Of a stretch of DNA of 63,249 nt, positions 1-63,249 are shown in pieces. The translations under genes were made by a program, and so were the position numbers. How positions within the stretch are numbered: the first letter of the stretch is position 1; the number at the start of each line of letters is the position of its first letter. Below the pieces are notes generated by a model. That model did no database searches. It had not been told where the DNA came from and was given only the letters and a program-made list of their open reading frames with translations. Source of the stretch: Kiloniellaceae bacterium (GTDB lineage Bacteria; Pseudomonadota; Alphaproteobacteria; Kiloniellales; J153); the NCBI GenBank assembly GCA_021776095.1, contig JAJFGO010000121.1, positions 1 to 63,249 on the forward strand, given 5' to 3'.

Positions 1-66
1 CTTGAGCCCTAGCCCAACCATTTCCTGCTCCAGATCGATCTGGCGCTGCATCAGGGTATCGTCCAT
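1..66 (-). CDS. N-terminal fragment of an unidentified protein (cut by window edge)
   Basis: Reading leftward from an ATG at position 66 gives 22 codons, starting MDDTLMQRQIDLEQEMVGLG, before the window ends. A strong Shine-Dalgarno (GGAGGGAG) lies a few bases upstream, so this is a real start. The short polar, Gln/Glu-rich helix vaguely recalls the N-termini of single-subunit T7-like phage RNA polymerases, but 22 residues cannot establish that. It lies outside the left island repeat, so it belongs either to a neighbouring element or to the chromosome. Confidence 0.55.
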   Translation of the reverse strand, partial: MDDTLMQRQIDLEQEMVGLGLK

Positions 67-267
67 TCAGTTCTCCCTCCGTTTGGTCAGCCATGGGTGG
101 CACCTAATCGACTTGGCGGCGCAACAAGCCGCGCAACAAACTGCGTGTGGCGCAACAAACTCTTACGCATGTGGATAGATATGGACGAAGCTAAGGCCCG
201 CCCAGGGAAACCCTAGGCGAGCCCTCGTTTTCGTAGTGATTGCGCTCGTGGATCGGCGGGGCGCTAG
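67..267. other. Non-coding leader with three GCGCAACAA repeats
   Basis: This 200-nt stretch separates the leftward partial gene from the tRNA-Leu fragment. The 9-mer GCGCAACAA occurs three times in the same orientation, at 119-127, 131-139 and 150-158. These could be protein-binding sites for the leftward gene's promoter. I see no credible ORF here. Confidence 0.4.
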
Positions 268-307
268 TTTTTAAGTCCGTTGCGTCTACCGATTCCGCCA
301 CGCCCGC
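268..307 (-). pseudogene. 5' half of tRNA-Leu(UAA), truncated at the anticodon loop (left copy)
   Basis: The minus strand from 307 reads as the acceptor strand, D-arm (GGTAGACGC) and 5' anticodon stem of a leucine tRNA, with anticodon-loop bases CTTAAAA giving anticodon UAA. Where the complementary stem (TCCG) should follow, the sequence becomes unrelated, and no T-loop (GTTCGA) is found further on. The gene is therefore cut in the anticodon loop. A similar half lies at 32449-32490. Together they mark the island ends. Confidence 0.75.
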
Positions 308-667
308 TTGTGCTTGGCATCCGATTCACCGTCCCTTTTTCCCCTATTTGACCAGCGGCCGCAACGGGGTCAGGCTCGGCCCATGTCCCTCAAGCCGGTA
401 ATTCTCGCGATCCTTGCTGGCTTCGGTTTGACGCTGCCGGGCGGGCCTTTCGCGGGCGGGCCCGCCCAGGCCGCTGAGGCGCGCGGGATCGCCCAGGTTC
501 TGGACGGCGACACCCTGGAGTTGGCCGGGCGGCGCCTGCGGCTTCATGGCATTGACGCGCCGGAACTGGGCCAGCTTTGCAGCCGGGATGGCGTGCCCTG
601 GCCTTGTGGCGCCGAGGCGGCCGCGTTGCTGCGACGACCGGTGGCGGAGCGGGAGGTCGCTTGCCGG
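269..667 (+). repeat. Left 399-nt direct repeat flanking the cytochrome island
   Basis: This segment matches 32452-32850 over 399 nt with no gaps. I count about 35 mismatches, roughly 91 % identity. It spans the tRNA-Leu 5' half and the first two-thirds of a secreted nuclease gene. Identity stops abruptly in the anticodon loop on one side and at the nuclease codons near 667 on the other. The divergence means the copies did not arise by a recent duplication; one was probably imported from a related strain. Confidence 0.8.
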
Positions 668-682
668 TTTCGAGATCCTTGA
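383..682 (+). pseudogene. Truncated secreted SNase-like nuclease (left copy)
   Basis: The 99-residue product has a signal peptide ending near AQA and the start of a staphylococcal-nuclease fold (DGDTLELAGRRLRLHGIDAPE). It matches the intact 173-aa gene at 32566-33087 up to about residue 95. At position 668 the sequence switches to a decayed serine-recombinase fragment, and the frame stops at once, so the C-terminal half with the remaining catalytic residues is missing. The ATG at 383 is preferred over the upstream ATG at 308 because the signal peptide begins there. Confidence 0.8.
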
Positions 683-781
683 CGTAGCGCTGCCGGTTCC
701 AGGCCAGGCGATTGACATAGAGCTCATTGTTTGCCGGCCACGTGTGGCGGTCCGATGGGTGCGGAACGTGGTGTCGCGCCA
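668..781 (-). pseudogene. Frameshifted fragment of a large serine recombinase
   Basis: On the minus strand one frame gives WRDTTFRTHRTATRG and the adjacent frame continues NNELYVNRLAWNRQRYVKD and LETGKR. These are the hallmark motifs of the Recombinase domain (PF07508) of large serine recombinases, normally contiguous in one frame. A frameshift joins them and both ends are missing, so it is a relic. It abuts the broken end of the left nuclease copy, which points to site-specific recombination or insertion at the island boundary. Confidence 0.7.
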
Positions 782-785
782 CAGG

Positions 786-1445
786 TTAGGGCGCCGGCTC
801 GTGTTCGATCACCACCGTGCGTGTCGTGCCGCTGGGCCCCGGGAATTCGGTGAAGAGGGCTCGAATCATAAGCGGCACCACGCGGCCGACTTCAGCTTCA
901 GGTCCGACGCTGATCACCCGTCCTTCAAAAACTTTCTTGGTCCGGCCTTGCCGCCAGAGCCTTGCCTCCAGGATGTCCAGTGTAAGGCTGCGCCGATAAA
1001 CCGTCCTTGTATCCTGGCTATATCCCATGGGGACATAGCCGCCACTTTCATAGACCCGCGCGGAAAAGTTTTTGCCCTCAGCGGTCCGGCCTCGGATGGT
1101 GCGGTACTGGTCCGGGTAATAACCGTAGATCGGCACCGATCTGCTTTCGGAGGTGCCGGACCCAATACCGTAATCCAGCCGGACGACGTAGTCGCTTTGC
1201 CCTAGATCGCCGGCCTGGTAAAAGCCGCGAGTCTGGAGTTCGTTGACGACGCGGGTCGCGTAGGACGCGAACTCCAGGCTATCCCTCTTGGCCTCATCAC
1301 TGGGGAGCAAAACAAAGCTCCGGGGCTCCCGTGCGGGCGTCAGGGTGTGAAATCCTGTGACCTCCGCGCTGAAAGGTGGGCTCGCGCAGGCGGCCAGCAC
1401 CAAGAGAACGGGTCCCAGAACGACGGCGACGAGATATTTCATCAT
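786..1445 (-). CDS. DUF4136-type periplasmic lipoprotein
   Basis: The 219-residue protein starts at the first of two ATGs at 1445. It has a clear lipoprotein signal with lipobox LAAC (Cys20). The body resembles DUF4136 lipoproteins: a beta-strand opening (FHTLTP), a central SDYVVRLDYGIGSG stretch, and a C-terminal LTLDILEARLWRQGRTKKVF stretch. The function of the family is unknown. It is the last gene of the leftward cytochrome arm, 46 nt after the heme ORF that ends at 1492. The longer reading frame up to 1715 only runs antisense-free through the preceding gene and lacks a signal peptide. Confidence 0.75.
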   Translation of the reverse strand: MMKYLVAVVLGPVLLVLAACASPPFSAEVTGFHTLTPAREPRSFVLLPSDEAKRDSLEFASYATRVVNELQTRGFYQAGDLGQSDYVVRLDYGIGSGTSESRSVPIYGYYPDQYRTIRGRTAEGKNFSARVYESGGYVPMGYSQDTRTVYRRSLTLDILEARLWRQGRTKKVFEGRVISVGPEAEVGRVVPLMIRALFTEFPGPSGTTRTVVIEHEPAP

Positions 1446-1491
1446 GATTCCAATATGGGGTGCTGATGGGCTCTTGGCGACCGGCGCAAAT

Positions 1492-2445
1492 TCACGGCCT
1501 GGAGTCCAGAAACGCACGGCGCATATAAGTGATAATTTCCTCGATCTGCTCCGTTTCCAAGACCTCGCGAAAGGCCGGCATGGACGTGTTCGGCAGCCCG
1601 CCAAGAATGACTTGCCGCAGGTCGTCATCGCTCGGACTTGTTGCGGCGTCGGCATCGGTAAAGGAAGGGGGGTTCGGATCGAGGAAGGTACCGATCCAGT
1701 TACGCCCCGTGCCATCCGCCGCGTGACACAGGGCGCAGGCCCTTTGATACAGGTTCCGCCCGGCGCGCTGCCGCGGCGTCAGATCGGTCAGGACGGGGAT
1801 GCGGTCGTGAGGGTTCTCGTCCTCATGGCCGTAACCGCGCCCGTAATCTTCGTGTTCGTTGTGATCCCCGTGCCCACCGTTTGGGTTCGGCGATGGCGCG
1901 CCGCCAGTTGCCGCAGCGTTCTCAGGCCGCGGATCTTGAGCGACGGTAAGCGCCGCGCGTTGGACCGTACCCTCATGGCAAATGCTGCAGGTACGCCTGA
2001 ACAGATCGAGGCCAGAGCGTTGCGCAGCATTTAGGCTTATCTCTCGTGCGTCGACAGCCAAAGTGCCGGTGACGAAGGGAAAAGCGGGGCCGTTGCGATG
2101 TTCGTGCTCCGGCCAACCGTTGGCGGCGGTGTGATAGCGAATGTTGGGGGCGGCACAGTGAACCATCGTCTCGAGCACGAAGGCCGCGACGGCTTCCATC
2201 TCGGCGTCGTCGAGGATTCCGGCGAAAGGCTGCATGGCGGATCGCGCGCGGCCGTGCCGCACCGCCCGTTCGATCCGATCAGCCGTCAGGTCCGGACTCT
2301 CGGTGAAATTGCGTGGTGCCGGATCCAGGTATTTGGCCGCCACGGTTTGCGCGTCCCCGCTGTAACCGTGGCAGAAATAGCAGTTTGTGTTGTATATTGC
2401 GCGTCCGCGCTCTAGGGCCGGATCGTCCGTAACGTCACAACCTAG
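1492..2445 (-). CDS. Triheme c-type cytochrome ORF that continues an upstream cytochrome through an A9 frameshift
   Basis: This frame encodes three class I cytochrome c modules with CYFCH, CSICH and CALCH and a His/Asp-rich linker (GGHGDHNEHEDYGRGYGHED). It has no signal peptide. Its first heme motif lies upstream of the only plausible start, a GTG at 2343, so translation from there would lose a heme. The frame is open back to a stop at 2470. It joins perfectly to the preceding triheme gene if one A is added to the A9 run at 2446-2454, making a six-heme protein of about 690 residues. Either polymerase slippage or a homopolymer error explains this. Confidence 0.7.
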   Translation of the reverse strand, partial: LGCDVTDDPALERGRAIYNTNCYFCHGYSGDAQTVAAKYLDPAPRNFTESPDLTADRIERAVRHGRARSAMQPFAGILDDAEMEAVAAFVLETMVHCAAPNIRYHTAANGWPEHEHRNGPAFPFVTGTLAVDAREISLNAAQRSGLDLFRRTCSICHEGTVQRAALTVAQDPRPENAAATGGAPSPNPNGGHGDHNEHEDYGRGYGHEDENPHDRIPVLTDLTPRQRAGRNLYQRACALCHAADGTGRNWIGTFLDPNPPSFTDADAATSPSDDDLRQVILGGLPNTSMPAFREVLETEQIEEIITYMRRAFLDSRP

Positions 2446-3572
2446 TTTTTTTTTACCGGTGCGTGATCGCTATGGGATGCCGGTGCAGCCCCAGGCCCAT
2501 GATCCGATCCGGGCATTGCTGGCGCCTCCGCATTGGTAAAAGCTTGATAGACATACTCGGCGACGTCGGCGATTTGCTGCAAGGTGAGCACCTTGGACCA
2601 CGCCGGCATATCGGTGCCGCGTACGCCTTTGGCGATTCCTTCGAAGATGTGCGGCCGGTCGAGTTCGGCGCGAGCGCGCGGTGCAGTAAAGTCCTTTGGT
2701 TTGCGGCGCATGAAATAGGCGCGCGGTCCATTTCCATCGCCGGTCATGCCATGACATTGACTGCAATTGGCGTCATAAAAAATCCGCCCGGCGGTCGCAC
2801 CGCCAATCAAGCCGATCGGGAAGGGGGCGTCCGGGTCCTTAATATGGCCGCCATGATCGTGCCCGCCAGCTGCCGTGCTTTGCTTTGTTGCAACCTCAAC
2901 GTGTTCCGGCTTCTCATGTTCGCTGTCTTGTGGGGCGCGCCCGAAAGTCATGCGTATGTAGTCAATCACGGCCGCGAGCTCTTCTCGGTCGTATTTCGTC
3001 GCAAATGGCATCATCGCGGTGCCGTCGACGCCGTAGGTCACCGCGTGGATCATGCGTTGGCGCGAAATTCCATGCGCTTTCTCGGAAGTGAAATCGAAGG
3101 GCGGTGGATTCAGGCTATTCTGAGCCCAGGACGCGGCATTGCCACGTTCGCCATGGCAGACACTGCAGGTTCGGGCATAAATCCTGCGCCCAACGCCGGC
3201 ATCGGCGACCGGCGCGGGAAGCATCAGGGCCTCGCGTATATAGTCGATAACCTGCGGCAAACCGTTCTTGCCCAGATCGTGGTCCCACTGTGCAACGACC
3301 TCCGCTCCATGGTCGTCGCGAGCCGCAATTATCATGCCGTCCCGGGTCATGCGGGCCACCGCCTCCGGGGAGGTAAAATCGACACTCGCGGTTTTGCCGG
3401 TGCCCTCGGAACCATGGCAGACGGCGCAGTTGTGGACATAGGCATCGCGCGCCGCCAGCATCTGTGCGCCCGTGGCGAGTCTATTGCCGTGATCGTGCGC
3501 CACCGCGCCGGCGGCGATGAAGAAGACGCAGACCAAGATGGCGGCAGGCCCAATCAGAGAGCTTTGTCGCAT
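2442..3572 (-). CDS. Secreted triheme cytochrome c (three class I domains)
   Basis: From the ATG at 3572 the product has a Sec signal peptide (VCVFFIAAGAVAH) and three class I cytochrome modules. The CxxCH sites are CAVCH (about 49-53), CSVCH (136-140) and CSQCH (270-274), with Met-containing tails such as TAMMPF and TDMPAW that could supply axial ligands. A His-rich stretch (GGHDHGGH) separates the second and third modules. Translation stops directly after an A9 run (minus-strand view), and the next cytochrome frame begins there, so the gene may really be the first half of a hexaheme protein. The upstream frame to 3737 overlaps the heptaheme gene and lacks a signal peptide. Confidence 0.8.
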   Translation of the reverse strand: MRQSSLIGPAAILVCVFFIAAGAVAHDHGNRLATGAQMLAARDAYVHNCAVCHGSEGTGKTASVDFTSPEAVARMTRDGMIIAARDDHGAEVVAQWDHDLGKNGLPQVIDYIREALMLPAPVADAGVGRRIYARTCSVCHGERGNAASWAQNSLNPPPFDFTSEKAHGISRQRMIHAVTYGVDGTAMMPFATKYDREELAAVIDYIRMTFGRAPQDSEHEKPEHVEVATKQSTAAGGHDHGGHIKDPDAPFPIGLIGGATAGRIFYDANCSQCHGMTGDGNGPRAYFMRRKPKDFTAPRARAELDRPHIFEGIAKGVRGTDMPAWSKVLTLQQIADVAEYVYQAFTNAEAPAMPGSDHGPGAAPASHSDHAPVKKN

Positions 3573-3721
3573 AGGTGCATTCGCATTCACTGGTTCGGAT
3601 CGCTGGCTTCGGCGATCACATCCAACTTGTACCCCGTTCGAGCCCAGGGTGTTCTGATGTAAGAGGTTACGAGTGCGACTTGTCAAGCCATAGACCGAGC
3701 CGCCCGGGTGACCGGCCCCGA

Positions 3722-4576
3722 TCACAAGGCGTGGCAATCAAGGCATAGGCCGTTTTCGGTGCGTGGCTTTCTGGCGTGGTCTTGGCTGTAGGGGACATGA
3801 CAGGATACGCACCCGACACGCCCATTTGGCAGGAGCATCTCATCTGCCAGGGCGCTACGTGGCCGGTAGCTGCCGCTTCGCGCCGCTTCGTCGTAGTCGG
3901 CGCCGATAGGGTGGTTCGCGCCGCGAGGGGCCGGGCCGGCCGGGGCATCGCTTTGTCCCAACGCCGCGACTTGCCGGCCAGATGGCATGCGATCGTCGTG
4001 GCAGATTATGCAGCGCTGAGAATAGGGGTCCAAGCTGGCCGATGACCGGGACCAAGCGTCGAAATGTGCCGACATCAACAAGGATTCGCCCTTGTCGGGC
4101 ATGGAGTCGAAGAATCCGGCGTCATGGCATGACCGGCAGAAATCTTCGCCGGTTGACGAAACCCGCAACAGCCCCGGATCGTCTCCATGCAAGGCGTGAC
4201 AGGTGCTACACGTCATGCGCCCGTCGCGGTCCAAAGGGAAGGCCGTGGAAAGCGGCCGTTCGGGATGAAATCCGCTAGGATGGCCGGCGACCGTGGCGCC
4301 GCCATGGCAGCCGGTACAGAGCCGCTCCTGGTCGACGATCGGTTGCCCTGAAATCGACTGTGCCACCCCAAGGCTAAGGCCATGGCAATGCTGGCAATTC
4401 AAGGCGGCATGGCCACTCGCCGCCAGCCGGGCCGCCAGTTCCATACCGTTCAGCGCTGGCGCCTGGAAGACAAAGAGGAAAAGTAAAAGGTGAATTAAGA
4501 CGCAGGCCGCCACCACCGCAACATGGTGGGAGCGGCCAGCACCTTCTTGGCAGGGCGCAGGCCCGGACTGTGGCAT
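3722..4576 (-). CDS. Heptaheme membrane-anchored cytochrome c
   Basis: The 284-residue product has an N-terminal uncleaved-looking transmembrane helix (VAVVAACVLIHLLLFLFVF) and seven CxxCH motifs: CQHCH, CTGCH, CSTCH, CRSCH, CIICH, CVSCH and CLDCH (about residues 61, 87, 123, 147, 189, 256, 278). Extra histidines (HALHG, GHPSGFHP, NHPIG) suggest bis-His hemes of the cytochrome c3/NapC-NrfH/MtrA style. The single anchor would place it on the periplasmic face of the inner membrane, a good position to take electrons from quinol or other carriers. It is first in the leftward arm after the fnr-like gene. Confidence 0.8.
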   Translation of the reverse strand: MPQSGPAPCQEGAGRSHHVAVVAACVLIHLLLFLFVFQAPALNGMELAARLAASGHAALNCQHCHGLSLGVAQSISGQPIVDQERLCTGCHGGATVAGHPSGFHPERPLSTAFPLDRDGRMTCSTCHALHGDDPGLLRVSSTGEDFCRSCHDAGFFDSMPDKGESLLMSAHFDAWSRSSASLDPYSQRCIICHDDRMPSGRQVAALGQSDAPAGPAPRGANHPIGADYDEAARSGSYRPRSALADEMLLPNGRVGCVSCHVPYSQDHARKPRTENGLCLDCHAL

Positions 4577-4694
4577 TGCGTCACATGCCTGTCGGTAGGA
4601 GAGGTTAGTACCTATCTACCCTAAACGACTGAACATTCCGTGAATTTGGAGGCGCGACCCCGCCGTTAGAAGGCTTGAGACCGGGCTGGGCTGG

Positions 4695-5441
4695 CTAGAG
4701 ACCGATGGACATGCGATGACTCGGCATTTCCTCGAACCCGGCAAGCTGCTGAAGTCTCGGAACGTTCTTTAGCAGCACCGATTTGTTGTCCAAGGTCCTG
4801 ATGAGAGCCTCCGCCTTGAAGCGGGTGAACGTCCGGCTGATGGTTTCGCTTGTAACGCCCAGATGGTCAGCGATGTCGTTGCGGGGCATCAGCGTATACA
4901 CGAGGTCTGGATCCTCATCGTCCCGCTTCCAGCGTCGACTCAGCAGCAGGAGGAAAGCCGCCAATCGCTCCGGCGCCAGCTTGCGGCCGAGCAAAATCGA
5001 ATGGTCGTATTGCGCCTCGATTTCGTCCATAGCCATCACAAGCATGGCGAAACATAGCGCGGAGTGATCCTGCAAAAATTCCGAGAATAGCTCTTTCTGG
5101 AACGCGCAGACATCGAGCTCGGTGATCGACTCCGCCGTACAGTGGGCGCCGGCGCGGTACTTTATGCTGCCTAAAATATCTCCGGAACCCAGGAATCCCG
5201 TGATCTGCCGCTTGCCGTTGGGCGCGTCCCGATACAGTTTGACCATGCCCCGCGTGATAACGAAGACGTTATCAACGGGATCATCCTGATTGTAGATGAC
5301 TTGGCTTCGGTCGAACCGTCGCCTCTTTGATAGCGCCTGCAGCTCCGCCCGTTCCCTAGTGCTCGTGTGAGAGCACAGGGATATATGGCGAACGATACAA
5401 TGCCGGCAGTCCGGCCTTACCGTATCTGTTGCGCAAAACAT
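4695..5441 (-). CDS. FNR-type oxygen-sensing transcription regulator (Crp/Fnr family)
   Basis: The 248-residue protein has an N-terminal cysteine cluster (C3, C12, C15, C23), a cyclic-nucleotide-binding-like beta-roll, a further cysteine near 112 (DVCAFQ), a dimerisation helix and a C-terminal helix-turn-helix (NDIADHLGVTSETISRTF). The cysteine layout and the E-x3-SR recognition helix match the 4Fe-4S FNR/FnrN/FnrL group, which bind TTGAT-N4-ATCAA when oxygen is low. Two close matches to that site occur in this island (7354-7367, 29746-29759). It probably switches the electron-transfer genes on under low oxygen. Confidence 0.88.
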   Translation of the reverse strand: MFCATDTVRPDCRHCIVRHISLCSHTSTRERAELQALSKRRRFDRSQVIYNQDDPVDNVFVITRGMVKLYRDAPNGKRQITGFLGSGDILGSIKYRAGAHCTAESITELDVCAFQKELFSEFLQDHSALCFAMLVMAMDEIEAQYDHSILLGRKLAPERLAAFLLLLSRRWKRDDEDPDLVYTLMPRNDIADHLGVTSETISRTFTRFKAEALIRTLDNKSVLLKNVPRLQQLAGFEEMPSHRMSIGL

Positions 5442-5483
5442 CGCAGGTATTGCCTGTCCGCCTCGCTCATAAAAGGGAGCGAG

Positions 5484-5612
5484 CTATGAATCCACGTGCA
5501 CAGCCGTTTTCCGGCCTTCGACTTTGCCGCGCTTGACCCGAGTGGCCAGCATGGCATTCTTTCCCATAGATGCCTGGATAAGGCAGATGAAGCAACGAAT
5601 TTGCGAATGCAT
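5484..5612 (-). CDS. Possible 42-residue small protein upstream of the FNR gene
   Basis: The ATG at 5612 follows an AGGGA Shine-Dalgarno-like motif. The product starts MHSQIRCFICLIQASMGKNA and has a very basic C-terminal half (TRVKRGKVEGRKT). It ends 43 nt before the FNR start and could be cotranscribed with it. I do not recognise a family. A longer overlapping frame (5417-5764) looks less natural. Confidence 0.25.
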   Translation of the reverse strand: MHSQIRCFICLIQASMGKNAMLATRVKRGKVEGRKTAVHVDS

Positions 5613-6063
5613 AAAGTATCCCTGTTGGGGCCGCGGTCGTTGTGGTCCGGTGTCCGGAGATGAACCGGGCTCAGGTCAGCACTTTCGTGTCTCGATTCTT
5701 TCGTGAACCGTATCGTAGATGCTAGTGGCGGCACCCGGGCGATCGACTGTGTGATCATGGACAAGACCTAGGTTATTGAATTCGTTTCAGAAAAATCGGA
5801 TACCGAAGGTTTCCGACCGGGTCCTGTTTCCGGAACCGGAGGCGCCATATTCCATACGCCGGCCTATCGGCTTTGCCTTATTCGATCGAATAGAATTGCC
5901 CCGGGCAATTACGAAAGAGCGGTTCTATCCATGACCGTGGATCCACGCCCGCTGCTTGATTTGGGTCATTGAGGGCTTCCGTCGCGCGGTGATAGTCGAT
6001 TGGCACGGGCAGGTGATCGCGCTTCGGTATCAATTGGGATGCAACTGAGATTTGGGTAAGACC
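5613..6063. other. Divergent intergenic region between the fnr arm and the NHL operon
   Basis: About 450 nt separate the leftward FNR arm from the rightward NHL lipoprotein gene, so both promoters should lie here. I found neither an FNR box nor a CTTACAA pair, and no convincing ORF or terminator. Confidence 0.5.
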
Positions 6064-7218
6064 ATGCCGGATACGACAGCTTCGACGGCGGCTCGCTTTG
6101 CTTGGCGCCCGTTTTTTCTGTGGGTCAAGTGTCCTCCGATCCGATGGCTTCGGTACCCCTGGACCGCCGCGATTATACTGATAGTCGCATCCTGCGCCGC
6201 GCCGAAACCGCCGGAAGCAGTGGAGATCGTCTACCCGCCCGCGCCCGAAGAACCGCGTTACTACTATGAAAGGACCCTTTACGGGAGCACAGACGTCAAA
6301 TCGGAGACCTCGACCGACCGGTTTAGACGTTTTGCCACCGGGGAATCCGCGCGGGGCCGGGGCTTCGCGAAGCCGTTTGACGTGCGGGCCGACAATGGGC
6401 GTGTATTTATCAGCGACACTGTGAACCGGCGGGTTGCGGTACTCGATTTCCCGCAGCAACGCTATTACGAGATCGGGACGCAAGGAGTCGGCCGTCTTGC
6501 CAAACCGCTCGGCCTGACCACCGACGCTCAAGGCCGCCTATATGTGGTCGACGGCACGGCGAAGCGGGTTCAGGTTTACGATCTGGAGGGCACTCACCTG
6601 ACGAGCATTGGGACCGGAGAAATTCTGCTACGCCCGTCGGGAATTGCCGTGAACCCGGATGGGTCCAGGATCTACGTTGTAGATACTGCGGGCGTGTCCA
6701 GCCAGGATCATACGATCCATGTCTTCGGGCCGGACGGCAAGCGTCTGTTCAACTTCGGAACCCGTGGGAAAGAAGAGGGGAATTTGAACCTGCCACTCAT
6801 GGTGGCCATGGCCCCGGATGGCAACTTGTACGTCTCCGATACCGGAAACTTCCGGGTCCAAGTCTTTGACGCGGACGGCAACTTCATCAGGACCTTCGGC
6901 AGTATCGGCCGCCGGCCCGGGCAGTTCTCGCATCCTAAAGGAATTGCGGTAGATTCCGACGGCCGAATCTTTATCGCCGATAGCGGCTTCGCGAACTTCC
7001 AGATTTTCGATAGCCAGGGTCAAATTCTCTTGTTTATAGGTGAAAGAGACGCGCTTGGTGGGCCCGGAAAGTACATTTTGCCGGCCGGGATCTCGGTCGA
7101 TGTGGATGGGCGGATATATTTTGTCGACCAATTTTTCCGCAAAGTGGACGTCTTTCGCCCGGCGGGGTTGCCAGCAGACGCGCCGCTAGGCCAGCCCCCA
7201 GCTGACCCGACCTCCTGA
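6064..7218 (+). CDS. NHL-repeat beta-propeller lipoprotein
   Basis: The ~384-residue protein has a lipoprotein signal with lipobox VASC and then about six NHL repeats. Each blade carries the pattern P-x-G-(I/L)-x-V-(D/N)-x-x-G-x-(I/L)-(Y/F)-V-x-D, for example KPLGLTTDAQGRLYVVD and HPKGIAVDSDGRIFIAD. Such propellers are protein-interaction platforms. It precedes two tetraheme cytochromes and has a paralog next to the 11-heme cytochrome (16251-17360), so these lipoproteins probably scaffold cytochrome export or docking. The ATG at 6064 is preferred over a TTG at 6052. Confidence 0.85.
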   Translation: MPDTTASTAARFAWRPFFLWVKCPPIRWLRYPWTAAIILIVASCAAPKPPEAVEIVYPPAPEEPRYYYERTLYGSTDVKSETSTDRFRRFATGESARGRGFAKPFDVRADNGRVFISDTVNRRVAVLDFPQQRYYEIGTQGVGRLAKPLGLTTDAQGRLYVVDGTAKRVQVYDLEGTHLTSIGTGEILLRPSGIAVNPDGSRIYVVDTAGVSSQDHTIHVFGPDGKRLFNFGTRGKEEGNLNLPLMVAMAPDGNLYVSDTGNFRVQVFDADGNFIRTFGSIGRRPGQFSHPKGIAVDSDGRIFIADSGFANFQIFDSQGQILLFIGERDALGGPGKYILPAGISVDVDGRIYFVDQFFRKVDVFRPAGLPADAPLGQPPADPTS

Positions 7219-7331
7219 ATGATGTGGCGGGTTTGGAATACAGTTAGGAAAGTTCTTCTATTTACATCAAATAGTTAGAAGAATACCGCGGTGCCGAAGT
7301 AGGGTAATGGCTGATGCTCGCCTGGCCATTC

Positions 7332-7349
7332 CTTACAAAAACCTTACAA
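7332..7349 (+). promoter_or_regulatory. CTTACAA direct-repeat box (candidate OmpR-type regulator site) before the tetraheme genes
   Basis: Two CTTACAA half-sites lie 11 bp apart (7332-7338 and 7343-7349), one helical turn, as expected for a dimer of an OmpR/PmrA-like regulator. The same tandem box occurs at 28602-28619 and, inverted, at 28390-28407 in front of the island's own response regulator gene. It sits directly upstream of the FNR-like box. Confidence 0.65.
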
Positions 7350-7353
7350 TTCG

Positions 7354-7367
7354 TTGATCTAGATCAG
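7354..7367 (+). promoter_or_regulatory. FNR-type box TTGAT-CTAG-ATCAG
   Basis: The 14-mer matches the FNR/anaerobox consensus TTGAT-N4-ATCAA at nine of ten positions. It lies 90 nt before the start of the first tetraheme gene. If it activates from about -41.5, transcription would begin near 7402. The FNR-family gene at 4695-5441 is the likely regulator. Confidence 0.65.
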
Positions 7368-7456
7368 TGACGGTTGCTAAGGTTAAGCGTTTAATTCGCG
7401 AACCAAAAAAAGGGTTAAACCCGAAATATGGTTAATACGAATGTACGGAGGTACAA

Positions 7457-8263
7457 ATGCGGCACCTGGTTCGTATGGTGGCGACGCTGGGGGTTATCCT
7501 TGGCCTAACGTCACTTTTTGGGGCGGTGGCCCAGGCCCAAACACCTGGTCTGATTGCCGGTTCTCCTCATGATCTGTCGGGGCTGACGACCGCTACCGAC
7601 GAGGTCTGCGTATTCTGCCACACGCCTCACCAAGCGCAGAGCCAAAGCGCCATCGAGGCACCCTTGTGGAACAAGGGCATTCCTAATGCGGCGACGTTCA
7701 CTACCTACGACAGCACGACTATCGACGGCACCATTCTCACTCTTGGCTCCGTCTCCATCGCATGTCTAAGTTGCCATGACGGCAGCCAGGCTATGGACGT
7801 CGTGATCAATGCGCCCGGCTCGCGCGGCGTTGTGCCGACAGTTGGCGCGGAGCTCGATGCACTGGCGATCGGCGCCATCGGTACGATCACCGGAACCGCG
7901 GGCGATCTTGGTACCGACCTGACGAACGACCATCCGATCGGTGTCCAGTACGGCGGATTCGACCCCGGCACGGGTCAGATCGATCCGGATTTCGCTGGCG
8001 GTGCCAACCTGCAGACCGCGAACATAAATGGGCAGGACGTTTGGTGGCTTAACACGACCGGCGGTCCGGCAACTCGCGATAAAAACGACGTGATCCTGTA
8101 CACCCGCCTCAATGGCGCGACTCCGGAACCGTTCGTCGAGTGCGGAAGCTGTCACGATCCGCATCAAGGCGCCGGTGTCGGCACTGGGGCAGGTACCGCT
8201 GTGAACTTCATGCGCATCGCCAACACCAGCAGCGATCTATGCCTGACCTGTCACGTCAAGTAG
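7457..8263 (+). CDS. Secreted tetraheme cytochrome c, candidate surface/filament cytochrome (copy 1)
   Basis: The 268-residue protein has a Sec signal peptide ending AQA near residue 27 and four CxxCH sites: CVFCH (51-55), CLSCH (103-107), CGSCH (229-233) and CLTCH (262-266). Outside the signal peptide it has exactly four further histidines (H38, H58, H159, H236), in PHDL, CHTPH, NDHP and CHDPH. All four hemes could therefore be bis-His ligated. The ATG follows a GGAGG ribosome site (7447-7451). The second tetraheme gene follows after about 180 nt. The motif set belongs to the doubled-CXXCH family that includes Geobacter surface cytochromes; an OmcE-like filament role is an inference. Confidence 0.88.
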   Translation: MRHLVRMVATLGVILGLTSLFGAVAQAQTPGLIAGSPHDLSGLTTATDEVCVFCHTPHQAQSQSAIEAPLWNKGIPNAATFTTYDSTTIDGTILTLGSVSIACLSCHDGSQAMDVVINAPGSRGVVPTVGAELDALAIGAIGTITGTAGDLGTDLTNDHPIGVQYGGFDPGTGQIDPDFAGGANLQTANINGQDVWWLNTTGGPATRDKNDVILYTRLNGATPEPFVECGSCHDPHQGAGVGTGAGTAVNFMRIANTSSDLCLTCHVK

Positions 8264-8445
8264 GTGGGCGAAAGATCTAGGATCTAGGATGCCACCTTGA
8301 CCACGAGCCACGAGGCATGTGCGTCCAGTTCGAAAGTTCGCTGGGCCTCCGGGGGGCTGGATTCTGCGGATAACGCGGTCCAGCCCCCGCTTTGCTCCCG
8401 GCCCGTGATCACAATGGTTCTCGGCATTTTCGGGACAGTCGCTCG

Positions 8446-9252
8446 ATGCGCAGCAGACAGCCGGATCCGGTATCTCTCGCTTTCTTCTCGCTCGCCAATG
8501 GCATGCTGCGTGCCTGGCTTCTCACGCTGTCCATCTTGATCTTGAACCTCATCCCGGGCCCGTCGCGGGCCCAAGGCATTGATGCCACCGTGCATGATTT
8601 GACCGGCGGCGGCATCAGCGAGACCTGCGTATTTTGCCACACCCCCCATGCGGCGAACACAAACGTGGAAGCGCCACTTTGGAATAAGCCGGCGTCCAGT
8701 GCCAGTTACACGCTCTACGATAGCACGACGATTGACGGCACTGTCCTGGCCGTCGGCTCGGTGTCCGTTGCCTGTCTGTCGTGTCACGATGGAACCCAAT
8801 CGACGGACGTTGTGATAAACGCACCCGGGTCGCGCGGGGTCGATATCAACGGGGTCGCGCTACGCGGCGGCAACCGGTTCCTAGACGATCCCAGCAAGCC
8901 GGATTTCCTGGGAACGGACCTGACTGACGATCACCCCATCGGTATTCAGTACGGCGGCTTCGTCGTCAACGGCAGCAAAATCGACCCGGATTTCGTCGGA
9001 ATCGGTGAGGGGCTAAGCACCTCTAATATCAATGGCCAGCTCCGCTGGTGGGTGGATACCGGTGCCACCGGCGGCAGCCCTGGCGTGCGCGACAAAACGG
9101 ACATGGTCTTGTATTCGCGCGACAATGGCGGCGCGGTTCAGCCATTCGTCGAATGTGCCACCTGCCACGACCCTCATACCGACCAAGACGAAACTTTCCT
9201 CCGCATCGCAAATACGGGAAGCCAGGTATGCGTAACTTGCCACGTAAAGTAA
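8446..9252 (+). CDS. Secreted tetraheme cytochrome c (copy 2, paralog of 7457-8263)
   Basis: From the ATG at 8446 the product is 268 residues, the same length as its neighbour; an ATG at 8503 at the hydrophobic segment is also possible. It keeps CVFCH, CLSCH, CATCH and CVTCH, the four extra mature-region histidines (VHDL, CHTPH, DDHP, CHDPH), the PLWNK motif, the TTIDGT strand and the GTDLTDDHPIG loop. The spacing between the heme pairs differs slightly. Its stop is 2 nt from the ATG of the PPIase-like chaperone, so the two are translationally coupled. Confidence 0.87.
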   Translation: MRSRQPDPVSLAFFSLANGMLRAWLLTLSILILNLIPGPSRAQGIDATVHDLTGGGISETCVFCHTPHAANTNVEAPLWNKPASSASYTLYDSTTIDGTVLAVGSVSVACLSCHDGTQSTDVVINAPGSRGVDINGVALRGGNRFLDDPSKPDFLGTDLTDDHPIGIQYGGFVVNGSKIDPDFVGIGEGLSTSNINGQLRWWVDTGATGGSPGVRDKTDMVLYSRDNGGAVQPFVECATCHDPHTDQDETFLRIANTGSQVCVTCHVK

Positions 9253-9254
9253 CC

Positions 9255-10340
9255 ATGATTCGTCGTTGTAGAAATATGCCGACTGGAGCCGCGGTACTGG
9301 CAAACTCGGCCGGTCATTCCGGGCAGCTATGGAACAAGCTGGGTATCGCGGCCTCGTGGATCGGACTATTCGTTCTGGGTGCCGGCGCTCTCGGTCTAGA
9401 ACCGGCCAAGGCGCAAGGTGCGCCTATTAGTCCGCCGGGCGTCGTCGCGCTTGTCGACGGGCAGCCCATTTCGCTCGGGGACTTCTCCGCCTATTTTCAG
9501 CGCTATAAGCGTCAGAAACTCTACCACGGTGGGTCGCCGGAACGGACTCGAGAACTTCGATCGGAAGCCCTGGAGCAAATGATCCTCGAACGCCTGGTAT
9601 CGCGGGAGATTGAGCGACGGGAAATCGGTGGTAATCAGCGGGCCGTGGAACAACAGATCGCGGCATTAAAGCAGCGTTATGGGGAGAGCGATCGCTGGGC
9701 CGAGGTCGAGGCGAACCTACCCGCGCTGCGCCAGCACTTGTACGAAAAATCCAGATCAGAAGTTTTGCGGGCGAAAATCGAAGAAACCGCCGAACCTGAT
9801 GAAGCTGATTTAGCGGACTTCTACGAGGGCAATATTGGCCTCTTCACAGAGCCTCAGGCGTGGTCTCTGGCGCTCATCCTCGTGGGTGTGCTGCCCACGG
9901 CGGTTTCGGAAGAGTGGCAAGTGGCCGAGAAGAAGAGCCAGGACCTCTATGCGGAAATTGTGCGCGGAGCCGATTTCGGGGTGATCGCCAAGGCGAATTC
10001 ATCCCATGCGTCGGCGGCATCGGATGGTTCTCTGGGCTTGGTCCATAAGGGACAGCTGGCGCCGGAAATTGAATTGGCGCTGGAGGGGGTATCTGTGGGC
10101 GGGGCCACACCGCCAATCAAGGTCCTCGAAGGTTACGCCTTGTTCGAAAAGCAAGGCGTGCGGCCCGCTAAGGTTCAGCCGTTCGCTCAGGTGAGAGAGC
10201 GGGTGCGCGGACTGTATTTGCGGGAGCGACGCAAACAACAATGGGACCAATTCACGGAGAGTCTCAAAGTTAACGCGCAGATAACGGTCCACGAATGGGG
10301 AGATGCGGCTGAGCAGGAAGGGGCTAACCCTCCCAAGTAA
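9255..10340 (+). CDS. SurA/PpiC-like periplasmic peptidyl-prolyl isomerase chaperone
   Basis: The 361-residue product has an N-terminal hydrophobic signal (GIAASWIGLFVLGAGALGLEP, AKAQ), a helical SurA_N-like region (VALVDGQPISLGDF, EQMILERLVSREIERREI) and a parvulin-like domain around 215-320 (SDGSLGLVHKGQLAPEIELAL). Such proteins escort outer-membrane proteins through the periplasm. It lies between two tetraheme cytochromes and a predicted outer-membrane barrel, and overlaps the barrel gene by 38 nt. A dedicated folding or export factor for either is likely. The start at 9255 follows the preceding stop by 2 nt. Confidence 0.82.
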   Translation: MIRRCRNMPTGAAVLANSAGHSGQLWNKLGIAASWIGLFVLGAGALGLEPAKAQGAPISPPGVVALVDGQPISLGDFSAYFQRYKRQKLYHGGSPERTRELRSEALEQMILERLVSREIERREIGGNQRAVEQQIAALKQRYGESDRWAEVEANLPALRQHLYEKSRSEVLRAKIEETAEPDEADLADFYEGNIGLFTEPQAWSLALILVGVLPTAVSEEWQVAEKKSQDLYAEIVRGADFGVIAKANSSHASAASDGSLGLVHKGQLAPEIELALEGVSVGGATPPIKVLEGYALFEKQGVRPAKVQPFAQVRERVRGLYLRERRKQQWDQFTESLKVNAQITVHEWGDAAEQEGANPPK

Positions 10341-12186
10341 GGCGACATGGCGATCTGGGACGGCTTGGCGAAAGATTTGGCGGTGGCTATGGACTGTGCC
10401 GGCGATCGCGGTTACGGCTGGCGCCTGTGCGCCTGGCGAGGGCCTGGAAGTCCCACCGGTCAGCTATTCTGGGTCGATCAGCGAAACGTTCCGCACCCGG
10501 GAAACCGGCGACGAGCCGCGACTTTACACCAACCAGGTCAATACCAACGCCGATTTGAAGAGCTACATTTGGCAACCGTGGTTCATCACAGTTGACGGAG
10601 GTGCGGAAGTGGTAACCGAACTGGAGCGGGGAGGGACGACCGGAGATTCCGACAGCCTCTTGCTTGGTGGGGATTTGAGTCTCGGCATTCTGCCGGTTAG
10701 CCGGTATCCGACAACCCTCACCTATAGCCATATGGACAGCCAAATCGACGGGACCACTGGGGGGTCCGATTTTGTCCGGGACCGGGTCGGGATCAATTCC
10801 ACCGCGATCATTTCCAGCAGCCTGCGTACCGTACAATCCGCTTCGTATGAAGTGGTGGATCAGCCGGACTTTGGCTCGGAAGAGCGCCAAGAAGCCGCGC
10901 TATCGGTCGACAAGACCTTCGATACGGATCGCATGGGGTTGGATCTACGATACGAGGGCATATCTTTCGATTCCCTCGACGATGAAGACATAGAGGAGAC
11001 GGATGTCGTCGCATCCCTTCGTTATGACGGGGTGTACTTCGAAGATATCAAATCGCAGTCGACCTCAACAGCCATCTATTCGGATGAAGACACCGACACC
11101 CAAGACCTGAACGAAGTTTCCGTTCAGGGCACAACGACGGCGCAATGGCGCCCGAAGGAACAACCCTTCACGGTGAACGGGGCTATTCGGACCTTAGCCG
11201 AAGACATCGATTTGCGGACGTCCAATGGCGAGGGGCAAAGCAACACAACCGAGACCGAGCGCTTGTTGAGCGTTGGAACTCTAGGCCTCAATTACCCAGT
11301 GACTCGGCAACTCACCACGAACTTTGGCCTAACCGCGGAAACGGAGTCCATTAACAGAGATTCGGGGGGGGGAACCAGTGAGCCAACCTCCGACAAGCAG
11401 TCTACCTACTCAACAAACCTTCTGGGCAATATCAACTACCAGTCCTTGCCGGAAGAGCTATATGGCTTTGACTGGCGCTGGGACGCGAGTGGCAGCGCGA
11501 ATGTCGGATACGACAGCACGACAGATTTAGAGGACACCGAGGCCGCGTCTTTAGGCCATGGCTTTCAAACGACACTCGAAAACCTCCCGCTAACCCCTGT
11601 TCAATTCGGATTTAGCCAGCAGGCGCTGGTACGCAGATCAAACGAGGAAGGAACGGTACCGTCGCTTTTCCATAGCACCAGCCTAACTCATCGAAGTTTC
11701 GAGGGCGGCGTCTCTACGTTTGCCCGCCTTTCGTTTTCCGATCGGCGGGAAATCGCGGTCACTGATGCGGACGAGTTCCAGATCGCGCAATTGCAGCTCG
11801 ACCGGCAGGCGGAGATCGATATTCGCCGCCAATGGTTTGCGAACCTATCACTTCAGATCACGCGGCAAAGGACGGGGGCATCCGGGCCCGAAGTGAACGC
11901 TTCCGCGGACGGAACCATCTCTTACCGCGAACGGGATCTATTTTCGGTATCCAATCTCTCGTTCCTTTCCGAATTGATGGCCAGCGCCCTCGGCTTGGAA
12001 GAGTTCATATCCGAAAGCGACCGGAATATCGAGACCGAGGAATTTCGCACCGAATGGCGGAATCTGGTGGAGTATCGGATCGGGCGAGTCATTACCAGTT
12101 TGGAGGGATCGATCTTCCGGGAGGACGAGGAGCTCGGCAATATGGTGATGTTTCGGATTAGGAGAGATTTCGGCGGCAACTTTTGA
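10303..12186 (+). CDS. Outer-membrane beta-barrel (porin-like) of the cytochrome conduit
   Basis: The 627-residue protein has a basic N-terminus and a hydrophobic signal (LWTVPAIAVTAGACA). It then has many alternating amphipathic strands rich in Ser, Thr, Asp and Glu, with no long hydrophobic helices. It ends in phenylalanine (RRDFGGNF), the usual terminal signal for BAM-assembled barrels. Porin-cytochrome conduits (MtrB, PioB, OmbB) have this design but diverge strongly in sequence. Its position directly after two surface-type cytochromes and a PPIase supports a conduit role. The exact start is uncertain because it overlaps the chaperone gene. Confidence 0.75.
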   Translation: MRLSRKGLTLPSKATWRSGTAWRKIWRWLWTVPAIAVTAGACAPGEGLEVPPVSYSGSISETFRTRETGDEPRLYTNQVNTNADLKSYIWQPWFITVDGGAEVVTELERGGTTGDSDSLLLGGDLSLGILPVSRYPTTLTYSHMDSQIDGTTGGSDFVRDRVGINSTAIISSSLRTVQSASYEVVDQPDFGSEERQEAALSVDKTFDTDRMGLDLRYEGISFDSLDDEDIEETDVVASLRYDGVYFEDIKSQSTSTAIYSDEDTDTQDLNEVSVQGTTTAQWRPKEQPFTVNGAIRTLAEDIDLRTSNGEGQSNTTETERLLSVGTLGLNYPVTRQLTTNFGLTAETESINRDSGGGTSEPTSDKQSTYSTNLLGNINYQSLPEELYGFDWRWDASGSANVGYDSTTDLEDTEAASLGHGFQTTLENLPLTPVQFGFSQQALVRRSNEEGTVPSLFHSTSLTHRSFEGGVSTFARLSFSDRREIAVTDADEFQIAQLQLDRQAEIDIRRQWFANLSLQITRQRTGASGPEVNASADGTISYRERDLFSVSNLSFLSELMASALGLEEFISESDRNIETEEFRTEWRNLVEYRIGRVITSLEGSIFREDEELGNMVMFRIRRDFGGNF

Positions 12187-12312
12187 TGGGACAAACTTAA
12201 GCTAAAGATCTTAAGCACGCGAGCCTGCCTCGCGCGCTCAAATAAATGAACGGAATGCACGTAGACCGCCGGGTCAAGTCACCGGTCTGATAGGCGAGGA
12301 AAAGACAAGGAA

Positions 12313-12735
12313 ATGCCCCTGAAACCCATGCTCGCGGCCGGTGTTGGCCTCTTAGTCGCAGGGCTCATTGCCTTCGCGCTTGTGAACGTGCCGCCCGGTG
12401 ATGCTCAGGCCGAATATGGCGATGTCGTCATCAATAACTACTCGGACGACGCCGGGATGCGTCCGGTGGTCTTTCCCCACTGGTTCCATCGCATCAGGTT
12501 CCGCTGCAATGTCTGTCACGCCGAGCTCGGCTTTGAGTTCAAGGCCGGTAGTAACGACATAAATATGTTGAAGATCTTCGACGGCGAGTTCTGCGGCGCT
12601 TGTCACAATAATGAAATCGCTTGGGGCGTGGAGAATTGCGTGCTGTGCCACTCCGGTATGCCCGGTATGCGCACGCGAGTACACCATAGTACCAGCGACC
12701 GCTTGGTCGCGCCGCCTACAGCGGGAAGGCAATAA
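12313..12735 (+). CDS. Triheme c7-like periplasmic cytochrome (copy 1)
   Basis: The 140-residue protein has an N-terminal membrane/signal helix and three CxxCH motifs (CNVCH, CGACH, CVLCH). Conserved signatures are AEYGDVV, VFPHWFHRIRFRC and FCGACHNNEIAW. It is strikingly similar to the protein at 29295-29702. Small c7/c3-type triheme proteins act as periplasmic electron shuttles. It pairs with the triheme protein at 12770-13507 just as the second copy pairs with 28660-29298, but in the opposite order. About 125 nt of non-coding DNA precede it, with a palindromic CTTAAG pair (12196-12201 and 12210-12215). Confidence 0.85.
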   Translation: MPLKPMLAAGVGLLVAGLIAFALVNVPPGDAQAEYGDVVINNYSDDAGMRPVVFPHWFHRIRFRCNVCHAELGFEFKAGSNDINMLKIFDGEFCGACHNNEIAWGVENCVLCHSGMPGMRTRVHHSTSDRLVAPPTAGRQ

Positions 12736-12769
12736 GCATGCGGAATTGGCGGACAACGGCGGGTGCGGC

Positions 12770-13507
12770 ATGACCGACATCAAGAGGCTAACGCTATTGG
12801 CTGTCACTGTCTTGTTGACCGGCGCGGCCGCGCTGGTGACGGCCGGCATGGCCGTGACCGGACTGGCCGGTACGAAGCGGCCCGACCTCCAGGCACCGCC
12901 TGTCCAGATTGCGCAGGCAGAGACAACGAAGCCGCGGGCCAAGAAACCCAGCGCCGCCAATACTTTCAACCGCTTGATGAAAAAGCCGGCTTCGGCGCCG
13001 CATGCGGCACCCGCGGATGACGGCATCCACGACCCGGAAAACTCCGGGACTCATCTTCTGCAGTGGCCCTCGGAGGCCTTTCAGAGCTTCCCGGGAACGA
13101 ATGACGGCAACAGGGTAGATTGGGTCAAAGCCCTGACGGAGGGCTTGATTGCCCCCAGGTACGAATTGGAGGATCCCGAATCCGAGGCCTTCACGATGGA
13201 CTTGGTCATTGTCCGCGAAGTGAAGGGCAGCATGCCGGATGTCGTGTATCCGCATCAACAGCATACGGAATGGCTCGATTGCACCAACTGCCACGACGAG
13301 ATCTTCGTTCCGGCCAAGGGTGAGAACCAGATTAGCATGGCGGCGATCCTGCTGGGTCAAAAGTGCGGAGTTTGCCACGGTAAGGTCGCCTTCCCGGTAA
13401 CGGACTGCCGCCGTTGCCATTCTAAACCGAAAACGATCGAGCAATTGCGCGCTTTGGCGAACCGGTCGGCTTGGCCGGCCAAGAGCGAGGCCGCGAAGAA
13501 ACAATAG
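12770..13507 (+). CDS. Triheme c-type cytochrome with long N-terminal extension (copy 1)
   Basis: The 245-residue product starts at the ATG at 12770, has an N-terminal membrane/signal segment (LTLLAVTVLLTGAAALVTAG), a low-complexity Pro/Ala/Lys linker and a C-terminal triheme module with CTNCH, CGVCH and CRRCH. The core (VVYPHQQHTEWLDCTNCHDE) matches 28660-29298. It follows the c7-like gene by 34 nt. Probably a periplasmic electron carrier tethered to the inner membrane. Confidence 0.82.
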   Translation: MTDIKRLTLLAVTVLLTGAAALVTAGMAVTGLAGTKRPDLQAPPVQIAQAETTKPRAKKPSAANTFNRLMKKPASAPHAAPADDGIHDPENSGTHLLQWPSEAFQSFPGTNDGNRVDWVKALTEGLIAPRYELEDPESEAFTMDLVIVREVKGSMPDVVYPHQQHTEWLDCTNCHDEIFVPAKGENQISMAAILLGQKCGVCHGKVAFPVTDCRRCHSKPKTIEQLRALANRSAWPAKSEAAKKQ

Positions 13508-13538
13508 CCGGCGGGAAAGGTCACGAAGAGGGATGTTT

Positions 13539-14438
13539 ATGGGGACGCCGCGATTGACAATAGGAGGCCTGGCGCTTCTGTCGTGCCTATTTGTATCCGT
13601 GAGTGCCTCTGCACCGGCGGTCGCCCAGTCGGCCCAGCGGGTCCCGGTCGAGCAAGTCTCGACCGAGCAAAAAGCGCGCTTCGTTGAGAACCTGGTGACC
13701 CGATCGGTCTCCGCGCAAACAATTGAGGGGAGCGGCGACGAAGAGGCCAAGCGGAAACTGGCTGAAGCCAGATCTCTCGTCGATCTGGCAAAGGCAAATT
13801 TGGCGAAGGGCCGGGCGGAAGATGCCAACGAAAAGTTGGATCAGGCCCTTCGCTTGGTCAATGCCGAGGCCCGCCGCCTATCCCAGAGTGAGGTGAAGGG
13901 CGCGCGGCAAAAAGACGAATACGACCGTCGGCAGCATGCGGTGCGCACCTTTCTGACGGCCTATGACCGGGTTGCGCGCGACAAGGAGTTGAGTTCGGGC
14001 GCCACGGCCCAGATGGCGAAAATCAGAGAGCTTATTAAAGGGGCGGAGGACTTGGCGCGGGACGGGCGCATGGATGACGCCAACGATACGCTCGAGAACG
14101 CCTATCGTATGGCACGGGGCGACATCCGGGAAATGCGCGATGGAGAGACACTGACCCGATCTCTCGATTTCACATCCCCTGAAGAGGAATACAGATACGA
14201 ACATGACCGAAACGACAGTCACATAATGTTACTGCAGTTCGCGATCAACGAGAAATCGCCACCGGCGTCGCGCTTGACCCGCATCGAACAACTCCGCCAG
14301 GAAGCCATGGTGGCCCGCGAAAAGGCCGAAGCGCAAGCCCGTGCAGGCGAGCCCGTTGTCGCGATCGAGGTCATCCTGCGCTCGACGGATACGCTCTTGA
14401 AGGCGATCCGCATGAGCGGGGTTTGGGTTCCGGGCTGA
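13539..14438 (+). CDS. Helical periplasmic protein of unknown function (copy 1)
   Basis: The ~299-residue protein has a Sec signal peptide (LLSCLFVSVSASAPAVAQ) and is otherwise almost entirely helical, with TPR-like stretches (AKANLAKGRAEDANEKLDQALRLV is split by charged turns). It carries a conserved signature near residue 210: LDFTSPEEEYRYEHDRNDS. The same signature recurs in the next gene (LDFETPADEYLYERKRNDS), so the two are paralogs. The ATG at 13539 suits the AGAGG ribosome site better than the one at 13533. I do not recognise a named family. No heme motifs; perhaps a scaffold for cytochromes. Confidence 0.7.
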   Translation: MGTPRLTIGGLALLSCLFVSVSASAPAVAQSAQRVPVEQVSTEQKARFVENLVTRSVSAQTIEGSGDEEAKRKLAEARSLVDLAKANLAKGRAEDANEKLDQALRLVNAEARRLSQSEVKGARQKDEYDRRQHAVRTFLTAYDRVARDKELSSGATAQMAKIRELIKGAEDLARDGRMDDANDTLENAYRMARGDIREMRDGETLTRSLDFTSPEEEYRYEHDRNDSHIMLLQFAINEKSPPASRLTRIEQLRQEAMVAREKAEAQARAGEPVVAIEVILRSTDTLLKAIRMSGVWVPG

Positions 14439-14445
14439 TCGTGCA

Positions 14446-15393
14446 ATGGTTATTCAGACGGCGACCATGGCTAGGGCGGAGGAATTTAGGTGCCCATGGC
14501 CGCGTTTCAGCGGGGGTGGAAGACGCCTCGCCCCACCTATTGCGGTGGTCCTTTTTACCTTACTTCTGGCACTCGCAGCCGCGGCGGACAGCACCCCGTC
14601 GCGGGCGGTGCTCGAACAAAAGATAAGACTGCTCGAGAGTTACTTTGCGTCGGCGACAGTGGCCCGGATCGGGGCATCGGACGATCCGCAGGCAAAGAAA
14701 CTTTTGGCGCAAGCCAAGAGCACGTTTGCCGAGGCGCGCGACGCGCTGACCAAAGGGGACATTGAGCGTTCGGCCCGTGGCTTGGACGAGGCTCTGCGCA
14801 AGGTATCGAATGCGGCAGGCGCCGTGACCCGGGCATCCCCGAAGCGGACGGCGGCGCAGGAAAAAGCCATTTACGAGCGCCTGCGCGGGCAGATCGAAAG
14901 TTACAGGAACGCCCTGGGGCGCGGCCTTTCAACCGGGGCGGGTGACGCCGGCACTATACGTGTCCAAGCCCGGCTGGATCAGATCTTGGAAGAGGCTGCC
15001 GGGCACGCTCAAGCAGGACGGTATCGGTTCGCGACGGAGTCCTTGACCGAAGCCTACCGCGCGGCAGTTGTCGCAATCGCGGCGCAACGCAAGGGCGAGA
15101 CAGCTGTCATCCGATTAGATTTCGAAACTCCGGCCGACGAGTATCTCTATGAGCGCAAGCGCAACGACAGTTACGAAATGCTGATCGGGATCATGATGAA
15201 TGAAAGGCAGGCTGTGACCGGCGGCCTCAAGGCGATGGTGGCGCGCATGATCGGCGAGAGCCGGGATCTACGGGACCGGGCGGACACGGCCGCCGGCGTG
15301 GGAGACTATCCGGACGCGATCGCCACGATGGAGGACGCGACCCGCCGCCTGGTCCGGGCGTTGCGGGCAGGCGGCCTGCCGGTTCCGGAATGA
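14446..15393 (+). CDS. Helical periplasmic protein of unknown function (copy 2)
   Basis: The 315-residue protein has an N-terminal hydrophobic segment (PIAVVLFTLLLALAAAADS) and then helices with the paired signature EYLYERKRNDSYEM shared with the preceding gene. Both end in a similar motif (LLKAIRMSGVWVPG versus LVRALRAGGLPVPE). The genes are 7 nt apart. No heme sites, no catalytic motif seen. Function unknown, but the duplication within a cytochrome operon suggests a structural or assembly role. Confidence 0.7.
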   Translation: MVIQTATMARAEEFRCPWPRFSGGGRRLAPPIAVVLFTLLLALAAAADSTPSRAVLEQKIRLLESYFASATVARIGASDDPQAKKLLAQAKSTFAEARDALTKGDIERSARGLDEALRKVSNAAGAVTRASPKRTAAQEKAIYERLRGQIESYRNALGRGLSTGAGDAGTIRVQARLDQILEEAAGHAQAGRYRFATESLTEAYRAAVVAIAAQRKGETAVIRLDFETPADEYLYERKRNDSYEMLIGIMMNERQAVTGGLKAMVARMIGESRDLRDRADTAAGVGDYPDAIATMEDATRRLVRALRAGGLPVPE

Positions 15394-15453
15394 GGGTAGG
15401 ATGACTGGCGGCTTAGTATATGGATCGCCCCCAACAGGTGGCGAGTCGGAGGA

Positions 15454-16254
15454 ATGAAGGCGATGAGACCTCCAAGATGGCGCTTTGCCAGCGCAGTTTT
15501 GACCTTGGTGCTCTGCGCTTTATGGTTGGTTCCGGTGGCGCAGGCCGAAATGACCTTTGGCGCCCTGATCAATACGGCGGGGCGGCAGCGTATGCTGACC
15601 CAGCGCATCGTCCTGAATTACGTACAGATTGGGCTCGGCGTGTTTCCAGAAAGGTCACGCGAACAACTAGCTCATGATGTGTCCCTGTTTTCCGAGCAGC
15701 TTGCCGAACTCAAGGCCGCCGCACCAGCAGTGGACATCATCGAGGCCCTGGATAACGTGGAGAGCCAGTGGCGGGATTTTCGGGCGACCGCGACCGTTCA
15801 GGTATCGCGTGCAGGGGCCAGGCGGCTGTTGTTCTGGAATGACGATCTGCTATTCGCCTCCAACAAGGTGGTTCAGCTTCTTCAAGACCTGTCCGGCGAA
15901 CCTTTCTCGCGTCTGGTTAATATTTCCGGGCGGCAGCGCATGCTCTGCCAGCGCATGGCCAAGTTCTATATGCTTCGGGAGTGGGGAATTGATACAATTA
16001 CGACGCGCGACGAGATGGAGCGGGCGCGCAACGAATTTGAAGGTGGCATGACGGCACTGTTGGAGGACCCGGAAACCGCCGAGGAAATCAGGAACGAACT
16101 CGATTCGGTTGCTATACAATGGGCTTGGTTCGAGAATGCGCTGACTTTGATGGATGAGGAAACCTTTCGCTTGATTGTCGCTGAATCGGGCCAAGCGATT
16201 CTCCAAAGCATGGAGCATGTAACTGCCCTCTACGAGCAGCATGCGGCGCGATGA
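15454..16254 (+). CDS. Stand-alone PilJ/NarX-type N-terminal sensor domain protein
   Basis: The 266-residue protein has a Sec signal peptide (ALWLVPVAQA) and two copies of the P-box-like motif of NarX/PilJ sensors, NTAGRQRMLTQRI and NISGRQRMLCQRM, each at the start of a four-helix bundle. In NarX and NarQ this motif binds nitrate; in PilJ-type chemoreceptors the ligand is generally unknown. There is no transmitter or chemotaxis domain, so it is a soluble periplasmic protein. It overlaps the next gene by 4 nt (ATGA). Confidence 0.78.
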   Translation: MKAMRPPRWRFASAVLTLVLCALWLVPVAQAEMTFGALINTAGRQRMLTQRIVLNYVQIGLGVFPERSREQLAHDVSLFSEQLAELKAAAPAVDIIEALDNVESQWRDFRATATVQVSRAGARRLLFWNDDLLFASNKVVQLLQDLSGEPFSRLVNISGRQRMLCQRMAKFYMLREWGIDTITTRDEMERARNEFEGGMTALLEDPETAEEIRNELDSVAIQWAWFENALTLMDEETFRLIVAESGQAILQSMEHVTALYEQHAAR

Positions 16255-17360
16255 CGTTTTTTGGCGAAATCAACCTTGACTCAAGGCGATGCCGGCGACG
16301 GCTCGTGGCTCTGAGTTTGCCAGTCTGGCTTGCTTTAGCCAGTTGCGGGATGCAGCCCCCAACCGCGACGCCGAGCCTCGAACCAGCACCCGATGCCCAT
16401 AGCTGGCCTCTGGCGCCGGAACAGGCCCGCTATGCCCTGGCCGGTGTGCTTGTCGGAGAGCGGAATTTTCTGGCGCCGAACCGTCGGACTGCCTCGAAGG
16501 CGCGCTCCGCGCTGAATTGGTTAGTTGGCCTGATTGTCGGCGAGCCGGAATACGTTGAGTTGCGTCGGCCGGTCAGTGGCTTGACCGACGCCACGGGCCG
16601 GGTGCTGGTCGTTGATTCCAGTCACCAAGCCGTCGTGGTATTCGACATGAAAGGCCAACGCCTCCTGCTTTGGCGCAGCGTTGATCGCGGTGAGCGGTTC
16701 CAATCGCCGGTGGCCATCGCGGCGGACGGGGCCGGCGGATACTTGGTCACGGATTCGGAGTTGGGCGAGGTGTTCCGGCTAACCGCAGACGGCACGCCGC
16801 AGGGACGCTTCGGCAAGCGAATCCTGACGCGGCCCACCGGCATTGCCCGCGATAACCAATCCGGCCTGGTTTACGTCGCGGACACGGCGCGGCACGACAT
16901 CAAGGTTTTCGATCCAAATGGAGCTCTGGTTGACATCCTGGGCGGCAAGGGCGAAGCCCCGGGATCCTTCAACACGCCGACGCACCTGCTGTTTCATGGC
17001 GGTCAACTTTACGTGGTCGATACGCTGAACTTCCGGGTTCAGATATTCGACCGAAACGGCGACGGTCGCCTATCCTTCGGCGGGCTTGGCCTATTCGTCG
17101 GCAACATGACACGGCCCAAGGGCGTGGCGGTTGGCGGGGACGAGCGCATCTATGTAGTCGAGTCGTACTACGACTATCTGCTCGTCTTCGATGCCGCCGG
17201 GCAACTGCTTCTGCCCATCGGCGGGACTGGCCAGAATGTGGGAGAGTTCTATCTGCCCGCCGGTGTTTGGACCGATGCGGAGAATCGGGTCTATGTCGCG
17301 GACATGTTCAATGGGCGGGTCGTCGTGTTCAAAGAATTGACTGGCGTGCAGGGTATATAA
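16251..17360 (+). CDS. NHL-repeat beta-propeller lipoprotein (paralog)
   Basis: The 369-residue protein has a signal with lipobox LASC and about six NHL blades (for example RPTGIARDNQSGLVYVADTA and RPKGVAVGGDERIYVVES). It resembles 6064-7218 in layout. It sits 3 nt upstream of the 11-heme cytochrome, which supports a cytochrome-partner role for these lipoproteins. Confidence 0.84.
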   Translation: MTFFGEINLDSRRCRRRLVALSLPVWLALASCGMQPPTATPSLEPAPDAHSWPLAPEQARYALAGVLVGERNFLAPNRRTASKARSALNWLVGLIVGEPEYVELRRPVSGLTDATGRVLVVDSSHQAVVVFDMKGQRLLLWRSVDRGERFQSPVAIAADGAGGYLVTDSELGEVFRLTADGTPQGRFGKRILTRPTGIARDNQSGLVYVADTARHDIKVFDPNGALVDILGGKGEAPGSFNTPTHLLFHGGQLYVVDTLNFRVQIFDRNGDGRLSFGGLGLFVGNMTRPKGVAVGGDERIYVVESYYDYLLVFDAAGQLLLPIGGTGQNVGEFYLPAGVWTDAENRVYVADMFNGRVVVFKELTGVQGI

Positions 17361-17363
17361 ACT

Positions 17364-19775
17364 ATGCGCCTTACCCCGCGATCGCATATCCCGTTTATCT
17401 GCATGGCGCTTGCTGCCTTCGGAATAGTCCTTATTTCCGGGGGAATCCCTGGGCGCGCCGAGCGGATATCGGATATCCGCAATACCAAGCACAATTTTTC
17501 CGCCACTGTCGTTGGCCCAGGGACCGTCCGCGCGGCCAGCGAGTCGCAAGTCTGCGTTTTCTGCCATACGCCGCACCATGCGGAGCAGGCCGCCCCGGTC
17601 CCCTTGTGGAACCGGAAGCTCTCGGGCGCCACCTATACGCCTTATACGTCCAGTTCCATGGATGCGATCGGTCTCGGGCAGCCGGGGGGCAGCAGCAAGC
17701 TGTGCCTGTCGTGCCATGACGGTACGATCGCCATCGGGTCCGTCAATGTCTTGAATGGTGCCTTCACGGACCAGAATCCTGCGACGCCAGACATCGTCGT
17801 GCTCGGAACCGCGCCTGACGGCACCATTCCGGAAGGACAAGGCGCCACAACCGGGTTCACAAGAAGGCTAGGCACGGACCTGACCAACGACCATCCGGTT
17901 TCCTTCACCTACGATAACAGCCTGGCCCTAGTCGACGGGGAATTGAGCGAACCCGGAGTGGCACCCCAAATAGGCAACCGAATTCCAGGCGTCCGCCCAG
18001 TGTTGCCGCTGGAAGACGACCAGCTGCAGTGCACCTCATGCCACGATCCGCACATTCGTGATTCTGTCGAGCCCGATATCAAATTTCTCCGCCTGCACCG
18101 TTTCCAACAAGCTGAGGCGATCTCCGGAAACTTCGACCAGACGCGGGACATCATCTGCCTGGGCTGTCATGAAAAGGAGGGCTGGACTGCCTCGGCCCAC
18201 GCCAACAGCGTCGTGGCCAACGAAACATATACCGCGGCGGCATCCAATCTTCGTGAATTCCCGCAAAACATGCAGGTTTGGCGTGCCGCGTGCCTAAACT
18301 GCCACGACGCCCATACGGTTCAAGGCGCCCAGCGACTGCTGCGCGAGGCGACCAACAGCATTTCTGTACCCAAGACCGGCGGTAGTTCCGCGCTCGAGGA
18401 GAACTGCTATCAGTGCCATTCCGCGAGCGGCGCGGTTCTCAATGGCCAAGGTAGCGCGAGCTTTGAGGTGCCTGACATAAAGTCCGATTTCACCAGCTTG
18501 CGTCACATGCCGATCGCGGTACAGCCGGAGGTGCACGATATTGGCACCGGAGGATTGGCGCAGCCCGGCAAGGATCACTTAGAATCTCAGTCTCTTCTTG
18601 GCCAAGGCGCGCCGACCAATCGACATGTCGAATGCACCGACTGCCATAACCCGCACCGGGTGATCAAGAATCGCCGTTTTAACGATTCACCCGCCGTGCC
18701 GGACGTGGCGGGGACCCATGTCCACGAAGCCGGTTCCCTGCATACAAATATCGCTTCGGGCGTTCTGAGAGGGAGTTGGGGGGTTGAGCCGGTCTATGGG
18801 TCGAGCGCCTTTCTGACCACGCCGACCGGTTTTCAGGTTAAGCGCGGCAACCCGCCGGTTGGCGCTAGCACCAGCGAAACATCCCCGTGGGTCACCCGTG
18901 AATATCAGATCTGCTTGAAGTGTCACTCCACCTACGGTTTCTCGGTCCCACCTGATCTGACCGGCACCAACGGGGGGACGCCGTTCAATACGAACGGTTT
19001 AACCCGCTACACGGATCAAGCCATGGAATTCCAGGCACCGCTGACCGACAGGGGCGAGAGCACGGGCGACCACCGGTCCTGGCATCCGGTTATCGGCTCC
19101 ACGGAACGCACCACCGGGTTGCGCAATGCGGACGCCAATCACTGGCTGTCGCCTTGGAACAACCCGAGCTTCATCGGTTCCCAAACAATGTATTGCGGAG
19201 ACTGTCATGGGTCGGAAACCGCGCCAGGGACCGTCGTGCCGTCCGGCGGCGAGAACGGCCAGAGCTGGGGGCCGCATGGCTCCAATTCTAACTTTATTCT
19301 GAAGGGGCAGTGGAACGATCAAACCGGCGAGCCGGGCACCCAGGACCATTTATGCTTCAAGTGTCATTCCTTCACCCGGTACGCGACCAAAGACGGCGAG
19401 GGTATTCCGAGCGGTTTCGGCGGAGAGAAAGACTCCAACCTGCACGCGTTTCACGCCGACAAGATCGAGCGACTGCGCTGCACTTGGTGTCATGTCGCTG
19501 TGCCGCACGGCTGGAAAAACAAGGGATTCCTCGTGAATCTCAATGACGTGGGCGCCGAAGCCGGCTCGCCGACGGGGACTCAGGTTCGCAACAACACCAC
19601 CGCGGTTTTCACCGCTGAGCCCTATTACCTCGGTGCCACGCTCAAGGTCCGCACCTTTGCCACTAGCGGCAATTGGCAGGCGGCCGACTGCGGTTCGTCT
19701 GGGCCGCCCGGCAATGGCCAATCGGGCCGCGACTGGATGCGCGACAGCAACGAGAATTGTGATTTTCGGCCGTGA
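17364..19775 (+). CDS. Secreted 11-heme cytochrome c
   Basis: The 803-residue protein has a Sec signal peptide and eleven CxxCH sites: CVFCH, CLSCH, CTSCH, CLGCH, CLNCH, CYQCH, CTDCH, CLKCH, CGDCH, CFKCH and CTWCH. Its first third repeats the tetraheme plan (CVFCHTPH, PLWN, LSCHDG, GTDLTNDHP, CHDPH), so it looks like a tetraheme module extended by seven more hemes. Many CHDPH-like second histidines suggest bis-His ligation. It is probably periplasmic or surface-exposed, and is translationally coupled (GTGA) to the System II maturation genes. Confidence 0.88.
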   Translation: MRLTPRSHIPFICMALAAFGIVLISGGIPGRAERISDIRNTKHNFSATVVGPGTVRAASESQVCVFCHTPHHAEQAAPVPLWNRKLSGATYTPYTSSSMDAIGLGQPGGSSKLCLSCHDGTIAIGSVNVLNGAFTDQNPATPDIVVLGTAPDGTIPEGQGATTGFTRRLGTDLTNDHPVSFTYDNSLALVDGELSEPGVAPQIGNRIPGVRPVLPLEDDQLQCTSCHDPHIRDSVEPDIKFLRLHRFQQAEAISGNFDQTRDIICLGCHEKEGWTASAHANSVVANETYTAAASNLREFPQNMQVWRAACLNCHDAHTVQGAQRLLREATNSISVPKTGGSSALEENCYQCHSASGAVLNGQGSASFEVPDIKSDFTSLRHMPIAVQPEVHDIGTGGLAQPGKDHLESQSLLGQGAPTNRHVECTDCHNPHRVIKNRRFNDSPAVPDVAGTHVHEAGSLHTNIASGVLRGSWGVEPVYGSSAFLTTPTGFQVKRGNPPVGASTSETSPWVTREYQICLKCHSTYGFSVPPDLTGTNGGTPFNTNGLTRYTDQAMEFQAPLTDRGESTGDHRSWHPVIGSTERTTGLRNADANHWLSPWNNPSFIGSQTMYCGDCHGSETAPGTVVPSGGENGQSWGPHGSNSNFILKGQWNDQTGEPGTQDHLCFKCHSFTRYATKDGEGIPSGFGGEKDSNLHAFHADKIERLRCTWCHVAVPHGWKNKGFLVNLNDVGAEAGSPTGTQVRNNTTAVFTAEPYYLGATLKVRTFATSGNWQAADCGSSGPPGNGQSGRDWMRDSNENCDFRP

Positions 19776-20821
19776 AACAGATGTCTCATAGCCTCATATG
19801 CAAACTGGCGTCCCTGCGGGTGACACTAACTTGTATCGGCGTTGCGGTCGCCGTGGCGCTGTTCGGCAGTGATGGCGACACTTGGCCGGTCGGCGCGATG
19901 ATCGCGCTGCCATTCGGCGCGCTCTGCGTCAATCTTTTGGCGGCTCTGACGACCAACGTTACTCTGCGCGCTAGTGCCGGATTGCTCGGCTTTCATCTGG
20001 CGTTGGCAACGCTTGCCCTCTTGGCCGCAGCCGACCGCTTGACCGGTCTGGCCGGCCACGTCGAGGTAACTGAGGGGGTCGGCTTCGATCCCAGCTTGGT
20101 CGAGGGCGATATCGGGCCATTCCATCCCTGGAAACTTGATAGCGTTCGTTTCGTTCAAGGTGGCTTCGAGATCGACTACGACCCCGGCATGAAACGGCGC
20201 GATACCGTCAGCAAGGTATATCTACCGGGCGATGGTCAGGCGTCGCGCAGCCTGGACGTCGGCGACGACATGCCCTTGGTGATCGGTGGCTACCGTTTTT
20301 ATACCTCGTTCAACAAGGGATTTGCGCCGCTAGTGACCTTCACCGACGGGGCCGGGGCGGCGCATACTGGGGCGATTCACCTGCCGTCGTATCCGCTCAA
20401 TTATTTCAAGCAAGGAAACGACTGGACTATTCCGGGCACGCGAAAAGCGGTCAAGGTTTGGCTGCACCTACCGGACGAGGTCTACGATGAGGAAGGGGCT
20501 TGGCGCTTCCGCAAGCCGGACAACGCTAGCTTGGTCGTAATAGCGGAGGGCGCGCGGCGGGAACTGCGGCCCGGAGAGACGATTTCGCTCAGCGGTGGGC
20601 ACCTGCGTTACGAAGAGTTGCGAAGCTGGATGGGCTACACGATCGCCTACAATACCTTGGTGCCCTGGATGCTTGCGACTGTGGTCATCGCGATTCTATG
20701 CCTGGCGTGGCATGTCGCCGGCAAGTTCCAGGCTACATCTTGGGACGGGGCGGTCCGGGCGCGGCCATCGCAAACGGGCACCGACGCGAATGCAGAAAGG
20801 AGATGCGCCTATGTTCGCTGA
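19772..20821 (+). CDS. resB: ResB-like System II cytochrome c biogenesis protein
   Basis: The ~349-residue membrane protein has three hydrophobic segments near the N-terminus, a long periplasmic domain (GFEIDYDPGMKRRDTVSKV, PLVIGGYRFYTS) and a C-terminal transmembrane helix (LVPWMLATVVIAILCLAW), the ResB/Ccs1 layout. In System II, ResB and CcsA form the heme lyase that attaches haem to CxxCH. The GTG at 19772 overlaps the preceding stop. Alphaproteobacteria normally use System I (Ccm), so this set looks imported. Confidence 0.82.
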   Translation: MKQMSHSLICKLASLRVTLTCIGVAVAVALFGSDGDTWPVGAMIALPFGALCVNLLAALTTNVTLRASAGLLGFHLALATLALLAAADRLTGLAGHVEVTEGVGFDPSLVEGDIGPFHPWKLDSVRFVQGGFEIDYDPGMKRRDTVSKVYLPGDGQASRSLDVGDDMPLVIGGYRFYTSFNKGFAPLVTFTDGAGAAHTGAIHLPSYPLNYFKQGNDWTIPGTRKAVKVWLHLPDEVYDEEGAWRFRKPDNASLVVIAEGARRELRPGETISLSGGHLRYEELRSWMGYTIAYNTLVPWMLATVVIAILCLAWHVAGKFQATSWDGAVRARPSQTGTDANAERRCAYVR

Positions 20822-21614
20822 TGGTGCCTGGCTGCCCATCTCCCTGGCGCTCTATTTGGCCGCAGCGCTGGCCGCTGCCATTACCGCCGCGCGAAACGGT
20901 ACGTTCCAGATGACGATCATGCTGCTCGCGGTCGCCCTCACGACCCACAGCGTCGCCATATCTCTACGCTGGCACCGCCTTGATCACGGGCCGTATGTCG
21001 ACATGTTCGAAGTCTTGTCCAGTAATATCTGGAGTCTGCATCTCGCCGTTCTAATCGGCTGCCTGGCGATTCCCCGTATCAAAGCCAGCCTGGCGACAGT
21101 CCTGCCGGTCCTTCAGGTGCTCGTCGTTTGGCTACTCTTCGTGCCGGAGCGAGACACCCTGGCACCCATCACTTACGGCACGGTCTGGCTTCCGGTTCAC
21201 GTTACTCTTGGCAAAATCTTTCTGGGCTGTGCGGTTCTGGCCGTCGGGCTCAGTTTGGTGGTACTGGTGCGGCACAGCGGCCTCGGCGCGTTTGGCGCCT
21301 TGCCTGAAAACCGAGCCCTGGACGAGCTTGCCTACCGATTTATCCTGATCGCTTTCATCTTCGAGACCCTTATGCTGGTTGCCGGCGCGATCTGGGCCCA
21401 GGATGCCTGGGGCCGCTATTGGGCCTGGGATCCTTTGGAGACCTGGGCATTCGTGACTTGGCTTTCGGTCGCGGCCTACCTGCATTTCCGTGCCATGCGG
21501 CGGCCCGCGCCGGCCCTAAACGCCGTCTTTGTCCTTGGTATCTTTGTCGTGGCGTTTTCGACCTTTTTCGGGATGCCGTTCGTCTCGACGGCACCGCATA
21601 AGGGGGCGATATGA
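20811..21614 (+). CDS. ccsA: CcsA/ResC System II heme lyase subunit
   Basis: The 267-residue polytopic protein has a WWD-type heme-handling motif (WGRYWAWDPLETWAFVTWL) and conserved histidines, as expected for CcsA/ResC. The ATG at 20811 follows an AAGGAG ribosome site and overlaps the end of resB by 11 nt. It ends with an ATGA overlap into the thioredoxin-like gene. Together with ResB it should export and attach haem. Confidence 0.88.
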   Translation: MFADGAWLPISLALYLAAALAAAITAARNGTFQMTIMLLAVALTTHSVAISLRWHRLDHGPYVDMFEVLSSNIWSLHLAVLIGCLAIPRIKASLATVLPVLQVLVVWLLFVPERDTLAPITYGTVWLPVHVTLGKIFLGCAVLAVGLSLVVLVRHSGLGAFGALPENRALDELAYRFILIAFIFETLMLVAGAIWAQDAWGRYWAWDPLETWAFVTWLSVAAYLHFRAMRRPAPALNAVFVLGIFVVAFSTFFGMPFVSTAPHKGAI

Positions 21615-22654
21615 CTGCAGGCAATAGGTGCCGCCGCAATGTCCTAGCCCTTACCGTGCCGATCGTGGCCGTGGTCGTGGTTGTATTTGGCTTCGCGCTA
21701 GACCGCTGGGTGATCGACAGCGGGATCGAGATCGCGCCGGAGCCGGCAGCATTATTCCCGTCGGCCCCCATCATGGACCCGGCCCGTCAATCCGATCTCG
21801 ACGGCGCCCATTTCGATGCCTTGTTTGCACAAGGAATCGCCGGGTTGCGCGCGGGCAAACCCGGCCAGGCAGCCGCCGCTTTCGAGGCGGCACGGCGCTT
21901 GGGCCCAAAGGTACCGGCGCTTTACGTAAATCTGGGCTTCGCCCGCCTCGCACTCGGGCAAGTCGACGCGGCTGTAGAGTCCTTTGAGACATCCATCAAC
22001 CTCCGGCCGGCTCAAGCCAATGCCTATTTCGGCTTGGCCGAGGCCCGGGAGCAGCAGGGTGATATGGAAGCGGCGCTGGGCGCCATGCGGACGTTCGTGC
22101 ACCTTGCGTCCGAGGACGATCGCTTTCGGCGCCGTGCTTTGTCCGCGATTTGGGAATGGGAGGCGGCCTTAGGCCGACGACCGTCCAACGGCACTGATGC
22201 GGCGCAAACCGAAACCAACGAATACGCGCAGGCCAAGGGGTCTGATCTTCTGACGGCTGAATTAGGTCGCCTCGATGGCGGTTCGGGTACGCTGGCGCAC
22301 TTTCGCGGCAAGACGCTTGTCCTGAACGTCTGGGCGACTTGGTGCGCGCCTTGCCGGGTCGAACTACCCAGTCTTCAACGTCTCAGCGAAAAGCTTAATC
22401 CCGAACAGTATGCCGTCGTCGGACTGAGTACAGACGAGGACCCCGATTTCGTGCGCGAGTTTTTGCGCGAAGTAGGCGTAGCTTATCCCAACTACCTTGA
22501 CCCGGGCCGTGATGTCGCATTCGGGATCTTAAAGATAGAGAGCTACCCGCAGACCCTGTTAATACGCCCGGACGGATCGATCGCGCAAAGGATCGTGGGG
22601 GCGCGGGCCTGGGACGAGCCGGAGATGGTTGCCAATATCGAAAGTGTCCGGTGA
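21611..22654 (+). CDS. TPR-thioredoxin (TlpA/ResA-like) apocytochrome thiol reductase
   Basis: The 347-residue protein has an N-terminal membrane anchor, two or three TPR units (residues ~70-170: PALYVNLGFARLALGQVDAA and QANAYFGLAEAREQQGD) and a C-terminal thioredoxin fold with WCAPC at 244-248 and the cis-Pro motif YPQT. ResA/TlpA proteins reduce the CxxCH disulfides before haem attachment. The TPR fusion is unusual but fits docking to large cytochromes. It is the third gene of the System II set. Confidence 0.85.
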   Translation: MTAGNRCRRNVLALTVPIVAVVVVVFGFALDRWVIDSGIEIAPEPAALFPSAPIMDPARQSDLDGAHFDALFAQGIAGLRAGKPGQAAAAFEAARRLGPKVPALYVNLGFARLALGQVDAAVESFETSINLRPAQANAYFGLAEAREQQGDMEAALGAMRTFVHLASEDDRFRRRALSAIWEWEAALGRRPSNGTDAAQTETNEYAQAKGSDLLTAELGRLDGGSGTLAHFRGKTLVLNVWATWCAPCRVELPSLQRLSEKLNPEQYAVVGLSTDEDPDFVREFLREVGVAYPNYLDPGRDVAFGILKIESYPQTLLIRPDGSIAQRIVGARAWDEPEMVANIESVR

Positions 22655-22666
22655 TCGAGGGGGGCC

Positions 22667-23098
22667 TTGTGGATTAAGAACGTCAATAGTATCATACCTT
22701 TAACAAATAAAATAACACGATTGCGAATGCTGCGGATGCCGACACTTTCACGATGCCGGACAATAGCACCGGACTTGAAATCACGATGGCGCGTTGTTGT
22801 CGCGGTATCGGCCGCCTGTTTTGGGCTGGCGCTGCTCCCGGGTGGAAGCCGTGCCGCCGATGTTTTTGCCGGGCAAAAAACTTACCAAGCCCACTGCGTG
22901 CGATGCCACGGCGACGAGGGCAGGCCGGTGCTGCCGGATGTACCGGACTTCTACCAAGGCGAAGGCTTGAGTGCATCCGACGGTTCCCTAGTTCGCAGCA
23001 TCAAGGCCGGCGGCAATCTCATGCCGTCCTTCAATCGTATCATCAAGGATCGGGATATCTTAAATGCTCTGGCTTATATCCGCACCTTGCAGCGCTAA
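22667..23098 (+). CDS. Small monoheme class I cytochrome c
   Basis: The ~143-residue product has a signal peptide (VSAACFGLALLPGGSRA) and one CVRCH site, with LMPSFN supplying a probable Met ligand. The TTG at 22667 lies just after a strong GAGGGG ribosome site; an ATG at 22727 would also give a signal peptide. It could act as a soluble electron carrier. Confidence 0.75.
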   Translation: MWIKNVNSIIPLTNKITRLRMLRMPTLSRCRTIAPDLKSRWRVVVAVSAACFGLALLPGGSRAADVFAGQKTYQAHCVRCHGDEGRPVLPDVPDFYQGEGLSASDGSLVRSIKAGGNLMPSFNRIIKDRDILNALAYIRTLQR

Positions 23099-24194
23099 GC
23101 GACGGCGTCGTGAGCGCTCTGGGCGCGGCCTCTTCATGGCCGCATGTCTCGCACTCGGCGTTCTCACGATTGCGATGTCCTGGCCAAGCCTTGCGCAGGA
23201 GTTGAAGCCGCCGGCTGAGAAGATGGTTAGTTTCCAGGTCGGCCGGAATGTTTATGTGCGTTCGCTTGCCCTCGATCCAAGTCGGGGATCGCTTTGGGTC
23301 GGCACCTCTGTCGGTGTGCTCGAAATCGACACTGCGACGCAGGAGGTCAAGCAAACCTTCACACGGGATCACGGCTTGGCCAGCGAGTATGTCTTCGCGA
23401 TCGGTGTCGCTCCCAATGGCGACGTGTGGTTCGGCACCAACGCGGGCGGCGTATCCCGGTACCGCGATGGACAATGGAAGACGTATTTTCCGATGCATGG
23501 ATTGGCGGACTACTGGGTCTATGCCTTCGCTTTTCCCGCCGACGGCACTGTTTGGATTGGAACTTGGGATGGCGCCAGCCATTTCGACCCAAGCGTCGAG
23601 CGCTTCACGAATTACCGGGAAGAGTTGATCAACATCTGGGTCTATGGGATTGGGATCGACGCGGAGAAGCGCGTTTGGTTCGGGACCGAGGGCGGCGTAT
23701 CCATGTTGAAGGACGGCCAGTGGCGCTCTTGGGACAACGACGACGGTCTCGGCGCGGCGAACACGCAGGACCTGCCGCCTAGCGCCAACACCGGTCTCGG
23801 CACAAAGTCGCGTCATGACCTGGCGGTCGTGGTTGGCAACAGCGAGAGTTACAACCCGAGTTACGTTTTCTCGGTCCAGGTCGACCGTTTGGGCCGTGGT
23901 GTGTGGTTTGGCACCTGGGGCGGCGGGGTGAGCCTGTTCGGCTCCGATGGTACCTGGCGATCCTACAATGCGAACGACGGCCTGGCCGGCAACATCGTCT
24001 ACAGCATCGCCCAGGCAGAGGACGGAACCCTATGGTTCGGCACGAACCGCGGCCTCTCGAGATTCGACGGAAGCAACTGGACGAATTACCAGCACGGGCT
24101 GCCCGCGCCCGATGTCTATGCGATTACGCTCGGTGGCGACGGGAAGGTCTGGGCAGCTACGAAGGGAGCGGTGACGTGGATCGATCCGAACTAA
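23064..24194 (+). CDS. Secreted Reg_prop beta-propeller protein (copy 1)
   Basis: The 376-residue product has a hydrophobic signal region (LALGVLTIAMSWPSLAQ) after a basic stretch and multiple Reg_prop repeats (VWFGTNAGGVSRYRDGQW, LWFGTNRGLSRFDGSNW). This motif is common in the periplasmic sensor of hybrid kinases, but here there is no transmembrane or kinase part. It overlaps the monoheme cytochrome gene by 35 nt; a start at 23136 is also possible. Confidence 0.8.
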   Translation: MLWLISAPCSAKRRRRERSGRGLFMAACLALGVLTIAMSWPSLAQELKPPAEKMVSFQVGRNVYVRSLALDPSRGSLWVGTSVGVLEIDTATQEVKQTFTRDHGLASEYVFAIGVAPNGDVWFGTNAGGVSRYRDGQWKTYFPMHGLADYWVYAFAFPADGTVWIGTWDGASHFDPSVERFTNYREELINIWVYGIGIDAEKRVWFGTEGGVSMLKDGQWRSWDNDDGLGAANTQDLPPSANTGLGTKSRHDLAVVVGNSESYNPSYVFSVQVDRLGRGVWFGTWGGGVSLFGSDGTWRSYNANDGLAGNIVYSIAQAEDGTLWFGTNRGLSRFDGSNWTNYQHGLPAPDVYAITLGGDGKVWAATKGAVTWIDPN

Positions 24195-25396
24195 TGACCT
24201 CCAGGCCTTGGGTAGCCCGCCAGATATTGGTGGTTTCTTTGGTTGCCACGGCGCTGCCTGGGCTTTCTATGGTTAGCAGATCTGAAGCACAGGAGACGCG
24301 GGCCGTGCCTCGAGCCCATCAGGCGATGCCGGCGCTGCCGGAGGCGCCCGGCCCGCTTCGCAGTTCCGTTCAATTCCATGTTGGTCAGCGCAACGTCAAG
24401 GCCTTGCTGGTCGAAACCGGCACGACTTGGATCGGAACCTCCGGCGGACTGGTCCGCTATCAGCCGATCGGCGACAAATACACACACTACGACAACAAAT
24501 CGGGGTTGCTCTCCAACGGCGTCTTTTATGTCAATCGTATTCAGGACAAGATTTGGGTCGGCACCTACGGCGGCGGGCTATCCATTCTCGATGCGCGGAG
24601 TAGCTCGTGGTGGGGATACAACATTCCCAATGGCATGGCCGATGCCTTCGTCTACGATGTTCTAGAGACGCGAAACGGCGACATTTGGATCGCCACATGG
24701 TCCGGTGCGAACCGCATTGTCGGCGGCCGGCTGGACGATATCCGAAACTGGCAAACCTACACGGTGGAGAATACTGCTGGCGGCCTGCCCAATGACTGGG
24801 TCTATGGCCTGGCAGAAGGGAAGAACGGCGAAATTTGGCTTGCGACCGAAGGTGGCCTTGCGCGCTTTATCGACGACCGCTGGACGAATTGGCAGCATGA
24901 CGACGGGCTGGGCGCGCCCTACGAGAAAGTCGCCGAGGATATACAATTTCAGAACGATCCGGCGCAGTTTTCTAGCCACCATGCCCGTCAGAAGGTCGAG
25001 CAAGGTCTTCAGGACATCAAGGTCGCCTACAATCCGAATTATGTAATCGCCCTGCTGGTCGCACCTTCCGGTGAGGTCTGGGCCGGTACCTGGGGTGGCG
25101 GTCTGTCGCGCTTCGACGGGCAGCGCTGGCAGACCTACACGGTCGGCGACGGCCTGCCCGGCAATCATGTCTTTGCCCTGGGTCAGGATCCCGTTGGTGG
25201 CATATGGGCCGGGACCAGCAACGGTTTGGCCAAATTCGATGGCGAAGGGTTCCACACCTATAGGCGGGCCGACGGTCTTTATTCGGACGTTGTGTTTTCA
25301 ATCGCCTTTGGATCAGACGGAAGTGCCTGGATTGGTGGAACCGGCGGGTTGACTTGGTTCCCGCGCGGCCTGGCGGCAGAGGATCCGAAAGGCTAG
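24194..25396 (+). CDS. Secreted Reg_prop beta-propeller protein (copy 2)
   Basis: The 400-residue protein starts in a TAATG overlap with the previous gene. It has a signal peptide and at least six Reg_prop blades (TWIGTSGGLVRYQPIGD, VWAGTWGGGLSRFDGQRW, IWAGTSNGLAKFDGEGF). It is a paralog of 23064-24194. A free-standing secreted propeller could be a sensor accessory or a surface scaffold; which one cannot be told from sequence. Confidence 0.8.
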   Translation: MTSRPWVARQILVVSLVATALPGLSMVSRSEAQETRAVPRAHQAMPALPEAPGPLRSSVQFHVGQRNVKALLVETGTTWIGTSGGLVRYQPIGDKYTHYDNKSGLLSNGVFYVNRIQDKIWVGTYGGGLSILDARSSSWWGYNIPNGMADAFVYDVLETRNGDIWIATWSGANRIVGGRLDDIRNWQTYTVENTAGGLPNDWVYGLAEGKNGEIWLATEGGLARFIDDRWTNWQHDDGLGAPYEKVAEDIQFQNDPAQFSSHHARQKVEQGLQDIKVAYNPNYVIALLVAPSGEVWAGTWGGGLSRFDGQRWQTYTVGDGLPGNHVFALGQDPVGGIWAGTSNGLAKFDGEGFHTYRRADGLYSDVVFSIAFGSDGSAWIGGTGGLTWFPRGLAAEDPKG

Positions 25397-25452
25397 AGAC
25401 CGGCGTCGCTCACTACTTCAGAGGGCAGGGAATACAGTTATCGGAGAAAATC

Positions 25453-26034
25453 ATGATCCGGCGTTTCGTTTTAGTCTTGTCTCTGGTTTTATTTTCGGGC
25501 CCGACCGTAGCCGCTGACCTCGCGGCCGGACTGGCCTTGTTTGAGGCCGGCGAATTCGAGCGCGCACATGACGAGTTGACGCCGCTGGCCCGGCAGGGCG
25601 ATCCGCGCGCACAATACATTCTAGGTATCATGTACCTAAACGAATACGCCGCCTCGCCGAGCGCGACGGCGGCGGCGGACTGGATTGGCAAGGCGGCGGA
25701 GCAAGATTATCCGGCGGCGCAGACCGAACTCGGCCGCATGTACCGGACTGGCGATGGCGTAGCGCAGGATTACGCCAAGATGGCGCAGTGGTACGCGCGC
25801 GCCGCGGAGCGGGGTGACGTGGGCGCTCAATTATTTCTCGCGGATGCCTATGCCTACGGATACGGCGTCGAGGCTGATCTCGTTCAAGCGTACATGTGGT
25901 ATGAAATTGCAATTCAATACTGGGGATCGCTCGCGGTCCGGGCGCGCGACGTCGTGGCTGAAGGGATGTCTGCCGATCAGGTCGCCGAAGCGGTCCAGTT
26001 GGCGGGCAAGTGGATCAAGGACCACGCCAACTAG
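25453..26034 (+). CDS. Sel1-repeat periplasmic protein
   Basis: The 193-residue protein has a Sec signal peptide (VLVLSLVLFSGPTVAADL) and about four Sel1-like repeats (AAEQDYPAAQTELGRMYRTG, AAERGDVGAQLFLADAYAYG). Sel1 repeats mediate protein contacts. A GGAG site lies before the ATG at 25453. Last gene of the plus-strand core; its stop overlaps the converging histidine kinase gene by 4 nt. Confidence 0.82.
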   Translation: MIRRFVLVLSLVLFSGPTVAADLAAGLALFEAGEFERAHDELTPLARQGDPRAQYILGIMYLNEYAASPSATAAADWIGKAAEQDYPAAQTELGRMYRTGDGVAQDYAKMAQWYARAAERGDVGAQLFLADAYAYGYGVEADLVQAYMWYEIAIQYWGSLAVRARDVVAEGMSADQVAEAVQLAGKWIKDHAN

Positions 26035-27518
26035 TGATCTAACGCGCGCTCCGCTTCTTCTTCGATCGACGCAGGCTCGACCGCAACGAGACGCATTGTA
26101 AAAACGGCACCGCCGCCCGGCGCGTCGTCGACGGATATTTCGCCGCCCATGCTCTCGACGATCCGCTTGACGATCGATAATCCTAGGCCGGCCCCTGGCC
26201 CGTTCTTTTGATCGCCACGCCAGAACCGGTGAAATATCGCCTCGCGCTCTTCCTGCGGTACGCCTTTTCCCTGATCTATGACTCTGACTTCGCCGTTCAG
26301 GCTCAGACGGGCCTCGACCGTCGTGCCGGACGGCGTGTGAGCCAGGCCGTTCTCGACCAAATTGCGGACCGCCCGGCTTAGCATTCGTACGCAACCTCTG
26401 ACAAAGATGGGTCCCTTCGCCCCGGTTAAAGCAATCTGCTTTTTTTCGCGCACGGCCAAGGGCGCGAGGGTGGCTATCACTTCGGCGCAGACGTCGTGGA
26501 GGTCCGCCGGCTCCGCGTCGACATTGGCTTCGCTTTGTGATTCAAGCGCGGCAAGATCGAGAAGCTGATGCACGACGTCGGTCATGGCTTCGACATCCTC
26601 ACGCAATTCTGCGGCGACCGACTTGTCTTTCAAAGTGTCCAAATGGGCTCGCAGAACCGCAAGAGGCGTCAAGAGCTCGTGCGCGGCATCAGCGCTGAAC
26701 TGACGCTGGGAGTCGAGGGCACGATCAAGCCGGTCCAAAGCGCCGTTCGTGGCGACGATAAGTGGCAGGATCTCCTTGGGCATCCCCTGGGTTGGCAGCC
26801 GTACACCCGAGGATCGCGGGCCGATCTCCGCCGCATAGCGGGACGCAAGTTGGATAGGCGCGATGGCACGCCGCATGATCCCGAATACCAGCACGCCGTA
26901 TAACGCGCCGAATATCCCGACCAAGCCAACGAGCATCGTCAACGTGGTCCGGTCGATTCTTTCCTTAACATCGGTTACGTCCGTATAGACTTCGAAAACG
27001 CCGACAATTTTCCGGTCATTGTCGAAGATGGGCACATAGGTTTCGACGATATCTCGAAGAAAAACCTCACCTGAGTAAGCGCTAAATCGGTTTCGGAACG
27101 AAAGAGCACTACTCGCGCGACCGTCGTGCGCGGCCGTCATGAAGGCAGCGCTGTTCGAATAGTCACCCCCGATCTGCGGCAGATCGGTAGAAAAAATCGT
27201 TAGCCCTTCTTTGTTGTATATCTTGACCTTCAGAACGTGCATATCCTTGGTCAGTGCTCTGATTGCGGCGTCTATTTCCATCGTCTCCGGCCTTGCGCGC
27301 AAAGTTGCGCCGTCCAAGTCCCTGGCCTCGGCAATATAGTCGCCGTAACGATTCCAGACCGTATTCAGGAGAATTCTATCGATGCCAATGTTGTGCTTGG
27401 CCGACATCTCGGTGAGGTCGCGCACGGCCTGTTGATGGTAAAACCAAGCGACCATGGCCAATGCCAAGAGCAGGACGATCGCACTTGCCAACGCGAGGTA
27501 CCGGTTTATTCTCAACAT
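26031..27518 (-). CDS. Membrane histidine kinase of the island two-component system
   Basis: The 495-residue protein has TM1 (about 7-27), a ~165-residue periplasmic sensor of the dCache/PAS-like sort (VKIYNKEGLTIFSTDLPQIG), TM2 (about 192-215), a HAMP-like linker, a dimerisation box with phospho-His280 (ADAAHELLTPLAVL) and an ATPase domain (NLVENGLAHT, DQGKGVP, GAGLGLSIVKRIV). It is 48 nt downstream of its response regulator gene. The ligand is unknown; it may sense redox or surface conditions. Confidence 0.9.
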   Translation of the reverse strand: MLRINRYLALASAIVLLLALAMVAWFYHQQAVRDLTEMSAKHNIGIDRILLNTVWNRYGDYIAEARDLDGATLRARPETMEIDAAIRALTKDMHVLKVKIYNKEGLTIFSTDLPQIGGDYSNSAAFMTAAHDGRASSALSFRNRFSAYSGEVFLRDIVETYVPIFDNDRKIVGVFEVYTDVTDVKERIDRTTLTMLVGLVGIFGALYGVLVFGIMRRAIAPIQLASRYAAEIGPRSSGVRLPTQGMPKEILPLIVATNGALDRLDRALDSQRQFSADAAHELLTPLAVLRAHLDTLKDKSVAAELREDVEAMTDVVHQLLDLAALESQSEANVDAEPADLHDVCAEVIATLAPLAVREKKQIALTGAKGPIFVRGCVRMLSRAVRNLVENGLAHTPSGTTVEARLSLNGEVRVIDQGKGVPQEEREAIFHRFWRGDQKNGPGAGLGLSIVKRIVESMGGEISVDDAPGGGAVFTMRLVAVEPASIEEEAERALDH

Positions 27519-27566
27519 GAGACGACTCGAATCCCAGTGTTTGGTAAGGCACAGCGTCTGGGGGGC

Positions 27567-28268
27567 CTAGGACGATCCAATTGGCGACTCCTCATCAGCG
27601 GTCATCAGATATCCAATGCCGCGAACAGTGTGGATCGTGGCGTTGGCTCCGGAATCGGTCAGCTTCTTGCGAACACGGTGCACCAAGACTTCGACGGAAT
27701 TGGAAGATAAGTCCTCACCGGCGCCATACAGACTCTGCTCCATTAGGTGCTTTGGTGCGACCTTTCCGCCGCGACGCATCAGTTGCTCGAGGACACTGAG
27801 TTCCCGGCGTGAGAGGGGCACGGGTTGATTGCTCCCCGCAAGGCGTGCCTCTCTGGCAACGACGTCCAGTTCAAGATTGCCGATCTTCAGTGTCTCGCCT
27901 AGGGCCGCGCCCGGCCGCCTCAGCAAGGCGTGTAGCCGGGCGATAAGTTCTTCCATCGCGAAGGGTTTAGTGAGGTAATCGTCAGCGCCAGCGTTCAATC
28001 CTTGAATTTTGTCAGCAAGCTGCACGCGCGAAGTAAGGATCAGCACTGGGATCGCCGGGTCTTTGGCGCGGAGTTCGTCGAGGAGATCCAACCCTTCTAT
28101 GTCGGGCAGGCCCAGGTCCAGGATGACCACGTCGTAACGGACGCACTCGAAGTTTTCCAGCGCATCGGAACCCTTGGCCGCCAGATCTACATCGAATTGT
28201 GCGGCGTTGAGTCCCTTGCGGATAAAGCCCGCCAGGCGCGTGTGATCTTCGATCAGGAGTATCCGCAC
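27567..28268 (-). CDS. OmpR/QseB-type response regulator
   Basis: The 233-residue protein has a receiver domain with the acidic pocket (ED at 8-9), phospho-Asp51 (VILDLGLPD) and Lys in LTKPF, and a winged-helix DNA-binding domain (LSRRELSVLEQLMRRGGKVA, VEVLVHRVRKKL). It is the partner of the adjacent kinase. A CTTACAT/CTTACAA box at 28390-28407, in the gene's own upstream region, suggests autoregulation. Confidence 0.92.
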   Translation of the reverse strand: MRILLIEDHTRLAGFIRKGLNAAQFDVDLAAKGSDALENFECVRYDVVILDLGLPDIEGLDLLDELRAKDPAIPVLILTSRVQLADKIQGLNAGADDYLTKPFAMEELIARLHALLRRPGAALGETLKIGNLELDVVAREARLAGSNQPVPLSRRELSVLEQLMRRGGKVAPKHLMEQSLYGAGEDLSSNSVEVLVHRVRKKLTDSGANATIHTVRGIGYLMTADEESPIGSS

Positions 28269-28389
28269 GGCTTTCCTTCCGAGTTATCGGGATCGGTGCT
28301 CTTGACCAGGCCCACGGGCGTGGATCCAAGAGACTATCGCCGGGAAGGTCGTTCCTAAGACGTGAAACATTTTGGGCAGTTCCGGGCCG

Positions 28390-28407
28390 TTGTAAGGACT
28401 ATGTAAG
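28390..28407 (-). promoter_or_regulatory. CTTACAT/CTTACAA direct-repeat box before the response regulator gene
   Basis: Read on the minus strand, CTTACAT (28407-28401) and CTTACAA (28396-28390) are 11 bp apart, the same layout as at 7332-7349 and 28602-28619. It lies about 120 nt before the regulator's ATG and points that way. Confidence 0.6.
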
Positions 28408-28429
28408 GCGCCCCGAGTATATATATGCG

Positions 28430-28534
28430 CGGTCTCATAGGCCAAGGTTCGCCTTTGTGGACCACGTGCATTCGTAAACTCATTAAGCGGTGCCCCCAAG
28501 CCCATCTGAGGTGCGGAGGCGCCGCTTTTTCTTT
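28430..28534 (+). ncRNA. Candidate small RNA or leader ending in a terminator
   Basis: Between the two divergent CTTACAA boxes lies an orphan terminator: GCGGTGCC (28487-28494) pairs with GGCGCCGC (28518-28525) with one G-U pair, followed by TTTTTCTTT. An AT-rich run (TATATATATG near 28420-28427) could be a -10 region. No ORF is obvious. A ~100-nt transcript would fit, but nothing here proves it is made; the 5' end is a guess. Confidence 0.3.
28487..28534 (+). terminator. Rho-independent terminator-like hairpin
   Basis: An 8-bp stem (28487-28494 with 28518-28525) with a 23-nt loop is followed directly by TTTTTCTTT. It lies in a divergent intergenic region where no coding transcript needs to end, hence the small-RNA proposal. 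Confidence 0.45.
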
Positions 28535-28601
28535 GCCTATGGATCGCTCGTTGAGAGGCCCCGCTGGGGCGGACTGGCGGTAAATGGGGCCCTGGCGAAA
28601 T

Positions 28602-28619
28602 CTTACAAAAAGCTTACAA
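28602..28619 (+). promoter_or_regulatory. CTTACAA direct-repeat box before the second triheme pair
   Basis: CTTACAA occurs at 28602-28608 and 28613-28619, 11 bp apart. The 20 bp from 28601 differ from 7331-7350 at only two positions. It lies 41 nt before the ATG at 28660. Confidence 0.65.
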
Positions 28620-28659
28620 TTAGCGGAAGGGTATCGTTGGCTGCCGGGATGGCCGAAGC

Positions 28660-29298
28660 ATGGCCAGAAGTTTGATAGGAAAATCAACCGCAGCAACGCT
28701 CCTTGCGGCAGTCTTTATATTGGCTGGATGCGATAAACCGGATGATCTCAAGTCGTTCGCAACGACGGGGCGGCCATCGGCCAACCCGGCTTCTGCACCG
28801 GCTCCGGCGCCGCTAACTCCACCGGATCCGGCCATACCTTGGTCGTTGCTTGCGCGAGACGACCTGCACGATCCCAACAATCTAGCCCTGTCACTCTTGC
28901 AGGAGCCGGCCGAGGCCTTGGCCGTCTTGGCTCCGGCCCAGGAGGGCAATTTCGTGGATTGGGCCGCGGCGCTGCGCTCCGGCGAAATCTCGCCGCGCAC
29001 CAATGTCTATCCGGAAACCAAGATCCGTGTGCTCGACCTCGACGTCCTGATGACCGATACGGCCGCAATGCCGGTCGTGCGCTTTCCGCACCGGCCCCAC
29101 ACCGAATGGCTGGATTGCAGCAATTGCCACGACAAGATTTTTGTCGCGAAAGGCGGCGCCAATCCCATAACCATGTTCAAGATCTTGCAGGGAGATTTCT
29201 GCGGCCAGTGCCACGGCGCCGTTTCATTCCCGCTGACCCAGTGCAGGCGCTGTCACAGTGTCCCGCGCGACCAGGCGTTAAGGGTGGAGCCGCAATGA
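28660..29298 (+). CDS. Triheme cytochrome lipoprotein (copy 2)
   Basis: The 212-residue product has a lipoprotein signal with lipobox LAGC, a Pro/Ala linker and a triheme core with CSNCH, CGQCH and CRRCH. Its core (VRFPHRPHTEWLDCSNCHDK) matches 12770-13507. Here the protein is lipid-anchored rather than having the N-terminal membrane segment of copy 1. Its stop overlaps the next start (ATGA). Confidence 0.85.
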   Translation: MARSLIGKSTAATLLAAVFILAGCDKPDDLKSFATTGRPSANPASAPAPAPLTPPDPAIPWSLLARDDLHDPNNLALSLLQEPAEALAVLAPAQEGNFVDWAAALRSGEISPRTNVYPETKIRVLDLDVLMTDTAAMPVVRFPHRPHTEWLDCSNCHDKIFVAKGGANPITMFKILQGDFCGQCHGAVSFPLTQCRRCHSVPRDQALRVEPQ

Positions 29299-29702
29299 AA
29301 CCCGCACGTTCGACCATACGGCGGCTGGGGTGGCGCTTCCTGCCGTTTTACCTGGCGGTCCTGGCGCTGGGCTTTATCTGGCCGGTGGCGGCCGAGTACG
29401 GCGACGTGGTCCTGAACCACAGGTCCGATCGCGCCGGCGTCCGCCCGGTCATATTTCCTCATTGGTTTCATCGGATCCGCTTCCGCTGCAAGGTGTGCCA
29501 TCACGAACTTGGCTTCGAGATGCGGGCCGGCGCCAATGATGTAAAGATGAGCGATCTAGCACAGGGCAAGTTCTGCGGCATGTGTCACAACAATGAAGTT
29601 GCCTGGGGTTTGGAAAACTGTGACCTATGCCATTCCGGGAAGCCGGGCTTGGCCGGCGGCATCTATGGCGGGCACCGGACCTTGGGTCCTGGCCGGTGGT
29701 GA
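29295..29702 (+). CDS. Triheme c7-like periplasmic cytochrome (copy 2)
   Basis: The 135-residue protein has an N-terminal signal/anchor helix and CKVCH, CGMCH and CDLCH. It shares AEYGDVV, FPHWFHRIRFRC and the WGLENC block with 12313-12735. It is translationally coupled to the triheme lipoprotein by a 4-nt overlap, so the two probably work as an electron-passing pair. Confidence 0.87.
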   Translation: MKPARSTIRRLGWRFLPFYLAVLALGFIWPVAAEYGDVVLNHRSDRAGVRPVIFPHWFHRIRFRCKVCHHELGFEMRAGANDVKMSDLAQGKFCGMCHNNEVAWGLENCDLCHSGKPGLAGGIYGGHRTLGPGRW

Positions 29703-29745
29703 CCACCAGATATAGGGGTGAATCTGGAAGTCATTCAATTGCGGC

Positions 29746-29759
29746 TTGATTTGGATCAG
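29746..29759 (+). promoter_or_regulatory. FNR-type box TTGAT-TTGG-ATCAG before hemA
   Basis: This matches the FNR consensus at nine of ten positions with the same final G as the box at 7354-7367. It lies about 250 nt before the hemA start, leaving room for a leader. It would tie haem synthesis to low oxygen. Confidence 0.6.
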
Positions 29760-29827
29760 TTACCGCCGCTGCAGGATATCCTATCGTTAATTTCGAAAAA
29801 AAGGGGAGGCAGCCACGCGACCGCGCG

Positions 29828-29944
29828 ATGGCTGCCCGTTGGATGCATGTGGTTGACGAATTGCCGGGCGCCGAAGGCAGGGCCTGCAGCAAGTACGCTG
29901 TCGGAATATTGGGCCAGATCCTCCGAGCCATCCGCAATTTTTAG
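29828..29944 (+). CDS. Possible 38-residue upstream ORF in the hemA leader
   Basis: From ATG 29828 the frame reads [17 protein letters not shown] and ends [21 protein letters not shown] across two segments, an amphipathic short peptide. No good ribosome site sits at the right distance (GGGGAGG is 18 nt away). A 7-bp hairpin (29808-29814 with 29830-29836) covers its start. It could be a leader peptide or chance. Confidence 0.22.
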
Positions 29945-30009
29945 GCCCCGCGCCGGCACGAATTGCTCGATGCCAAGTGGCCGGGTGGGGTCCGCAAGGA
30001 GGCCGGACC

Positions 30010-31221
30010 ATGGACTACAATCGCTATTTTGCCGACAAACTCGATGCTCTGAAACGCGAGGGACGCTATCGCGTCTTCGCGGACCTGGCCCGCAACGCCG
30101 GGCGCTTTCCCTTTGCGCAAAATTACGGAGACATTGGGCCGCGTGAGATCACCGTTTGGTGTAGCAATGACTACCTGGGAATGGGGCAGCATCCAGCCTT
30201 GATCGAGGCTATGACCCAGGCGATCGAGAAATACGGCTGCGGCGCGGGCGGAACCCGCAACATCTCTGGATCCTCGCACCCGGTCATGCAGTTGGAGGGC
30301 GAGCTAGCCGATTTGCACGGCAAGCCGGCGGCCTTGGTCTTCACCTCCGGTTACGTGGCGAATCAAGCGTCGCTTTGCACATTGGCGGCGCTACTGCCTG
30401 GATGCATTGTATTTTCAGATACCCTCAACCATGCGTCCATGATCGAAGGCATCCGCCACAGCCGGGCCGCCAAGACGATCTTCCGACACAACGATCCCGC
30501 GCACCTGGATAGGCTGCTGCGCGAATCCGATCCGGCCGTCCCAAAGATCGTTGCCTTCGAATCGGTGTATTCGATGGATGGCGATATCGCACCGGTTGCC
30601 GAGATCTGCGATGTGGCCGAGCGGCATGATGCGCTGACCTACCTGGATGAGGTTCATGCGGTCGGTCTTTACGGGCCGCGTGGTGGCGGTATTGCCGAAG
30701 AGCGCGGCCTAATGGGCCGGATCGACGTGATCAACGGTACGCTCGCGAAGGCGTTCGGCGTTCTGGGCGGCTACATCGCCTCCTCCCGTGAGATCGCCGA
30801 TACGATCCGCAGCTTTGCGTCAGCCTTCATCTTCACGACCGCCCTGCCGCCGGCCGTGGCTGCCGGTGCCCTGGTTTCCGTGCGCCACCTGAAATCTAGC
30901 GGCGTCGAACGGGCTATACATCAGGAACGCGCCGCAACCCTGAAGCGCCGTCTGCGCCAGGCCGGACTTCCGGTAATGCCGTCGCAAAGCCATATCGTGC
31001 CGGTATTGGTCGGCGAGGCGGTGCGTTGCAAGCAGGTCACCGATATCCTGCTCGACGAATACGGGATTTATATCCAACCGATCAACTATCCGACGGTACC
31101 GCGTGGAACCGAGCGACTGAGGATCACCCCGGCGCCCTACCACACGAACGCGATGATGGACGACCTGGTGTCGGCGTTGAGCGAGATATGGGGCCGCCTC
31201 GAAATACCCTGCGCCGCCTAG
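30010..31221 (+). CDS. hemA: 5-aminolevulinate synthase (C4 pathway)
   Basis: The 403-residue protein makes 5-aminolevulinate from glycine and succinyl-CoA, the first step of haem synthesis in alphaproteobacteria. It shows the fold-type I PLP motifs [42 protein letters not shown] and the PLP-lysine loop [15 protein letters not shown] perfect AAGGAGG site precedes the ATG at 30010. Its presence inside a cytochrome island, behind an FNR-type box, suggests a dedicated haem supply; the organism probably has another copy elsewhere. Confidence 0.95.
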
Positions 31222-31314
31222 CGGAGATCGCGAGAACCGTTCTAAAGGGGTGTTCGGATTCACTGCCGAAAAGAGGATCTCATGCGATCAGTGTACTGAG
31301 GGGGAGCCGTTCAA

Positions 31315-31905
31315 GTGAATCGTTATGCGACCAGACTCTGCGAAGAATGCCGTCGAAGTTTTGTGTTCCGTCGGCGAATTGACCTGCGCTTGTGCGCGCT
31401 ATGTCCGGTGAGGGAGTTGACGGTCCCGACCTCGGACCTGATCATATGGGATCAACCAAGGTTAACCCGGGAGCGTGTCTCGAGAATTCGACGCAGTTTT
31501 TGTTATTTGCAACCCGACATCGAATTGTTCGCGCAGGTGCTCTATGCCCGGCTCTTCGCCGAGTATCCGCACATCAAGCGCCTGTTTCGAGGCGACCAGA
31601 TGGCGCAGGAGAAACAGTTGGCGGCCATGCTGACCACCATGATCAGAGGGCTCGACCGCTTGGATCAACTCAAGCCGACCCTCTGGTCACTCGGCCGCCG
31701 GCACGTCAAGTATGGGGTCCGGGAAGCCGATTTCGACGCGTTTTTCGAGGCGCTGATGTGGGCCCTTGGAGTCTTTCTTGGCGACCGGTTTTCTCGTTCG
31801 ACCCAGGACGCCTGGGTCAGCTTTTACGCCTTCATATCTCAAATCATGCAGGACAGACTGGACTGGCACAGCCCCGCCGGGCTTCAAACCTTCGACGCTG
31901 CATAG
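31315..31905 (+). CDS. Globin with N-terminal four-cysteine (zinc-ribbon-like) module
   Basis: The 196-residue protein starts at a GTG behind GGGGGAG. Residues 1-30 hold C9-x2-C12-x14-C27-x2-C30, a zinc-ribbon pattern. Residues ~50-190 form a single-domain globin of the flavohaemoglobin/neuroglobin class: LQPDIELFAQVLYARLFAEY, distal region EKQLAAML, and proximal His in GRRHVKYGV. The C-terminal reductase is absent. It follows hemA by 93 nt. It may sense or scavenge oxygen or NO; the fusion with a cysteine module hints at signalling. Confidence 0.78.
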   Translation: MNRYATRLCEECRRSFVFRRRIDLRLCALCPVRELTVPTSDLIIWDQPRLTRERVSRIRRSFCYLQPDIELFAQVLYARLFAEYPHIKRLFRGDQMAQEKQLAAMLTTMIRGLDRLDQLKPTLWSLGRRHVKYGVREADFDAFFEALMWALGVFLGDRFSRSTQDAWVSFYAFISQIMQDRLDWHSPAGLQTFDAA

Positions 31906-32448
31906 GAAGACCCGAGCAGTAACTGACTGCTGAGCGGCGAGTCGCAAAGTTCCTAATTTGCAATTCGCGATGGCCTGGAACGGTGACCGCTTTCCCGTCG
32001 TGACCGACCTCGTCTCACCGCTCTGAGCATGTAAGATGTAGCGGTGGGTCGGTGATTTCCTACCGCGACCTCCCAGTCGAGTGCTGCCACGCATAGCATC
32101 AACGTTTCACAGAGCGGGATACGTTCCATACGAAAACTAATGAAACGCACGAAGTTTAACCCTCAGTTGTCCATAAATTGTGCCGGTTGTGAGCCTCGCA
32201 ACCACTACAGGTATTGTTAGAACTAGTTTGCATAGATTAGGAGATACTTGGTGAAGGGGGCTTCGTCCAATACGAGTTGTTCGTCCAAATCTCGCGGCGC
32301 AGGCCTACCGTACATTGCCACCCGGATTGCCACCCAATCCACTATCACGCACCGTCATTAAACGGATTCGCCAGACGACTAGGGCTGAATTTTTCGCCTA
32401 AGCCATTGAAAATGAAAACTAGGCCAAACCGAACGGATGGTGAGCTAA
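31906..32448. other. Right-end intergenic region of the island
   Basis: About 540 nt between the globin gene and the right tRNA fragment. I see a small hairpin after the globin (AGCAGT / ACTGCT near 31914-31930) but no integrase, no transposase remnant and no convincing ORF. Its base composition is more AT-rich than the flanks. Confidence 0.45.
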
Positions 32449-32490
32449 GGATTTTAAGTCCGTTGCGTATACCAATTTCGCCACGCCCGC
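32449..32490 (-). pseudogene. 5' half of tRNA-Leu(UAA), truncated (right copy)
   Basis: On the minus strand from 32490 the sequence reads as the first 42 nt of tRNA-Leu: acceptor strand, D-arm (GGTATACGC) and CGGACTTAAAATCC, covering the anticodon loop and three bases of the 3' stem. It then departs from tRNA sequence and no T-arm follows. Like the left copy it cannot give a functional tRNA. Confidence 0.75.
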
Positions 32491-32850
32491 TTGTGCTTGG
32501 CATCCGATTCACCGTCCCTTTTTCCCCTATTTGACCAGCCGCCGCCACGGGGTCAGGCTCGTACCATGCCCCTCAAGCCGGTAGTTCTCGCGATCCTCGC
32601 TGGCCTCGGTTTGACGTTACCGGGCGGGCCTTTCGCGGGCGGGCCCGCCCAGGCCGCCGAGGCGCGCGGGATCGTCCGGGTTCTGGACGGCGATACCCTG
32701 GAATTGGCCGGGCGGCGCCTGCGGCTTCATGGCATTGACGCGCCGGAACCGGGCCAGCTTTGCAGCCGGGATGGCGTGCCCTGGCCCTGCGGGGCTGAGG
32801 CGGCCTTATTGCTGCGCCGCTTGGTGGCCGGACGAGAGGTCGCCTGCCGG
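32452..32850 (+). repeat. Right 399-nt direct repeat flanking the cytochrome island
   Basis: Matches 269-667 without gaps and with about 35 substitutions. It contains the tRNA half and the first part of the intact nuclease gene, and so is probably the resident chromosomal copy. Confidence 0.8.
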
Positions 32851-33087
32851 ACCACCGGCCGGGTCCGCGACGGAGTTGTACTCGCCGCCTGCCGGCTCGG
32901 CTGGCTGGACCTGAGCGCGGAGTTACTGACCCGCGGCATGGCGGTACCCGACCCGCCCGGCACTCCGGCCACCTTGCGACCCTACCGGGAGGCCCGCAGC
33001 TTGGGCGAGGGCATCTTCGCGGGGGAATTTATCGCCCCCGCCCGTTGGCGGCGCGGCGAGCGCCTGCCCATAGAGCAGACCAACTAA
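32566..33087 (+). CDS. Secreted micrococcal-nuclease-like (SNase) protein
   Basis: The 173-residue protein has a Sec signal peptide (LAILAGLGLTLPGGPFAGG, AQAA) and an SNase fold: RVLDGDTLELAGRRLRLHGID with Asp residues for Ca2+ and an Arg, then a central ACRTTGRVRDGVVLAACRLG core and a C-terminal YREARSLGEGIFAGEF. Members cut nucleic acids outside the cytoplasm, although many are uncharacterised. This is the complete version of the gene truncated at 383-682. The start at 32566 is set by the signal peptide. Confidence 0.85.
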   Translation: MPLKPVVLAILAGLGLTLPGGPFAGGPAQAAEARGIVRVLDGDTLELAGRRLRLHGIDAPEPGQLCSRDGVPWPCGAEAALLLRRLVAGREVACRTTGRVRDGVVLAACRLGWLDLSAELLTRGMAVPDPPGTPATLRPYREARSLGEGIFAGEFIAPARWRRGERLPIEQTN

Positions 33088-33171
33088 CGCGCTGTCCGGA
33101 AGCCCTAACCCCATGGTCCGAGCCCGTGTGAGCGGGCATACTCCGCGGGAAACCTTCACGCGGAGGACGGC

Positions 33172-33972
33172 ATGACGGGGCGCTTGCACGACAAGGTGGC
33201 GGTGGTGATCGGGGCGGGCTCGGTTGGGCCCGGCTGGGGCAACGGCAAGGCGACCGCGGTGCTGTTCGCGCGCGAGGGCGCCAAGGTGCTGTGCGTCGAT
33301 ATCAACCAGGCGGCGGCCGAAGAAACCGCCGGCATCGTCGCGGAGGAGGGCGGCATCGCCGCGGTTCACCGCGCCGACGTGACCAAGGCGGCCGAGGTCG
33401 AGGCCTTGACCCGGCGGGCGCTCGATCTCTGGGGCCGGATCGACGTGCTCGACAACAATGTCGGCATCCTGGCGGTCGGCGGCCCGGTCGAGCAGAGCGA
33501 GGCCGACTGGGACCGGGTCATGGACGCCAACATCAAGGCTATGTTCCTGACCTGCAAACACATCCTGCCGGTCATGGAGAAACAGGGCGCGGGCGCCATC
33601 GTCAACATAGCCTCGGTCGCCGGCATTCGCTGGCTCGGCGTGCCCTACATCTCCTATCACGCCAGCAAGGCGGCGGTGATCCAGTTCACCAAGGCGGTGG
33701 CGTTGCAATATGCGGCCAAGGGCATCCGGGCCAATTCCATCCTGCCCGGTTTCATGGATACGCCCATGTACGTCGAGCCCTTGAAGGGTGCCTATGCCGG
33801 CGGCGATATCGAGAAGATGAAGGAAATCCGCGCGGCGCAATGCCCGACCGGCAAAATGGGCGATGCTTGGGACGTGGCGCACGCGGCCCTGTTCCTGGCC
33901 AGCGAGGAGGCCAAGTACATCACCGCGACCGAACTGGTGGTCGATGGCGGCATGACCGCCAGGATCGCCTAA
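33172..33972 (+). CDS. Short-chain dehydrogenase/reductase (SDR)
   Basis: The 266-residue Rossmann enzyme shows a nucleotide-binding glycine motif variant (GAGSVGPGWGNG), NNVG at the strand after the Asp-rich DIN site, the catalytic YxxxK (YISYHASK) and a C-terminal VVDGGMTA. It probably uses NAD(P)H on a small alcohol or ketone; the substrate cannot be read. A CGGAGG site precedes the ATG at 33172. It is the first chromosomal gene after the island edge apart from the nuclease. Confidence 0.88.
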   Translation: MTGRLHDKVAVVIGAGSVGPGWGNGKATAVLFAREGAKVLCVDINQAAAEETAGIVAEEGGIAAVHRADVTKAAEVEALTRRALDLWGRIDVLDNNVGILAVGGPVEQSEADWDRVMDANIKAMFLTCKHILPVMEKQGAGAIVNIASVAGIRWLGVPYISYHASKAAVIQFTKAVALQYAAKGIRANSILPGFMDTPMYVEPLKGAYAGGDIEKMKEIRAAQCPTGKMGDAWDVAHAALFLASEEAKYITATELVVDGGMTARIA

Positions 33973-33992
33973 GGCGCGGTAGTTTGTTTCGC

Positions 33993-34088
33993 CACAGAGA
34001 CACAGAGACACAGAGACACAGAGACACAGAGACACAGAGACACAGAGACACAGAGACACAGAGACACAGAGACACAGAGGCACAGAGG
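33993..34088 (+). repeat. 12 x 8-bp microsatellite (CACAGAGA)
   Basis: Ten perfect CACAGAGA units (33993-34072) and two CACAGAGG units (to 34088) lie after the SDR gene. A partial inverted match occurs about 80 nt on (around 34160-34180, GTGTCTCTGTGCCTCTGTG), so the region could form a large hairpin. Repeats like this often mark dispersed repetitive elements and are prone to length change. Confidence 0.9.
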
Positions 34089-34230
34089 GGGGGACCTTGC
34101 CATCGATCGCCGGGTCACGCGCGGCGACGGCATTGAATTATTCTTCCCTTTGCTCCGTGTCTCTGTGCCTCTGTGGTTCGTTCGATCGACGCGCACGGCC
34201 CCGCCGGTCTTGAGACCTTAGACAGCCTCC

Positions 34231-35130
34231 ATGGAAAACCGTTTGATCCTGGGCTTCGCGCTCGCCGCCTTCGGCACTCTCATTTTGCCGATCGGCGACG
34301 CCTTGGCTAAGTATTTGGGAACGCTGGATTATCACGTCTTTCACGTGGTCTGGGGCCGTTGGGCTTCGCACTTGGTCATCCTGACGCCGGTCTTGCTCCT
34401 TCGGCACGGCCCTAAAGCCTGGATCCCGGAACGCGCCGGCCTGCACAGCCTGCGCGCCCTGGTCATGGTGAGCGCCACCGCCCTCTATTTCTTCGCCTTG
34501 CGCACCTTGCCCTTGGCCGATGCGGCGGCGATTCTGTTTTGCGCGCCCCTGATCATCACCGCACTGTCGGGCATGGTCCTCGGCGAGCACGTCGGCCCCC
34601 GGCGCTGGATCGCGGTGGTGGTCGGCCTGGGCGGCATGCTCTTGATCGTGCGCCCCGGCCTGGGCGCCGGCTACGACGAGGACAGCCAATGGGGTGGATT
34701 GCTTGCCTTGCTCGCGACCTTGGCCTTGTCCGGATATTTCTTGCTGACCCGCAAGCTCGCCAGGCGGACGCCGGCCGCGGTCACGTTGTGGTACATGGCG
34801 CTGGTCGCGACCGCGGTCACGACGCCGGCCGCGCTTTGGGTTTGGCATGCGCCGGATTTAGAGGCCGCGCTGATGATGTTCGGCATCGGCGCGGTCATGA
34901 CCCTGGGCCACTTCTTCATCATCGGGGCGCTCGATCATATCGAGGCCTCGGCCATGGCGCCCTTGACCTACCTGGAGATCGTCACCGCCACCGCGATCGG
35001 ATACTTTTGGTTCGGCGATTTTCCGGATGCGCTGACCTGGGCCGGCTGCGCGGTGGTGATCGGCGCCGGCCTTTTCGTGTTCACTCGGGAGCGCGCGGCG
35101 GCCCGGCGCGCCCACGCGCCAGCACCTTGA
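34231..35130 (+). CDS. EamA/DMT-superfamily transporter
   Basis: The 299-residue protein has about ten transmembrane helices in two EamA halves (GFALAAFGTLILPIGDALAK opening, GHFFIIGALDHIEASAMAPL in the second half). Such proteins export metabolites or amino acids. Its 3' end overlaps the converging AbrB-type gene by 50 nt. Confidence 0.88.
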   Translation: MENRLILGFALAAFGTLILPIGDALAKYLGTLDYHVFHVVWGRWASHLVILTPVLLLRHGPKAWIPERAGLHSLRALVMVSATALYFFALRTLPLADAAAILFCAPLIITALSGMVLGEHVGPRRWIAVVVGLGGMLLIVRPGLGAGYDEDSQWGGLLALLATLALSGYFLLTRKLARRTPAAVTLWYMALVATAVTTPAALWVWHAPDLEAALMMFGIGAVMTLGHFFIIGALDHIEASAMAPLTYLEIVTATAIGYFWFGDFPDALTWAGCAVVIGAGLFVFTRERAAARRAHAPAP

Positions 35131-36124
35131 AGGTCAGCGGCGCCAGCACCACGATCAGGAAAATGCGCACGATGTGATGGGTGGCGACGAAGGCGGCGTC
35201 GGCGCCGATGGCCAGGGCGATCAGGCTCATCTCCGCCAGACCGCCCGGCGCGTAGGCCAGCATCAAGGCGGCGGTGGGCAAGTCGACCGCGCTGTGCAGG
35301 ACCGCCGCGAAGGCGATATTGACCGCGAGCAGGATTGCCGTGGCGCCCAGGGCCGCGCCGACCGCGCGGGTGACCAGGCGGAGCGTGACCCCGGCGAAGC
35401 GGCAGCCGATGGCGGCGCCGACCACCACCTGCGCCGCCGCCACCAGCTCGAAGGGTGGGCGCGCCTGGGACCACCCGGCCAAGTGGACGATGGCGCTGAG
35501 GATCATGGGGCCGACCACGGCGGCGGCCGGCATGCGGATTGCTTTGGCGCCGAAGAACCCGACCACGCCGCAGGCCGCCAGCACGCCCAGGTCCGATAGA
35601 GGTACTTGACCCAAAGGCAAGCCGGCCGTCGGCTTGGCCGCCGGGTCGTAGCCGAGGAAGAACTGAAACCCGAAGGGCAGGATCAGAACCACCAGGAGCA
35701 GGCGCGCGGATTGCGAGAGTGAGATGATCCGCGCGTCACCGCCCATTTCGGTGCCGACCACGATCATTTCCGACAGGCCGCCCGGCATGGCGGCGAAATA
35801 CGAGGTGACCCGGTCGTAGCCGCAGACCCGGTGGAAATAGAGCCAGGCGGTGCCGCCGGCGGTGACGGCATAAAGGGCCAAGCCGGCCAGGCTGAGCGAC
35901 CACTGCGCCATCTGGCTCAAGATTTCGGGGGTGAAGCCGCTGCCCAGCATGACTCCCAGAACCGCGACCATGACGCTGCGCACCTTCATGGACATGGCCA
36001 GCGGCAGGCGGCCGGCGGCGCCCAGGGTGGTCGCCAGCATGGCGCCGATCATCCAGGGCAGGGGCAGGTTGGCCAGGCTGGCCGCCCAGCCGCCGCCGGC
36101 GCCAAGCGCCAGGGCCAGGGCCAT
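35081..36124 (-). CDS. AbrB-family membrane transporter-like protein
   Basis: The ~347-residue protein has the two-repeat AbrB/AimB-type membrane architecture, with duplicated motifs PGGLSEMIVVGTEMGGDARI and PGGLAEMSLIALAIGADAAF. The family is poorly characterised. An ATG at 36124 lies right at the first membrane helix; a longer N-terminus would need a rare CTG or an overlap into ArgE. It follows ArgE on the same strand. Confidence 0.8.
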   Translation of the reverse strand: MALALALGAGGGWAASLANLPLPWMIGAMLATTLGAAGRLPLAMSMKVRSVMVAVLGVMLGSGFTPEILSQMAQWSLSLAGLALYAVTAGGTAWLYFHRVCGYDRVTSYFAAMPGGLSEMIVVGTEMGGDARIISLSQSARLLLVVLILPFGFQFFLGYDPAAKPTAGLPLGQVPLSDLGVLAACGVVGFFGAKAIRMPAAAVVGPMILSAIVHLAGWSQARPPFELVAAAQVVVGAAIGCRFAGVTLRLVTRAVGAALGATAILLAVNIAFAAVLHSAVDLPTAALMLAYAPGGLAEMSLIALAIGADAAFVATHHIVRIFLIVVLAPLTFKVLARGRAGPPRAPE

Positions 36125-36201
36125 GCGGTCGAGCCGCGGCGCCAGCGCGGCAGGTGGGGCGGACTCGGCGCTGCGAATCTCGATCTTGGGTTCGGGCCCG
36201 C

Positions 36202-37377
36202 TCAGGGTTCGCCCACCCGTTCGAGCAAGCGGTCCATGAAGCGCACGCAGAGCGCGACCTGATCCAGGGCGACGAACTCGTCCGGCTTGTGCGCCTGCTC
36301 GATGGAACCGGGGCCGCAAATCACGGCGGGAATGCCGCGGTCGTTGAACAAGCCGGCCTCGGTGCCGAAGGCGACCTTGCCGGTGGCGTTGGCGCCGGCC
36401 AGCGCCTTGACCAGGGTGACGATGTCGGAGTCGTTGGCGATATCGAGGCCGGGGAAGCTCGACATGGTTTCCCAGGTGAAACCGGTGCCCGGGGCGATGG
36501 CCCGCATGGCCGGTTCCAGCTCATCGCACGCGTAGCCCTGAACCTCGGCCAGCAGAGCGTGCGGGTCGTCCTCGGGCAGGCAGCGGAACTCGAACTCGAA
36601 ACTGCAGTCGGCCGGCACGATGTTGAGCGCGGTGCCGCCCTGAATGGTGCCCACGTGGACCGTGGTGTGGGGGATGTCGTAGTCCTGGTCGAACGGCCCC
36701 TCGGCCGTCTTGCGCGCCGCCATGTCGGCCAGGCGGGCGACCGCGCGCGCCGCCGCCTGAACCGCGTTGACCGCCTTGGGCGCGAGGGACGAATGGGCCT
36801 CGAAGCCCTTCACATGGGCGCGGCACGACAGCTTTCCCTTGTGCCCGGTGATGACCTTCATGTCGGTCGGCTCGCCGACGATGCAGCCTATGGGTTTAAC
36901 CGGCTGCGCGGTCAGGAAATCGAGCATGCGCGGCACGCCCTTGCAGCCGACCTCCTCGTCGTAGGACAGGCAATAGTGGATCGGCGTCTTGAGGCCGCGT
37001 TCCAGAAAGCGCGGCGCGTAGGCCAGGGCGATGGCGATGAAGCTCTTCATGTCGCAAGTGCCCCGGCCATAGAGCCGGCCGTCGCGCTCGCTCACCTCGA
37101 AGGGGTCGCCGGTCCAATCCTGGCCGTCGACCGGCACCACGTCGGTATGACCCGACAGCGCGATGCCGCCCCGGTCGCTGGGCCCCAGGGTGGCGTAAAG
37201 GTTCGCCTTGCCGCCCTCGTCGTCGAAGCTCAGGTGCGAGTCGACCCCCAGGCCCTTGAGGTAATCGCGCACGTCGTGAATCAGATCCAGGTTGGAATTG
37301 CGGCTGGTGGTGTCGAAGGCGATCAGGCGCGCGATCATGGCACGCACATCCTCGCTGACGATGGCGGTCTCGCTCAC
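36202..37377 (-). CDS. argE: Acetylornithine deacetylase (ArgE/DapE-type M20 peptidase)
   Basis: The 391-residue protein shows the M20 metal motifs SGHTDVVPVDGQ (first His-Asp), GRGTCDMKSFIA, SYDEEVGCKG (catalytic Glu pair) and GTEAGLFNDRGIP. It removes the acetyl group from acetylornithine or a related N-acyl amino acid. The GTG start at 37377 follows a perfect GAGGAG site. ArgE is the best fit; DapE or a general acyl-amino-acid deacetylase cannot be excluded. Confidence 0.87.
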   Translation of the reverse strand: MSETAIVSEDVRAMIARLIAFDTTSRNSNLDLIHDVRDYLKGLGVDSHLSFDDEGGKANLYATLGPSDRGGIALSGHTDVVPVDGQDWTGDPFEVSERDGRLYGRGTCDMKSFIAIALAYAPRFLERGLKTPIHYCLSYDEEVGCKGVPRMLDFLTAQPVKPIGCIVGEPTDMKVITGHKGKLSCRAHVKGFEAHSSLAPKAVNAVQAAARAVARLADMAARKTAEGPFDQDYDIPHTTVHVGTIQGGTALNIVPADCSFEFEFRCLPEDDPHALLAEVQGYACDELEPAMRAIAPGTGFTWETMSSFPGLDIANDSDIVTLVKALAGANATGKVAFGTEAGLFNDRGIPAVICGPGSIEQAHKPDEFVALDQVALCVRFMDRLLERVGEP

Positions 37378-37910
37378 CGGTTTCTCCTCATGATGGGATT
37401 CGGCCCGGACGGGCCCCTTGCTGGGGCCCAAGCATGGCAGAGCCGCCGGGGTCTTGCCAATCCCCCGATCCACCCCGCTCTACCGAACAGGAGGTTTTCC
37501 GGCCCTTTCGGCTTCCCTGTTATTCCCTGCGGAACAGGGAATTTACAGGGGCGGGGTGGAACGGCCCAGTTGAAGCGCCCATGCGCCCGAGCCTAGGAAC
37601 ATGCACCGGCCCGCGCAAGGATAGGACTGTGGAAAGCGCGCGACCCGCAACGGCGCGCGAAATCACATAGACGCCAAGACGCCGGACGCCGCCACCAGCG
37701 CCCGCCGGGAGACGGAAGGTCCCGTGAAGCGGGAGGGTCAGGGCGAAGTGGCCCCAATTTTCGGGCGGGGTTTTTGCGCCGATCCCACGTTGGTCCGGAT
37801 AAGGCCGCAAAGCGGACGTGGCAGCGACGAAGTCGGAAAGGCCGCTTTTGACCCGGTTCAGACCTCAAACTTATGAACCGGTGACGAAGCAATAGTGGTT
37901 CAATCGTGCC
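37378..37910. other. Intergenic region with two inverted repeats
   Basis: Between argE and the hemerythrin gene there is no convincing ORF. TTCCCTG and CAGGGAA flank position ~37525, and CCGGTTCA (37853-37860) pairs with TGAACCGG (37874-37881). The second could be an operator or a weak terminator. The short frames here look like chance. Confidence 0.4.
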
Positions 37911-38339
37911 CTAGGTTCGTTTCTCGCTCGTGATCATCAAGCTCATTTTCTTGTCGCTTGTGAGGATGTGGTCGACGATCCACTGGCGAAGTATGTCCTC
38001 TATTGCTTTCTGATCCTCAAGGTTTGGGTTCCTGTCAAATTTGGTCATGCGTTCCGTGTATTCGTCGAGAAGGTGATCGTGTTCTGACTTGTGTTGCGCG
38101 TAGTGAGCGTACTTGTGGGAAACCATGACGTTTTCCTCAAGTGCAAAGTGACTTTGTATGCGGGAGTAGATGGTCCCGAGCGTGACCTTGGCCCGACCCA
38201 TGTCAACATGTTCGCGCAGTTCTCGGTACAGCTTGTTGATGTCTTCGATTAGGCACCGGTGCTCGTAGTCGAGTTCCTCGATGCCGATCAGGAAATCATC
38301 TGACCAGATGATACTCTGATCCACCGCCGATCCCGTCAT
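37911..38339 (-). CDS. Bacteriohemerythrin
   Basis: The 142-residue protein is a four-helix hemerythrin with the diiron ligand set: His in DYEHRCL, His and Glu in HFALEE, the HxxxH-type motif in QHKSEHDHLLDE, and H/D in WIVDHILTSDKKM. It binds oxygen reversibly at a non-haem diiron site. It stands alone with its own promoter region upstream. It may buffer oxygen for oxygen-sensitive enzymes. Confidence 0.93.
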   Translation of the reverse strand: MTGSAVDQSIIWSDDFLIGIEELDYEHRCLIEDINKLYRELREHVDMGRAKVTLGTIYSRIQSHFALEENVMVSHKYAHYAQHKSEHDHLLDEYTERMTKFDRNPNLEDQKAIEDILRQWIVDHILTSDKKMSLMITSEKRT

Positions 38340-38671
38340 ATCTCCAATCCCTTACCCGCCCATCCCAACATCCGCGCTCGTTGCTGTGGCTTCCTCGTCA
38401 ACATAGTTCGAGCGATACTGCCACTTCCGGGCAACAATATCTCCCTTTAATGCCGTCCCGAGCGAGCCGAGAGCCGATCCAGAAGGGGGGTGAAAAGCAG
38501 AAGTTCGAGCGTTTTCGACCGCTTTGCCCCAGCAAGCAGACTCACTATGGGCCGGCGCTAAACGGAGAGAAATGACCCGGAACAGTCATGCTGCTGGCCA
38601 TCGCTAGGGTGGTATTGTCGGAGGACCACGGCGTACTCTTCACCACAAAAAAGCAAATTGGAGAATATGGG
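38340..38671. other. Intergenic region before the AT-rich gene
   Basis: About 330 nt with no clear gene or signal beyond the ribosome site GGAG just before 38672. Base composition shifts here from GC-rich to AT-rich, marking the edge of the acquired gene. Confidence 0.4.
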
Positions 38672-39163
38672 ATGGATTATACCGACTCACTTTGGGACGA
38701 TGGCGAATGGGTAAGTTGGGACAGCATAAACGAACAAATTCAATATAAAGAATGGCGTGTAAAGTATCCAAACGCTGATATTTCATTGGTTCCAATTTTT
38801 GAGCAATTAATTTCGGCCGCTGAAGCTTACTACAACACTACGGGCAATCATTTGCAAATTTATGGAGATATTGGTGAAATATACGGCGCGATCACTCATG
38901 GCATTAAACTTCACAAAAATTATGCGCAAGGATCAGATGGGCGCTTGGGGAATGATTTTATCGAAGTGAAGACGATAACGCCGTTCAAGAAGAGCGACAG
39001 CATCTCCATCAAACGTTCAGGGAACTTCAACAAACTTTTTGTTGTGAGAATTAACCAGGATTTTGAGCTAAATGGGCATTTGATCAATCGTGCCGATCTG
39101 CCAATGAGGAAAGGGAACAATCTTCGCCTAAAATGGCGCGATGTAATCAGCGAAAAGCGCTAA
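38672..39163 (+). CDS. AT-rich PD-(D/E)xK nuclease-like protein (DUF6998-like)
   Basis: The 163-residue protein starts at an ATG with GGAG 8 nt upstream. The C-terminal half reads GDIGEIYGAITHGIKLHKNY, then GNDFIEVKTITPF, matching the E...D...ExK core of restriction-endonuclease-like folds. Its codons are clearly AT-rich compared with neighbours, a sign of transfer. No methyltransferase or restriction partner lies beside it. It may be a stray defence gene. The frame could begin at 38588 but without a ribosome site. Confidence 0.65.
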   Translation: MDYTDSLWDDGEWVSWDSINEQIQYKEWRVKYPNADISLVPIFEQLISAAEAYYNTTGNHLQIYGDIGEIYGAITHGIKLHKNYAQGSDGRLGNDFIEVKTITPFKKSDSISIKRSGNFNKLFVVRINQDFELNGHLINRADLPMRKGNNLRLKWRDVISEKR

Positions 39164-39393
39164 GCTTCTCGCAATGGCTCAGTGACCGCTTCTGGCACTT
39201 TCCAGCCATCTGCGCGCACGTATCGGCACGTCCGGAACGCCCCCGCAAACCGGACGTTTAGACTGAAATGGCCGCTTTAGCCCCGACTCCGGACGTGATC
39301 GGGGCTAGTCCCTGACGGCAGGAAATGACCCATACCGGCAATCAAGCTTGATACACTAATCACTTATAGCCCAACGAAACGACCGCTTCAGAG

Positions 39394-40215
39394 CTACCTG
39401 GTTGCCGCCGGCTTTTTCCCCGTGACAACCCAGGTCGTCGCCGTATAGGAACGTGGTCCGTCTTCGTCTCCATCCAGATAAGCTCGACGCACCGCATCTT
39501 TGATCTTCTGGCGAATGTCCGAGGTCACAGACCGCAAGTATGCCGGGATAGGGCCGTCGTCGCCATCGAACGGCGCCCAGTAGTTGTCGAAAAAGGCAAA
39601 ATCGGTGCGAAAGGTAATGTCCCCGGCGCGCAGATCTTCTAGCCCAGCTTCCTCCCATGCCCGGGCCAATTCGCCCGGCCGGGTCAGCGGCCGTGTGAAG
39701 GTGCGCTTTCGCAATTCATCCGCGGAAGGATCAATCATCGCCGCAGTATCGAGAAAGAAACGATTGAACGTCAGCCCGCCTCGCGCGTCCCAAACCGCGG
39801 CTGACAGACGACCGCCAGGTTTCGTCACCCGGACCAATTCACTCACCGCGAGGCCGCTATTGGGTACAAAGTGCAAGACGAGTTGAGAATAGACTTGGTC
39901 GAACGAGTTATCCGCGAAGGAGATTGCGGTCAGATCGCCGGTTTCAAAGGTGGCCCTGGGGTTCTTTGTTGAGGCAGCGGCATGCGCCACATAGGCAGGA
40001 GAGACATCAATACCGACAATCTGCAATTTTTCCGATCGCCGAACTAGTTCGGCGCTGAGTGCGCCGGTACCGCAACCCGCGTCAAGAACCCTTCCGGCAT
40101 CCACCAGGCCAGCGAAATCGAGAAACCGACCGGCAAGGAGACGGCTCCATCGGCCCATCTGCAATTCGTAACCGTCACCGCTCGTAGCCGAGAAGGTGGA
40201 TGAAGGCTGGGCCAT
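39394..40215 (-). CDS. Class I SAM-dependent methyltransferase
   Basis: The 273-residue protein has a Rossmann methyltransferase core: motif I VLDAGCGTGALSAEL, acidic motif IVGIDVSPAYV, DLTAISFADNSFD and post-motif KPGGRLSAAVWD. The layout is UbiE/Cyclopropane-like small-molecule methyltransferase. Target unknown. Monocistronic. Confidence 0.85.
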   Translation of the reverse strand: MAQPSSTFSATSGDGYELQMGRWSRLLAGRFLDFAGLVDAGRVLDAGCGTGALSAELVRRSEKLQIVGIDVSPAYVAHAAASTKNPRATFETGDLTAISFADNSFDQVYSQLVLHFVPNSGLAVSELVRVTKPGGRLSAAVWDARGGLTFNRFFLDTAAMIDPSADELRKRTFTRPLTRPGELARAWEEAGLEDLRAGDITFRTDFAFFDNYWAPFDGDDGPIPAYLRSVTSDIRQKIKDAVRRAYLDGDEDGPRSYTATTWVVTGKKPAATR

Positions 40216-40728
40216 GCGATTTTCTCCGAATTGGCCAAGATACCCTACCGCTGATCAATTGCGATCATAGAGTGACAGGGTCTCCGATAAAAAGGCAGCG
40301 CCTTTCTCAGGGGACGCAATCCTCGCCCTGGCGGCGGCTGAAGGCCAAGTCCGCAGTTGGCTATATATTGCCGTCCAGCATAGCAGTCCGGCACGTCCGG
40401 AATGCCCCTGAGTTCAGACATCCCAGCGCCATAGTCCGCTCTTGGGCGATTCCGTTTGCTTCACCCCAGGTTCCGCCGTCCGAGGGCAGGTGCCGGGACG
40501 GCCAGCCCAAACGATGGCGTCCGCGTGCCTCAGCCTAGTGCGGGCACTTTCCAACGCAAGGTAAGAGGTGTGGAAGGTTTGCGGAGTTTGGCGGTCGGGC
40601 GACACCGCCCGGTGTACGACTTTCGTGCGACTTTCGTGCGCCTCGTGTGCGCCTTTGCGTCCGCGCCTGACCGACTCGTCGATGTCGAATTCCGGTCGCT
40701 ATCGATCCTGGGGCTTAACTTAAGGCCT
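40216..40728. other. 513-nt intergenic region
   Basis: No supported gene. An 11-bp tandem duplication (CGACTTTCGTG at 40617-40627 and 40628-40638) and a small hairpin CGGGCG-ACAC-CGCCCG near 40597 are the only patterns. Confidence 0.4.
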
Positions 40729-41607
40729 TCAAGGATTTTGCAGCGACTGCAGGAACAGCGAGAGCAACTCCGACTGGGACGAAATGCCCAACTTCGCATA
40801 GGCGTTCTTGCGGTGCGTCTTGACCGTGCCCAGCGAAATCCCAAGGTTGAAACAAATCGAATTGGAGGAATGGCCGCGCAGGATGTACTGCACGACCTCG
40901 CATTCGCGCTCTGTCAGACTCGATTTGCCGAAGGCGGCGAAGGCATCGTCGACCCTGCTGTCCGGCGGCGATGCCTTCGCGCCGGTGGTGCCGTGATCGG
41001 CCCAGACTCTTTTCCACAGCGGCCGTAGAACCGGCAAGGTCATCGACAGGCGATTGAGTTCGTCGTCGCCGAAGCTGCGCCGGCGGCGCGACCGGTAGAT
41101 GGAAAGCTCGATCGCAACCTCGGGTTCCAGCACGATGACGATATCGATCTCCTCCAATCCTTTGGGCCAATCCTCTGTGATATAGCCGATCTCCTCGGCA
41201 TCCCCGGGCATGATGCGGTGGGTCCCGTAATATTCGCTCTCGAAAAAGGCGTCGGGCGCCAGGTCGCGGATCCGGTAGACTCCGTCCGTGATCCCCCGCT
41301 GGACGGCCTGGTAGAGCGGATTGAGAACGTAGGTATTCTCGATGTAGGCGGCGATGCCTTTTTTGGCGCCGGCAAATTCGAAATTGTCGTAAAGGTGGAG
41401 CGGCCGCGAGCGCCCGCGGTACGCGAAGACCGTCGCCCACTCGAAGGGCACGACGTGGACCAGCGCTTCGACCAGGCGCCGCGGCAGGCTCTCGGCCTGG
41501 GGATCCTCGATCAGGGCCCCCAGCCGCCGGTACCATTCGGCATCGTTCGGTCCGCCCGAGGCGTTGCCGTCCGTCACGACCGATGCCCTGCCTCCGCCTG
41601 TCGTCAC
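40729..41607 (-). CDS. LuxR-type transcription regulator
   Basis: The 292-residue protein has an N-terminal ligand-binding-like region (VVPFEWATVFAYRGRSRP) and a C-terminal LuxR helix-turn-helix (LTERECEVVQYILRGHSSNS, GISLGTVKTHRKNAYAKLGI). The GTG start at 41607 is preceded by GAGAGG. It diverges from the aminotransferase/ABC transporter operon with a ~110-nt shared promoter and probably regulates it. Confidence 0.88.
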   Translation of the reverse strand: MTTGGGRASVVTDGNASGGPNDAEWYRRLGALIEDPQAESLPRRLVEALVHVVPFEWATVFAYRGRSRPLHLYDNFEFAGAKKGIAAYIENTYVLNPLYQAVQRGITDGVYRIRDLAPDAFFESEYYGTHRIMPGDAEEIGYITEDWPKGLEEIDIVIVLEPEVAIELSIYRSRRRRSFGDDELNRLSMTLPVLRPLWKRVWADHGTTGAKASPPDSRVDDAFAAFGKSSLTERECEVVQYILRGHSSNSICFNLGISLGTVKTHRKNAYAKLGISSQSELLSLFLQSLQNP

Positions 41608-41718
41608 GCCCGATCCTCTCTCATACCCTGGGGGTATGTCCCTATTCAGGCCGTCAGCTTACCCTAAGCGCAAAAATAGGGGAATAATCGCCCTCTAAAC
41701 GACAGGGAGGCACAAGAA

Positions 41719-42954
41719 ATGACCGCCGATACGACTCTCGACGTCGAATTCTGCCGTCGCCACTTTCCGGCCCTGGATACCGGATGGGTGTTCCTGGAGA
41801 ACGCGGGTGGAACCCTGGTGCCGACCCAGGTGATCGAACGCCTCAATCGGTATGCGTCTCAGTATCAGGTCCAACCGGGCGAAGGATATGAAGCCTCGGA
41901 TATGGGCGCCCGGCGCATCGCGGAGGGCAAGGCGGCGCTGGCTCAATTGATCAACGCCGATGGTGACGAAATCGTCATCGGACCGTCAACGACGAGCAAC
42001 GTCTATGTCCTATCCCATGCCCTGAGGCCGTTGATCCAGCCCGGCGACGAGATCGTCGTCACCAACCAGGATCACGAGGCCAACAACGGCGCGTGGCGAA
42101 ACCTCAAAGCGAGCGGAGTCATTGTCCGGGAATGGTGCATGAGCCCGGATACGGACGATCTCGAGATCGAGGATCTGGAAGCCCTGCTCTCGGAACGCAC
42201 CAAGCTTGTCTGTTTCACCCACTGCTCCAATATCGTCGGCCTGATTCACGACGTGAAGGCGATTGCGCGGAAGGTCCACGACGTGGGCGGACTGGTCTGC
42301 GTCGATGGAGTTGCCATGACCCCGCACCGCCGGGTCGACGTTAAGGACCTGGATGTCGATTTTTACCTCTACAGCCCTTACAAGGTCTTCGGTCCGCACA
42401 TGGGGGTCCTCTACGGCAAACGTGACCTCTTGGCCTTGCTGGCGAACCAGAGTCACTATTTCCTGGCCGGAGACGACGCCCAGCGCCGGCTCTGCCCCGG
42501 AGGTTACAACTTTGAGCTGACGGCCGCCGCCGGCGGCATCGGCGAATACTTCGACGCGGTGCACGCCCACCATTTCCCCGGCACCAACATCGAGACATCG
42601 GAACGGCTGAACCAAGTGTACGAACTGTTCGCCGGCCACGAACGGAGTCTCTCGGATCGAATTGAGACGTTTCTGCGGTCCAAGCCGGCGATCCGGTTGG
42701 TTGGAGAAGGGGCGAAGGGGCGCGAGCGTGTGGGCGTATTTTCGTTTCTCATCGACGGACGCGATTCGGCCGAGATCCCGGAAAAACTGAGAGCCGGAAA
42801 AATTGGCCTCTACGCGGATGACTTTTACGCCGCGCGCTGTATCGACGCCCTCGGCGTGCGGGCTCAACACGGCGTCGTGAGGGCGTCTCTGGTCCACTAT
42901 AACTCGGCCAAGGATGTCGAGCGGTTTATCGAGCAGTTGGACCCCATAATCTGA
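41719..42954 (+). CDS. Class V aminotransferase / cysteine-desulfurase-like protein
   Basis: The 411-residue PLP enzyme has the class V pattern: ENAGGTLVPTQVIER, CFTHCSNIVGLIHDVKAIA, VDGVAMTPHR and the PLP lysine loop FYLYSPYKVFGPHMG. It is close to the CsdA/isopenicillin-epimerase-like group. GGGAGG precedes the start. First gene of an operon with an amino acid uptake system and a phosphatase; likely breaks down an imported amino compound. Confidence 0.88.
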   Translation: MTADTTLDVEFCRRHFPALDTGWVFLENAGGTLVPTQVIERLNRYASQYQVQPGEGYEASDMGARRIAEGKAALAQLINADGDEIVIGPSTTSNVYVLSHALRPLIQPGDEIVVTNQDHEANNGAWRNLKASGVIVREWCMSPDTDDLEIEDLEALLSERTKLVCFTHCSNIVGLIHDVKAIARKVHDVGGLVCVDGVAMTPHRRVDVKDLDVDFYLYSPYKVFGPHMGVLYGKRDLLALLANQSHYFLAGDDAQRRLCPGGYNFELTAAAGGIGEYFDAVHAHHFPGTNIETSERLNQVYELFAGHERSLSDRIETFLRSKPAIRLVGEGAKGRERVGVFSFLIDGRDSAEIPEKLRAGKIGLYADDFYAARCIDALGVRAQHGVVRASLVHYNSAKDVERFIEQLDPII

Positions 42955-42971
42955 AGCTCAGCCAAACGCAC

Positions 42972-42991
42972 ACCGGGGGTTAGACCCCGGT
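42972..42991 (+). promoter_or_regulatory. Intercistronic hairpin before the binding-protein gene
   Basis: ACCGGGG (42972-42978) and CCCCGGT (42985-42991) form a 7-bp stem with a 6-nt loop, 7 nt before the AGGAGGT ribosome site. Such hairpins commonly boost expression of the binding protein by limiting decay or by partial termination. Confidence 0.5.
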
Positions 42992-43010
42992 CAAAACAGG
43001 AGGTAGCACA

Positions 43011-43826
43011 ATGACGAAGACACTGATGGTTCTTACGGCGGTCTTCGCGTCGCTCGTTCTGGGCGCACCGCAGACCGCATCCGCCGAGACCCTTCGCGTC
43101 GGAACGGAATGCACCTACCATCCATTCAACTTCCGAGACGCGAACGGCGATCTACAAGGCTATGACATCGATGTCGCCAAGGCTGTCGGCGAGCTTATTG
43201 GCGCCAAGATCGAATTCGTCTGCCAGAAATGGGACGGCATGATCCCGTCCTTGTTGGCCAACAAGTTCGATCTGATCGTCGCCTCCATGTCGATCACCGA
43301 CAAGCGCAAGCAAAAGATCGACTTCTCGGATCCATACCGCGTCTCCATCGGGCAATTCATTGCCGCCAAGAGCAAGAATCTGGACCTGTTCAACGCCGAC
43401 GGGTCGGTCAACCAGGCGGGTTTCGAGGGTCTCCGCGTCGGCCTTCAGCGCGCGACCACCTATGACAACTGGATACAGGCGAAGGCGCCAAACGCCGAAA
43501 TCGTGCGGTACGATTCGACGGAAGCGCTTTATCTGGACCTCAAGAACGGCCGGGTGGATGCCATCATGACCAACCCGATGAAGGCGTACCTCAAATTCCT
43601 CAGCAAGGAGGACGGTGCCGGATTCAGTGTCGTCGGTCCGCAGATCGAGGAAGTCGAGTATTTCGGCATTGGTGTCGGCGTCGGCCTTCGCAAGGGAAAC
43701 GACGCGCTTCTAAATCGCGTCAACAAGGCCATTCAAACGATCACCAAAGACGGATCTCTGGAGACATTCGCCCTCAAGCACTTCCCGTTCTCTATCCATC
43801 CTAAGAAATGGAAGGGTGCCGGCTGA
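43011..43826 (+). CDS. Polar amino-acid ABC transporter substrate-binding protein
   Basis: The 271-residue periplasmic protein has a signal peptide (FASLVLGAPQTASA) and the solute-binding family 3 pattern: RVGTECTYHPFNFRDANGDL, GYDIDVAKAVGELIGAKI, SMSITDKRKQKIDFSDPY, and LGLQRATTYDNW-like loop. It feeds the permeases and ATPase that follow. The ligand is probably a basic or polar amino acid. Confidence 0.92.
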   Translation: MTKTLMVLTAVFASLVLGAPQTASAETLRVGTECTYHPFNFRDANGDLQGYDIDVAKAVGELIGAKIEFVCQKWDGMIPSLLANKFDLIVASMSITDKRKQKIDFSDPYRVSIGQFIAAKSKNLDLFNADGSVNQAGFEGLRVGLQRATTYDNWIQAKAPNAEIVRYDSTEALYLDLKNGRVDAIMTNPMKAYLKFLSKEDGAGFSVVGPQIEEVEYFGIGVGVGLRKGNDALLNRVNKAIQTITKDGSLETFALKHFPFSIHPKKWKGAG

Positions 43827-43846
43827 CTCAAGGTCCTGTTAAGCTT

Positions 43847-43892
43847 CAGCGACGAGGCGGCGGCTCTTGTTTCTGCCGCCTCGTTGCCGCTG
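43847..43892 (+). promoter_or_regulatory. Long intercistronic hairpin between binding protein and permease genes
   Basis: CGAGGCGGC and GCCGCCTCG form a perfect stem, extended by CAGCG/CGCTG pairs. There is no T-run. It may stabilise the upstream message so that more binding protein than permease is made. Confidence 0.5.
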
Positions 43893-43959
43893 AGGGGACT
43901 AAGTCGCCGCATGTAATCCGAACACGGACCCTTGGCTGGGCGTAGGGGCTTCGACCGTC

Positions 43960-44655
43960 ATGTCTGACATAGTTGGCTGGTTGGACGATTACTTTTGGGG
44001 CGCGATGGTGGTCCTCAGGGTGTTCGGGGTCTCGTTGCTCATGGCGGTCCTGTTCGGTCTGATCGGCTCGGCGGCGAAGCTCTCGAAAAGCCGCATCGCC
44101 AAGAGTATCGCCAGCGGCTACACGGTCGTTTTTCGCGGCACTCCCGAGCTGCTGGTCCTGCTGATCTTCTATTTCGGCTCGGCAGTGACGCTGACCCACA
44201 TCGCCCAGATTGTCGACCCGGAGATACAGTTCGTCGATATCCCGCCGTTCTGGGCCGGTGCCTTAGCCATCGCCTTGGTCGTCGGGGCCTACATGACGGA
44301 GACCTTTCGCGGCGCCTTTCTCGGTGTCGATTCCGGCCAGATCGAGGCGGCCCGCGCCCTCGGCATCTCAAATTTCAAGACCTTCGTTTACGTGCGCATC
44401 CCGCAGATGTGGCGACTGGCCTTGCCCAATTTCGGCAACCACATGTTGTCGCTGATGAAGGATACGGCATTGATCTCCGTCATCGGGCTCGAGGAGATTG
44501 TCTTTGTCGCGGAAATAGCGACAACCGTTACCGTCAAGCCCTTTACCATGTATGCCATCGTCGCCGTGATCTATCTAGCGATCACAACCGTGATTACGCT
44601 CGTCGTTTCCGGGCTCGAGAAATACTCCAACCGGCATCTGGAGCGCGCGCGATGA
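43960..44655 (+). CDS. Amino-acid ABC transporter permease 1
   Basis: The 231-residue protein has about five transmembrane helices and the HisM/GlnP signature (VGAYMTETFRGAFLGVDSGQ, EAARALGISNFKTFVYVRIP). Its stop overlaps the ATG of permease 2 (ATGA). Confidence 0.9.
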   Translation: MSDIVGWLDDYFWGAMVVLRVFGVSLLMAVLFGLIGSAAKLSKSRIAKSIASGYTVVFRGTPELLVLLIFYFGSAVTLTHIAQIVDPEIQFVDIPPFWAGALAIALVVGAYMTETFRGAFLGVDSGQIEAARALGISNFKTFVYVRIPQMWRLALPNFGNHMLSLMKDTALISVIGLEEIVFVAEIATTVTVKPFTMYAIVAVIYLAITTVITLVVSGLEKYSNRHLERAR

Positions 44656-45341
44656 GCTTCGATATCATGCTCATCGTCGACAGCATCCCGAAGATGCTTG
44701 TGGGCATTGGGCTGACCCTGCATCTCCTACTCCTGTCAACAGTCATCGGCCTGATTCTTGCGATTATCACACTGCTGATGCGGATTAGCGGCCGCTGGTA
44801 CCTGGCCTGGCCGGCGATGACCTATATCTATGTTTTCCGCGGCACACCGATTTTGGTGCAGATCTTCATCATCTATTACGGCCTGCCGCAGTTCGATTTT
44901 ATCCGCGAGAGTTTTGCCTGGCCGGTTCTGCGCGCGCCCTTCGGGTGTGCTGTCGTCGCCCTGAGTCTGAATGCCGGCGCCTATGTCTCGGAGATCATGC
45001 GCGGGGGCGTGCTTGGCGTCGATCGAGGTTTGCACGAGGCTGGCAAAGCCCTGGGCCTGAAGGTGCATCAGCGATTTATCTACATCACCACCCCAATCGC
45101 CATCCGCCTAGCCATTCCCGCCTACAGCAACGACTGCATCTCGATGCTCAAGGCGACGGCGCTGGCCAGCACGGTGACGCTGATGGACATGACCGGCGTG
45201 GCCCGGACCATCGTCGCCCAGACCTTCGCGCCCTATGAGATCTTCATCGCCGCGGCGATCATCTATTTGGTCCTGACCTGGGTGATCCAGCGCGGCTTCG
45301 GTCTGTTCGAGCGGCGCATGAGCCGTTACGTCAAACAGTGA
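44652..45341 (+). CDS. Amino-acid ABC transporter permease 2
   Basis: The 229-residue protein has the same permease motif ([37 protein letters not shown]) and pairs with permease 1. Starts at 44652 in the overlap with the previous stop. Confidence 0.9.
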
Positions 45342-45349
45342 GGCACAAG

Positions 45350-46102
45350 ATGGATGAAGGCGGACAACAGCCGGTTATCCTGTTGGAGGGCGTCAGCAAA
45401 TTCTTCGGCGATTTCCAGGCGCTCAAGGACATCGACATGGCGGTCAAGCGTGGCGAGCGGATTGTCGTCTGCGGCCCGTCGGGATCCGGCAAGTCGACCA
45501 TGATCCGCTGCATCAACCGCCTTGAAGAGCACGACAAGGGACGCATCCTGGTCAACGGCCATGAACTGACCGGCGACGTTAAGGATATCGATGCCGTGCG
45601 CCGAGAGGTCGGTATGGTTTTCCAGAGCTTCAATCTGTTCCCGCACTTGACCGTCGTCGAGAACCTGATGCTGGCGCCCCGGCTGGTGCGCAAGACGGCC
45701 AAACCGGAAGCACGCGAGATCGCCATGCGCTATCTCGAGCGAGTCCAGATCCCGGAACAGGCCGACAAGTTCCCGAGCCAGCTCTCCGGCGGCCAGCAGC
45801 AACGGGTCGCCATTGCCAGGGCCCTTTGCATGAACCCGGAGATCATGCTGTTTGACGAACCGACCTCGGCCCTCGATCCGGAAATGATCTCGGAAGTGCT
45901 CGACGTTATGGTTGATCTCGCCCGGGACGGCATGACCATGATCTGCGTCACTCACGAGATGGGTTTCGCGCGCAAGGTCGCCGATCTGGTGGTGTTCATG
46001 GATCAGGGCGAGATCGTCGAGCAGAACCCGCCTGCCGAGTTCTTCGAGAACCCGAGGAACGAACGGACCAAGCTGTTTCTGAGCCAGATTCTCACCCATT
46101 AA
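45350..46102 (+). CDS. Amino-acid ABC transporter ATPase
   Basis: The 250-residue ATPase has Walker [11 protein letters not shown]-loop [12 protein letters not shown], signature [15 protein letters not shown], Walker [15 protein letters not shown] and the H-loop THEM. It is the GlnQ/HisP type. ATG 45350 follows GAGG; a GTG at 45338 in the stop overlap is also possible. Confidence 0.93.
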
Positions 46103-46115
46103 GGGAAGGTGCCCG

Positions 46116-46904
46116 ATGGTCTCGGAGTTCACCGAATTCACGTCATTCGCCAACCGGCTGGCCGACGCCGCCCGGGCCTGTATGGCAGAATTCGCCGGCC
46201 GGGCGCCGGAACCGATCCAGAAAAGCGATGGCAGCCCGGTCACGAAGGTCGACCGGACCATCGAGGATCGACTGCGCGAAATAATCACCGACACCTATCC
46301 GGAACACGGGATTGTCGGTGAGGAGCGGGGGACGACCGGGACCGACAAGGAATTTATCTGGGTCATCGACCCCATCGACGGCACCCTGCCGTTCCTGGCC
46401 GGGTTTCCCGTTTACGGCACCCTGCTAGCGCTGGTTCGCGGAGATGCGCCCGTCGTGGGGATCATAGAAATGCCCGTGACCGGCGAGCGCTGGGTCGGCT
46501 GCCAGGGCCTGCCAACCACGCACAATGGCAATCCGGTCAAGACCCGCGCCTGCGACGACCTGTCCGTCGCCCTGATGTCAACCAGCAACCCGTCTTTCTA
46601 TGGCGAAGCGGACCGTCCGGCCCTGGAGCGCATGCAGGCGGCGACCCGTTGGGGAGTCTTCGGCGGCAGTTGCCTCGCCTACGGGCAGATCGCCTCGGGG
46701 CGCATCGATGTGGGATTCGACGTCAGTTTCGACCCGACGGATTACCTGCCCCTGGTGCCGGTTATCACCGGCGCCGGCGGCGTCATCACCGACTGGGACG
46801 GAAACGCTTTGACCCTGCGTTCCGGGGACCGGTTCCTGGCCGCCGGCGACTCAGGGATACACTCGAAAACCCTGGCCGTTCTGGCTGGAATCGAAACTCG
46901 ATAG
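46116..46904 (+). CDS. Inositol-monophosphatase-family phosphatase (HisN-like)
   Basis: The 262-residue enzyme has the metal-binding motifs GEERGT (Glu), WVIDPIDGTLPF and the C-terminal DPTDYLPLVPVITGAGGVI. The family includes histidinol-phosphate, inositol-phosphate and fructose-bisphosphate phosphatases; the substrate is not certain. Its place at the end of the aminotransferase/ABC operon suggests a phosphorylated amino intermediate. Confidence 0.85.
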   Translation: MVSEFTEFTSFANRLADAARACMAEFAGRAPEPIQKSDGSPVTKVDRTIEDRLREIITDTYPEHGIVGEERGTTGTDKEFIWVIDPIDGTLPFLAGFPVYGTLLALVRGDAPVVGIIEMPVTGERWVGCQGLPTTHNGNPVKTRACDDLSVALMSTSNPSFYGEADRPALERMQAATRWGVFGGSCLAYGQIASGRIDVGFDVSFDPTDYLPLVPVITGAGGVITDWDGNALTLRSGDRFLAAGDSGIHSKTLAVLAGIETR

Positions 46905-46994
46905 GCTCCCGTCGACTCGAAACGGCGGTGCCCAGCCTCTGGAAATGTATTAGGCTGGCAACGCTCCTGCGAAGCCTGCGGTGAAAGGTGTGCG

Positions 46995-47417
46995 ATGAAA
47001 ATCGATGGCAAGTGCCACTGCGGCAACATCACTTACGTGCTTCATTGGCCCGGCGAGGGAACGAGTATTCCCGTGCGGGCCTGCAGCTGTACGTTCTGCA
47101 CCAAGCACGGCGGCACCTATACCTCGCACCGCGAAGCCCGGTTGGCGGCGGCCGTTCATGACGCGGCGCTCGTCTCGCGATACAAGTTCGGCACGGAGAC
47201 CGCTGAATTTCACCTCTGTGCGCGCTGCGGCGTGGTGCCCTTCGTGACCAGTACGATCGAGGGCAATCTCTACGCGGTGGTGAACGTGAACAGCTTCGAG
47301 GGTATCGATCCCTCTTGCTTTTCACGGGCGGTCACCGATTTCGACGGCGAAACCACGGAAAGCCGCCTCGATCGTCGAAAACGCAACTGGATTCCATCGG
47401 TCACCATCGCGTCCTAG
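46995..47417 (+). CDS. GFA-family (CENP-V/Gfa) zinc protein
   Basis: The 140-residue protein has the GFA zinc sites: KCHCGNITY, ACSCTFCTKHG and LCARCGVVPF. Family members include glutathione-dependent formaldehyde-activating enzymes, but most are uncharacterised. A MITE supplies its TAG stop codon. A partial duplicate lies at 53425-53661. Confidence 0.88.
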   Translation: MKIDGKCHCGNITYVLHWPGEGTSIPVRACSCTFCTKHGGTYTSHREARLAAAVHDAALVSRYKFGTETAEFHLCARCGVVPFVTSTIEGNLYAVVNVNSFEGIDPSCFSRAVTDFDGETTESRLDRRKRNWIPSVTIAS

Positions 47418-47535
47418 TGGTGCGACCCAAACGGATGGTTCCCATCCGTTTGGATAAGTCGCCCCACAAGATCAACGGCTTGGTGGGCCGATTCACCTAA
47501 CGCTTGGGAACCAAGCGTTAGGATCGGACCACTAG
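47414..47535 (+). mobile_element. 122-bp MITE-like palindromic element, copy 1
   Basis: The element runs CTAG to CTAG with terminal inverted repeats (CTAGTGGT-x-CGA / TCG-x-ACCACTAG) and two internal hairpins: CCAAACGGATGG with CATCCGTTTGG, and CCTAACGCTTGG with CAAGCGTTAGG. It is identical, in reverse orientation, to 55925-56046. The related GFA fragment downstream (53659 onward) shows the empty site, where TA at the stop codon is not doubled, so this is a TA-targeted insertion (IS630/Tc1-like MITE). No coding capacity; it needs a transposase in trans. Confidence 0.85.
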
Positions 47536-47540
47536 GGCAA

Positions 47541-47706
47541 AAGTCGCGCTCCTCCGCGCACCGGTCGGGAGCCGAGCGGTGCTTCCAGCCCGGACATCGC
47601 CCTCTTCACAGCGGGCGGAGACATGTTGAGACGCTGGGCCGCCGGCGCGAGGCCGCCCGGCTCGGCGACGCCGTCCCGAAATCGCCATGGGGTGCCATAG
47701 GTCCAT
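47541..47706 (-). pseudogene. Remnant of a LysR-type regulator N-terminus
   Basis: From ATG 47706 the minus strand starts like a LysR protein ([11 protein letters not shown]) and, after a 1-nt frameshift, continues VAEPGGLAPAAQRLNMSP and PAVKRAMSGLEAPLGSR, the standard LysR helix-turn-helix. It breaks off next to the MITE. A decayed gene. Confidence 0.6.
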
Positions 47707-47859
47707 CGTTATTCCACATACTGGAATAATCTCTTTTCAATTATGCCCATTCTCACGCTGAACCGAAGGCCTCACATTGGTCTGTGTGGACACACCCGAC
47801 ACCCGCGGCGTCGAACGATCGTCGTTGCCAGCGGGATGCTTCGTACCAAGGAGATCTGG

Positions 47860-48324
47860 ATGACCCGACCGCCTCTTCCTCCCTTTACCGCGGAGAGTGC
47901 CGCGGTAAAGGCGCGGCTGGCCGAGGATGCCTGGAACAGCCGCGACCCGATGCGCGTCGCGCAGGCCTACACGCCAGACAGCCACTGGCGGAACCGGGCG
48001 GAGTTCATCCGGGGCCGCGACCGGATCGAGGCCTTCCTCACCCGCAAATGGGCCCGCGAGTTGGACTACCGCCTGATCAAGGAGGTCTGGGCCTTCCGTG
48101 AGAACCGCATCGCCGTGCGCTTCGCCTACGAATGGCACGGCGACAACGGACAATGGGTCCGGTCCTATGGCAACGAGAACTGGGAGTTCGACGCGCAGGG
48201 ACTCATGCGCCGCCGGATCGCCAGCATCAACGATCTACCGATCCAGCCCGAGGATCGGAAATTTCATTGGCCGCTCGGACGACGGCCCGACGATCATGCC
48301 GGGCTGACTGAACTCGGCCTGTAG
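47860..48324 (+). CDS. NTF2-like (DUF1348) protein
   Basis: The 154-residue protein matches the DUF1348/SnoaL-like pattern: [62 protein letters not shown]. The fold is a conical alpha-beta barrel; function unknown. AAGGAG precedes ATG 47860. Confidence 0.87.
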
Positions 48325-48389
48325 CGCCGCGCCACATCCGCTATGTCAATCCACCGGAAGAACGACCGGTAAATCAAAGGAGAGAGACC

Positions 48390-48800
48390 ATGTCAGACAG
48401 CTCCGTTACCAAAGGCGCCCATCACATCGGCCTGACTGTTCCCGATCTGGCCAAGACCCGCGCCTTCTTCGTCGACACCCTGGGATTTTCTCTGGTCGGC
48501 GAGGTGCCGGACTACCCCGCGGTCTTCCTGACCGACGGCACCACCATGATCACCCTGTGGCAGGCTGTAAATCCGGCGTCGGCGACCCCCTTCGACCGCA
48601 AGAACGTCATCGGACTGCACCACTTCGCACTGAAGGTCGAGAACGCGGATCACCTTGAAACCCTGCATCAAAAACTGACCCGGACGGACGGTGTCGAGAT
48701 CGAGTTCGCGCCCGAGTCCCTGGGCGGTGGCGCGACGCAGCACATGATGTGCTTCATTCCGGGCGGCATCCGCATGGAGTTTATCGCGCCGGCCGCATGA
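48390..48800 (+). CDS. VOC/glyoxalase-fold protein
   Basis: The 136-residue protein has two beta-alpha-beta3 modules (HHIGLTVPDLAKTRAFFVDT; GLHHFALKVENADHL) with metal-ligand His and Glu positions typical of glyoxalase/bleomycin-resistance proteins. Substrate unknown. Confidence 0.88.
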   Translation: MSDSSVTKGAHHIGLTVPDLAKTRAFFVDTLGFSLVGEVPDYPAVFLTDGTTMITLWQAVNPASATPFDRKNVIGLHHFALKVENADHLETLHQKLTRTDGVEIEFAPESLGGGATQHMMCFIPGGIRMEFIAPAA

Positions 48801-48846
48801 ATTCATGTAACGATGATCTCGGCGTCGGGTAACGGGAGCGCACACG

Positions 48847-50502
48847 ATGGCAGATGGCTGGACGGATGGAGACTCGCCATTTCATGCGGGCGAACAAACC
48901 GTTCAAGAGCGCCTCGGCGTTCGAGACATAGAGGACTGGGCCCGTAAAGTCGTTCGCCCATTCCTGCCTGAACAACATCGCGAATTTCATACGTCGCTCT
49001 CGTTTTTGATTGCCGCGGCCTTAGATCGACGAGGCCGGCCCTGGGCGACGCTGTTAACGGGACCGGATGGGTTCGTGACGTCGCCCGATCCAAAGTCCTT
49101 GGTGATGGACGGCGTGTTGCTCGGCGGCGATCCGCTCGACGGCGCCCTGTCTCCTGGGAGTCACTTGGGGCTTCTCGGTATCGATTTGGCGACCCGGCGC
49201 CGTAACCGCGTCAATGGCCGGATCCGCGAATTTTGTGACAATGTCGTGGTGTTCGACGTCGACCAATCCTTTGGGAACTGCCCGCAATACATCCGGGAAC
49301 GCGCATGGACCCGGGTCACCGATGCGCCCGCCGGAACTAGCGAAGAATTCGATCGCCTGACGCAGGAACAGTGCGAATGGATCGGCGCGGCCGACACCTT
49401 TTTCATTGCCAGCGGTCACACCGGCGAGGGAGAGAGCCCAACCTTCGGAATGGATGCATCTCACCGCGGCGGCGAGCCAGGGTTTGTGCAGATCGTCAAC
49501 AACAGGCGAATCCAGTTCCCGGATTTCGCCGGAAACAATCACTACAATACGCTCGGCAACATTATCCTCAATCCGAAGGTCGGGTTCCTCTTCGTCGATT
49601 TTCCGACGGGCAGCCTTTTGCAATTGACTGGCCGCGCTTCCATTGACTGGAAGTCCGAGGCGGTGGCGAGGATACCCGGTGCCAGACGTATCGTGACCTT
49701 CGATATCGAAGAGATTCGCGAACGCCGGCATGCTAGCCCCTTACGCTGGGAGGCAAGCGCCGAATTCGTGCGCTCCCTGCGCCTAATCGAGAAAATTCCC
49801 GAAAGCGAGGAGATCACCTCCTTCGTGTTCGAAGCCCGCGATGGCGCGCCGTTGCCCATTTTCGAGGCCGGTCAGTATCTGCCTATCGAGCTGGAGGTGC
49901 CGAACGTCGAAGGTCCGGTCGGTCGAACCTACTCCCTCTCCGGTCCGCCCAGTACGGACCGATACCGGATTTCCGTTAAGCGCGAAGCGATGGGAATTGC
50001 CTCTCGCCATCTTCACGATAGCGCGGAGGTCGGCACCATAATCGACGCCCGCCACCCAGCGGGCGAAGATCTCATGCTTCCCTGTATCCAATGCCCGGTG
50101 GTGCTCATCAGCGCCGGTGTCGGGATCACGCCGATGGTGTCCCTGCTCCACGCGCTGGTCGAGGAGGGCGATGAGCGCCCCGTGTGGTTTCTACATGGGG
50201 CACGAGACGGCGCGCGTCACGTCTTGTCCGAAGAAACGAGGGAATTGGCTGCCCGCCGCAAGAACGTTCATTTGCATTTCGCGTACAGCAGGCCAACCGA
50301 TGGCGACGAGCTCGGACGAAACTATGACAGCGAAGGCCGCATCAATGGCCAGCTCGTCTTGGACCTCGTGGACGTGCCCGATGCGCATTACCTCATCTGC
50401 GGACCAACGGGTTTCATGGCCGAAATCCAGGGCGTATTGGAACGTCATAACGTCCCACTCGAACGCATTCATACCGAGTCGTTCGGACCGAGTGGCCGAT
50501 GA
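48847..50502 (+). CDS. PNPOx-like flavin domain fused to a ferredoxin-reductase module
   Basis: The 551-residue protein has an N-terminal pyridoxamine-oxidase-like split-barrel (LSFLIAAALDRRGRPWATLL, GNNHYNTLGNIILNPKVG) and a C-terminal FAD/NAD-binding reductase (RTYSLSGPP, HPAGEDL, VLISAGVGITPMVSLLHAL, YLICGPTGFM). There is no C-terminal 2Fe-2S domain with the CxxxxCxxC pattern, although related fusions often carry one. Probably an NAD(P)H-linked flavin oxidoreductase; substrate unknown. Confidence 0.85.
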   Translation: MADGWTDGDSPFHAGEQTVQERLGVRDIEDWARKVVRPFLPEQHREFHTSLSFLIAAALDRRGRPWATLLTGPDGFVTSPDPKSLVMDGVLLGGDPLDGALSPGSHLGLLGIDLATRRRNRVNGRIREFCDNVVVFDVDQSFGNCPQYIRERAWTRVTDAPAGTSEEFDRLTQEQCEWIGAADTFFIASGHTGEGESPTFGMDASHRGGEPGFVQIVNNRRIQFPDFAGNNHYNTLGNIILNPKVGFLFVDFPTGSLLQLTGRASIDWKSEAVARIPGARRIVTFDIEEIRERRHASPLRWEASAEFVRSLRLIEKIPESEEITSFVFEARDGAPLPIFEAGQYLPIELEVPNVEGPVGRTYSLSGPPSTDRYRISVKREAMGIASRHLHDSAEVGTIIDARHPAGEDLMLPCIQCPVVLISAGVGITPMVSLLHALVEEGDERPVWFLHGARDGARHVLSEETRELAARRKNVHLHFAYSRPTDGDELGRNYDSEGRINGQLVLDLVDVPDAHYLICGPTGFMAEIQGVLERHNVPLERIHTESFGPSGR

Positions 50503-50628
50503 CAACCAATGTCCGCAATTGGCTGAGAAGCGAAGTTCCGACCACATCCCCGGCACGTCTGCTCAACCCCCAGGTGCACACTCTCAGGATGGCGGTGCCA
50601 TTGGTCCCTAGGTGACCCACAGCTGAGG

Positions 50629-51324
50629 TCATGCCTGCCTGTTTTTCAACAACTCCGCCGACACGAACTCCGCCATCGGGCTCCATAGAAACCAGCTCTC
50701 GAAAGCTCGCTCAAACTTAGGTGTGCCTTCAATACGAATCCGTTCTTTTGACATCGCATGCCTCAAGGTCATCTTGCCGAGCCAGACCTGATAAAAGGCC
50801 GACAGGTCTGCGGCAACGAGGATAGCGATCTCGAAGCCGGGGTCTTCCAAGCAGGTGGACGCCTCGCCATCGGCGATCACAAACCAGAATTGGCCTTTGC
50901 GGCCCACCAGAAAATCGAACGCAATCGTGATACGCTGGTTTGGGAGCGCGTCGAGGTTTAATCGACGCTCCATCCACCACAGTAGAAGACCTGGATCAAG
51001 TTCGTCTTCGTTCGGCAATCCAAAGGCCCAGGTGACGGCCCAGCTGCCCATCGCGACGACTACGCCCTCCAATTCGCGCCCAGCAGGCGTGAGTTCGTAG
51101 CGATAGCCTCTCGGCTTCCGTGGAACCCGCTTGATGACACCGCTCGCCTCCAGCCTCAGGAGCCGCTCGCTCAATAGAGAGCGGGAGATTCCCGGTAGTC
51201 CTCTCGCGATTTCATTGAAGTTTTGGAGCCCCGCGACCAATTCGCGGATGATCAGCATGGTCCAGCGATCCCCGAGAATCTCGTGGGCTTTCGCGACCGG
51301 GCAATATTGTCGATAGGACTGCAT
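50629..51324 (-). CDS. HxlR-family transcription regulator
   Basis: The 231-residue protein has the HxlR winged helix: CPVAKAHEILGDRWTMLIIR, FNEIARGLPGISRSLLSERL and RGYRYELTPAGREL, followed by a C-terminal SCP2-like ligand domain (WFVIADGEASTCLEDPGFEI). The start at 51324 is preferred over a GTG at 51348. It diverges from the MOSC gene. Confidence 0.87.
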   Translation of the reverse strand: MQSYRQYCPVAKAHEILGDRWTMLIIRELVAGLQNFNEIARGLPGISRSLLSERLLRLEASGVIKRVPRKPRGYRYELTPAGRELEGVVVAMGSWAVTWAFGLPNEDELDPGLLLWWMERRLNLDALPNQRITIAFDFLVGRKGQFWFVIADGEASTCLEDPGFEIAILVAADLSAFYQVWLGKMTLRHAMSKERIRIEGTPKFERAFESWFLWSPMAEFVSAELLKNRQA

Positions 51325-51459
51325 ATCCGAATTCTGACACGTCACCAAAAAAAATGAAGTCCAGATTTTGGACTATCCAGCCCACCAGGTACCGTGAATC
51401 ATGGATCGCGAATTACAAATGTGAGCCCGAGGGCGGGTTTGAACGCGAGGAGAGGAAAC

Positions 51460-52215
51460 ATGAAGGTGCTCGAAATCTGGCGTTACCCTGTCAAGTCCAT
51501 GCTGGGCGAACAACTCGATGAGGTGGGAGTCGGCCCAAACGGCGTGGAGGGCGACCGTGGACGGGCGGTCGTCGATGCCGAGACTGGTGTGTCACTTAGC
51601 GCAAAACGCTATGCCGACCTGCTACGCTGCCGAGCCTGGACGAATGGCGGTGAGGTGATGATTGCATTGCCGGACGGTTCCGAGCTTCTCGCCGACTCCC
51701 CTGAAGCGACCGACAGACTTTCCAGTCTCTTGGGGCGGCGGGTGACAGTGCGAAGCGCTGGAGCCGGTCACAAAGTGCGGCACGAGTTTCCGACCGAGAT
51801 CACCGTTGGCGAGGGAGAACCTTTCATCTGGGAACCGGGTCTCGACGCCTATTTTGACCGTGCGCCCTTGCATCTGATCACCACCGCGACACTTGCGGAA
51901 CTCACGCGGCTTCGGCCGGATTCCGCCTTCGCTCGGGATCGCTTTCGCCCCAATTTCTTCGTCGAGATTGACGACACGGGGTTTGTGGAGGACTCCTGGG
52001 TCGGCAAGGACCTGACAATCGGAACTATGAAATGTCACGTGCTGGACCGCAAGCCGCGCTGCGTGATGACGACGCGAGCCCAACGTGACCTTTCGAAGGA
52101 TACAGACATTATCAAGACGATAGCAAAGAACAATCAAGGGAATGCGGGGATCGAGCTCGGCATTCGTGAACCTGGGGTCGTTTGCAGCGGGAACCAGGTA
52201 AGTTTAGTGAACTGA
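51460..52215 (+). CDS. MOSC-domain protein
   Basis: The 251-residue protein has an N-terminal MOSC_N beta-barrel (IWRYPVKSMLGE) and a MOSC domain with FRPNFFVE and the conserved cysteine in KPRCVMTTRAQRDLSKD. These proteins bind molybdenum cofactor or transfer sulfur (YcbX, mARC types). AGAGG precedes ATG 51460. Confidence 0.88.
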   Translation: MKVLEIWRYPVKSMLGEQLDEVGVGPNGVEGDRGRAVVDAETGVSLSAKRYADLLRCRAWTNGGEVMIALPDGSELLADSPEATDRLSSLLGRRVTVRSAGAGHKVRHEFPTEITVGEGEPFIWEPGLDAYFDRAPLHLITTATLAELTRLRPDSAFARDRFRPNFFVEIDDTGFVEDSWVGKDLTIGTMKCHVLDRKPRCVMTTRAQRDLSKDTDIIKTIAKNNQGNAGIELGIREPGVVCSGNQVSLVN

Positions 52216-52502
52216 CTTCCCGGCCCGCGAAGCTTCTACTGCTTTCCACCGGGTAGCGCGGAATGACCGGAAGTGGCTAGAGCCGGTCCGACCGACCACA
52301 TCCGGTGCGTGTCCGGTTAAGCCGCGGGTCCGGACGCGCAATTTGGCCCCGGACATAGTCGCATTCTGACCCACAGCGGATATCCCGCCCGGCCGGGCGG
52401 CTGAAAGCCGCGCCTGGGCTCACCCGGCCTTTTGCACGACGAATCGAACGGCTATACATGGCGGCCTGACCGCAACCCAGCCCCTCAGGATTTCCCCCGC
52501 CC

Positions 52503-53393
52503 ATGTCAGAGCCCGCCCGTCCGCCGATCGGATGGCTTGCCGCCTTTGGCGTCGTCGTCATCTGGTCCGGCTGGGTCGTTGTGTCCAGGCTCGGCGTGGT
52601 CCAGACACTAACGATCCATGACATGGTGGCGTTGCGGTTCGCCGTCGCCAGCGTCGCCGTGGCGCCCTTCGTGTGGCGCCACTGGCCGCGACAGTTGCGG
52701 TGGTGGCAGGTCGGCCTGATTTCCTGCGGCCAGGGCGCGCCCTATTTGCTGCTCGCCTTCGGCGGCCTGCAGTTCGCGCCGGCCTCGCACGCCGGCATCA
52801 TGATGAACGGCACCCTGCCGGTGTTCGCCGCCGGCCTCGGCTGGGTTTGGTTGAAGGACCGGCCGGATCGCTGGCGGGTCGCCGGTATGGTCGTGATCCT
52901 GGCCGGCTGCGGCCTGATCGGTTGGGACCGGGAGTCCGGCGGCGTCGCGTCCGATGCGTGGATCGGCCACCTCATGTTCCTGGGGGCGGCGCTGTTCGTC
53001 GCCGCCAATCTCATCGGCACCAAGGCCTGGCAACTCACCCCCATGCAGGCGATGGTGAGCATTCCAACCATCAATCTCCTGTGGTTCGGCCCGCTCTATC
53101 TGGCGGTCCTGCCGAAAGCGGTCCACGAAGCGTCATGGTCGGAAATCGTTCTGCAAGGCGCCTATCAGGGCCTCGGCCCCAGCGTGCTGGCGGTGTTGTT
53201 CTTCACAACCGCGATCCGGTCCATCGGCACCTCGCCGACCGCGGCCATGATGGCGATGGTGCCCGGCATGGCCGCCTTGTTGGCCATTCCGGTGCTCGGT
53301 GAATGGCCGAGTGCCCTCGCCTGGGCCGGGCTGATCCTCGCCACCGGCGGCATCCTCCTGGCCGCCGGCTGGCGGCCCGCCAAACGCCGGTAA
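52503..53393 (+). CDS. EamA/DMT-superfamily transporter (second)
   Basis: The 296-residue protein has ten transmembrane helices in two EamA repeats (VVIWSGWVVVSRLG, SHAGIMMNGTLPVFAAGLGW, LFFTTAIRSIGTSPTAAMMA). Probably exports a small metabolite. It ends just before the GFA duplicate. Confidence 0.87.
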   Translation: MSEPARPPIGWLAAFGVVVIWSGWVVVSRLGVVQTLTIHDMVALRFAVASVAVAPFVWRHWPRQLRWWQVGLISCGQGAPYLLLAFGGLQFAPASHAGIMMNGTLPVFAAGLGWVWLKDRPDRWRVAGMVVILAGCGLIGWDRESGGVASDAWIGHLMFLGAALFVAANLIGTKAWQLTPMQAMVSIPTINLLWFGPLYLAVLPKAVHEASWSEIVLQGAYQGLGPSVLAVLFFTTAIRSIGTSPTAAMMAMVPGMAALLAIPVLGEWPSALAWAGLILATGGILLAAGWRPAKRR

Positions 53394-53424
53394 ACCGGTG
53401 CCGGGAGCAGGGTCTCAATCTGGC

Positions 53425-53661
53425 GTCAAGGTTGGGACGGAGGCTGCCGAATATTACCTCTGTTCCCGCTGCGGCGTGGTGCCCTTTGCGACCAACTCGA
53501 TCGAGGGCAAGCTTAATGCGGTGGTGAACGTGAACAGCTTCGAGGGCATCGATCCCCCATGCTTTTCGCGGGCGGTCACCGACTTCGACGGCGAGACGAA
53601 GGCAAGCCGCCTTGATCGTCGAACACGCAAATGGATCCCATCGGTCACCATCACGTCCTAG
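53425..53661 (+). pseudogene. C-terminal fragment of a second GFA-family gene
   Basis: The frame from about 53425 gives GTEAAEYYLCSRCGVVPF and continues to DFDGETKASRLDRRTRKWIP, closely matching the second half of 46995-47417. The first half with two of the zinc sites is missing and there is no start or ribosome site. About 30 nt of homology continue past the stop and show the empty insertion site of the MITE. Confidence 0.8.
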
Positions 53662-53822
53662 GGGAAAGATCGCGCTCCTCTTCGCGCTAGCCAGCGAACG
53701 TTTGCTTTCGCCGGTTTGCTTTCGCTCCATCTCCACCATCAGTCGCGGCAGGCATCGCCGGCGAACGTCCCGGTTTGACCCAATCCGGATATGGGACGCG
53801 CCACCGTACGCCGATAGCGCCG

Positions 53823-54641
53823 TTACGTCACTCGATCGATCTTGATCGTCACGTAGGGCCACAGCTTGACCGCTAAGTTCGGGTTAGCGTCTTCGAATTT
53901 CGTTGCCCAGTCGTAAAAGGCGCGCCGCAGGAAACGTGCCGGCAGAAGCGCCTTGGCTTGATTGGAGCTCATTGCTTGATGGGGAACGAATTCGACAACG
54001 TTGTTTGCGGAAAACTGACGCCACCACGACAAGGGTTGGTAGTACGTATAAAGTTTTTGTTTTCCCAATAGCTTGTTGACCCTCAGGAATTTGAGGAACA
54101 GCTGTATCGCCATAAGCGGCGCATTCGGGTTGCAACAAACGATCACAACTCGTCCGCCTGGCCTTGTTACTCGGATCAGCTCGTTAACCGCCTGCTGCTG
54201 ATGTTGTTTGTCGATATGATAGATCACGTGTGTGCACAAGGTCGCATCCACGCTGCCATCTTCGAGCGGAAGGTCCAGGAGAGAAGTTTGGTGGTATTCA
54301 CTCTTGTCGCCAAGCTTTCCTTTGCAGATTTCGATTGATCTCTTTGAAATGTCGGCGCAAATGGCTTTGTCGAACTGCCCCGCGGCATGAATATGACTCG
54401 CCGGCAGATCACCAGGACCGGCAAAGAGCACGGTCCCGCCGATCCCTTTGAGCAACGCGGCCGGTTTGGCCTCGACCTTAGCCCAATACTCCGCGCGCTT
54501 TTCGGCGAAATCGCGGAAATATTTGTCCTCGCCAATCACGCCTTGGTCGTCAGCAACCCAGCCTTCGGAGTCATAGAACTGCTGCGTTTGCTCCTCGACA
54601 GAGCCACCATCCGCTGTATCCCCGTTCGATCTCTTTGCCAT
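53823..54641 (-). CDS. Class I SAM-dependent methyltransferase
   Basis: The 272-residue protein has a Rossmann methyltransferase core with a slightly divergent motif I (GTVLFAGPGDLPAS), acidic strand AICADISKRSIEIC, DLPLEDGSVDATLC and TRPGGRVVIVCCN. Small-molecule or lipid target; unknown. Confidence 0.83.
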   Translation of the reverse strand: MAKRSNGDTADGGSVEEQTQQFYDSEGWVADDQGVIGEDKYFRDFAEKRAEYWAKVEAKPAALLKGIGGTVLFAGPGDLPASHIHAAGQFDKAICADISKRSIEICKGKLGDKSEYHQTSLLDLPLEDGSVDATLCTHVIYHIDKQHQQQAVNELIRVTRPGGRVVIVCCNPNAPLMAIQLFLKFLRVNKLLGKQKLYTYYQPLSWWRQFSANNVVEFVPHQAMSSNQAKALLPARFLRRAFYDWATKFEDANPNLAVKLWPYVTIKIDRVT

Positions 54642-55107
54642 TCGCCGACCTTATCCACGCCAATGAAGTCATGCCCGCTCAAGGCAGAATTTACTTGTCT
54701 CTCGCAGAATGTCATCGGCTTTCTCTTGCCGCCGGCGTTCTGCTGCGACGAGCACACTTGCCGCTACGATCGGCGTGTCTCCGGTCAGCATCTTTGTTAA
54801 GACCCCGCCGACGACTTACACCGCCGGCATCGCTGTGTCCCAATTGCTGTTGCTGTTGGGGAACTATGAAGGTCTCTTAATGGCTAGAGTCGGTCCTACG
54901 GCATTTCGATGGTCTGCTACGGGGTTGGGGTAGCAAGCCGACATTCCGGACCAGAGCTGCGCCGAGTGTTGGTGTGCCCAGTATCGGCGGTCGCCGTCCT
55001 TCATTGGCGCAAGTTAGATTTGGCGTTCTCGGACGGCGTCGGCAGACTTCGGCGTCCAGAGGCGGGGCCGAGTGAACGCCCCACTGAGACGCCGCCTTTA
55101 GCTGCGT
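54642..55107. other. 466-nt region without a supported gene
   Basis: Several short frames exist but none has a ribosome site and a recognisable product. No clear repeat or terminator seen. Confidence 0.4.
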
Positions 55108-55338
55108 TTAGGCGCGGACGATGGCCTTGATCTTGGCGCGGCGCTGGCCGGAGCGCTGGGCGATCTCGTTGTCCTGGTCCTCGATGGCGGTGCGGGCCAG
55201 ATTGGGAATGGAATCGCCGAAGGACTGGTCGAGCAAGTTATTCGAGACCCGCCGGTTCGAGGTCACCGTGCCGTCTTCATAGGTGACGTTGAACGCCATG
55301 AAAGCGACGGCCTTGCCCTTGGGTTTCTTGCGAGCCAT
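55108..55338 (-). CDS. Small basic protein of unknown function downstream of cspA
   Basis: The 76-residue protein starts MARKKPKGKAVAFMAFNVTY and is basic and polar (RRAKIKAIVRA at the end). GGAG precedes ATG 55338. It follows the cold-shock gene on the same strand with two hairpins in between. I recognise no family. Confidence 0.6.
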   Translation of the reverse strand: MARKKPKGKAVAFMAFNVTYEDGTVTSNRRVSNNLLDQSFGDSIPNLARTAIEDQDNEIAQRSGQRRAKIKAIVRA

Positions 55339-55416
55339 GGCTCGGTCTCCATCTGAACGAGACAAGGGCCCAAACGGGCCCCTTTACCTTAACCTTATCG
55401 GTCCCGGAGGAAGGAC

Positions 55417-55442
55417 ACGCCCCCAACCGAAGTTGGGGGCGT
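55417..55442 (-). terminator. Terminator-like hairpin after the cold-shock gene
   Basis: On the minus strand ACGCCCCCAAC-TTCG-GTTGGGGGCGT is a perfect 11-bp stem with a stable TTCG loop, 12 nt after the csp stop codon. No T-run follows, so it may protect or attenuate the message rather than end it fully. Confidence 0.55.
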
Positions 55443-55454
55443 TGCCTCGGGTCG

Positions 55455-55664
55455 TTAATTGACGATGGACAGGTTCTCGGCGGAAGACTTGCCGTTCTGT
55501 CCGGGCTGAAGGTCATAGGACACCTTCTGCCCTTCGCTGATCGAGCTCAAACCGGCGCGCTCGACGGCCGAAATGTGAACGAAAGCGTCTTTGGAGCCGT
55601 CTTCAGGCTGGATAAATCCGAAGCCCTTGACCGCGTTGAACCATTTTACTGTGCCAGTAGCCAT
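55455..55664 (-). CDS. cspA: Cold-shock protein
   Basis: The 69-residue OB-fold protein has RNP1 KGFGFIQP and RNP2 [10 protein letters not shown]. It binds single-stranded RNA or DNA. GAGGAA precedes ATG 55664. About 260 nt lie between its start and the next element, room for the long 5' UTR typical of csp genes. Confidence 0.95.
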
Positions 55665-55924
55665 AGTTAGTTCCTCTAACAAGAGTCTGTATTTCGCGCC
55701 TCACACCATGTGACGGCACGGTCTAATCAACGCTCACATTGTCAGGGGATAACTAAAAGGCTCGGCGTGCCGATTATTTAGACAGCACATAACAAATGTT
55801 TCACGTATGGACCGGATATGGGGCCAAATCGCGGGAAAGTCAATAGTCGCGCCGTCTGGCGTGGCAGGCGGGACCTCGGCGTTTGCGCCTTAAACTGCGG
55901 CCGCGTCTTACCCGATAGGTGCCG

Positions 55925-56046
55925 CTAGTGGTCCGATCCTAACGCTTGGTTCCCAAGCGTTAGGTGAATCGGCCCACCAAGCCGTTGATCTTGTGGGGCG
56001 ACTTATCCAAACGGATGGGAACCATCCGTTTGGGTCGCACCACTAG
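55925..56046 (-). mobile_element. 122-bp MITE-like palindromic element, copy 2
   Basis: Identical to 47414-47535 in reverse orientation. Its end overlaps the TAG stop codon of the PEP-CTERM gene. Both copies therefore sit in a CTAG tetranucleotide at a gene's stop codon. Confidence 0.85.
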
Positions 56047-56726
56047 GCCTGCCGGCGCCTTCCGAAGCCGAGCAAGCCGGCCAGGCCGACCCCGAAGAGG
56101 AGCAAGCTCGCGGGCTCCGGCACCGTGACGACCTCGTCCGAGCGCACCAGGTAGTTGCCGATGACGGAAAGAGCTCGGTCGGACGGGACGCCGCAGTTAA
56201 GCGGGTCAAGCGAGGGGCCGATACAGCCGGCGCGCGCGCGACGGGCGTTCAGGTCCAATTCGATAAACGATAGAACCGCGAAGCCGGCGACACCCAAGTC
56301 GGACCAGCCCGCTTGGAACGGGCCGACGTTGCTGCACCCGCCCGTGCAACCCGCTAGCCCGATGAGCTTCTGCGCGCCGATCAAGTTGAAAAGTCCGAAG
56401 GTCCCCGAGAGGTCGTTCATGCCGGAGGCCGTGTAGAGGTCGATGATCTCCGCCTGGGTCGCGTGCCTGAACCCCAGGCCGGTGACGAAAGTCGTGGCTT
56501 CGGCCGCATCGTAGGACAGGCCCAAGGTGGCTGTGACATCCAGCCACTCGAAACCGGTGGCCTCGTCAAAGGTGATCAGCTTGTCGCCCGCCGCGCTCAG
56601 GTCCCGCTCGATGAGCGCCGCCTGCGCGGCGCCGGCGGTCAGTCCCGCGACGGCAAGCCCGATCGAAAGGGCGAATACGAACGAAACAGACTTGAGCAAG
56701 TCTCTAGCCTCCCGAATTTGCGCCAA
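56043..56726 (-). CDS. PEP-CTERM sorting-signal protein
   Basis: The 227-residue protein has a signal peptide (FALSIGLAVAGLTAGAAQA), an extracellular domain and a C-terminal PEP-CTERM signal (VPEPASLLLFGVGLAGLLGF then GRRRQA). Exosortase EpsH-type enzymes process this signal during exopolysaccharide-linked surface display. The body (WLDVTATLGLSYDAAEA) resembles other PEP-CTERM proteins of unknown function. Confidence 0.88.
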   Translation of the reverse strand: MAQIREARDLLKSVSFVFALSIGLAVAGLTAGAAQAALIERDLSAAGDKLITFDEATGFEWLDVTATLGLSYDAAEATTFVTGLGFRHATQAEIIDLYTASGMNDLSGTFGLFNLIGAQKLIGLAGCTGGCSNVGPFQAGWSDLGVAGFAVLSFIELDLNARRARAGCIGPSLDPLNCGVPSDRALSVIGNYLVRSDEVVTVPEPASLLLFGVGLAGLLGFGRRRQA

Positions 56727-56840
56727 ACCTACAAAAACATCTCAGCCGCGACGATTGCCGGCCTAATAGCCGCCATATGTTTTATGTTTCGGTGTTTGCG
56801 GCCAGTTACATAAATTTAATCTCAAAAACTTACCGGCGTC

Positions 56841-57743
56841 CTAACGCCTCTCGCCGGCGGCCTCGAACAGCCACTCGCGGAAGGCCTTGATCTTGGGCCG
56901 CTCGGCGGCGCTCTCCAAGGAGACCACATAACAGGCATAGTTGGATTTGATGCTGGGACCGAAGGGCCGGACCAGGCGCCCGGCCTCCAAATCCAAACTA
57001 ACCAGGGACGAACGCATCAGGCCGACGCCCTGGGCGTCGATGGCGGCCTGGATCACCAGGCTGGAGTGGCTGTAGCGTGGCCCCCGGCCGAGGTTTTTGG
57101 CGGGCGTGCCGCTGGCCGCGAACCAATGGGGCCAATCGGGCAATTCCGAGGCGCCGACGTTGTCATGAAGCAGGGGGTGGTGCTCGAGGTCGGCCGGCGC
57201 GCGCAAGGGGTGCGGGCCCTCCAGGAGCTTTGGGCTGCACACCGGGAAGACCTCGTCGTCAAAAAGCAGGTCGACCTTCAGCCCGGGATAGTGCCCCAGG
57301 CCGAAACGCACGCCCATATCGAAATCGTCGCGGGTCAAGTCCACGATCGAGTCCGAAGCCCCGACCATGACGTCGATATCGGGATGGCGGGCGCTGAAGG
57401 CGGGCAGGCGGGGCAGCAGCCATTTGGCCGCGAAGGAACTGGCCACGGTCACCTTGAGCGGGCCGCTCTGGTCCACAATGCGCAGGCGCCGGGTCGCCAG
57501 GTCGAGCTGGTCGAAGGCCTCGCTGAGCGCCGGCAGGTAGCTCTGCCCGGCATCGGTCAGCATGAGGCGACGGTTGAAACGCCGGAACAAGGAGAGCCCC
57601 AGGATCTCCTCCAGGGCCTTGACCTGATGGCTGATGGCCGCCTGGGTGACATTCAATTCCTCCGCCGCCTTGGTGAAGCTGAGGTAGCGGGCGGCGGCCT
57701 CGAAGGCGCGCAGGGCATTGAGCGGGGGCAGGCGCCGGGCCAT
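56841..57743 (-). CDS. LysR-family regulator (GcvA-like)
   Basis: The 300-residue protein has the typical LysR opening (MARRLPPLNALRAFEAAARY, ISHQVKALEEILGLSLF) and effector domain (WLLPRLPAFSARHPDIDV). The opening is of the GcvA type. It diverges from the DUF1127 gene. Confidence 0.9.
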   Translation of the reverse strand: MARRLPPLNALRAFEAAARYLSFTKAAEELNVTQAAISHQVKALEEILGLSLFRRFNRRLMLTDAGQSYLPALSEAFDQLDLATRRLRIVDQSGPLKVTVASSFAAKWLLPRLPAFSARHPDIDVMVGASDSIVDLTRDDFDMGVRFGLGHYPGLKVDLLFDDEVFPVCSPKLLEGPHPLRAPADLEHHPLLHDNVGASELPDWPHWFAASGTPAKNLGRGPRYSHSSLVIQAAIDAQGVGLMRSSLVSLDLEAGRLVRPFGPSIKSNYACYVVSLESAAERPKIKAFREWLFEAAGERR

Positions 57744-57912
57744 GGCGACTCCAGATTAGGAAAACTTATCCGAACCATGAGATATCATCGTTTGAGAAAG
57801 CCGTCAAAGGTTCGTATCTATTTACTCAAGAGTACAGAGACCGTTTTGACTTCGCGAAGTCCTTGAAATTAGCCGTTTCTAAGGATTTCGGGATCGGATA
57901 AGGAAACTTGAG

Positions 57913-58194
57913 ATGAACAGAGCACATTGCACGACCCCGGAGAGCGCGTTGGGCGCCGGCCTTGGGACCGTCTTGACCCAGGGCGTATCAGGCGCCGCCG
58001 GCCCTCTGGGCCACTTCGTTGAGCGTCTGGTCCTCCTGCCGTTCAGTGCGCTCGAGGTTCTGATGACCTGGCAGGAGCGGGCGAGCCAACGCCAGGGCCT
58101 GCGCCAAATGGACGACCGCCTGCTGTCCGATATGGGCCTGAGCCGGGCCGACGTGGACCGCGAAGCCTCGATCCCCTTCTGGCGCCGCTCCTGA
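57913..58194 (+). CDS. DUF1127 protein
   Basis: The 93-residue protein ends in a DUF1127 motif (QGLRQMDDRLLSDMGLSRAD). Small DUF1127 proteins in alphaproteobacteria affect RNA and phosphate or stress responses. AAGGAA precedes the start; a good terminator follows. Confidence 0.87.
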   Translation: MNRAHCTTPESALGAGLGTVLTQGVSGAAGPLGHFVERLVLLPFSALEVLMTWQERASQRQGLRQMDDRLLSDMGLSRADVDREASIPFWRRS

Positions 58195-58256
58195 GTTCCG
58201 CGCTTAACGAACCCGCCGCCTCCTAGCCGGACCGGACACCCCCAGCCCCGATCCAA

Positions 58257-58296
58257 GGGCCGCGCCGATCTGCCCCGGCGCGGCCCCTTTCTTTTT
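58257..58296 (+). terminator. Rho-independent terminator of the DUF1127 gene
   Basis: GGGCCGCGCC (58257-58266) and GGCGCGGCCC (58277-58286) form a perfect 10-bp stem with a 10-nt loop, followed by CTTTCTTTTT. Confidence 0.85.
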
Positions 58297-58320
58297 CGCG
58301 TCCGAATCCATGGCAGCCGC

Positions 58321-58391
58321 CTTCGACAAGCTCAGGTTGAGGAAAGCCCTGTGTGGCATCAAGAAAAGTCCTCACGCTGAGCTTGTCGAAG
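58321..58391. repeat. CTTCGACA palindromic repeat, copy 1
   Basis: CTTCGACAAGCTCAG (58321-58335) is the reverse complement of CTGAGCTTGTCGAAG (58377-58391). A REP-like unit found four times in the last 5 kb, always between genes. Confidence 0.85.
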
Positions 58392-58507
58392 CGCGCACTG
58401 CGCCTCATCTCCTCCCGCTCCAGGGCAGAGGCGGAGGTAATCGGAACCTGCGCCGGGATTTGCGGGCGGCACCGTGCGGCGGGGCCATTCCGCCCGGGTA
58501 TTGGCCC

Positions 58508-59287
58508 TCAGGGCTGAAACTGTTCCTTGATGATGCGTTCTTCCAGGTCGTGCTCCGGGTCGAACAGCAGGTGCAGGGCGATCGAGGGATCCTCGCGCAC
58601 CTCGACCCGGGCGATATCGCGCACCTCGGTAAAGTCGGCGGTCGCGCTGACCGGCCGCTTGGCGGACTCCAGCACATCGATGGCGACCCGGACCGAATTG
58701 GGCAGCAGGGCGCCGCGCCAGCGCCGCGGCCGGAAGGCGCTGATCGGGGTTAGGGGCAGCAGGGGCGCGCCTATGGGCACGATGGGCCCGTGCGCCGAGA
58801 GGTTATAGGCGGTACTGCCGGCCGGGGTGGACAGCAGGAGGCCGTCGCAGATCAATTCCTCCATGCGCACCACACCGTCGATGCTGATGCGCAGCTTGGC
58901 CGCCTGCCGGCTTTGCCGCAGCAGCGAGACCTCGTTGATCGCCAGGGCGTCGGTCGCGCCGCCGTCGGTGCCGTGGGCGGTCATGCTGAGCGGATGCAGG
59001 ACCACCCGCTCGGCCCGGGCCAGGCGGGCCGGCAGATCGTCCTCGCCGAACGCATTCATCAGGAAGCCGACGGTGCCGCAGTTCATGCCATAGATCGGCA
59101 CGGCCCGCTTGATATAGCGATGCAAGGTCTCCAGCACGAAGCCGTCGCCGCCCAGGGCGACGATGATCTCGGCGTCCTCCGCCGCGACCCCGCCATAGCG
59201 GGCCTGCAAGCGCGCCTGGGCGGCGCGCGCCTCCTCGGTATCGGCGGCCACCAAGGCGAAACGGGGGGCGGCGCTGGGGTCGCTCAT
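58508..59287 (-). CDS. nadK: NAD kinase
   Basis: The 259-residue protein makes NADP from NAD. It has [11 protein letters not shown], the NEVSLLR motif and the conserved [19 protein letters not shown] loop. Start ATG 59287 is set by these and by the family length. Essential housekeeping gene. Confidence 0.93.
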
Positions 59288-59390
59288 GGACAGGTCCTTG
59301 AATAACGGCCGCCGGTCGCCAGCGGTCCGGCCCGGAGTATACCGGCCGGGGCTGGCCCCGTCAGCAAGTGCCGCGTCCGGTCCTTCGCCC

Positions 59391-59469
59391 CTCGACAAGC
59401 TCAGGATGAGGAGGCTCAGGATGAGGCCGCTAGGTCAGGGGCTTATCCTCATCCTGCGCCTGTCGAAGG
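59391..59469. repeat. CTTCGACA palindromic repeat, copy 2 (degenerate)
   Basis: CTCGACAAGCTCAGGATGAGG near 59391-59411 faces TCATCCTGCGCCTGTCGAAGG near 59449-59469, an imperfect inverted pair of the same repeat family with GCTCAGGATGAGG duplicated in the left arm. The 338-nt gap between nadK and the next gene holds nothing else I can recognise. Confidence 0.7.
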
Positions 59470-59625
59470 ACGAAGACACGCCCGTGTCGCCGAAGCTCCC
59501 TTCGCGGGGACCAGCCTGGCCGCATCGCGCCGAAGGATTTTGTCCGGCGGATCGCGGCGCGCTAACCTGGGGCCAAGCTCCCGCCGCTCAAGGCCGGGGA
59601 TGGGGACAAGGAAAGGGTTGGGCAG

Positions 59626-60111
59626 ATGCGACAGTTTCTAACCGCCGGGGCGCTTGCCGCCGGCATGATGGCGGCTCTGGTGGCCGGCGCCGCCGGCGCC
59701 GCCGACCGGCACGCCGGCTATTACTATCCGGAACCGCAGACCGAAGAGACCTACACCGCGCGCGCGCAAACCCTGGCCGAGGCCAACCGGGCCATGCGGA
59801 TCGGTTTCGTGACCGGCACCACACTTCAGCAGTTCAATAGACCCTATCCGCCGCAGGTCGCGGTTTTCGCCAAGGGTGCCGAGGCGGAGAAGCTGATCAT
59901 CGTCGCCCTGGTCGACGGCCGGGTCGATACTTTGTTTCGGGCGCGCGCGATCTTCGCAAACATGACCGCGGCGGCGCGCCAGCTTCCGGCCTTCGCCCAG
60001 ATGGGGGTGCAGGATTACTTCACCTTCTTCGACCTGGCCAAGATGTTGGGCATCAAGCAGATCACCATCAGCAACGGACGCGACTTCGCCCACCGGGTCT
60101 TAATCGAATGA
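59626..60111 (+). CDS. Secreted protein of unknown function near moaA
   Basis: The 161-residue protein has a signal peptide (AAGMMAALVAGAAGAAD) and a short alpha/beta body (EKLIIVALVDGRVDTLFRAR, MLGIKQITISNGRDFAH). No family recognised with certainty. It lies between nadK and a methyltransferase. Confidence 0.75.
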   Translation: MRQFLTAGALAAGMMAALVAGAAGAADRHAGYYYPEPQTEETYTARAQTLAEANRAMRIGFVTGTTLQQFNRPYPPQVAVFAKGAEAEKLIIVALVDGRVDTLFRARAIFANMTAAARQLPAFAQMGVQDYFTFFDLAKMLGIKQITISNGRDFAHRVLIE

Positions 60112-60181
60112 GGGTGGGTTAGATCGGGCGATCGCCCATGGCGTCAGCGCTACCGGGGGCCGCCCTGGATCGGCGCGGTGT

Positions 60182-60258
60182 GTGCTTCGACAGGCTCAGG
60201 CAGAGGACGACCGTGTGTGGCATAGAGAAATGCCATCATGCTGAGCCTGTCGAAGCAC
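60182..60258. repeat. CTTCGACA palindromic repeat, copy 3
   Basis: GTGCTTCGACAGGCTCAG (60182-60199) is perfectly complementary to CTGAGCCTGTCGAAGCAC (60241-60258), the cleanest of the four copies. Confidence 0.85.
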
Positions 60259-60360
60259 GCACCGATGGGCCCGCACTGCTAACCCCGGTCAGGCCGGGCT
60301 GTGCCGGCCTCATGGGCGCCCGGACCGCGCGCATCGCCCAGCCGGATCGGACGTGACGCG

Positions 60361-61230
60361 CTAGCGCCGCACGGCGCTATAGAAAATGAGGGTCGCGGGC
60401 ACACTCACGCCGCCGTCCACCTTGTAGTCTTCAAGCCCTTTCGCGATGTCGCGCGTGATCGCGGCGACATCTTCCGGCGTGCCGCCCATTTCATTGATGA
60501 CGCGGGTCGCCGGTCCAAGGCTGCTGGCGAAATCCGCGACCTCGTCCAAGGATCCCGAAACGCTGAGCCGCAACTCCTCAACCTGCGCCGAAACGTCGCT
60601 CAAACCGGCCTTGGACAAGAAATCGGAAACATAGGCGGTGTCTTGAAACGCCATGGGACCGGGCGCATTCGCCGGCGCGGCTTCCGGCGGGCCAAGGCGC
60701 GCGATGGCGGCGGCCCGGGGCATCTGGAACCATGGATTGGCCTGCAGGCTGGCCCAACTGACGAAGGCCATGCGTCCGCCCGGGCGCAGGGCGGTTGCGA
60801 TATTGCTGAAGGCCACGAGGGGATCGGCGAAGAACATCACGCCGAAGCGCGAGGTCATCAAATCGAACGCGCCAGCTTCGAAGTTATGGGATTGCGCGTC
60901 GGCCACAAGGTAACGAACGTTGCCGAGACCGGCCTCCGCCGTGCGCGCCTCGGCCTTGTCCAGGAGCGGGCGCGCGATATCGATGCCCAACACCTGACCC
61001 CCGGTCCCGACCCGCGGGGCGAGGGCGAGGGTCGTCGCGCCGGCGCCGCAACCAATGTCCAGGACACACTCCCCCATCTTCGGCGCGGCGTGTGTCAGCA
61101 GGCGTTCCAGAATCGAGGCCATCATGGCATCGAGGGTCTCCTGATGGGCCGCCCACTTCGCGCCCGGTCCCGTGTTCCAGTACTCGACCTGGTCCGCGTT
61201 CGCGGTGTCGGGATTCTGAGCGTCGGTCAT
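60361..61230 (-). CDS. Class I SAM-dependent methyltransferase
   Basis: The 289-residue protein has VLDIGCGAGATTLALAPRVG, LGIDIARPLLDKAE, DLMTSRFGVMFFADP and RPGGRMAFVSW. Similar to UbiE-like small-molecule methyltransferases. ATG 61230 is used because the upstream frame reads through a palindromic repeat. Confidence 0.86.
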   Translation of the reverse strand: MTDAQNPDTANADQVEYWNTGPGAKWAAHQETLDAMMASILERLLTHAAPKMGECVLDIGCGAGATTLALAPRVGTGGQVLGIDIARPLLDKAEARTAEAGLGNVRYLVADAQSHNFEAGAFDLMTSRFGVMFFADPLVAFSNIATALRPGGRMAFVSWASLQANPWFQMPRAAAIARLGPPEAAPANAPGPMAFQDTAYVSDFLSKAGLSDVSAQVEELRLSVSGSLDEVADFASSLGPATRVINEMGGTPEDVAAITRDIAKGLEDYKVDGGVSVPATLIFYSAVRR

Positions 61231-61280
61231 GTTCGATGGCCTTTCGAAGAGTAGTTGCGTTCGATTCCCAGGACTGCGAG

Positions 61281-61328
61281 CCCCCACCCTACCCCTCCCC
61301 CCTCGAGGGGGAGGGGTAGGGTGGGGGG
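61281..61328. repeat. GC-rich inverted repeat upstream of the methyltransferase
   Basis: CCCCCACCCTACCCCTCCCC is mirrored by GGGGAGGGGTAGGGTGGGGG around a central CTCGAG, almost perfectly over about 22 bp per arm. It could act as a terminator on either strand or be another dispersed repeat. Confidence 0.8.
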
Positions 61329-61389
61329 ACAGTGGTGCCAAGGAGACTCGACGCCGGACGACGCGCGAGCTGCCGTACCCTCACCGGGC

Positions 61390-62391
61390 TTAGCCGCCGG
61401 TGACGCTCATGTGGCGGCCGACAGCGGGGCCCTGGTGGTTGCGGTCGATGATGAAGTCGTGACCCTTGGGCTTGCGCGCGATCGCGTCATGGATCGCGCC
61501 GTCGAGCAAGGCGTCGTCGTCGCTTTCGCGCAAGGGCGCGCGCAGATCGGCGGCGTCCTCCTGGCCCAGACACATATACAGTGTGCCCGTGCAGGTCAGG
61601 CGCACCCGGTTGCAGCTTTCGCAGAAGTTGTGAGTCATGGGCGTGATGAAGCCGAGGCGCCCGCCGGTTTCGCGCACGCTCATGTACCGCGCCGGACCGC
61701 CGGTCTTGTGGTCGTTCTCTTCCAGGGTCCAGTTTTCGCGCAGGCGGCCGCGAAGGACCGACAGCGGCAGGTACTGATCGACCCGGTTCTCGCCACCGAT
61801 ATCGCCCATGGGCATGACCTCGATGAAGGTCAGGTCGAAGCCCTCGTCGCCGCACCAGGCGATCATGCGGTCGAACTCGTCGTCGTTGACGCCCTTGAGC
61901 GCGACCGTGTTGATCTTGACCTTCAGGCCAGCGGCCTTGGCCGCTTGCAGCCCGGCCATGACCTTGTCGAACTTGCCCCAGCGGGTGATGGCCGCGAACT
62001 TGTCCGGGTTCAGGGTGTCCAGCGAGACGTTGATCCGCCGCATGCCCAGATCCGCCAAATCCTGCGCGAAGCGATCGAGCTGGCTGCCGTTCGTGGTCAG
62101 CGTCAGCTCATCCAGCGCGCCGCTTTTCAGATGGCGCGACAGGCCGCGGAACAGGCTGATGATGTTGCGCCTTACCAAGGGTTCGCCGCCGGTCATGCGC
62201 AGCTTTCGCACGCCCAGGCGGACAAAGGCGTCGCAAACCCGCTCCAACTCCTCCAGCGAGAGGATTTGCGCCTTCGGCAGGAAGGTCATGTCCTCGGACA
62301 TGCAATAGACGCAGCGAAAGTCGCAGCGGTCCGTGACCGACACCCGCAAATAATTGATCGCCCGGCCAAAGGGATCGATCATCTCAGCCAT
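61390..62391 (-). CDS. moaA: GTP 3',8-cyclase MoaA (molybdenum cofactor synthesis)
   Basis: The 333-residue radical-SAM enzyme starts the molybdopterin pathway from GTP. It has the radical-SAM cluster [30 protein letters not shown], and the second Fe-S cluster in [18 protein letters not shown]. It lacks the usual C-terminal double glycine only by a few residues (VTGG is present). GGGAG precedes ATG 62391. Confidence 0.95.
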
Positions 62392-62586
62392 GCAATGCTC
62401 CCGGGCCGGTCTCTTTTCGAGACCAATTTGATACGCTTGGATAAGAGTATAGTCGACAAGGGCCGCCATTTCACCCCCTGCTTTCATGCGGGTTTGGCGG
62501 GGCCTCCGCCGCTTGGCAAGACTGCCGGCTCAAACGTACATTGGGCTCATGAAGACGTATGCGAACGTTGAGCGCGCCGCGCCCTG

Positions 62587-62656
62587 GTCCTTCGACAGGC
62601 TCAGGATAAGGGCGCTACGGTAAGGATTTGTCCTCATCCTGAGCCTGTCGAAGGAC
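62587..62656. repeat. CTTCGACA palindromic repeat, copy 4
   Basis: The first arm, CCTTCGACAGGCTCAGGAT (62589-62607), is the perfect reverse complement of the second, ATCCTGAGCCTGTCGAAGG (62636-62654); the pairing extends two more bases on each side, to 62587 and 62656. Confidence 0.85.
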
Positions 62657-62686
62657 GTGGACAAGTCCGTGATCAAGAGGTCTCCC

Positions 62687-63031
62687 ATGGAACAATCCGG
62701 AGATCCCTCCGGCCAAGAGGCCCCGGCGAAGCGCGTCGCGCTCGACCGGCCCGTGGCGCGGGTCGTGGCGCTCGGCGTTTTCCTGTGCGTGGCCGCGATC
62801 TTGGCCTGGATTCACCGCGACGACCTGATGCCGCCGCCCGAGGCGCCGGCCCTGGCGGCCGACGATCCGGTCGCCCTGTGCTTGGCGGCACGGGCCGAGG
62901 ATATCGACCAGATGCGCGCCGACGGCGTGATCGACGAGGGCCAGGCCACCCTGTTCAAGAGCCGGGCCGAGGCCCTGTGCGTGGCCCAAGAAGGCCAGGG
63001 GTCGGGACCGCCGAAATTGCCCGGCAACTAG
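62687..63031 (+). CDS. Small single-pass membrane protein of unknown function
   Basis: The 114-residue protein has one transmembrane helix (VVALGVFLCVAAILAWIH) and a short periplasmic tail with a Cys pair (VALCLAARAED ... AEALCVAQEG). AAGAGG precedes ATG 62687. No family recognised. Confidence 0.7.
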   Translation: MEQSGDPSGQEAPAKRVALDRPVARVVALGVFLCVAAILAWIHRDDLMPPPEAPALAADDPVALCLAARAEDIDQMRADGVIDEGQATLFKSRAEALCVAQEGQGSGPPKLPGN

Positions 63032-63188
63032 GTCATGACCTCGCGAATGACACGGGCCGTTCCGACGTCCGCTTGTCGGCGCAATCCGGCCATCCCCCAA
63101 CGCCATCGCGAAGGGCCGTTCGTGACCCGACTCGGACATCCGCAAAACCGAGTTCGGCCTGTAGCGGTCCGGCCAGGCAACCCAGTAC

Positions 63189-63249
63189 CTATTCAGATTT
63201 GATCAAGGTCTTCAGGTACTGCCGAGTTTCGTCGTCCCAAGAGCTGGGG
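63189..63249 (-). CDS. C-terminal end of an unidentified leftward gene
   Basis: On the minus strand the last codons read PSSWDDETRQYLKTLIKSE then TAG at 63189. The charged helical tail looks like a real protein end, but too little is visible to name it. Confidence 0.4.
   Translation of the reverse strand, partial: PSSWDDETRQYLKTLIKSE

Follow-up and report, generated by a model that had tools for sequence, protein, structure and literature searches.

A likely Uet-type electron-transfer cluster with OmcE-type cytochromes at a tRNA-Leu(UAA) gene in an alphaproteobacterium

We examined a 63,249-nucleotide stretch of DNA from a Kiloniellaceae bacterium (hereafter the window), most of whose first half is a multiheme cytochrome island. 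Judged by its genes, the island is a Uet-type cluster, a known but little-studied kind of system and not a new one. We consider it likely that this Uet-type extracellular electron-transfer cluster has an OmcE-type nanowire conduit, that it was inserted at tRNA-Leu(UAA), and that slippage on a run of nine adenines (A9) gives both 3-heme and 6-heme cytB products. The Uet-type reading is based on the OmcE homology of three proteins, the published Uet gene set, the gene order on a Candidatus Tenderia contig (L079) and the model of a 28-strand barrel. By sequence comparison, what is added to the published Uet is that both tetrahemes are OmcE homologues and that the undecaheme starts with an OmcE-type domain.

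Gene content of the island

The initial annotation placed 45 heme sites in a multiheme cytochrome island at 269-32850; these coordinates run from the outer end of one copy of a 400-bp direct repeat to the outer end of the other (269/32452; copies 91.5% identical). The count holds: our ORF scan (≥60 aa; ATG/GTG/TTG start) found 44 CxxCH motifs across 11 ORFs, and the 45th, CYFCH at ~2380 (-), lies outside the called ORFs, in an open frame directly upstream of the ORF at 1492..2343 and ahead of its first start codon. CxxCH was absent from every scanned ORF past 29,702, therefore all motifs fall inside the island. By blastn, the window and the congener G002 have in common a 31.1-kb unit (770..31916), which aligns end to end in pieces of 72-83% nucleotide identity and sits in another chromosomal context.

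The left end of the unit is a DUF4136 protein frame (786..1715 (-)), which also ends the unit in G002 and was not found beside the cluster of a second congener, G003. There follow on the minus strand the class-I cytochrome genes cytA and cytB, a heptaheme cytochrome (3722..4576) whose N-terminal hydrophobic helix makes it, by eye, a candidate for an inner-membrane anchor, and a Crp/FNR-type regulator (4695..5441). The plus strand then carries a UetH/I-like NHL propeller (6052..7218), two UetA-like tetrahemes (7457..8263 and 8392..9252), a UetB-like PPIase of the SurA/parvulin type (9048..10340; true start probably ~9255), a UetC-like outer-membrane barrel (10303..12186) and two UetD/E-like triheme c7 cytochromes (12313..12735 and, with an N-terminal extension, 12611..13507, true start probably ~12770). 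Two paralogous helical repeat proteins (13533..14438 and 14446..15393) stand at the place of UetF in the gene order, and are followed by a PilJ-domain protein (15454..16254), a second UetH/I-like NHL propeller (16251..17360) and a UetJ-like undecaheme (17364..19775). Beyond these lie ResB- and ResC/CcsA-like genes of System II cytochrome c maturation (19772..21614), a TlpA/ResA-like TPR-thioredoxin (21611..22654), a monoheme class-I cytochrome c (22667..23098), two Reg_prop propeller proteins (23064..25396), a Sel1-repeat protein (25354..26034), a histidine kinase with an OmpR-type response regulator (26031..28268 (-)), two further, UetG-like triheme c7 cytochromes (28660..29702 (+)), 5-aminolevulinate synthase (ALAS; 29977..31221 (+)) and a globin (31315..31905 (+)). 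The last two are in the G002 unit too and not beside the G003 cluster. The Reg_prop propellers, globin, PilJ-domain protein, Sel1 protein and a -1 frame junction at 2446-2454 are additional to what had first been listed.

Pfam bore out the families named in the initial annotation (two NHL, rotamase, Cytochrom_C_asm, thioredoxin/TPR, Crp/FNR, histidine kinase, response regulator and c7 cytochromes), as did TIGR01821 for the ALA synthase (665 bits). For System II, Cytochrom_C_asm matched in Pfam and ResB scored 23.8 bits, just below its cut-off of 24.6; it is a second maturation system, System I CcmF being present in all four genus genomes. The UetD/E-like proteins both exceeded the TIGR04257 'nanowire_3heme' cut-off of 40 (60.4 and 64 bits, in gene order), and the first matched PF14522 and 3ov0 (E 5.4e-37).

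A Uet cluster, uetABCDEFGHIJ, is described for Ca. Tenderia electrophaga, with occurrences in Tenderiales and six Gallionella genomes (PMC10734462); the gene set also figures in PMC12575090, and UetJ with its porin is reported from Leptothrix-group genomes. Here tetraheme UetA, PPIase UetB, barrel UetC, triheme UetD/E/G, NHL UetH/I and undecaheme UetJ lie in one locus. The Ca. Tenderia contig has, in order, matches to tetraheme 2 (230 bits), the PPIase (32 and 164 bits, in two pieces), the barrel (68 bits) and the two c7 proteins (207 and 241 bits), and stops before H-J. An OmcE-type tetraheme, PPIase, barrel and two c7 genes recurred in 43 of 80 kept relatives, and records of Azoarcus, Aromatoleum and Ramlibacter also hold relatives. 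What the initial annotation named as refuting it, a cluster already described, does exist, although not in close relatives. The suggestion of a distinct extracellular electron-transfer system was therefore too strong, and we dropped the idea of an unknown one, since the gene set had already been published (PMC10734462).

The cytB-cytA junction

The A9 run, with a -1 shift, links the two triheme genes at 1492-3737 (-), a junction that an ordinary ORF list breaks into two genes. cytB (2442..3737 (-)) has three class-I heme motifs and a signal-peptide-like start, and cytA (1492..2445 (-)) has three more, with neither a start codon nor a signal peptide before its first CxxCH. The run itself (2446..2454 (-); T9 on the plus strand) is directly followed by a stop in the 0 frame, and the -1 frame runs on into cytA. 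Where the downstream cytochrome has no signal peptide, such a run was always present (5/5 loci); where it has one, the run was always absent (0/47). The locus thus has what homopolymer slippage calls for: a conserved run, a 0-frame stop soon after it, an open shifted frame, and a downstream part that could not be exported alone. Conservation of the run together with the missing downstream signal peptide suggests programmed slippage, which would yield both 3- and 6-heme forms.

Errors are common in homopolymers, which can also act as contingency loci, so the junction could instead reflect faulty assembly, gene decay or phase variation (a switch among A8, A9 and A10), a reading also favored by the unremarkable RNA fold after the run. 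We regard this as very unlikely. The run was exactly A9 in five assemblies, with A8 or A10 never seen; in each case the signal peptide was gone and the -1 frame stayed open with three heme motifs. Moreover, neither the window nor the cluster regions covered in the genomes of the other four loci contain a further A/T run of at least nine, despite lysine codon counts of 154 AAG versus 76 AAA in 25 island frames. Transcript slippage, for its part, requires no RNA fold. No fold 3' of the run stood out in the five loci (z -0.21, 0.66, -0.81, 0.48 and -1.66), therefore a structure-stimulated ribosomal frameshift was dropped as the preferred mechanism, and transcript slippage at A9 is the favored candidate. 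The cytA tree (58 rows) had two changes, and since the starred branches alone force only one, the A9 device may have had a single origin.

Movement of the block

The island sits between two broken copies of tRNA-Leu(UAA). The left repeat copy (269..667 (+)) holds tRNA nucleotides 1-39 at 269-307 (-) and the 5' part of an SNase-like gene; the right copy (32449..32850 (+)) holds nucleotides 1-42 at 32449-32490 (-) and the start of a complete SNase-like gene (32491-33087). In the congeners G001 and G003 this tRNA is intact at the matching site and no island is there; tRNA fragments with direct repeats at both ends and an island-free site in relatives are the features of a genomic island at a tRNA gene. 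Past its first 5 kb, the right flank of the window had no match in the G001 stretch. In G002, on contig C52, the tRNA pieces lie 30 kb apart. A group I intron behind the broken tRNA-Leu of the window was considered and rejected, as Rfam gave no match in the window; among the sites examined, only that of G002 gave one (49.5 bits, with a gathering threshold of 50).

It could be argued that the cluster was inherited vertically in the genus and shuffled by ordinary rearrangement, with the repeat being incidental. Three of four genus genomes and one other genus of the family carry the cluster (G001 has no barrel), the window, G002, G003, L044 and L035 form one clade in a five-gene tree (support 1.000), and no integrase or transposase matched among the island ORFs scanned, with short gap frames read by eye. 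We nevertheless find this rather unlikely. The three cluster-bearing contexts (the window, G002 with the same 31-kb unit, G003 with a shorter one) differ and had no ORF in common in the flanks compared, whereas a ccm control region of 44 ORFs was largely syntenic across the four genus genomes (28/44 matched in G002, 27/44 in G003 and 28/44 in G001). The cluster's GC content is 0.58-0.60 versus 0.61-0.65 in the flanks, an IS240-type transposase piece lies at the edge of the G002 unit, and the tRNA-Leu ends are broken here. Past movement of the block is thus supported by comparison of these genomes. Present transfer is not: besides the result for integrases and transposases, tetraheme 1, the one gene searched, had no match in 72,556 plasmids, and plasmid-borne spread was rejected. 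The proposal of one transferable unit was right in that the unit is discrete and has changed place, and is best limited to past movement.

An entire pathway would thus have changed place as one block, in a class where OmcE-type genes are rare: in an even sample, 3 of 385 genomes had them, with the window's own genome counted and one of the three weak. The host class was taken from the initial annotation and from the closest named relative, L044; a plasmid search with a flank gene returned mixed organisms, all below 60% identity.

Electron route and known systems

Both tetrahemes are homologous to the filament protein OmcE (PDB 7TFS; E 6.2e-25 for tetraheme 1; E 1e-20 for tetraheme 2), and the N-terminus of the undecaheme is an OmcE-type domain (residues 29-242; 7TFS E 1.7e-22) that holds hemes 1-4, with seven further hemes behind it. 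Each tetraheme has four CxxCH motifs and four distal histidines, exactly the eight for four bis-His hemes, and the mature parts have no spare histidine; in the alignment, the HTPH histidine is replaced by Met in two rows from G175. The barrel is predicted to have 28 strands (AF2 pLDDT 87.2, pTM 0.68), which agrees with the annotated outer-membrane barrel, and matched no Pfam or NCBIfam family. MtrB (6r2q_B) was its third-ranked Foldseek hit, with a VIA Z of 16.5 over 315 residues that was level with unrelated barrels; with Z of 14-16.6, the model is also similar to TonB receptors and porins, and the structural search did not separate MtrB from other barrels. An inner-membrane-to-surface route, as initially annotated, remains likely, with signal-peptide-like starts seen by eye on the barrel and tetrahemes. 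Among the island genes we recognized no quinol dehydrogenase of the CymA, ImcH or CbcL type.

In the route we propose, electrons would pass between the membrane chain and the triheme c7 carriers by way of the heptaheme, as an anchored protein, and the class-I cytochromes (cytB, cytB-cytA), and the c7 proteins would contact UetJ inside the 28-strand barrel or below it. The OmcE-type domain of UetJ would then dock the first subunit of an extracellular filament of OmcE-type tetrahemes. The PPIase and NHL proteins may aid folding and export, ResB/ResC/TlpA may add maturation capacity, and ALAS may add heme supply. Alternatively, the tetrahemes would be single surface cytochromes that do not polymerize, with UetJ alone crossing the barrel; PMC10734462 regards Uet as a porin-cytochrome complex whose tetraheme is extracellular. 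OmcE homology is no proof of filaments. Both the poor AF2 model of tetraheme 1 (pLDDT 34) and the lack of differential expression of the Ca. Tenderia undecaheme gene between two electrode potentials (PMC5371394) count against our main reading. On the other hand, both tetrahemes keep all eight ligands with none to spare, and in OmcE one heme takes a histidine from the neighboring subunit (PMC9473688). We judge the single-cytochrome reading unlikely.

Sequence cannot tell the direction of flow, and electron uptake, with the host oxidizing Fe(II), Mn(II) or a cathode, has close to an even chance against discharge. Uet was named in a cathode-oxidizing lineage and found in iron oxidizers (PMC10734462, PMC12575090), and the island's class-I cytochromes, with the cbb3 oxidase gene ccoN in 4/4 genus genomes, fit a high-potential path. 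Yet Geobacter OmcE serves transfer to Fe(III) and Mn(IV) (PMC9473688), and undecaheme clusters are also cited for manganese-reducing Dechloromonas (PMC13264449). RuBisCO is present in the window's own genome and G001 but was not found in G002 or G003, which are two of the three genus genomes with the cluster. An electroautotrophic role like that of Tenderia would therefore not be general in these genomes; RuBisCO as a companion of the cluster was rejected, as its distribution did not track the cluster.

More tentatively, it is possible, though somewhat doubtful, that Uet loci in general build nanowires, with UetJ (an OmcE-type domain plus seven hemes) as an adaptor by which the wire is begun or anchored in the 28-strand barrel, and that in this lineage programmed A9 slippage sets the ratio of 3-heme to 6-heme carriers, a device that would have originated in Alphaproteobacteria and probably a second time in a gammaproteobacterium. 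The tie between a little-studied outer-membrane electron pathway and a filament protein of solved structure makes its mechanism testable, UetA polymerization and UetJ wire anchoring included. If slippage does occur there, the A9 junction would act as a recoding signal by which the heme number of a respiratory cytochrome is set.

The ANME-partner operon (PMC5539420) likewise has a six-bladed propeller and a PPIase adjoining multiheme cytochromes, which there, unlike here, have 16 and 26 hemes. MtrCAB, MtoAB and PCC3 share a large barrel and multiheme cytochromes with the island, whose barrel model is similar to MtrB as well as to many other barrels. In contrast to them, its barrel has no family match and no DmsE/MtrA decaheme exceeded the TIGR03508 cut-off of 192.2 in a scan that covered both tetrahemes, the undecaheme, the heptaheme and two of the four c7 proteins (tetraheme 1, 27.7; tetraheme 2, 22.7; undecaheme, 34.9; heptaheme, 34.3 bits), in keeping with the initial annotation, which recognized no mtrABC-type genes. 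The Geobacter OmcE nanowire (7TFS) has a homologous tetraheme with all eight histidine ligands; the Geobacter side of this comparison is the OmcE protein only, whereas the island adds a barrel, four c7 proteins and an undecaheme with an OmcE-type domain. Published Uet has the tetraheme, PPIase, barrel, triheme c7, NHL and undecaheme genes in comparable order. Unlike it, the unit described here has two tetrahemes, System II genes, PilJ and Reg_prop proteins, ALAS, a globin, a two-component pair and cytA/cytB joined by A9, in a host of another bacterial class.

Haem load and gene content of the island

The initial annotation had counted 45 CxxCH motifs in eleven reading frames, and all were recovered: 44 lie within 11 ORFs and one lies in the open frame before its ORF's first start codon. 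The gene functions it had named agreed with our domain searches, and we regard the observation as sound. Haem load, homology and gene set of the island are established at the level of sequence, while export of its proteins is judged from signal-peptide-like starts. A direct repeat of 400 bp (91.5% identity) is present at 269-667 and 32452-32850. No CxxCH was detected in ORFs of at least 60 aa between 29.7 and 63.2 kb of the window, and the genes to the right of the island are chromosome-like (transporters, peptidase, methyltransferases and a molybdenum-cofactor radical SAM enzyme).

A cbb3 oxidase was found in 4/4 genus genomes. Since System I (CcmF) is also encoded in all four, the System II proteins ResB/ResC constitute a second cytochrome c maturation system. 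ResB/ResC adjoin the NHL gene NHL2 in two relative loci (L040 and L042) also.

Genomic context and the tRNA-Leu(UAA) site

The ends of the island carry only remnants of tRNA-Leu(UAA), the first 39 nt at one and the first 42 nt at the other; a search of the window's 95%-complete assembly gave no intact copy. An intact tRNA-Leu(UAA) stands ahead of the SNase gene in congener G001 (contig C80), and another is found with an EamA gene in congener G003 (C13), with no island and no SNase match. The tRNA is a target in the third congener, G002, too, where C52 bears a tRNA-Leu 5' half ahead of an integrase-like ORF (PF00589 at 22.5 bits, short of the 27.1 cut-off, and two SAM-like integrase domains slightly above theirs). 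Because the tRNA ends are broken here, intact tRNAs without the island occur in congeners and the same tRNA is a target in G002, insertion of the island at a tRNA hot spot in the window's genome is likely. On G002 C52 we also observed a tRNA-Leu(UAA) that a group I intron-like sequence interrupts after U34 (L166:12171-12502; RF00028 at 49.5 bits, gathering threshold 50); next to it are an integrase-like ORF and another tRNA 5' half.

Nucleotide alignment extends from 770 to 31916 of the window with G002 and from 1348 to 29714 with G003, whose cluster has no DUF4136, ALAS or globin gene next to it. Between species (window, G002 and G003), no shared ORFs above 40% identity were found in the flanks compared, which comprised 30 kb on the window's right (its left is the contig end), 9 and 15 kb of G002, and 13.5 and 10 kb of G003. 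Around ccmF, our control region for synteny, 28, 27 and 28 of 44 ORFs were matched in G002, G003 and G001, and from 2.5 kb onward their order is conserved. On the window's right, the 5 kb nearest the island (SNase to peptidase) matched G001 C80 with order kept; past this there was no match in the G001 stretch (16/97 ORFs). GC content is 0.58-0.60 in the cluster versus 0.61-0.65 in the flanks. The G002 cluster lies on a different contig, C36. A piece of an IS240-type transposase (63 bits) borders it on the left, and 0.5 kb past its right edge there is a related fragment (a translated match of 73 residues only).

Several other features were recorded. Adjoining the cluster on G003 C21 (L011:1-13530) are frames that, read by eye, resemble genes for a DNA methyltransferase and a Vsr nuclease along with large hypothetical proteins; they may form a defence island. 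The window itself holds a tandem repeat with 8-bp steps (33993-34087), an inverted repeat pair of 128 bp (47413-47539 and 55920-56047; 99% identity), a direct repeat pair of 245 bp (47173 and 53419; 85%), and an ORF at 59286-59840 (+) that scores 23.6 bits against Ntox37, below the cut-off of 27.8.

The A9 junction between cytB and cytA

The adjoining triheme class-I cytochrome genes cytB (2442..3737, minus strand) and cytA (1492..2445, minus strand) meet at a run of nine A residues (2446-2454). The 3' end of cytB reads GTA AAA AAA AAC TAG, and past the run the -1 frame is open through three haem motifs, the first of which is preceded by neither a start codon nor a signal peptide. The run and the stop immediately following are conserved in G002 and G003; in L044 (Alphaproteobacteria) and L104 (Gammaproteobacteria) the run stands in a different codon phase, where the junction is likewise a -1 shift. 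Among loci with cytB and cytA adjoining on one strand, A9 was found in 5/5 whose cytA has no signal peptide (window, L008:10900, L013:7302, L044:4555 and L104:6096), and an A run longer than 7 in 0/47 whose cytA has one (Fisher p 4e-7, kinship ignored), with signal peptides called by a hydrophobicity window, not SignalP. The 47 comprise 27 (L089 with two rows) and 20, two sets that may have species in common; the tally leaves out one L147 row (an internal piece of its split cytA), L125 (the window again) and cytA loci without such a neighbour. Mapped on the tree, the trait requires two changes; a single origin followed by later losses may also account for it. No other A or T run of at least 9 occurs in the window, 56 kb of G002, 52 kb of G003, L044 or L104. 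A9 recoding of cytB-cytA, putatively by slippage, is an addition worth testing.

OmcE-type proteins, their spread and the Uet cluster

Both tetraheme proteins matched chain 7tfs_A (E 6.2e-25 for tetraheme 1 and 1e-20 for tetraheme 2), a structure identified as OmcE in a review (PMC12954529). Each mature protein has exactly 8 His, 4 in CxxCH and 4 elsewhere, which align with those of 7TFS. Residues 29-242 of the undecaheme protein (803 aa) align with that chain too (E 1.7e-22), and the protein carries 7 further hemes; both halves of an OmcE-domain signature (a regular expression) were found in 33/45 undecaheme-like entries, several of them truncated at contig ends and several copies from one genome. 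The barrel matched no protein family and, by sequence, no solved structure; a model from an alignment of 28 relatives was confident, with 28 strands. OmcE identity of UetA and of the first domain of UetJ, as suggested by these alignments, is a second addition worth testing; no paper naming both UetA and OmcE was among the matches listed (10 of 84), and the UetA-OmcE link may already be in print. We further infer polymerisation, docking of UetJ in the barrel, and roles for the c7 proteins and the heptaheme.

A scan of genome contigs gave at least 524 OmcE-type loci, of which the best 80 were kept. Counts among these, made with profiles built from the window and congeners, are lower bounds, as loci end 10 kb either side or at the contig end, and OmcE matches below 60 bits were left out. 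OmcE occurred with a PPIase in 60/80, with an NHL gene in 69/80, with PPIase, barrel, c7a and c7b in 43/80, and with all of these plus an undecaheme-like gene in 30/80. The 49 loci among the best 80 with OmcE, PPIase, c7a and c7b belong to Gammaproteobacteria (22), Betaproteobacteria (19), unplaced Pseudomonadota (4), Magnetococcia (2), Alphaproteobacteria (1) and Nitrospirota (1). In even samples, own genome included, OmcE-type matches were present in 24/398 genomes of the phylum (one at E 2e-4) and 3/385 of the class (one at E 8e-4). The barrel was found in 4/98 genomes, own included, and an undecaheme match in 5/9 family genomes (at least 79% identity in 4 of those). In a five-gene tree of 53 entries, the alphaproteobacterial forms and L035 (class not given) form one clade with a long stem. 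A second OmcE-type cluster was seen in L117, L118 and L102 (G001 C44, G003 C30 and Kiloniellaceae OFTM138), encoding an OmcE-domain protein of 641-643 aa that in L118 and L102 has 11 haem motifs; a family-genome search gave no such match in the window's genome.

The system had initially been proposed to be distinct. This did not hold, as the gene set is that of the published Uet, described after Ca. Tenderia electrophaga with undecaheme UetJ, extracellular tetraheme UetA, triheme UetD/E/G, peptidylprolyl isomerase UetB, NHL UetH/I and barrel UetC (PMC10734462). A Ca. Tenderia contig (L079) is among the best 80 loci and matches the first part of the cluster. In that organism, expression of the undecaheme gene is reported to cluster with respiratory complexes, with no response to electrode potential (PMC5371394). 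The Uet set is described from six Gallionella, with the barrel in four of six (PMC10734462), UetJ with its porin from Leptothrix-group genomes (PMC13386937), and uetABCDEFGHIJ is termed a conserved electron-uptake cluster (PMC12575090). The island encodes a system of known type, and its host is an unusual one.
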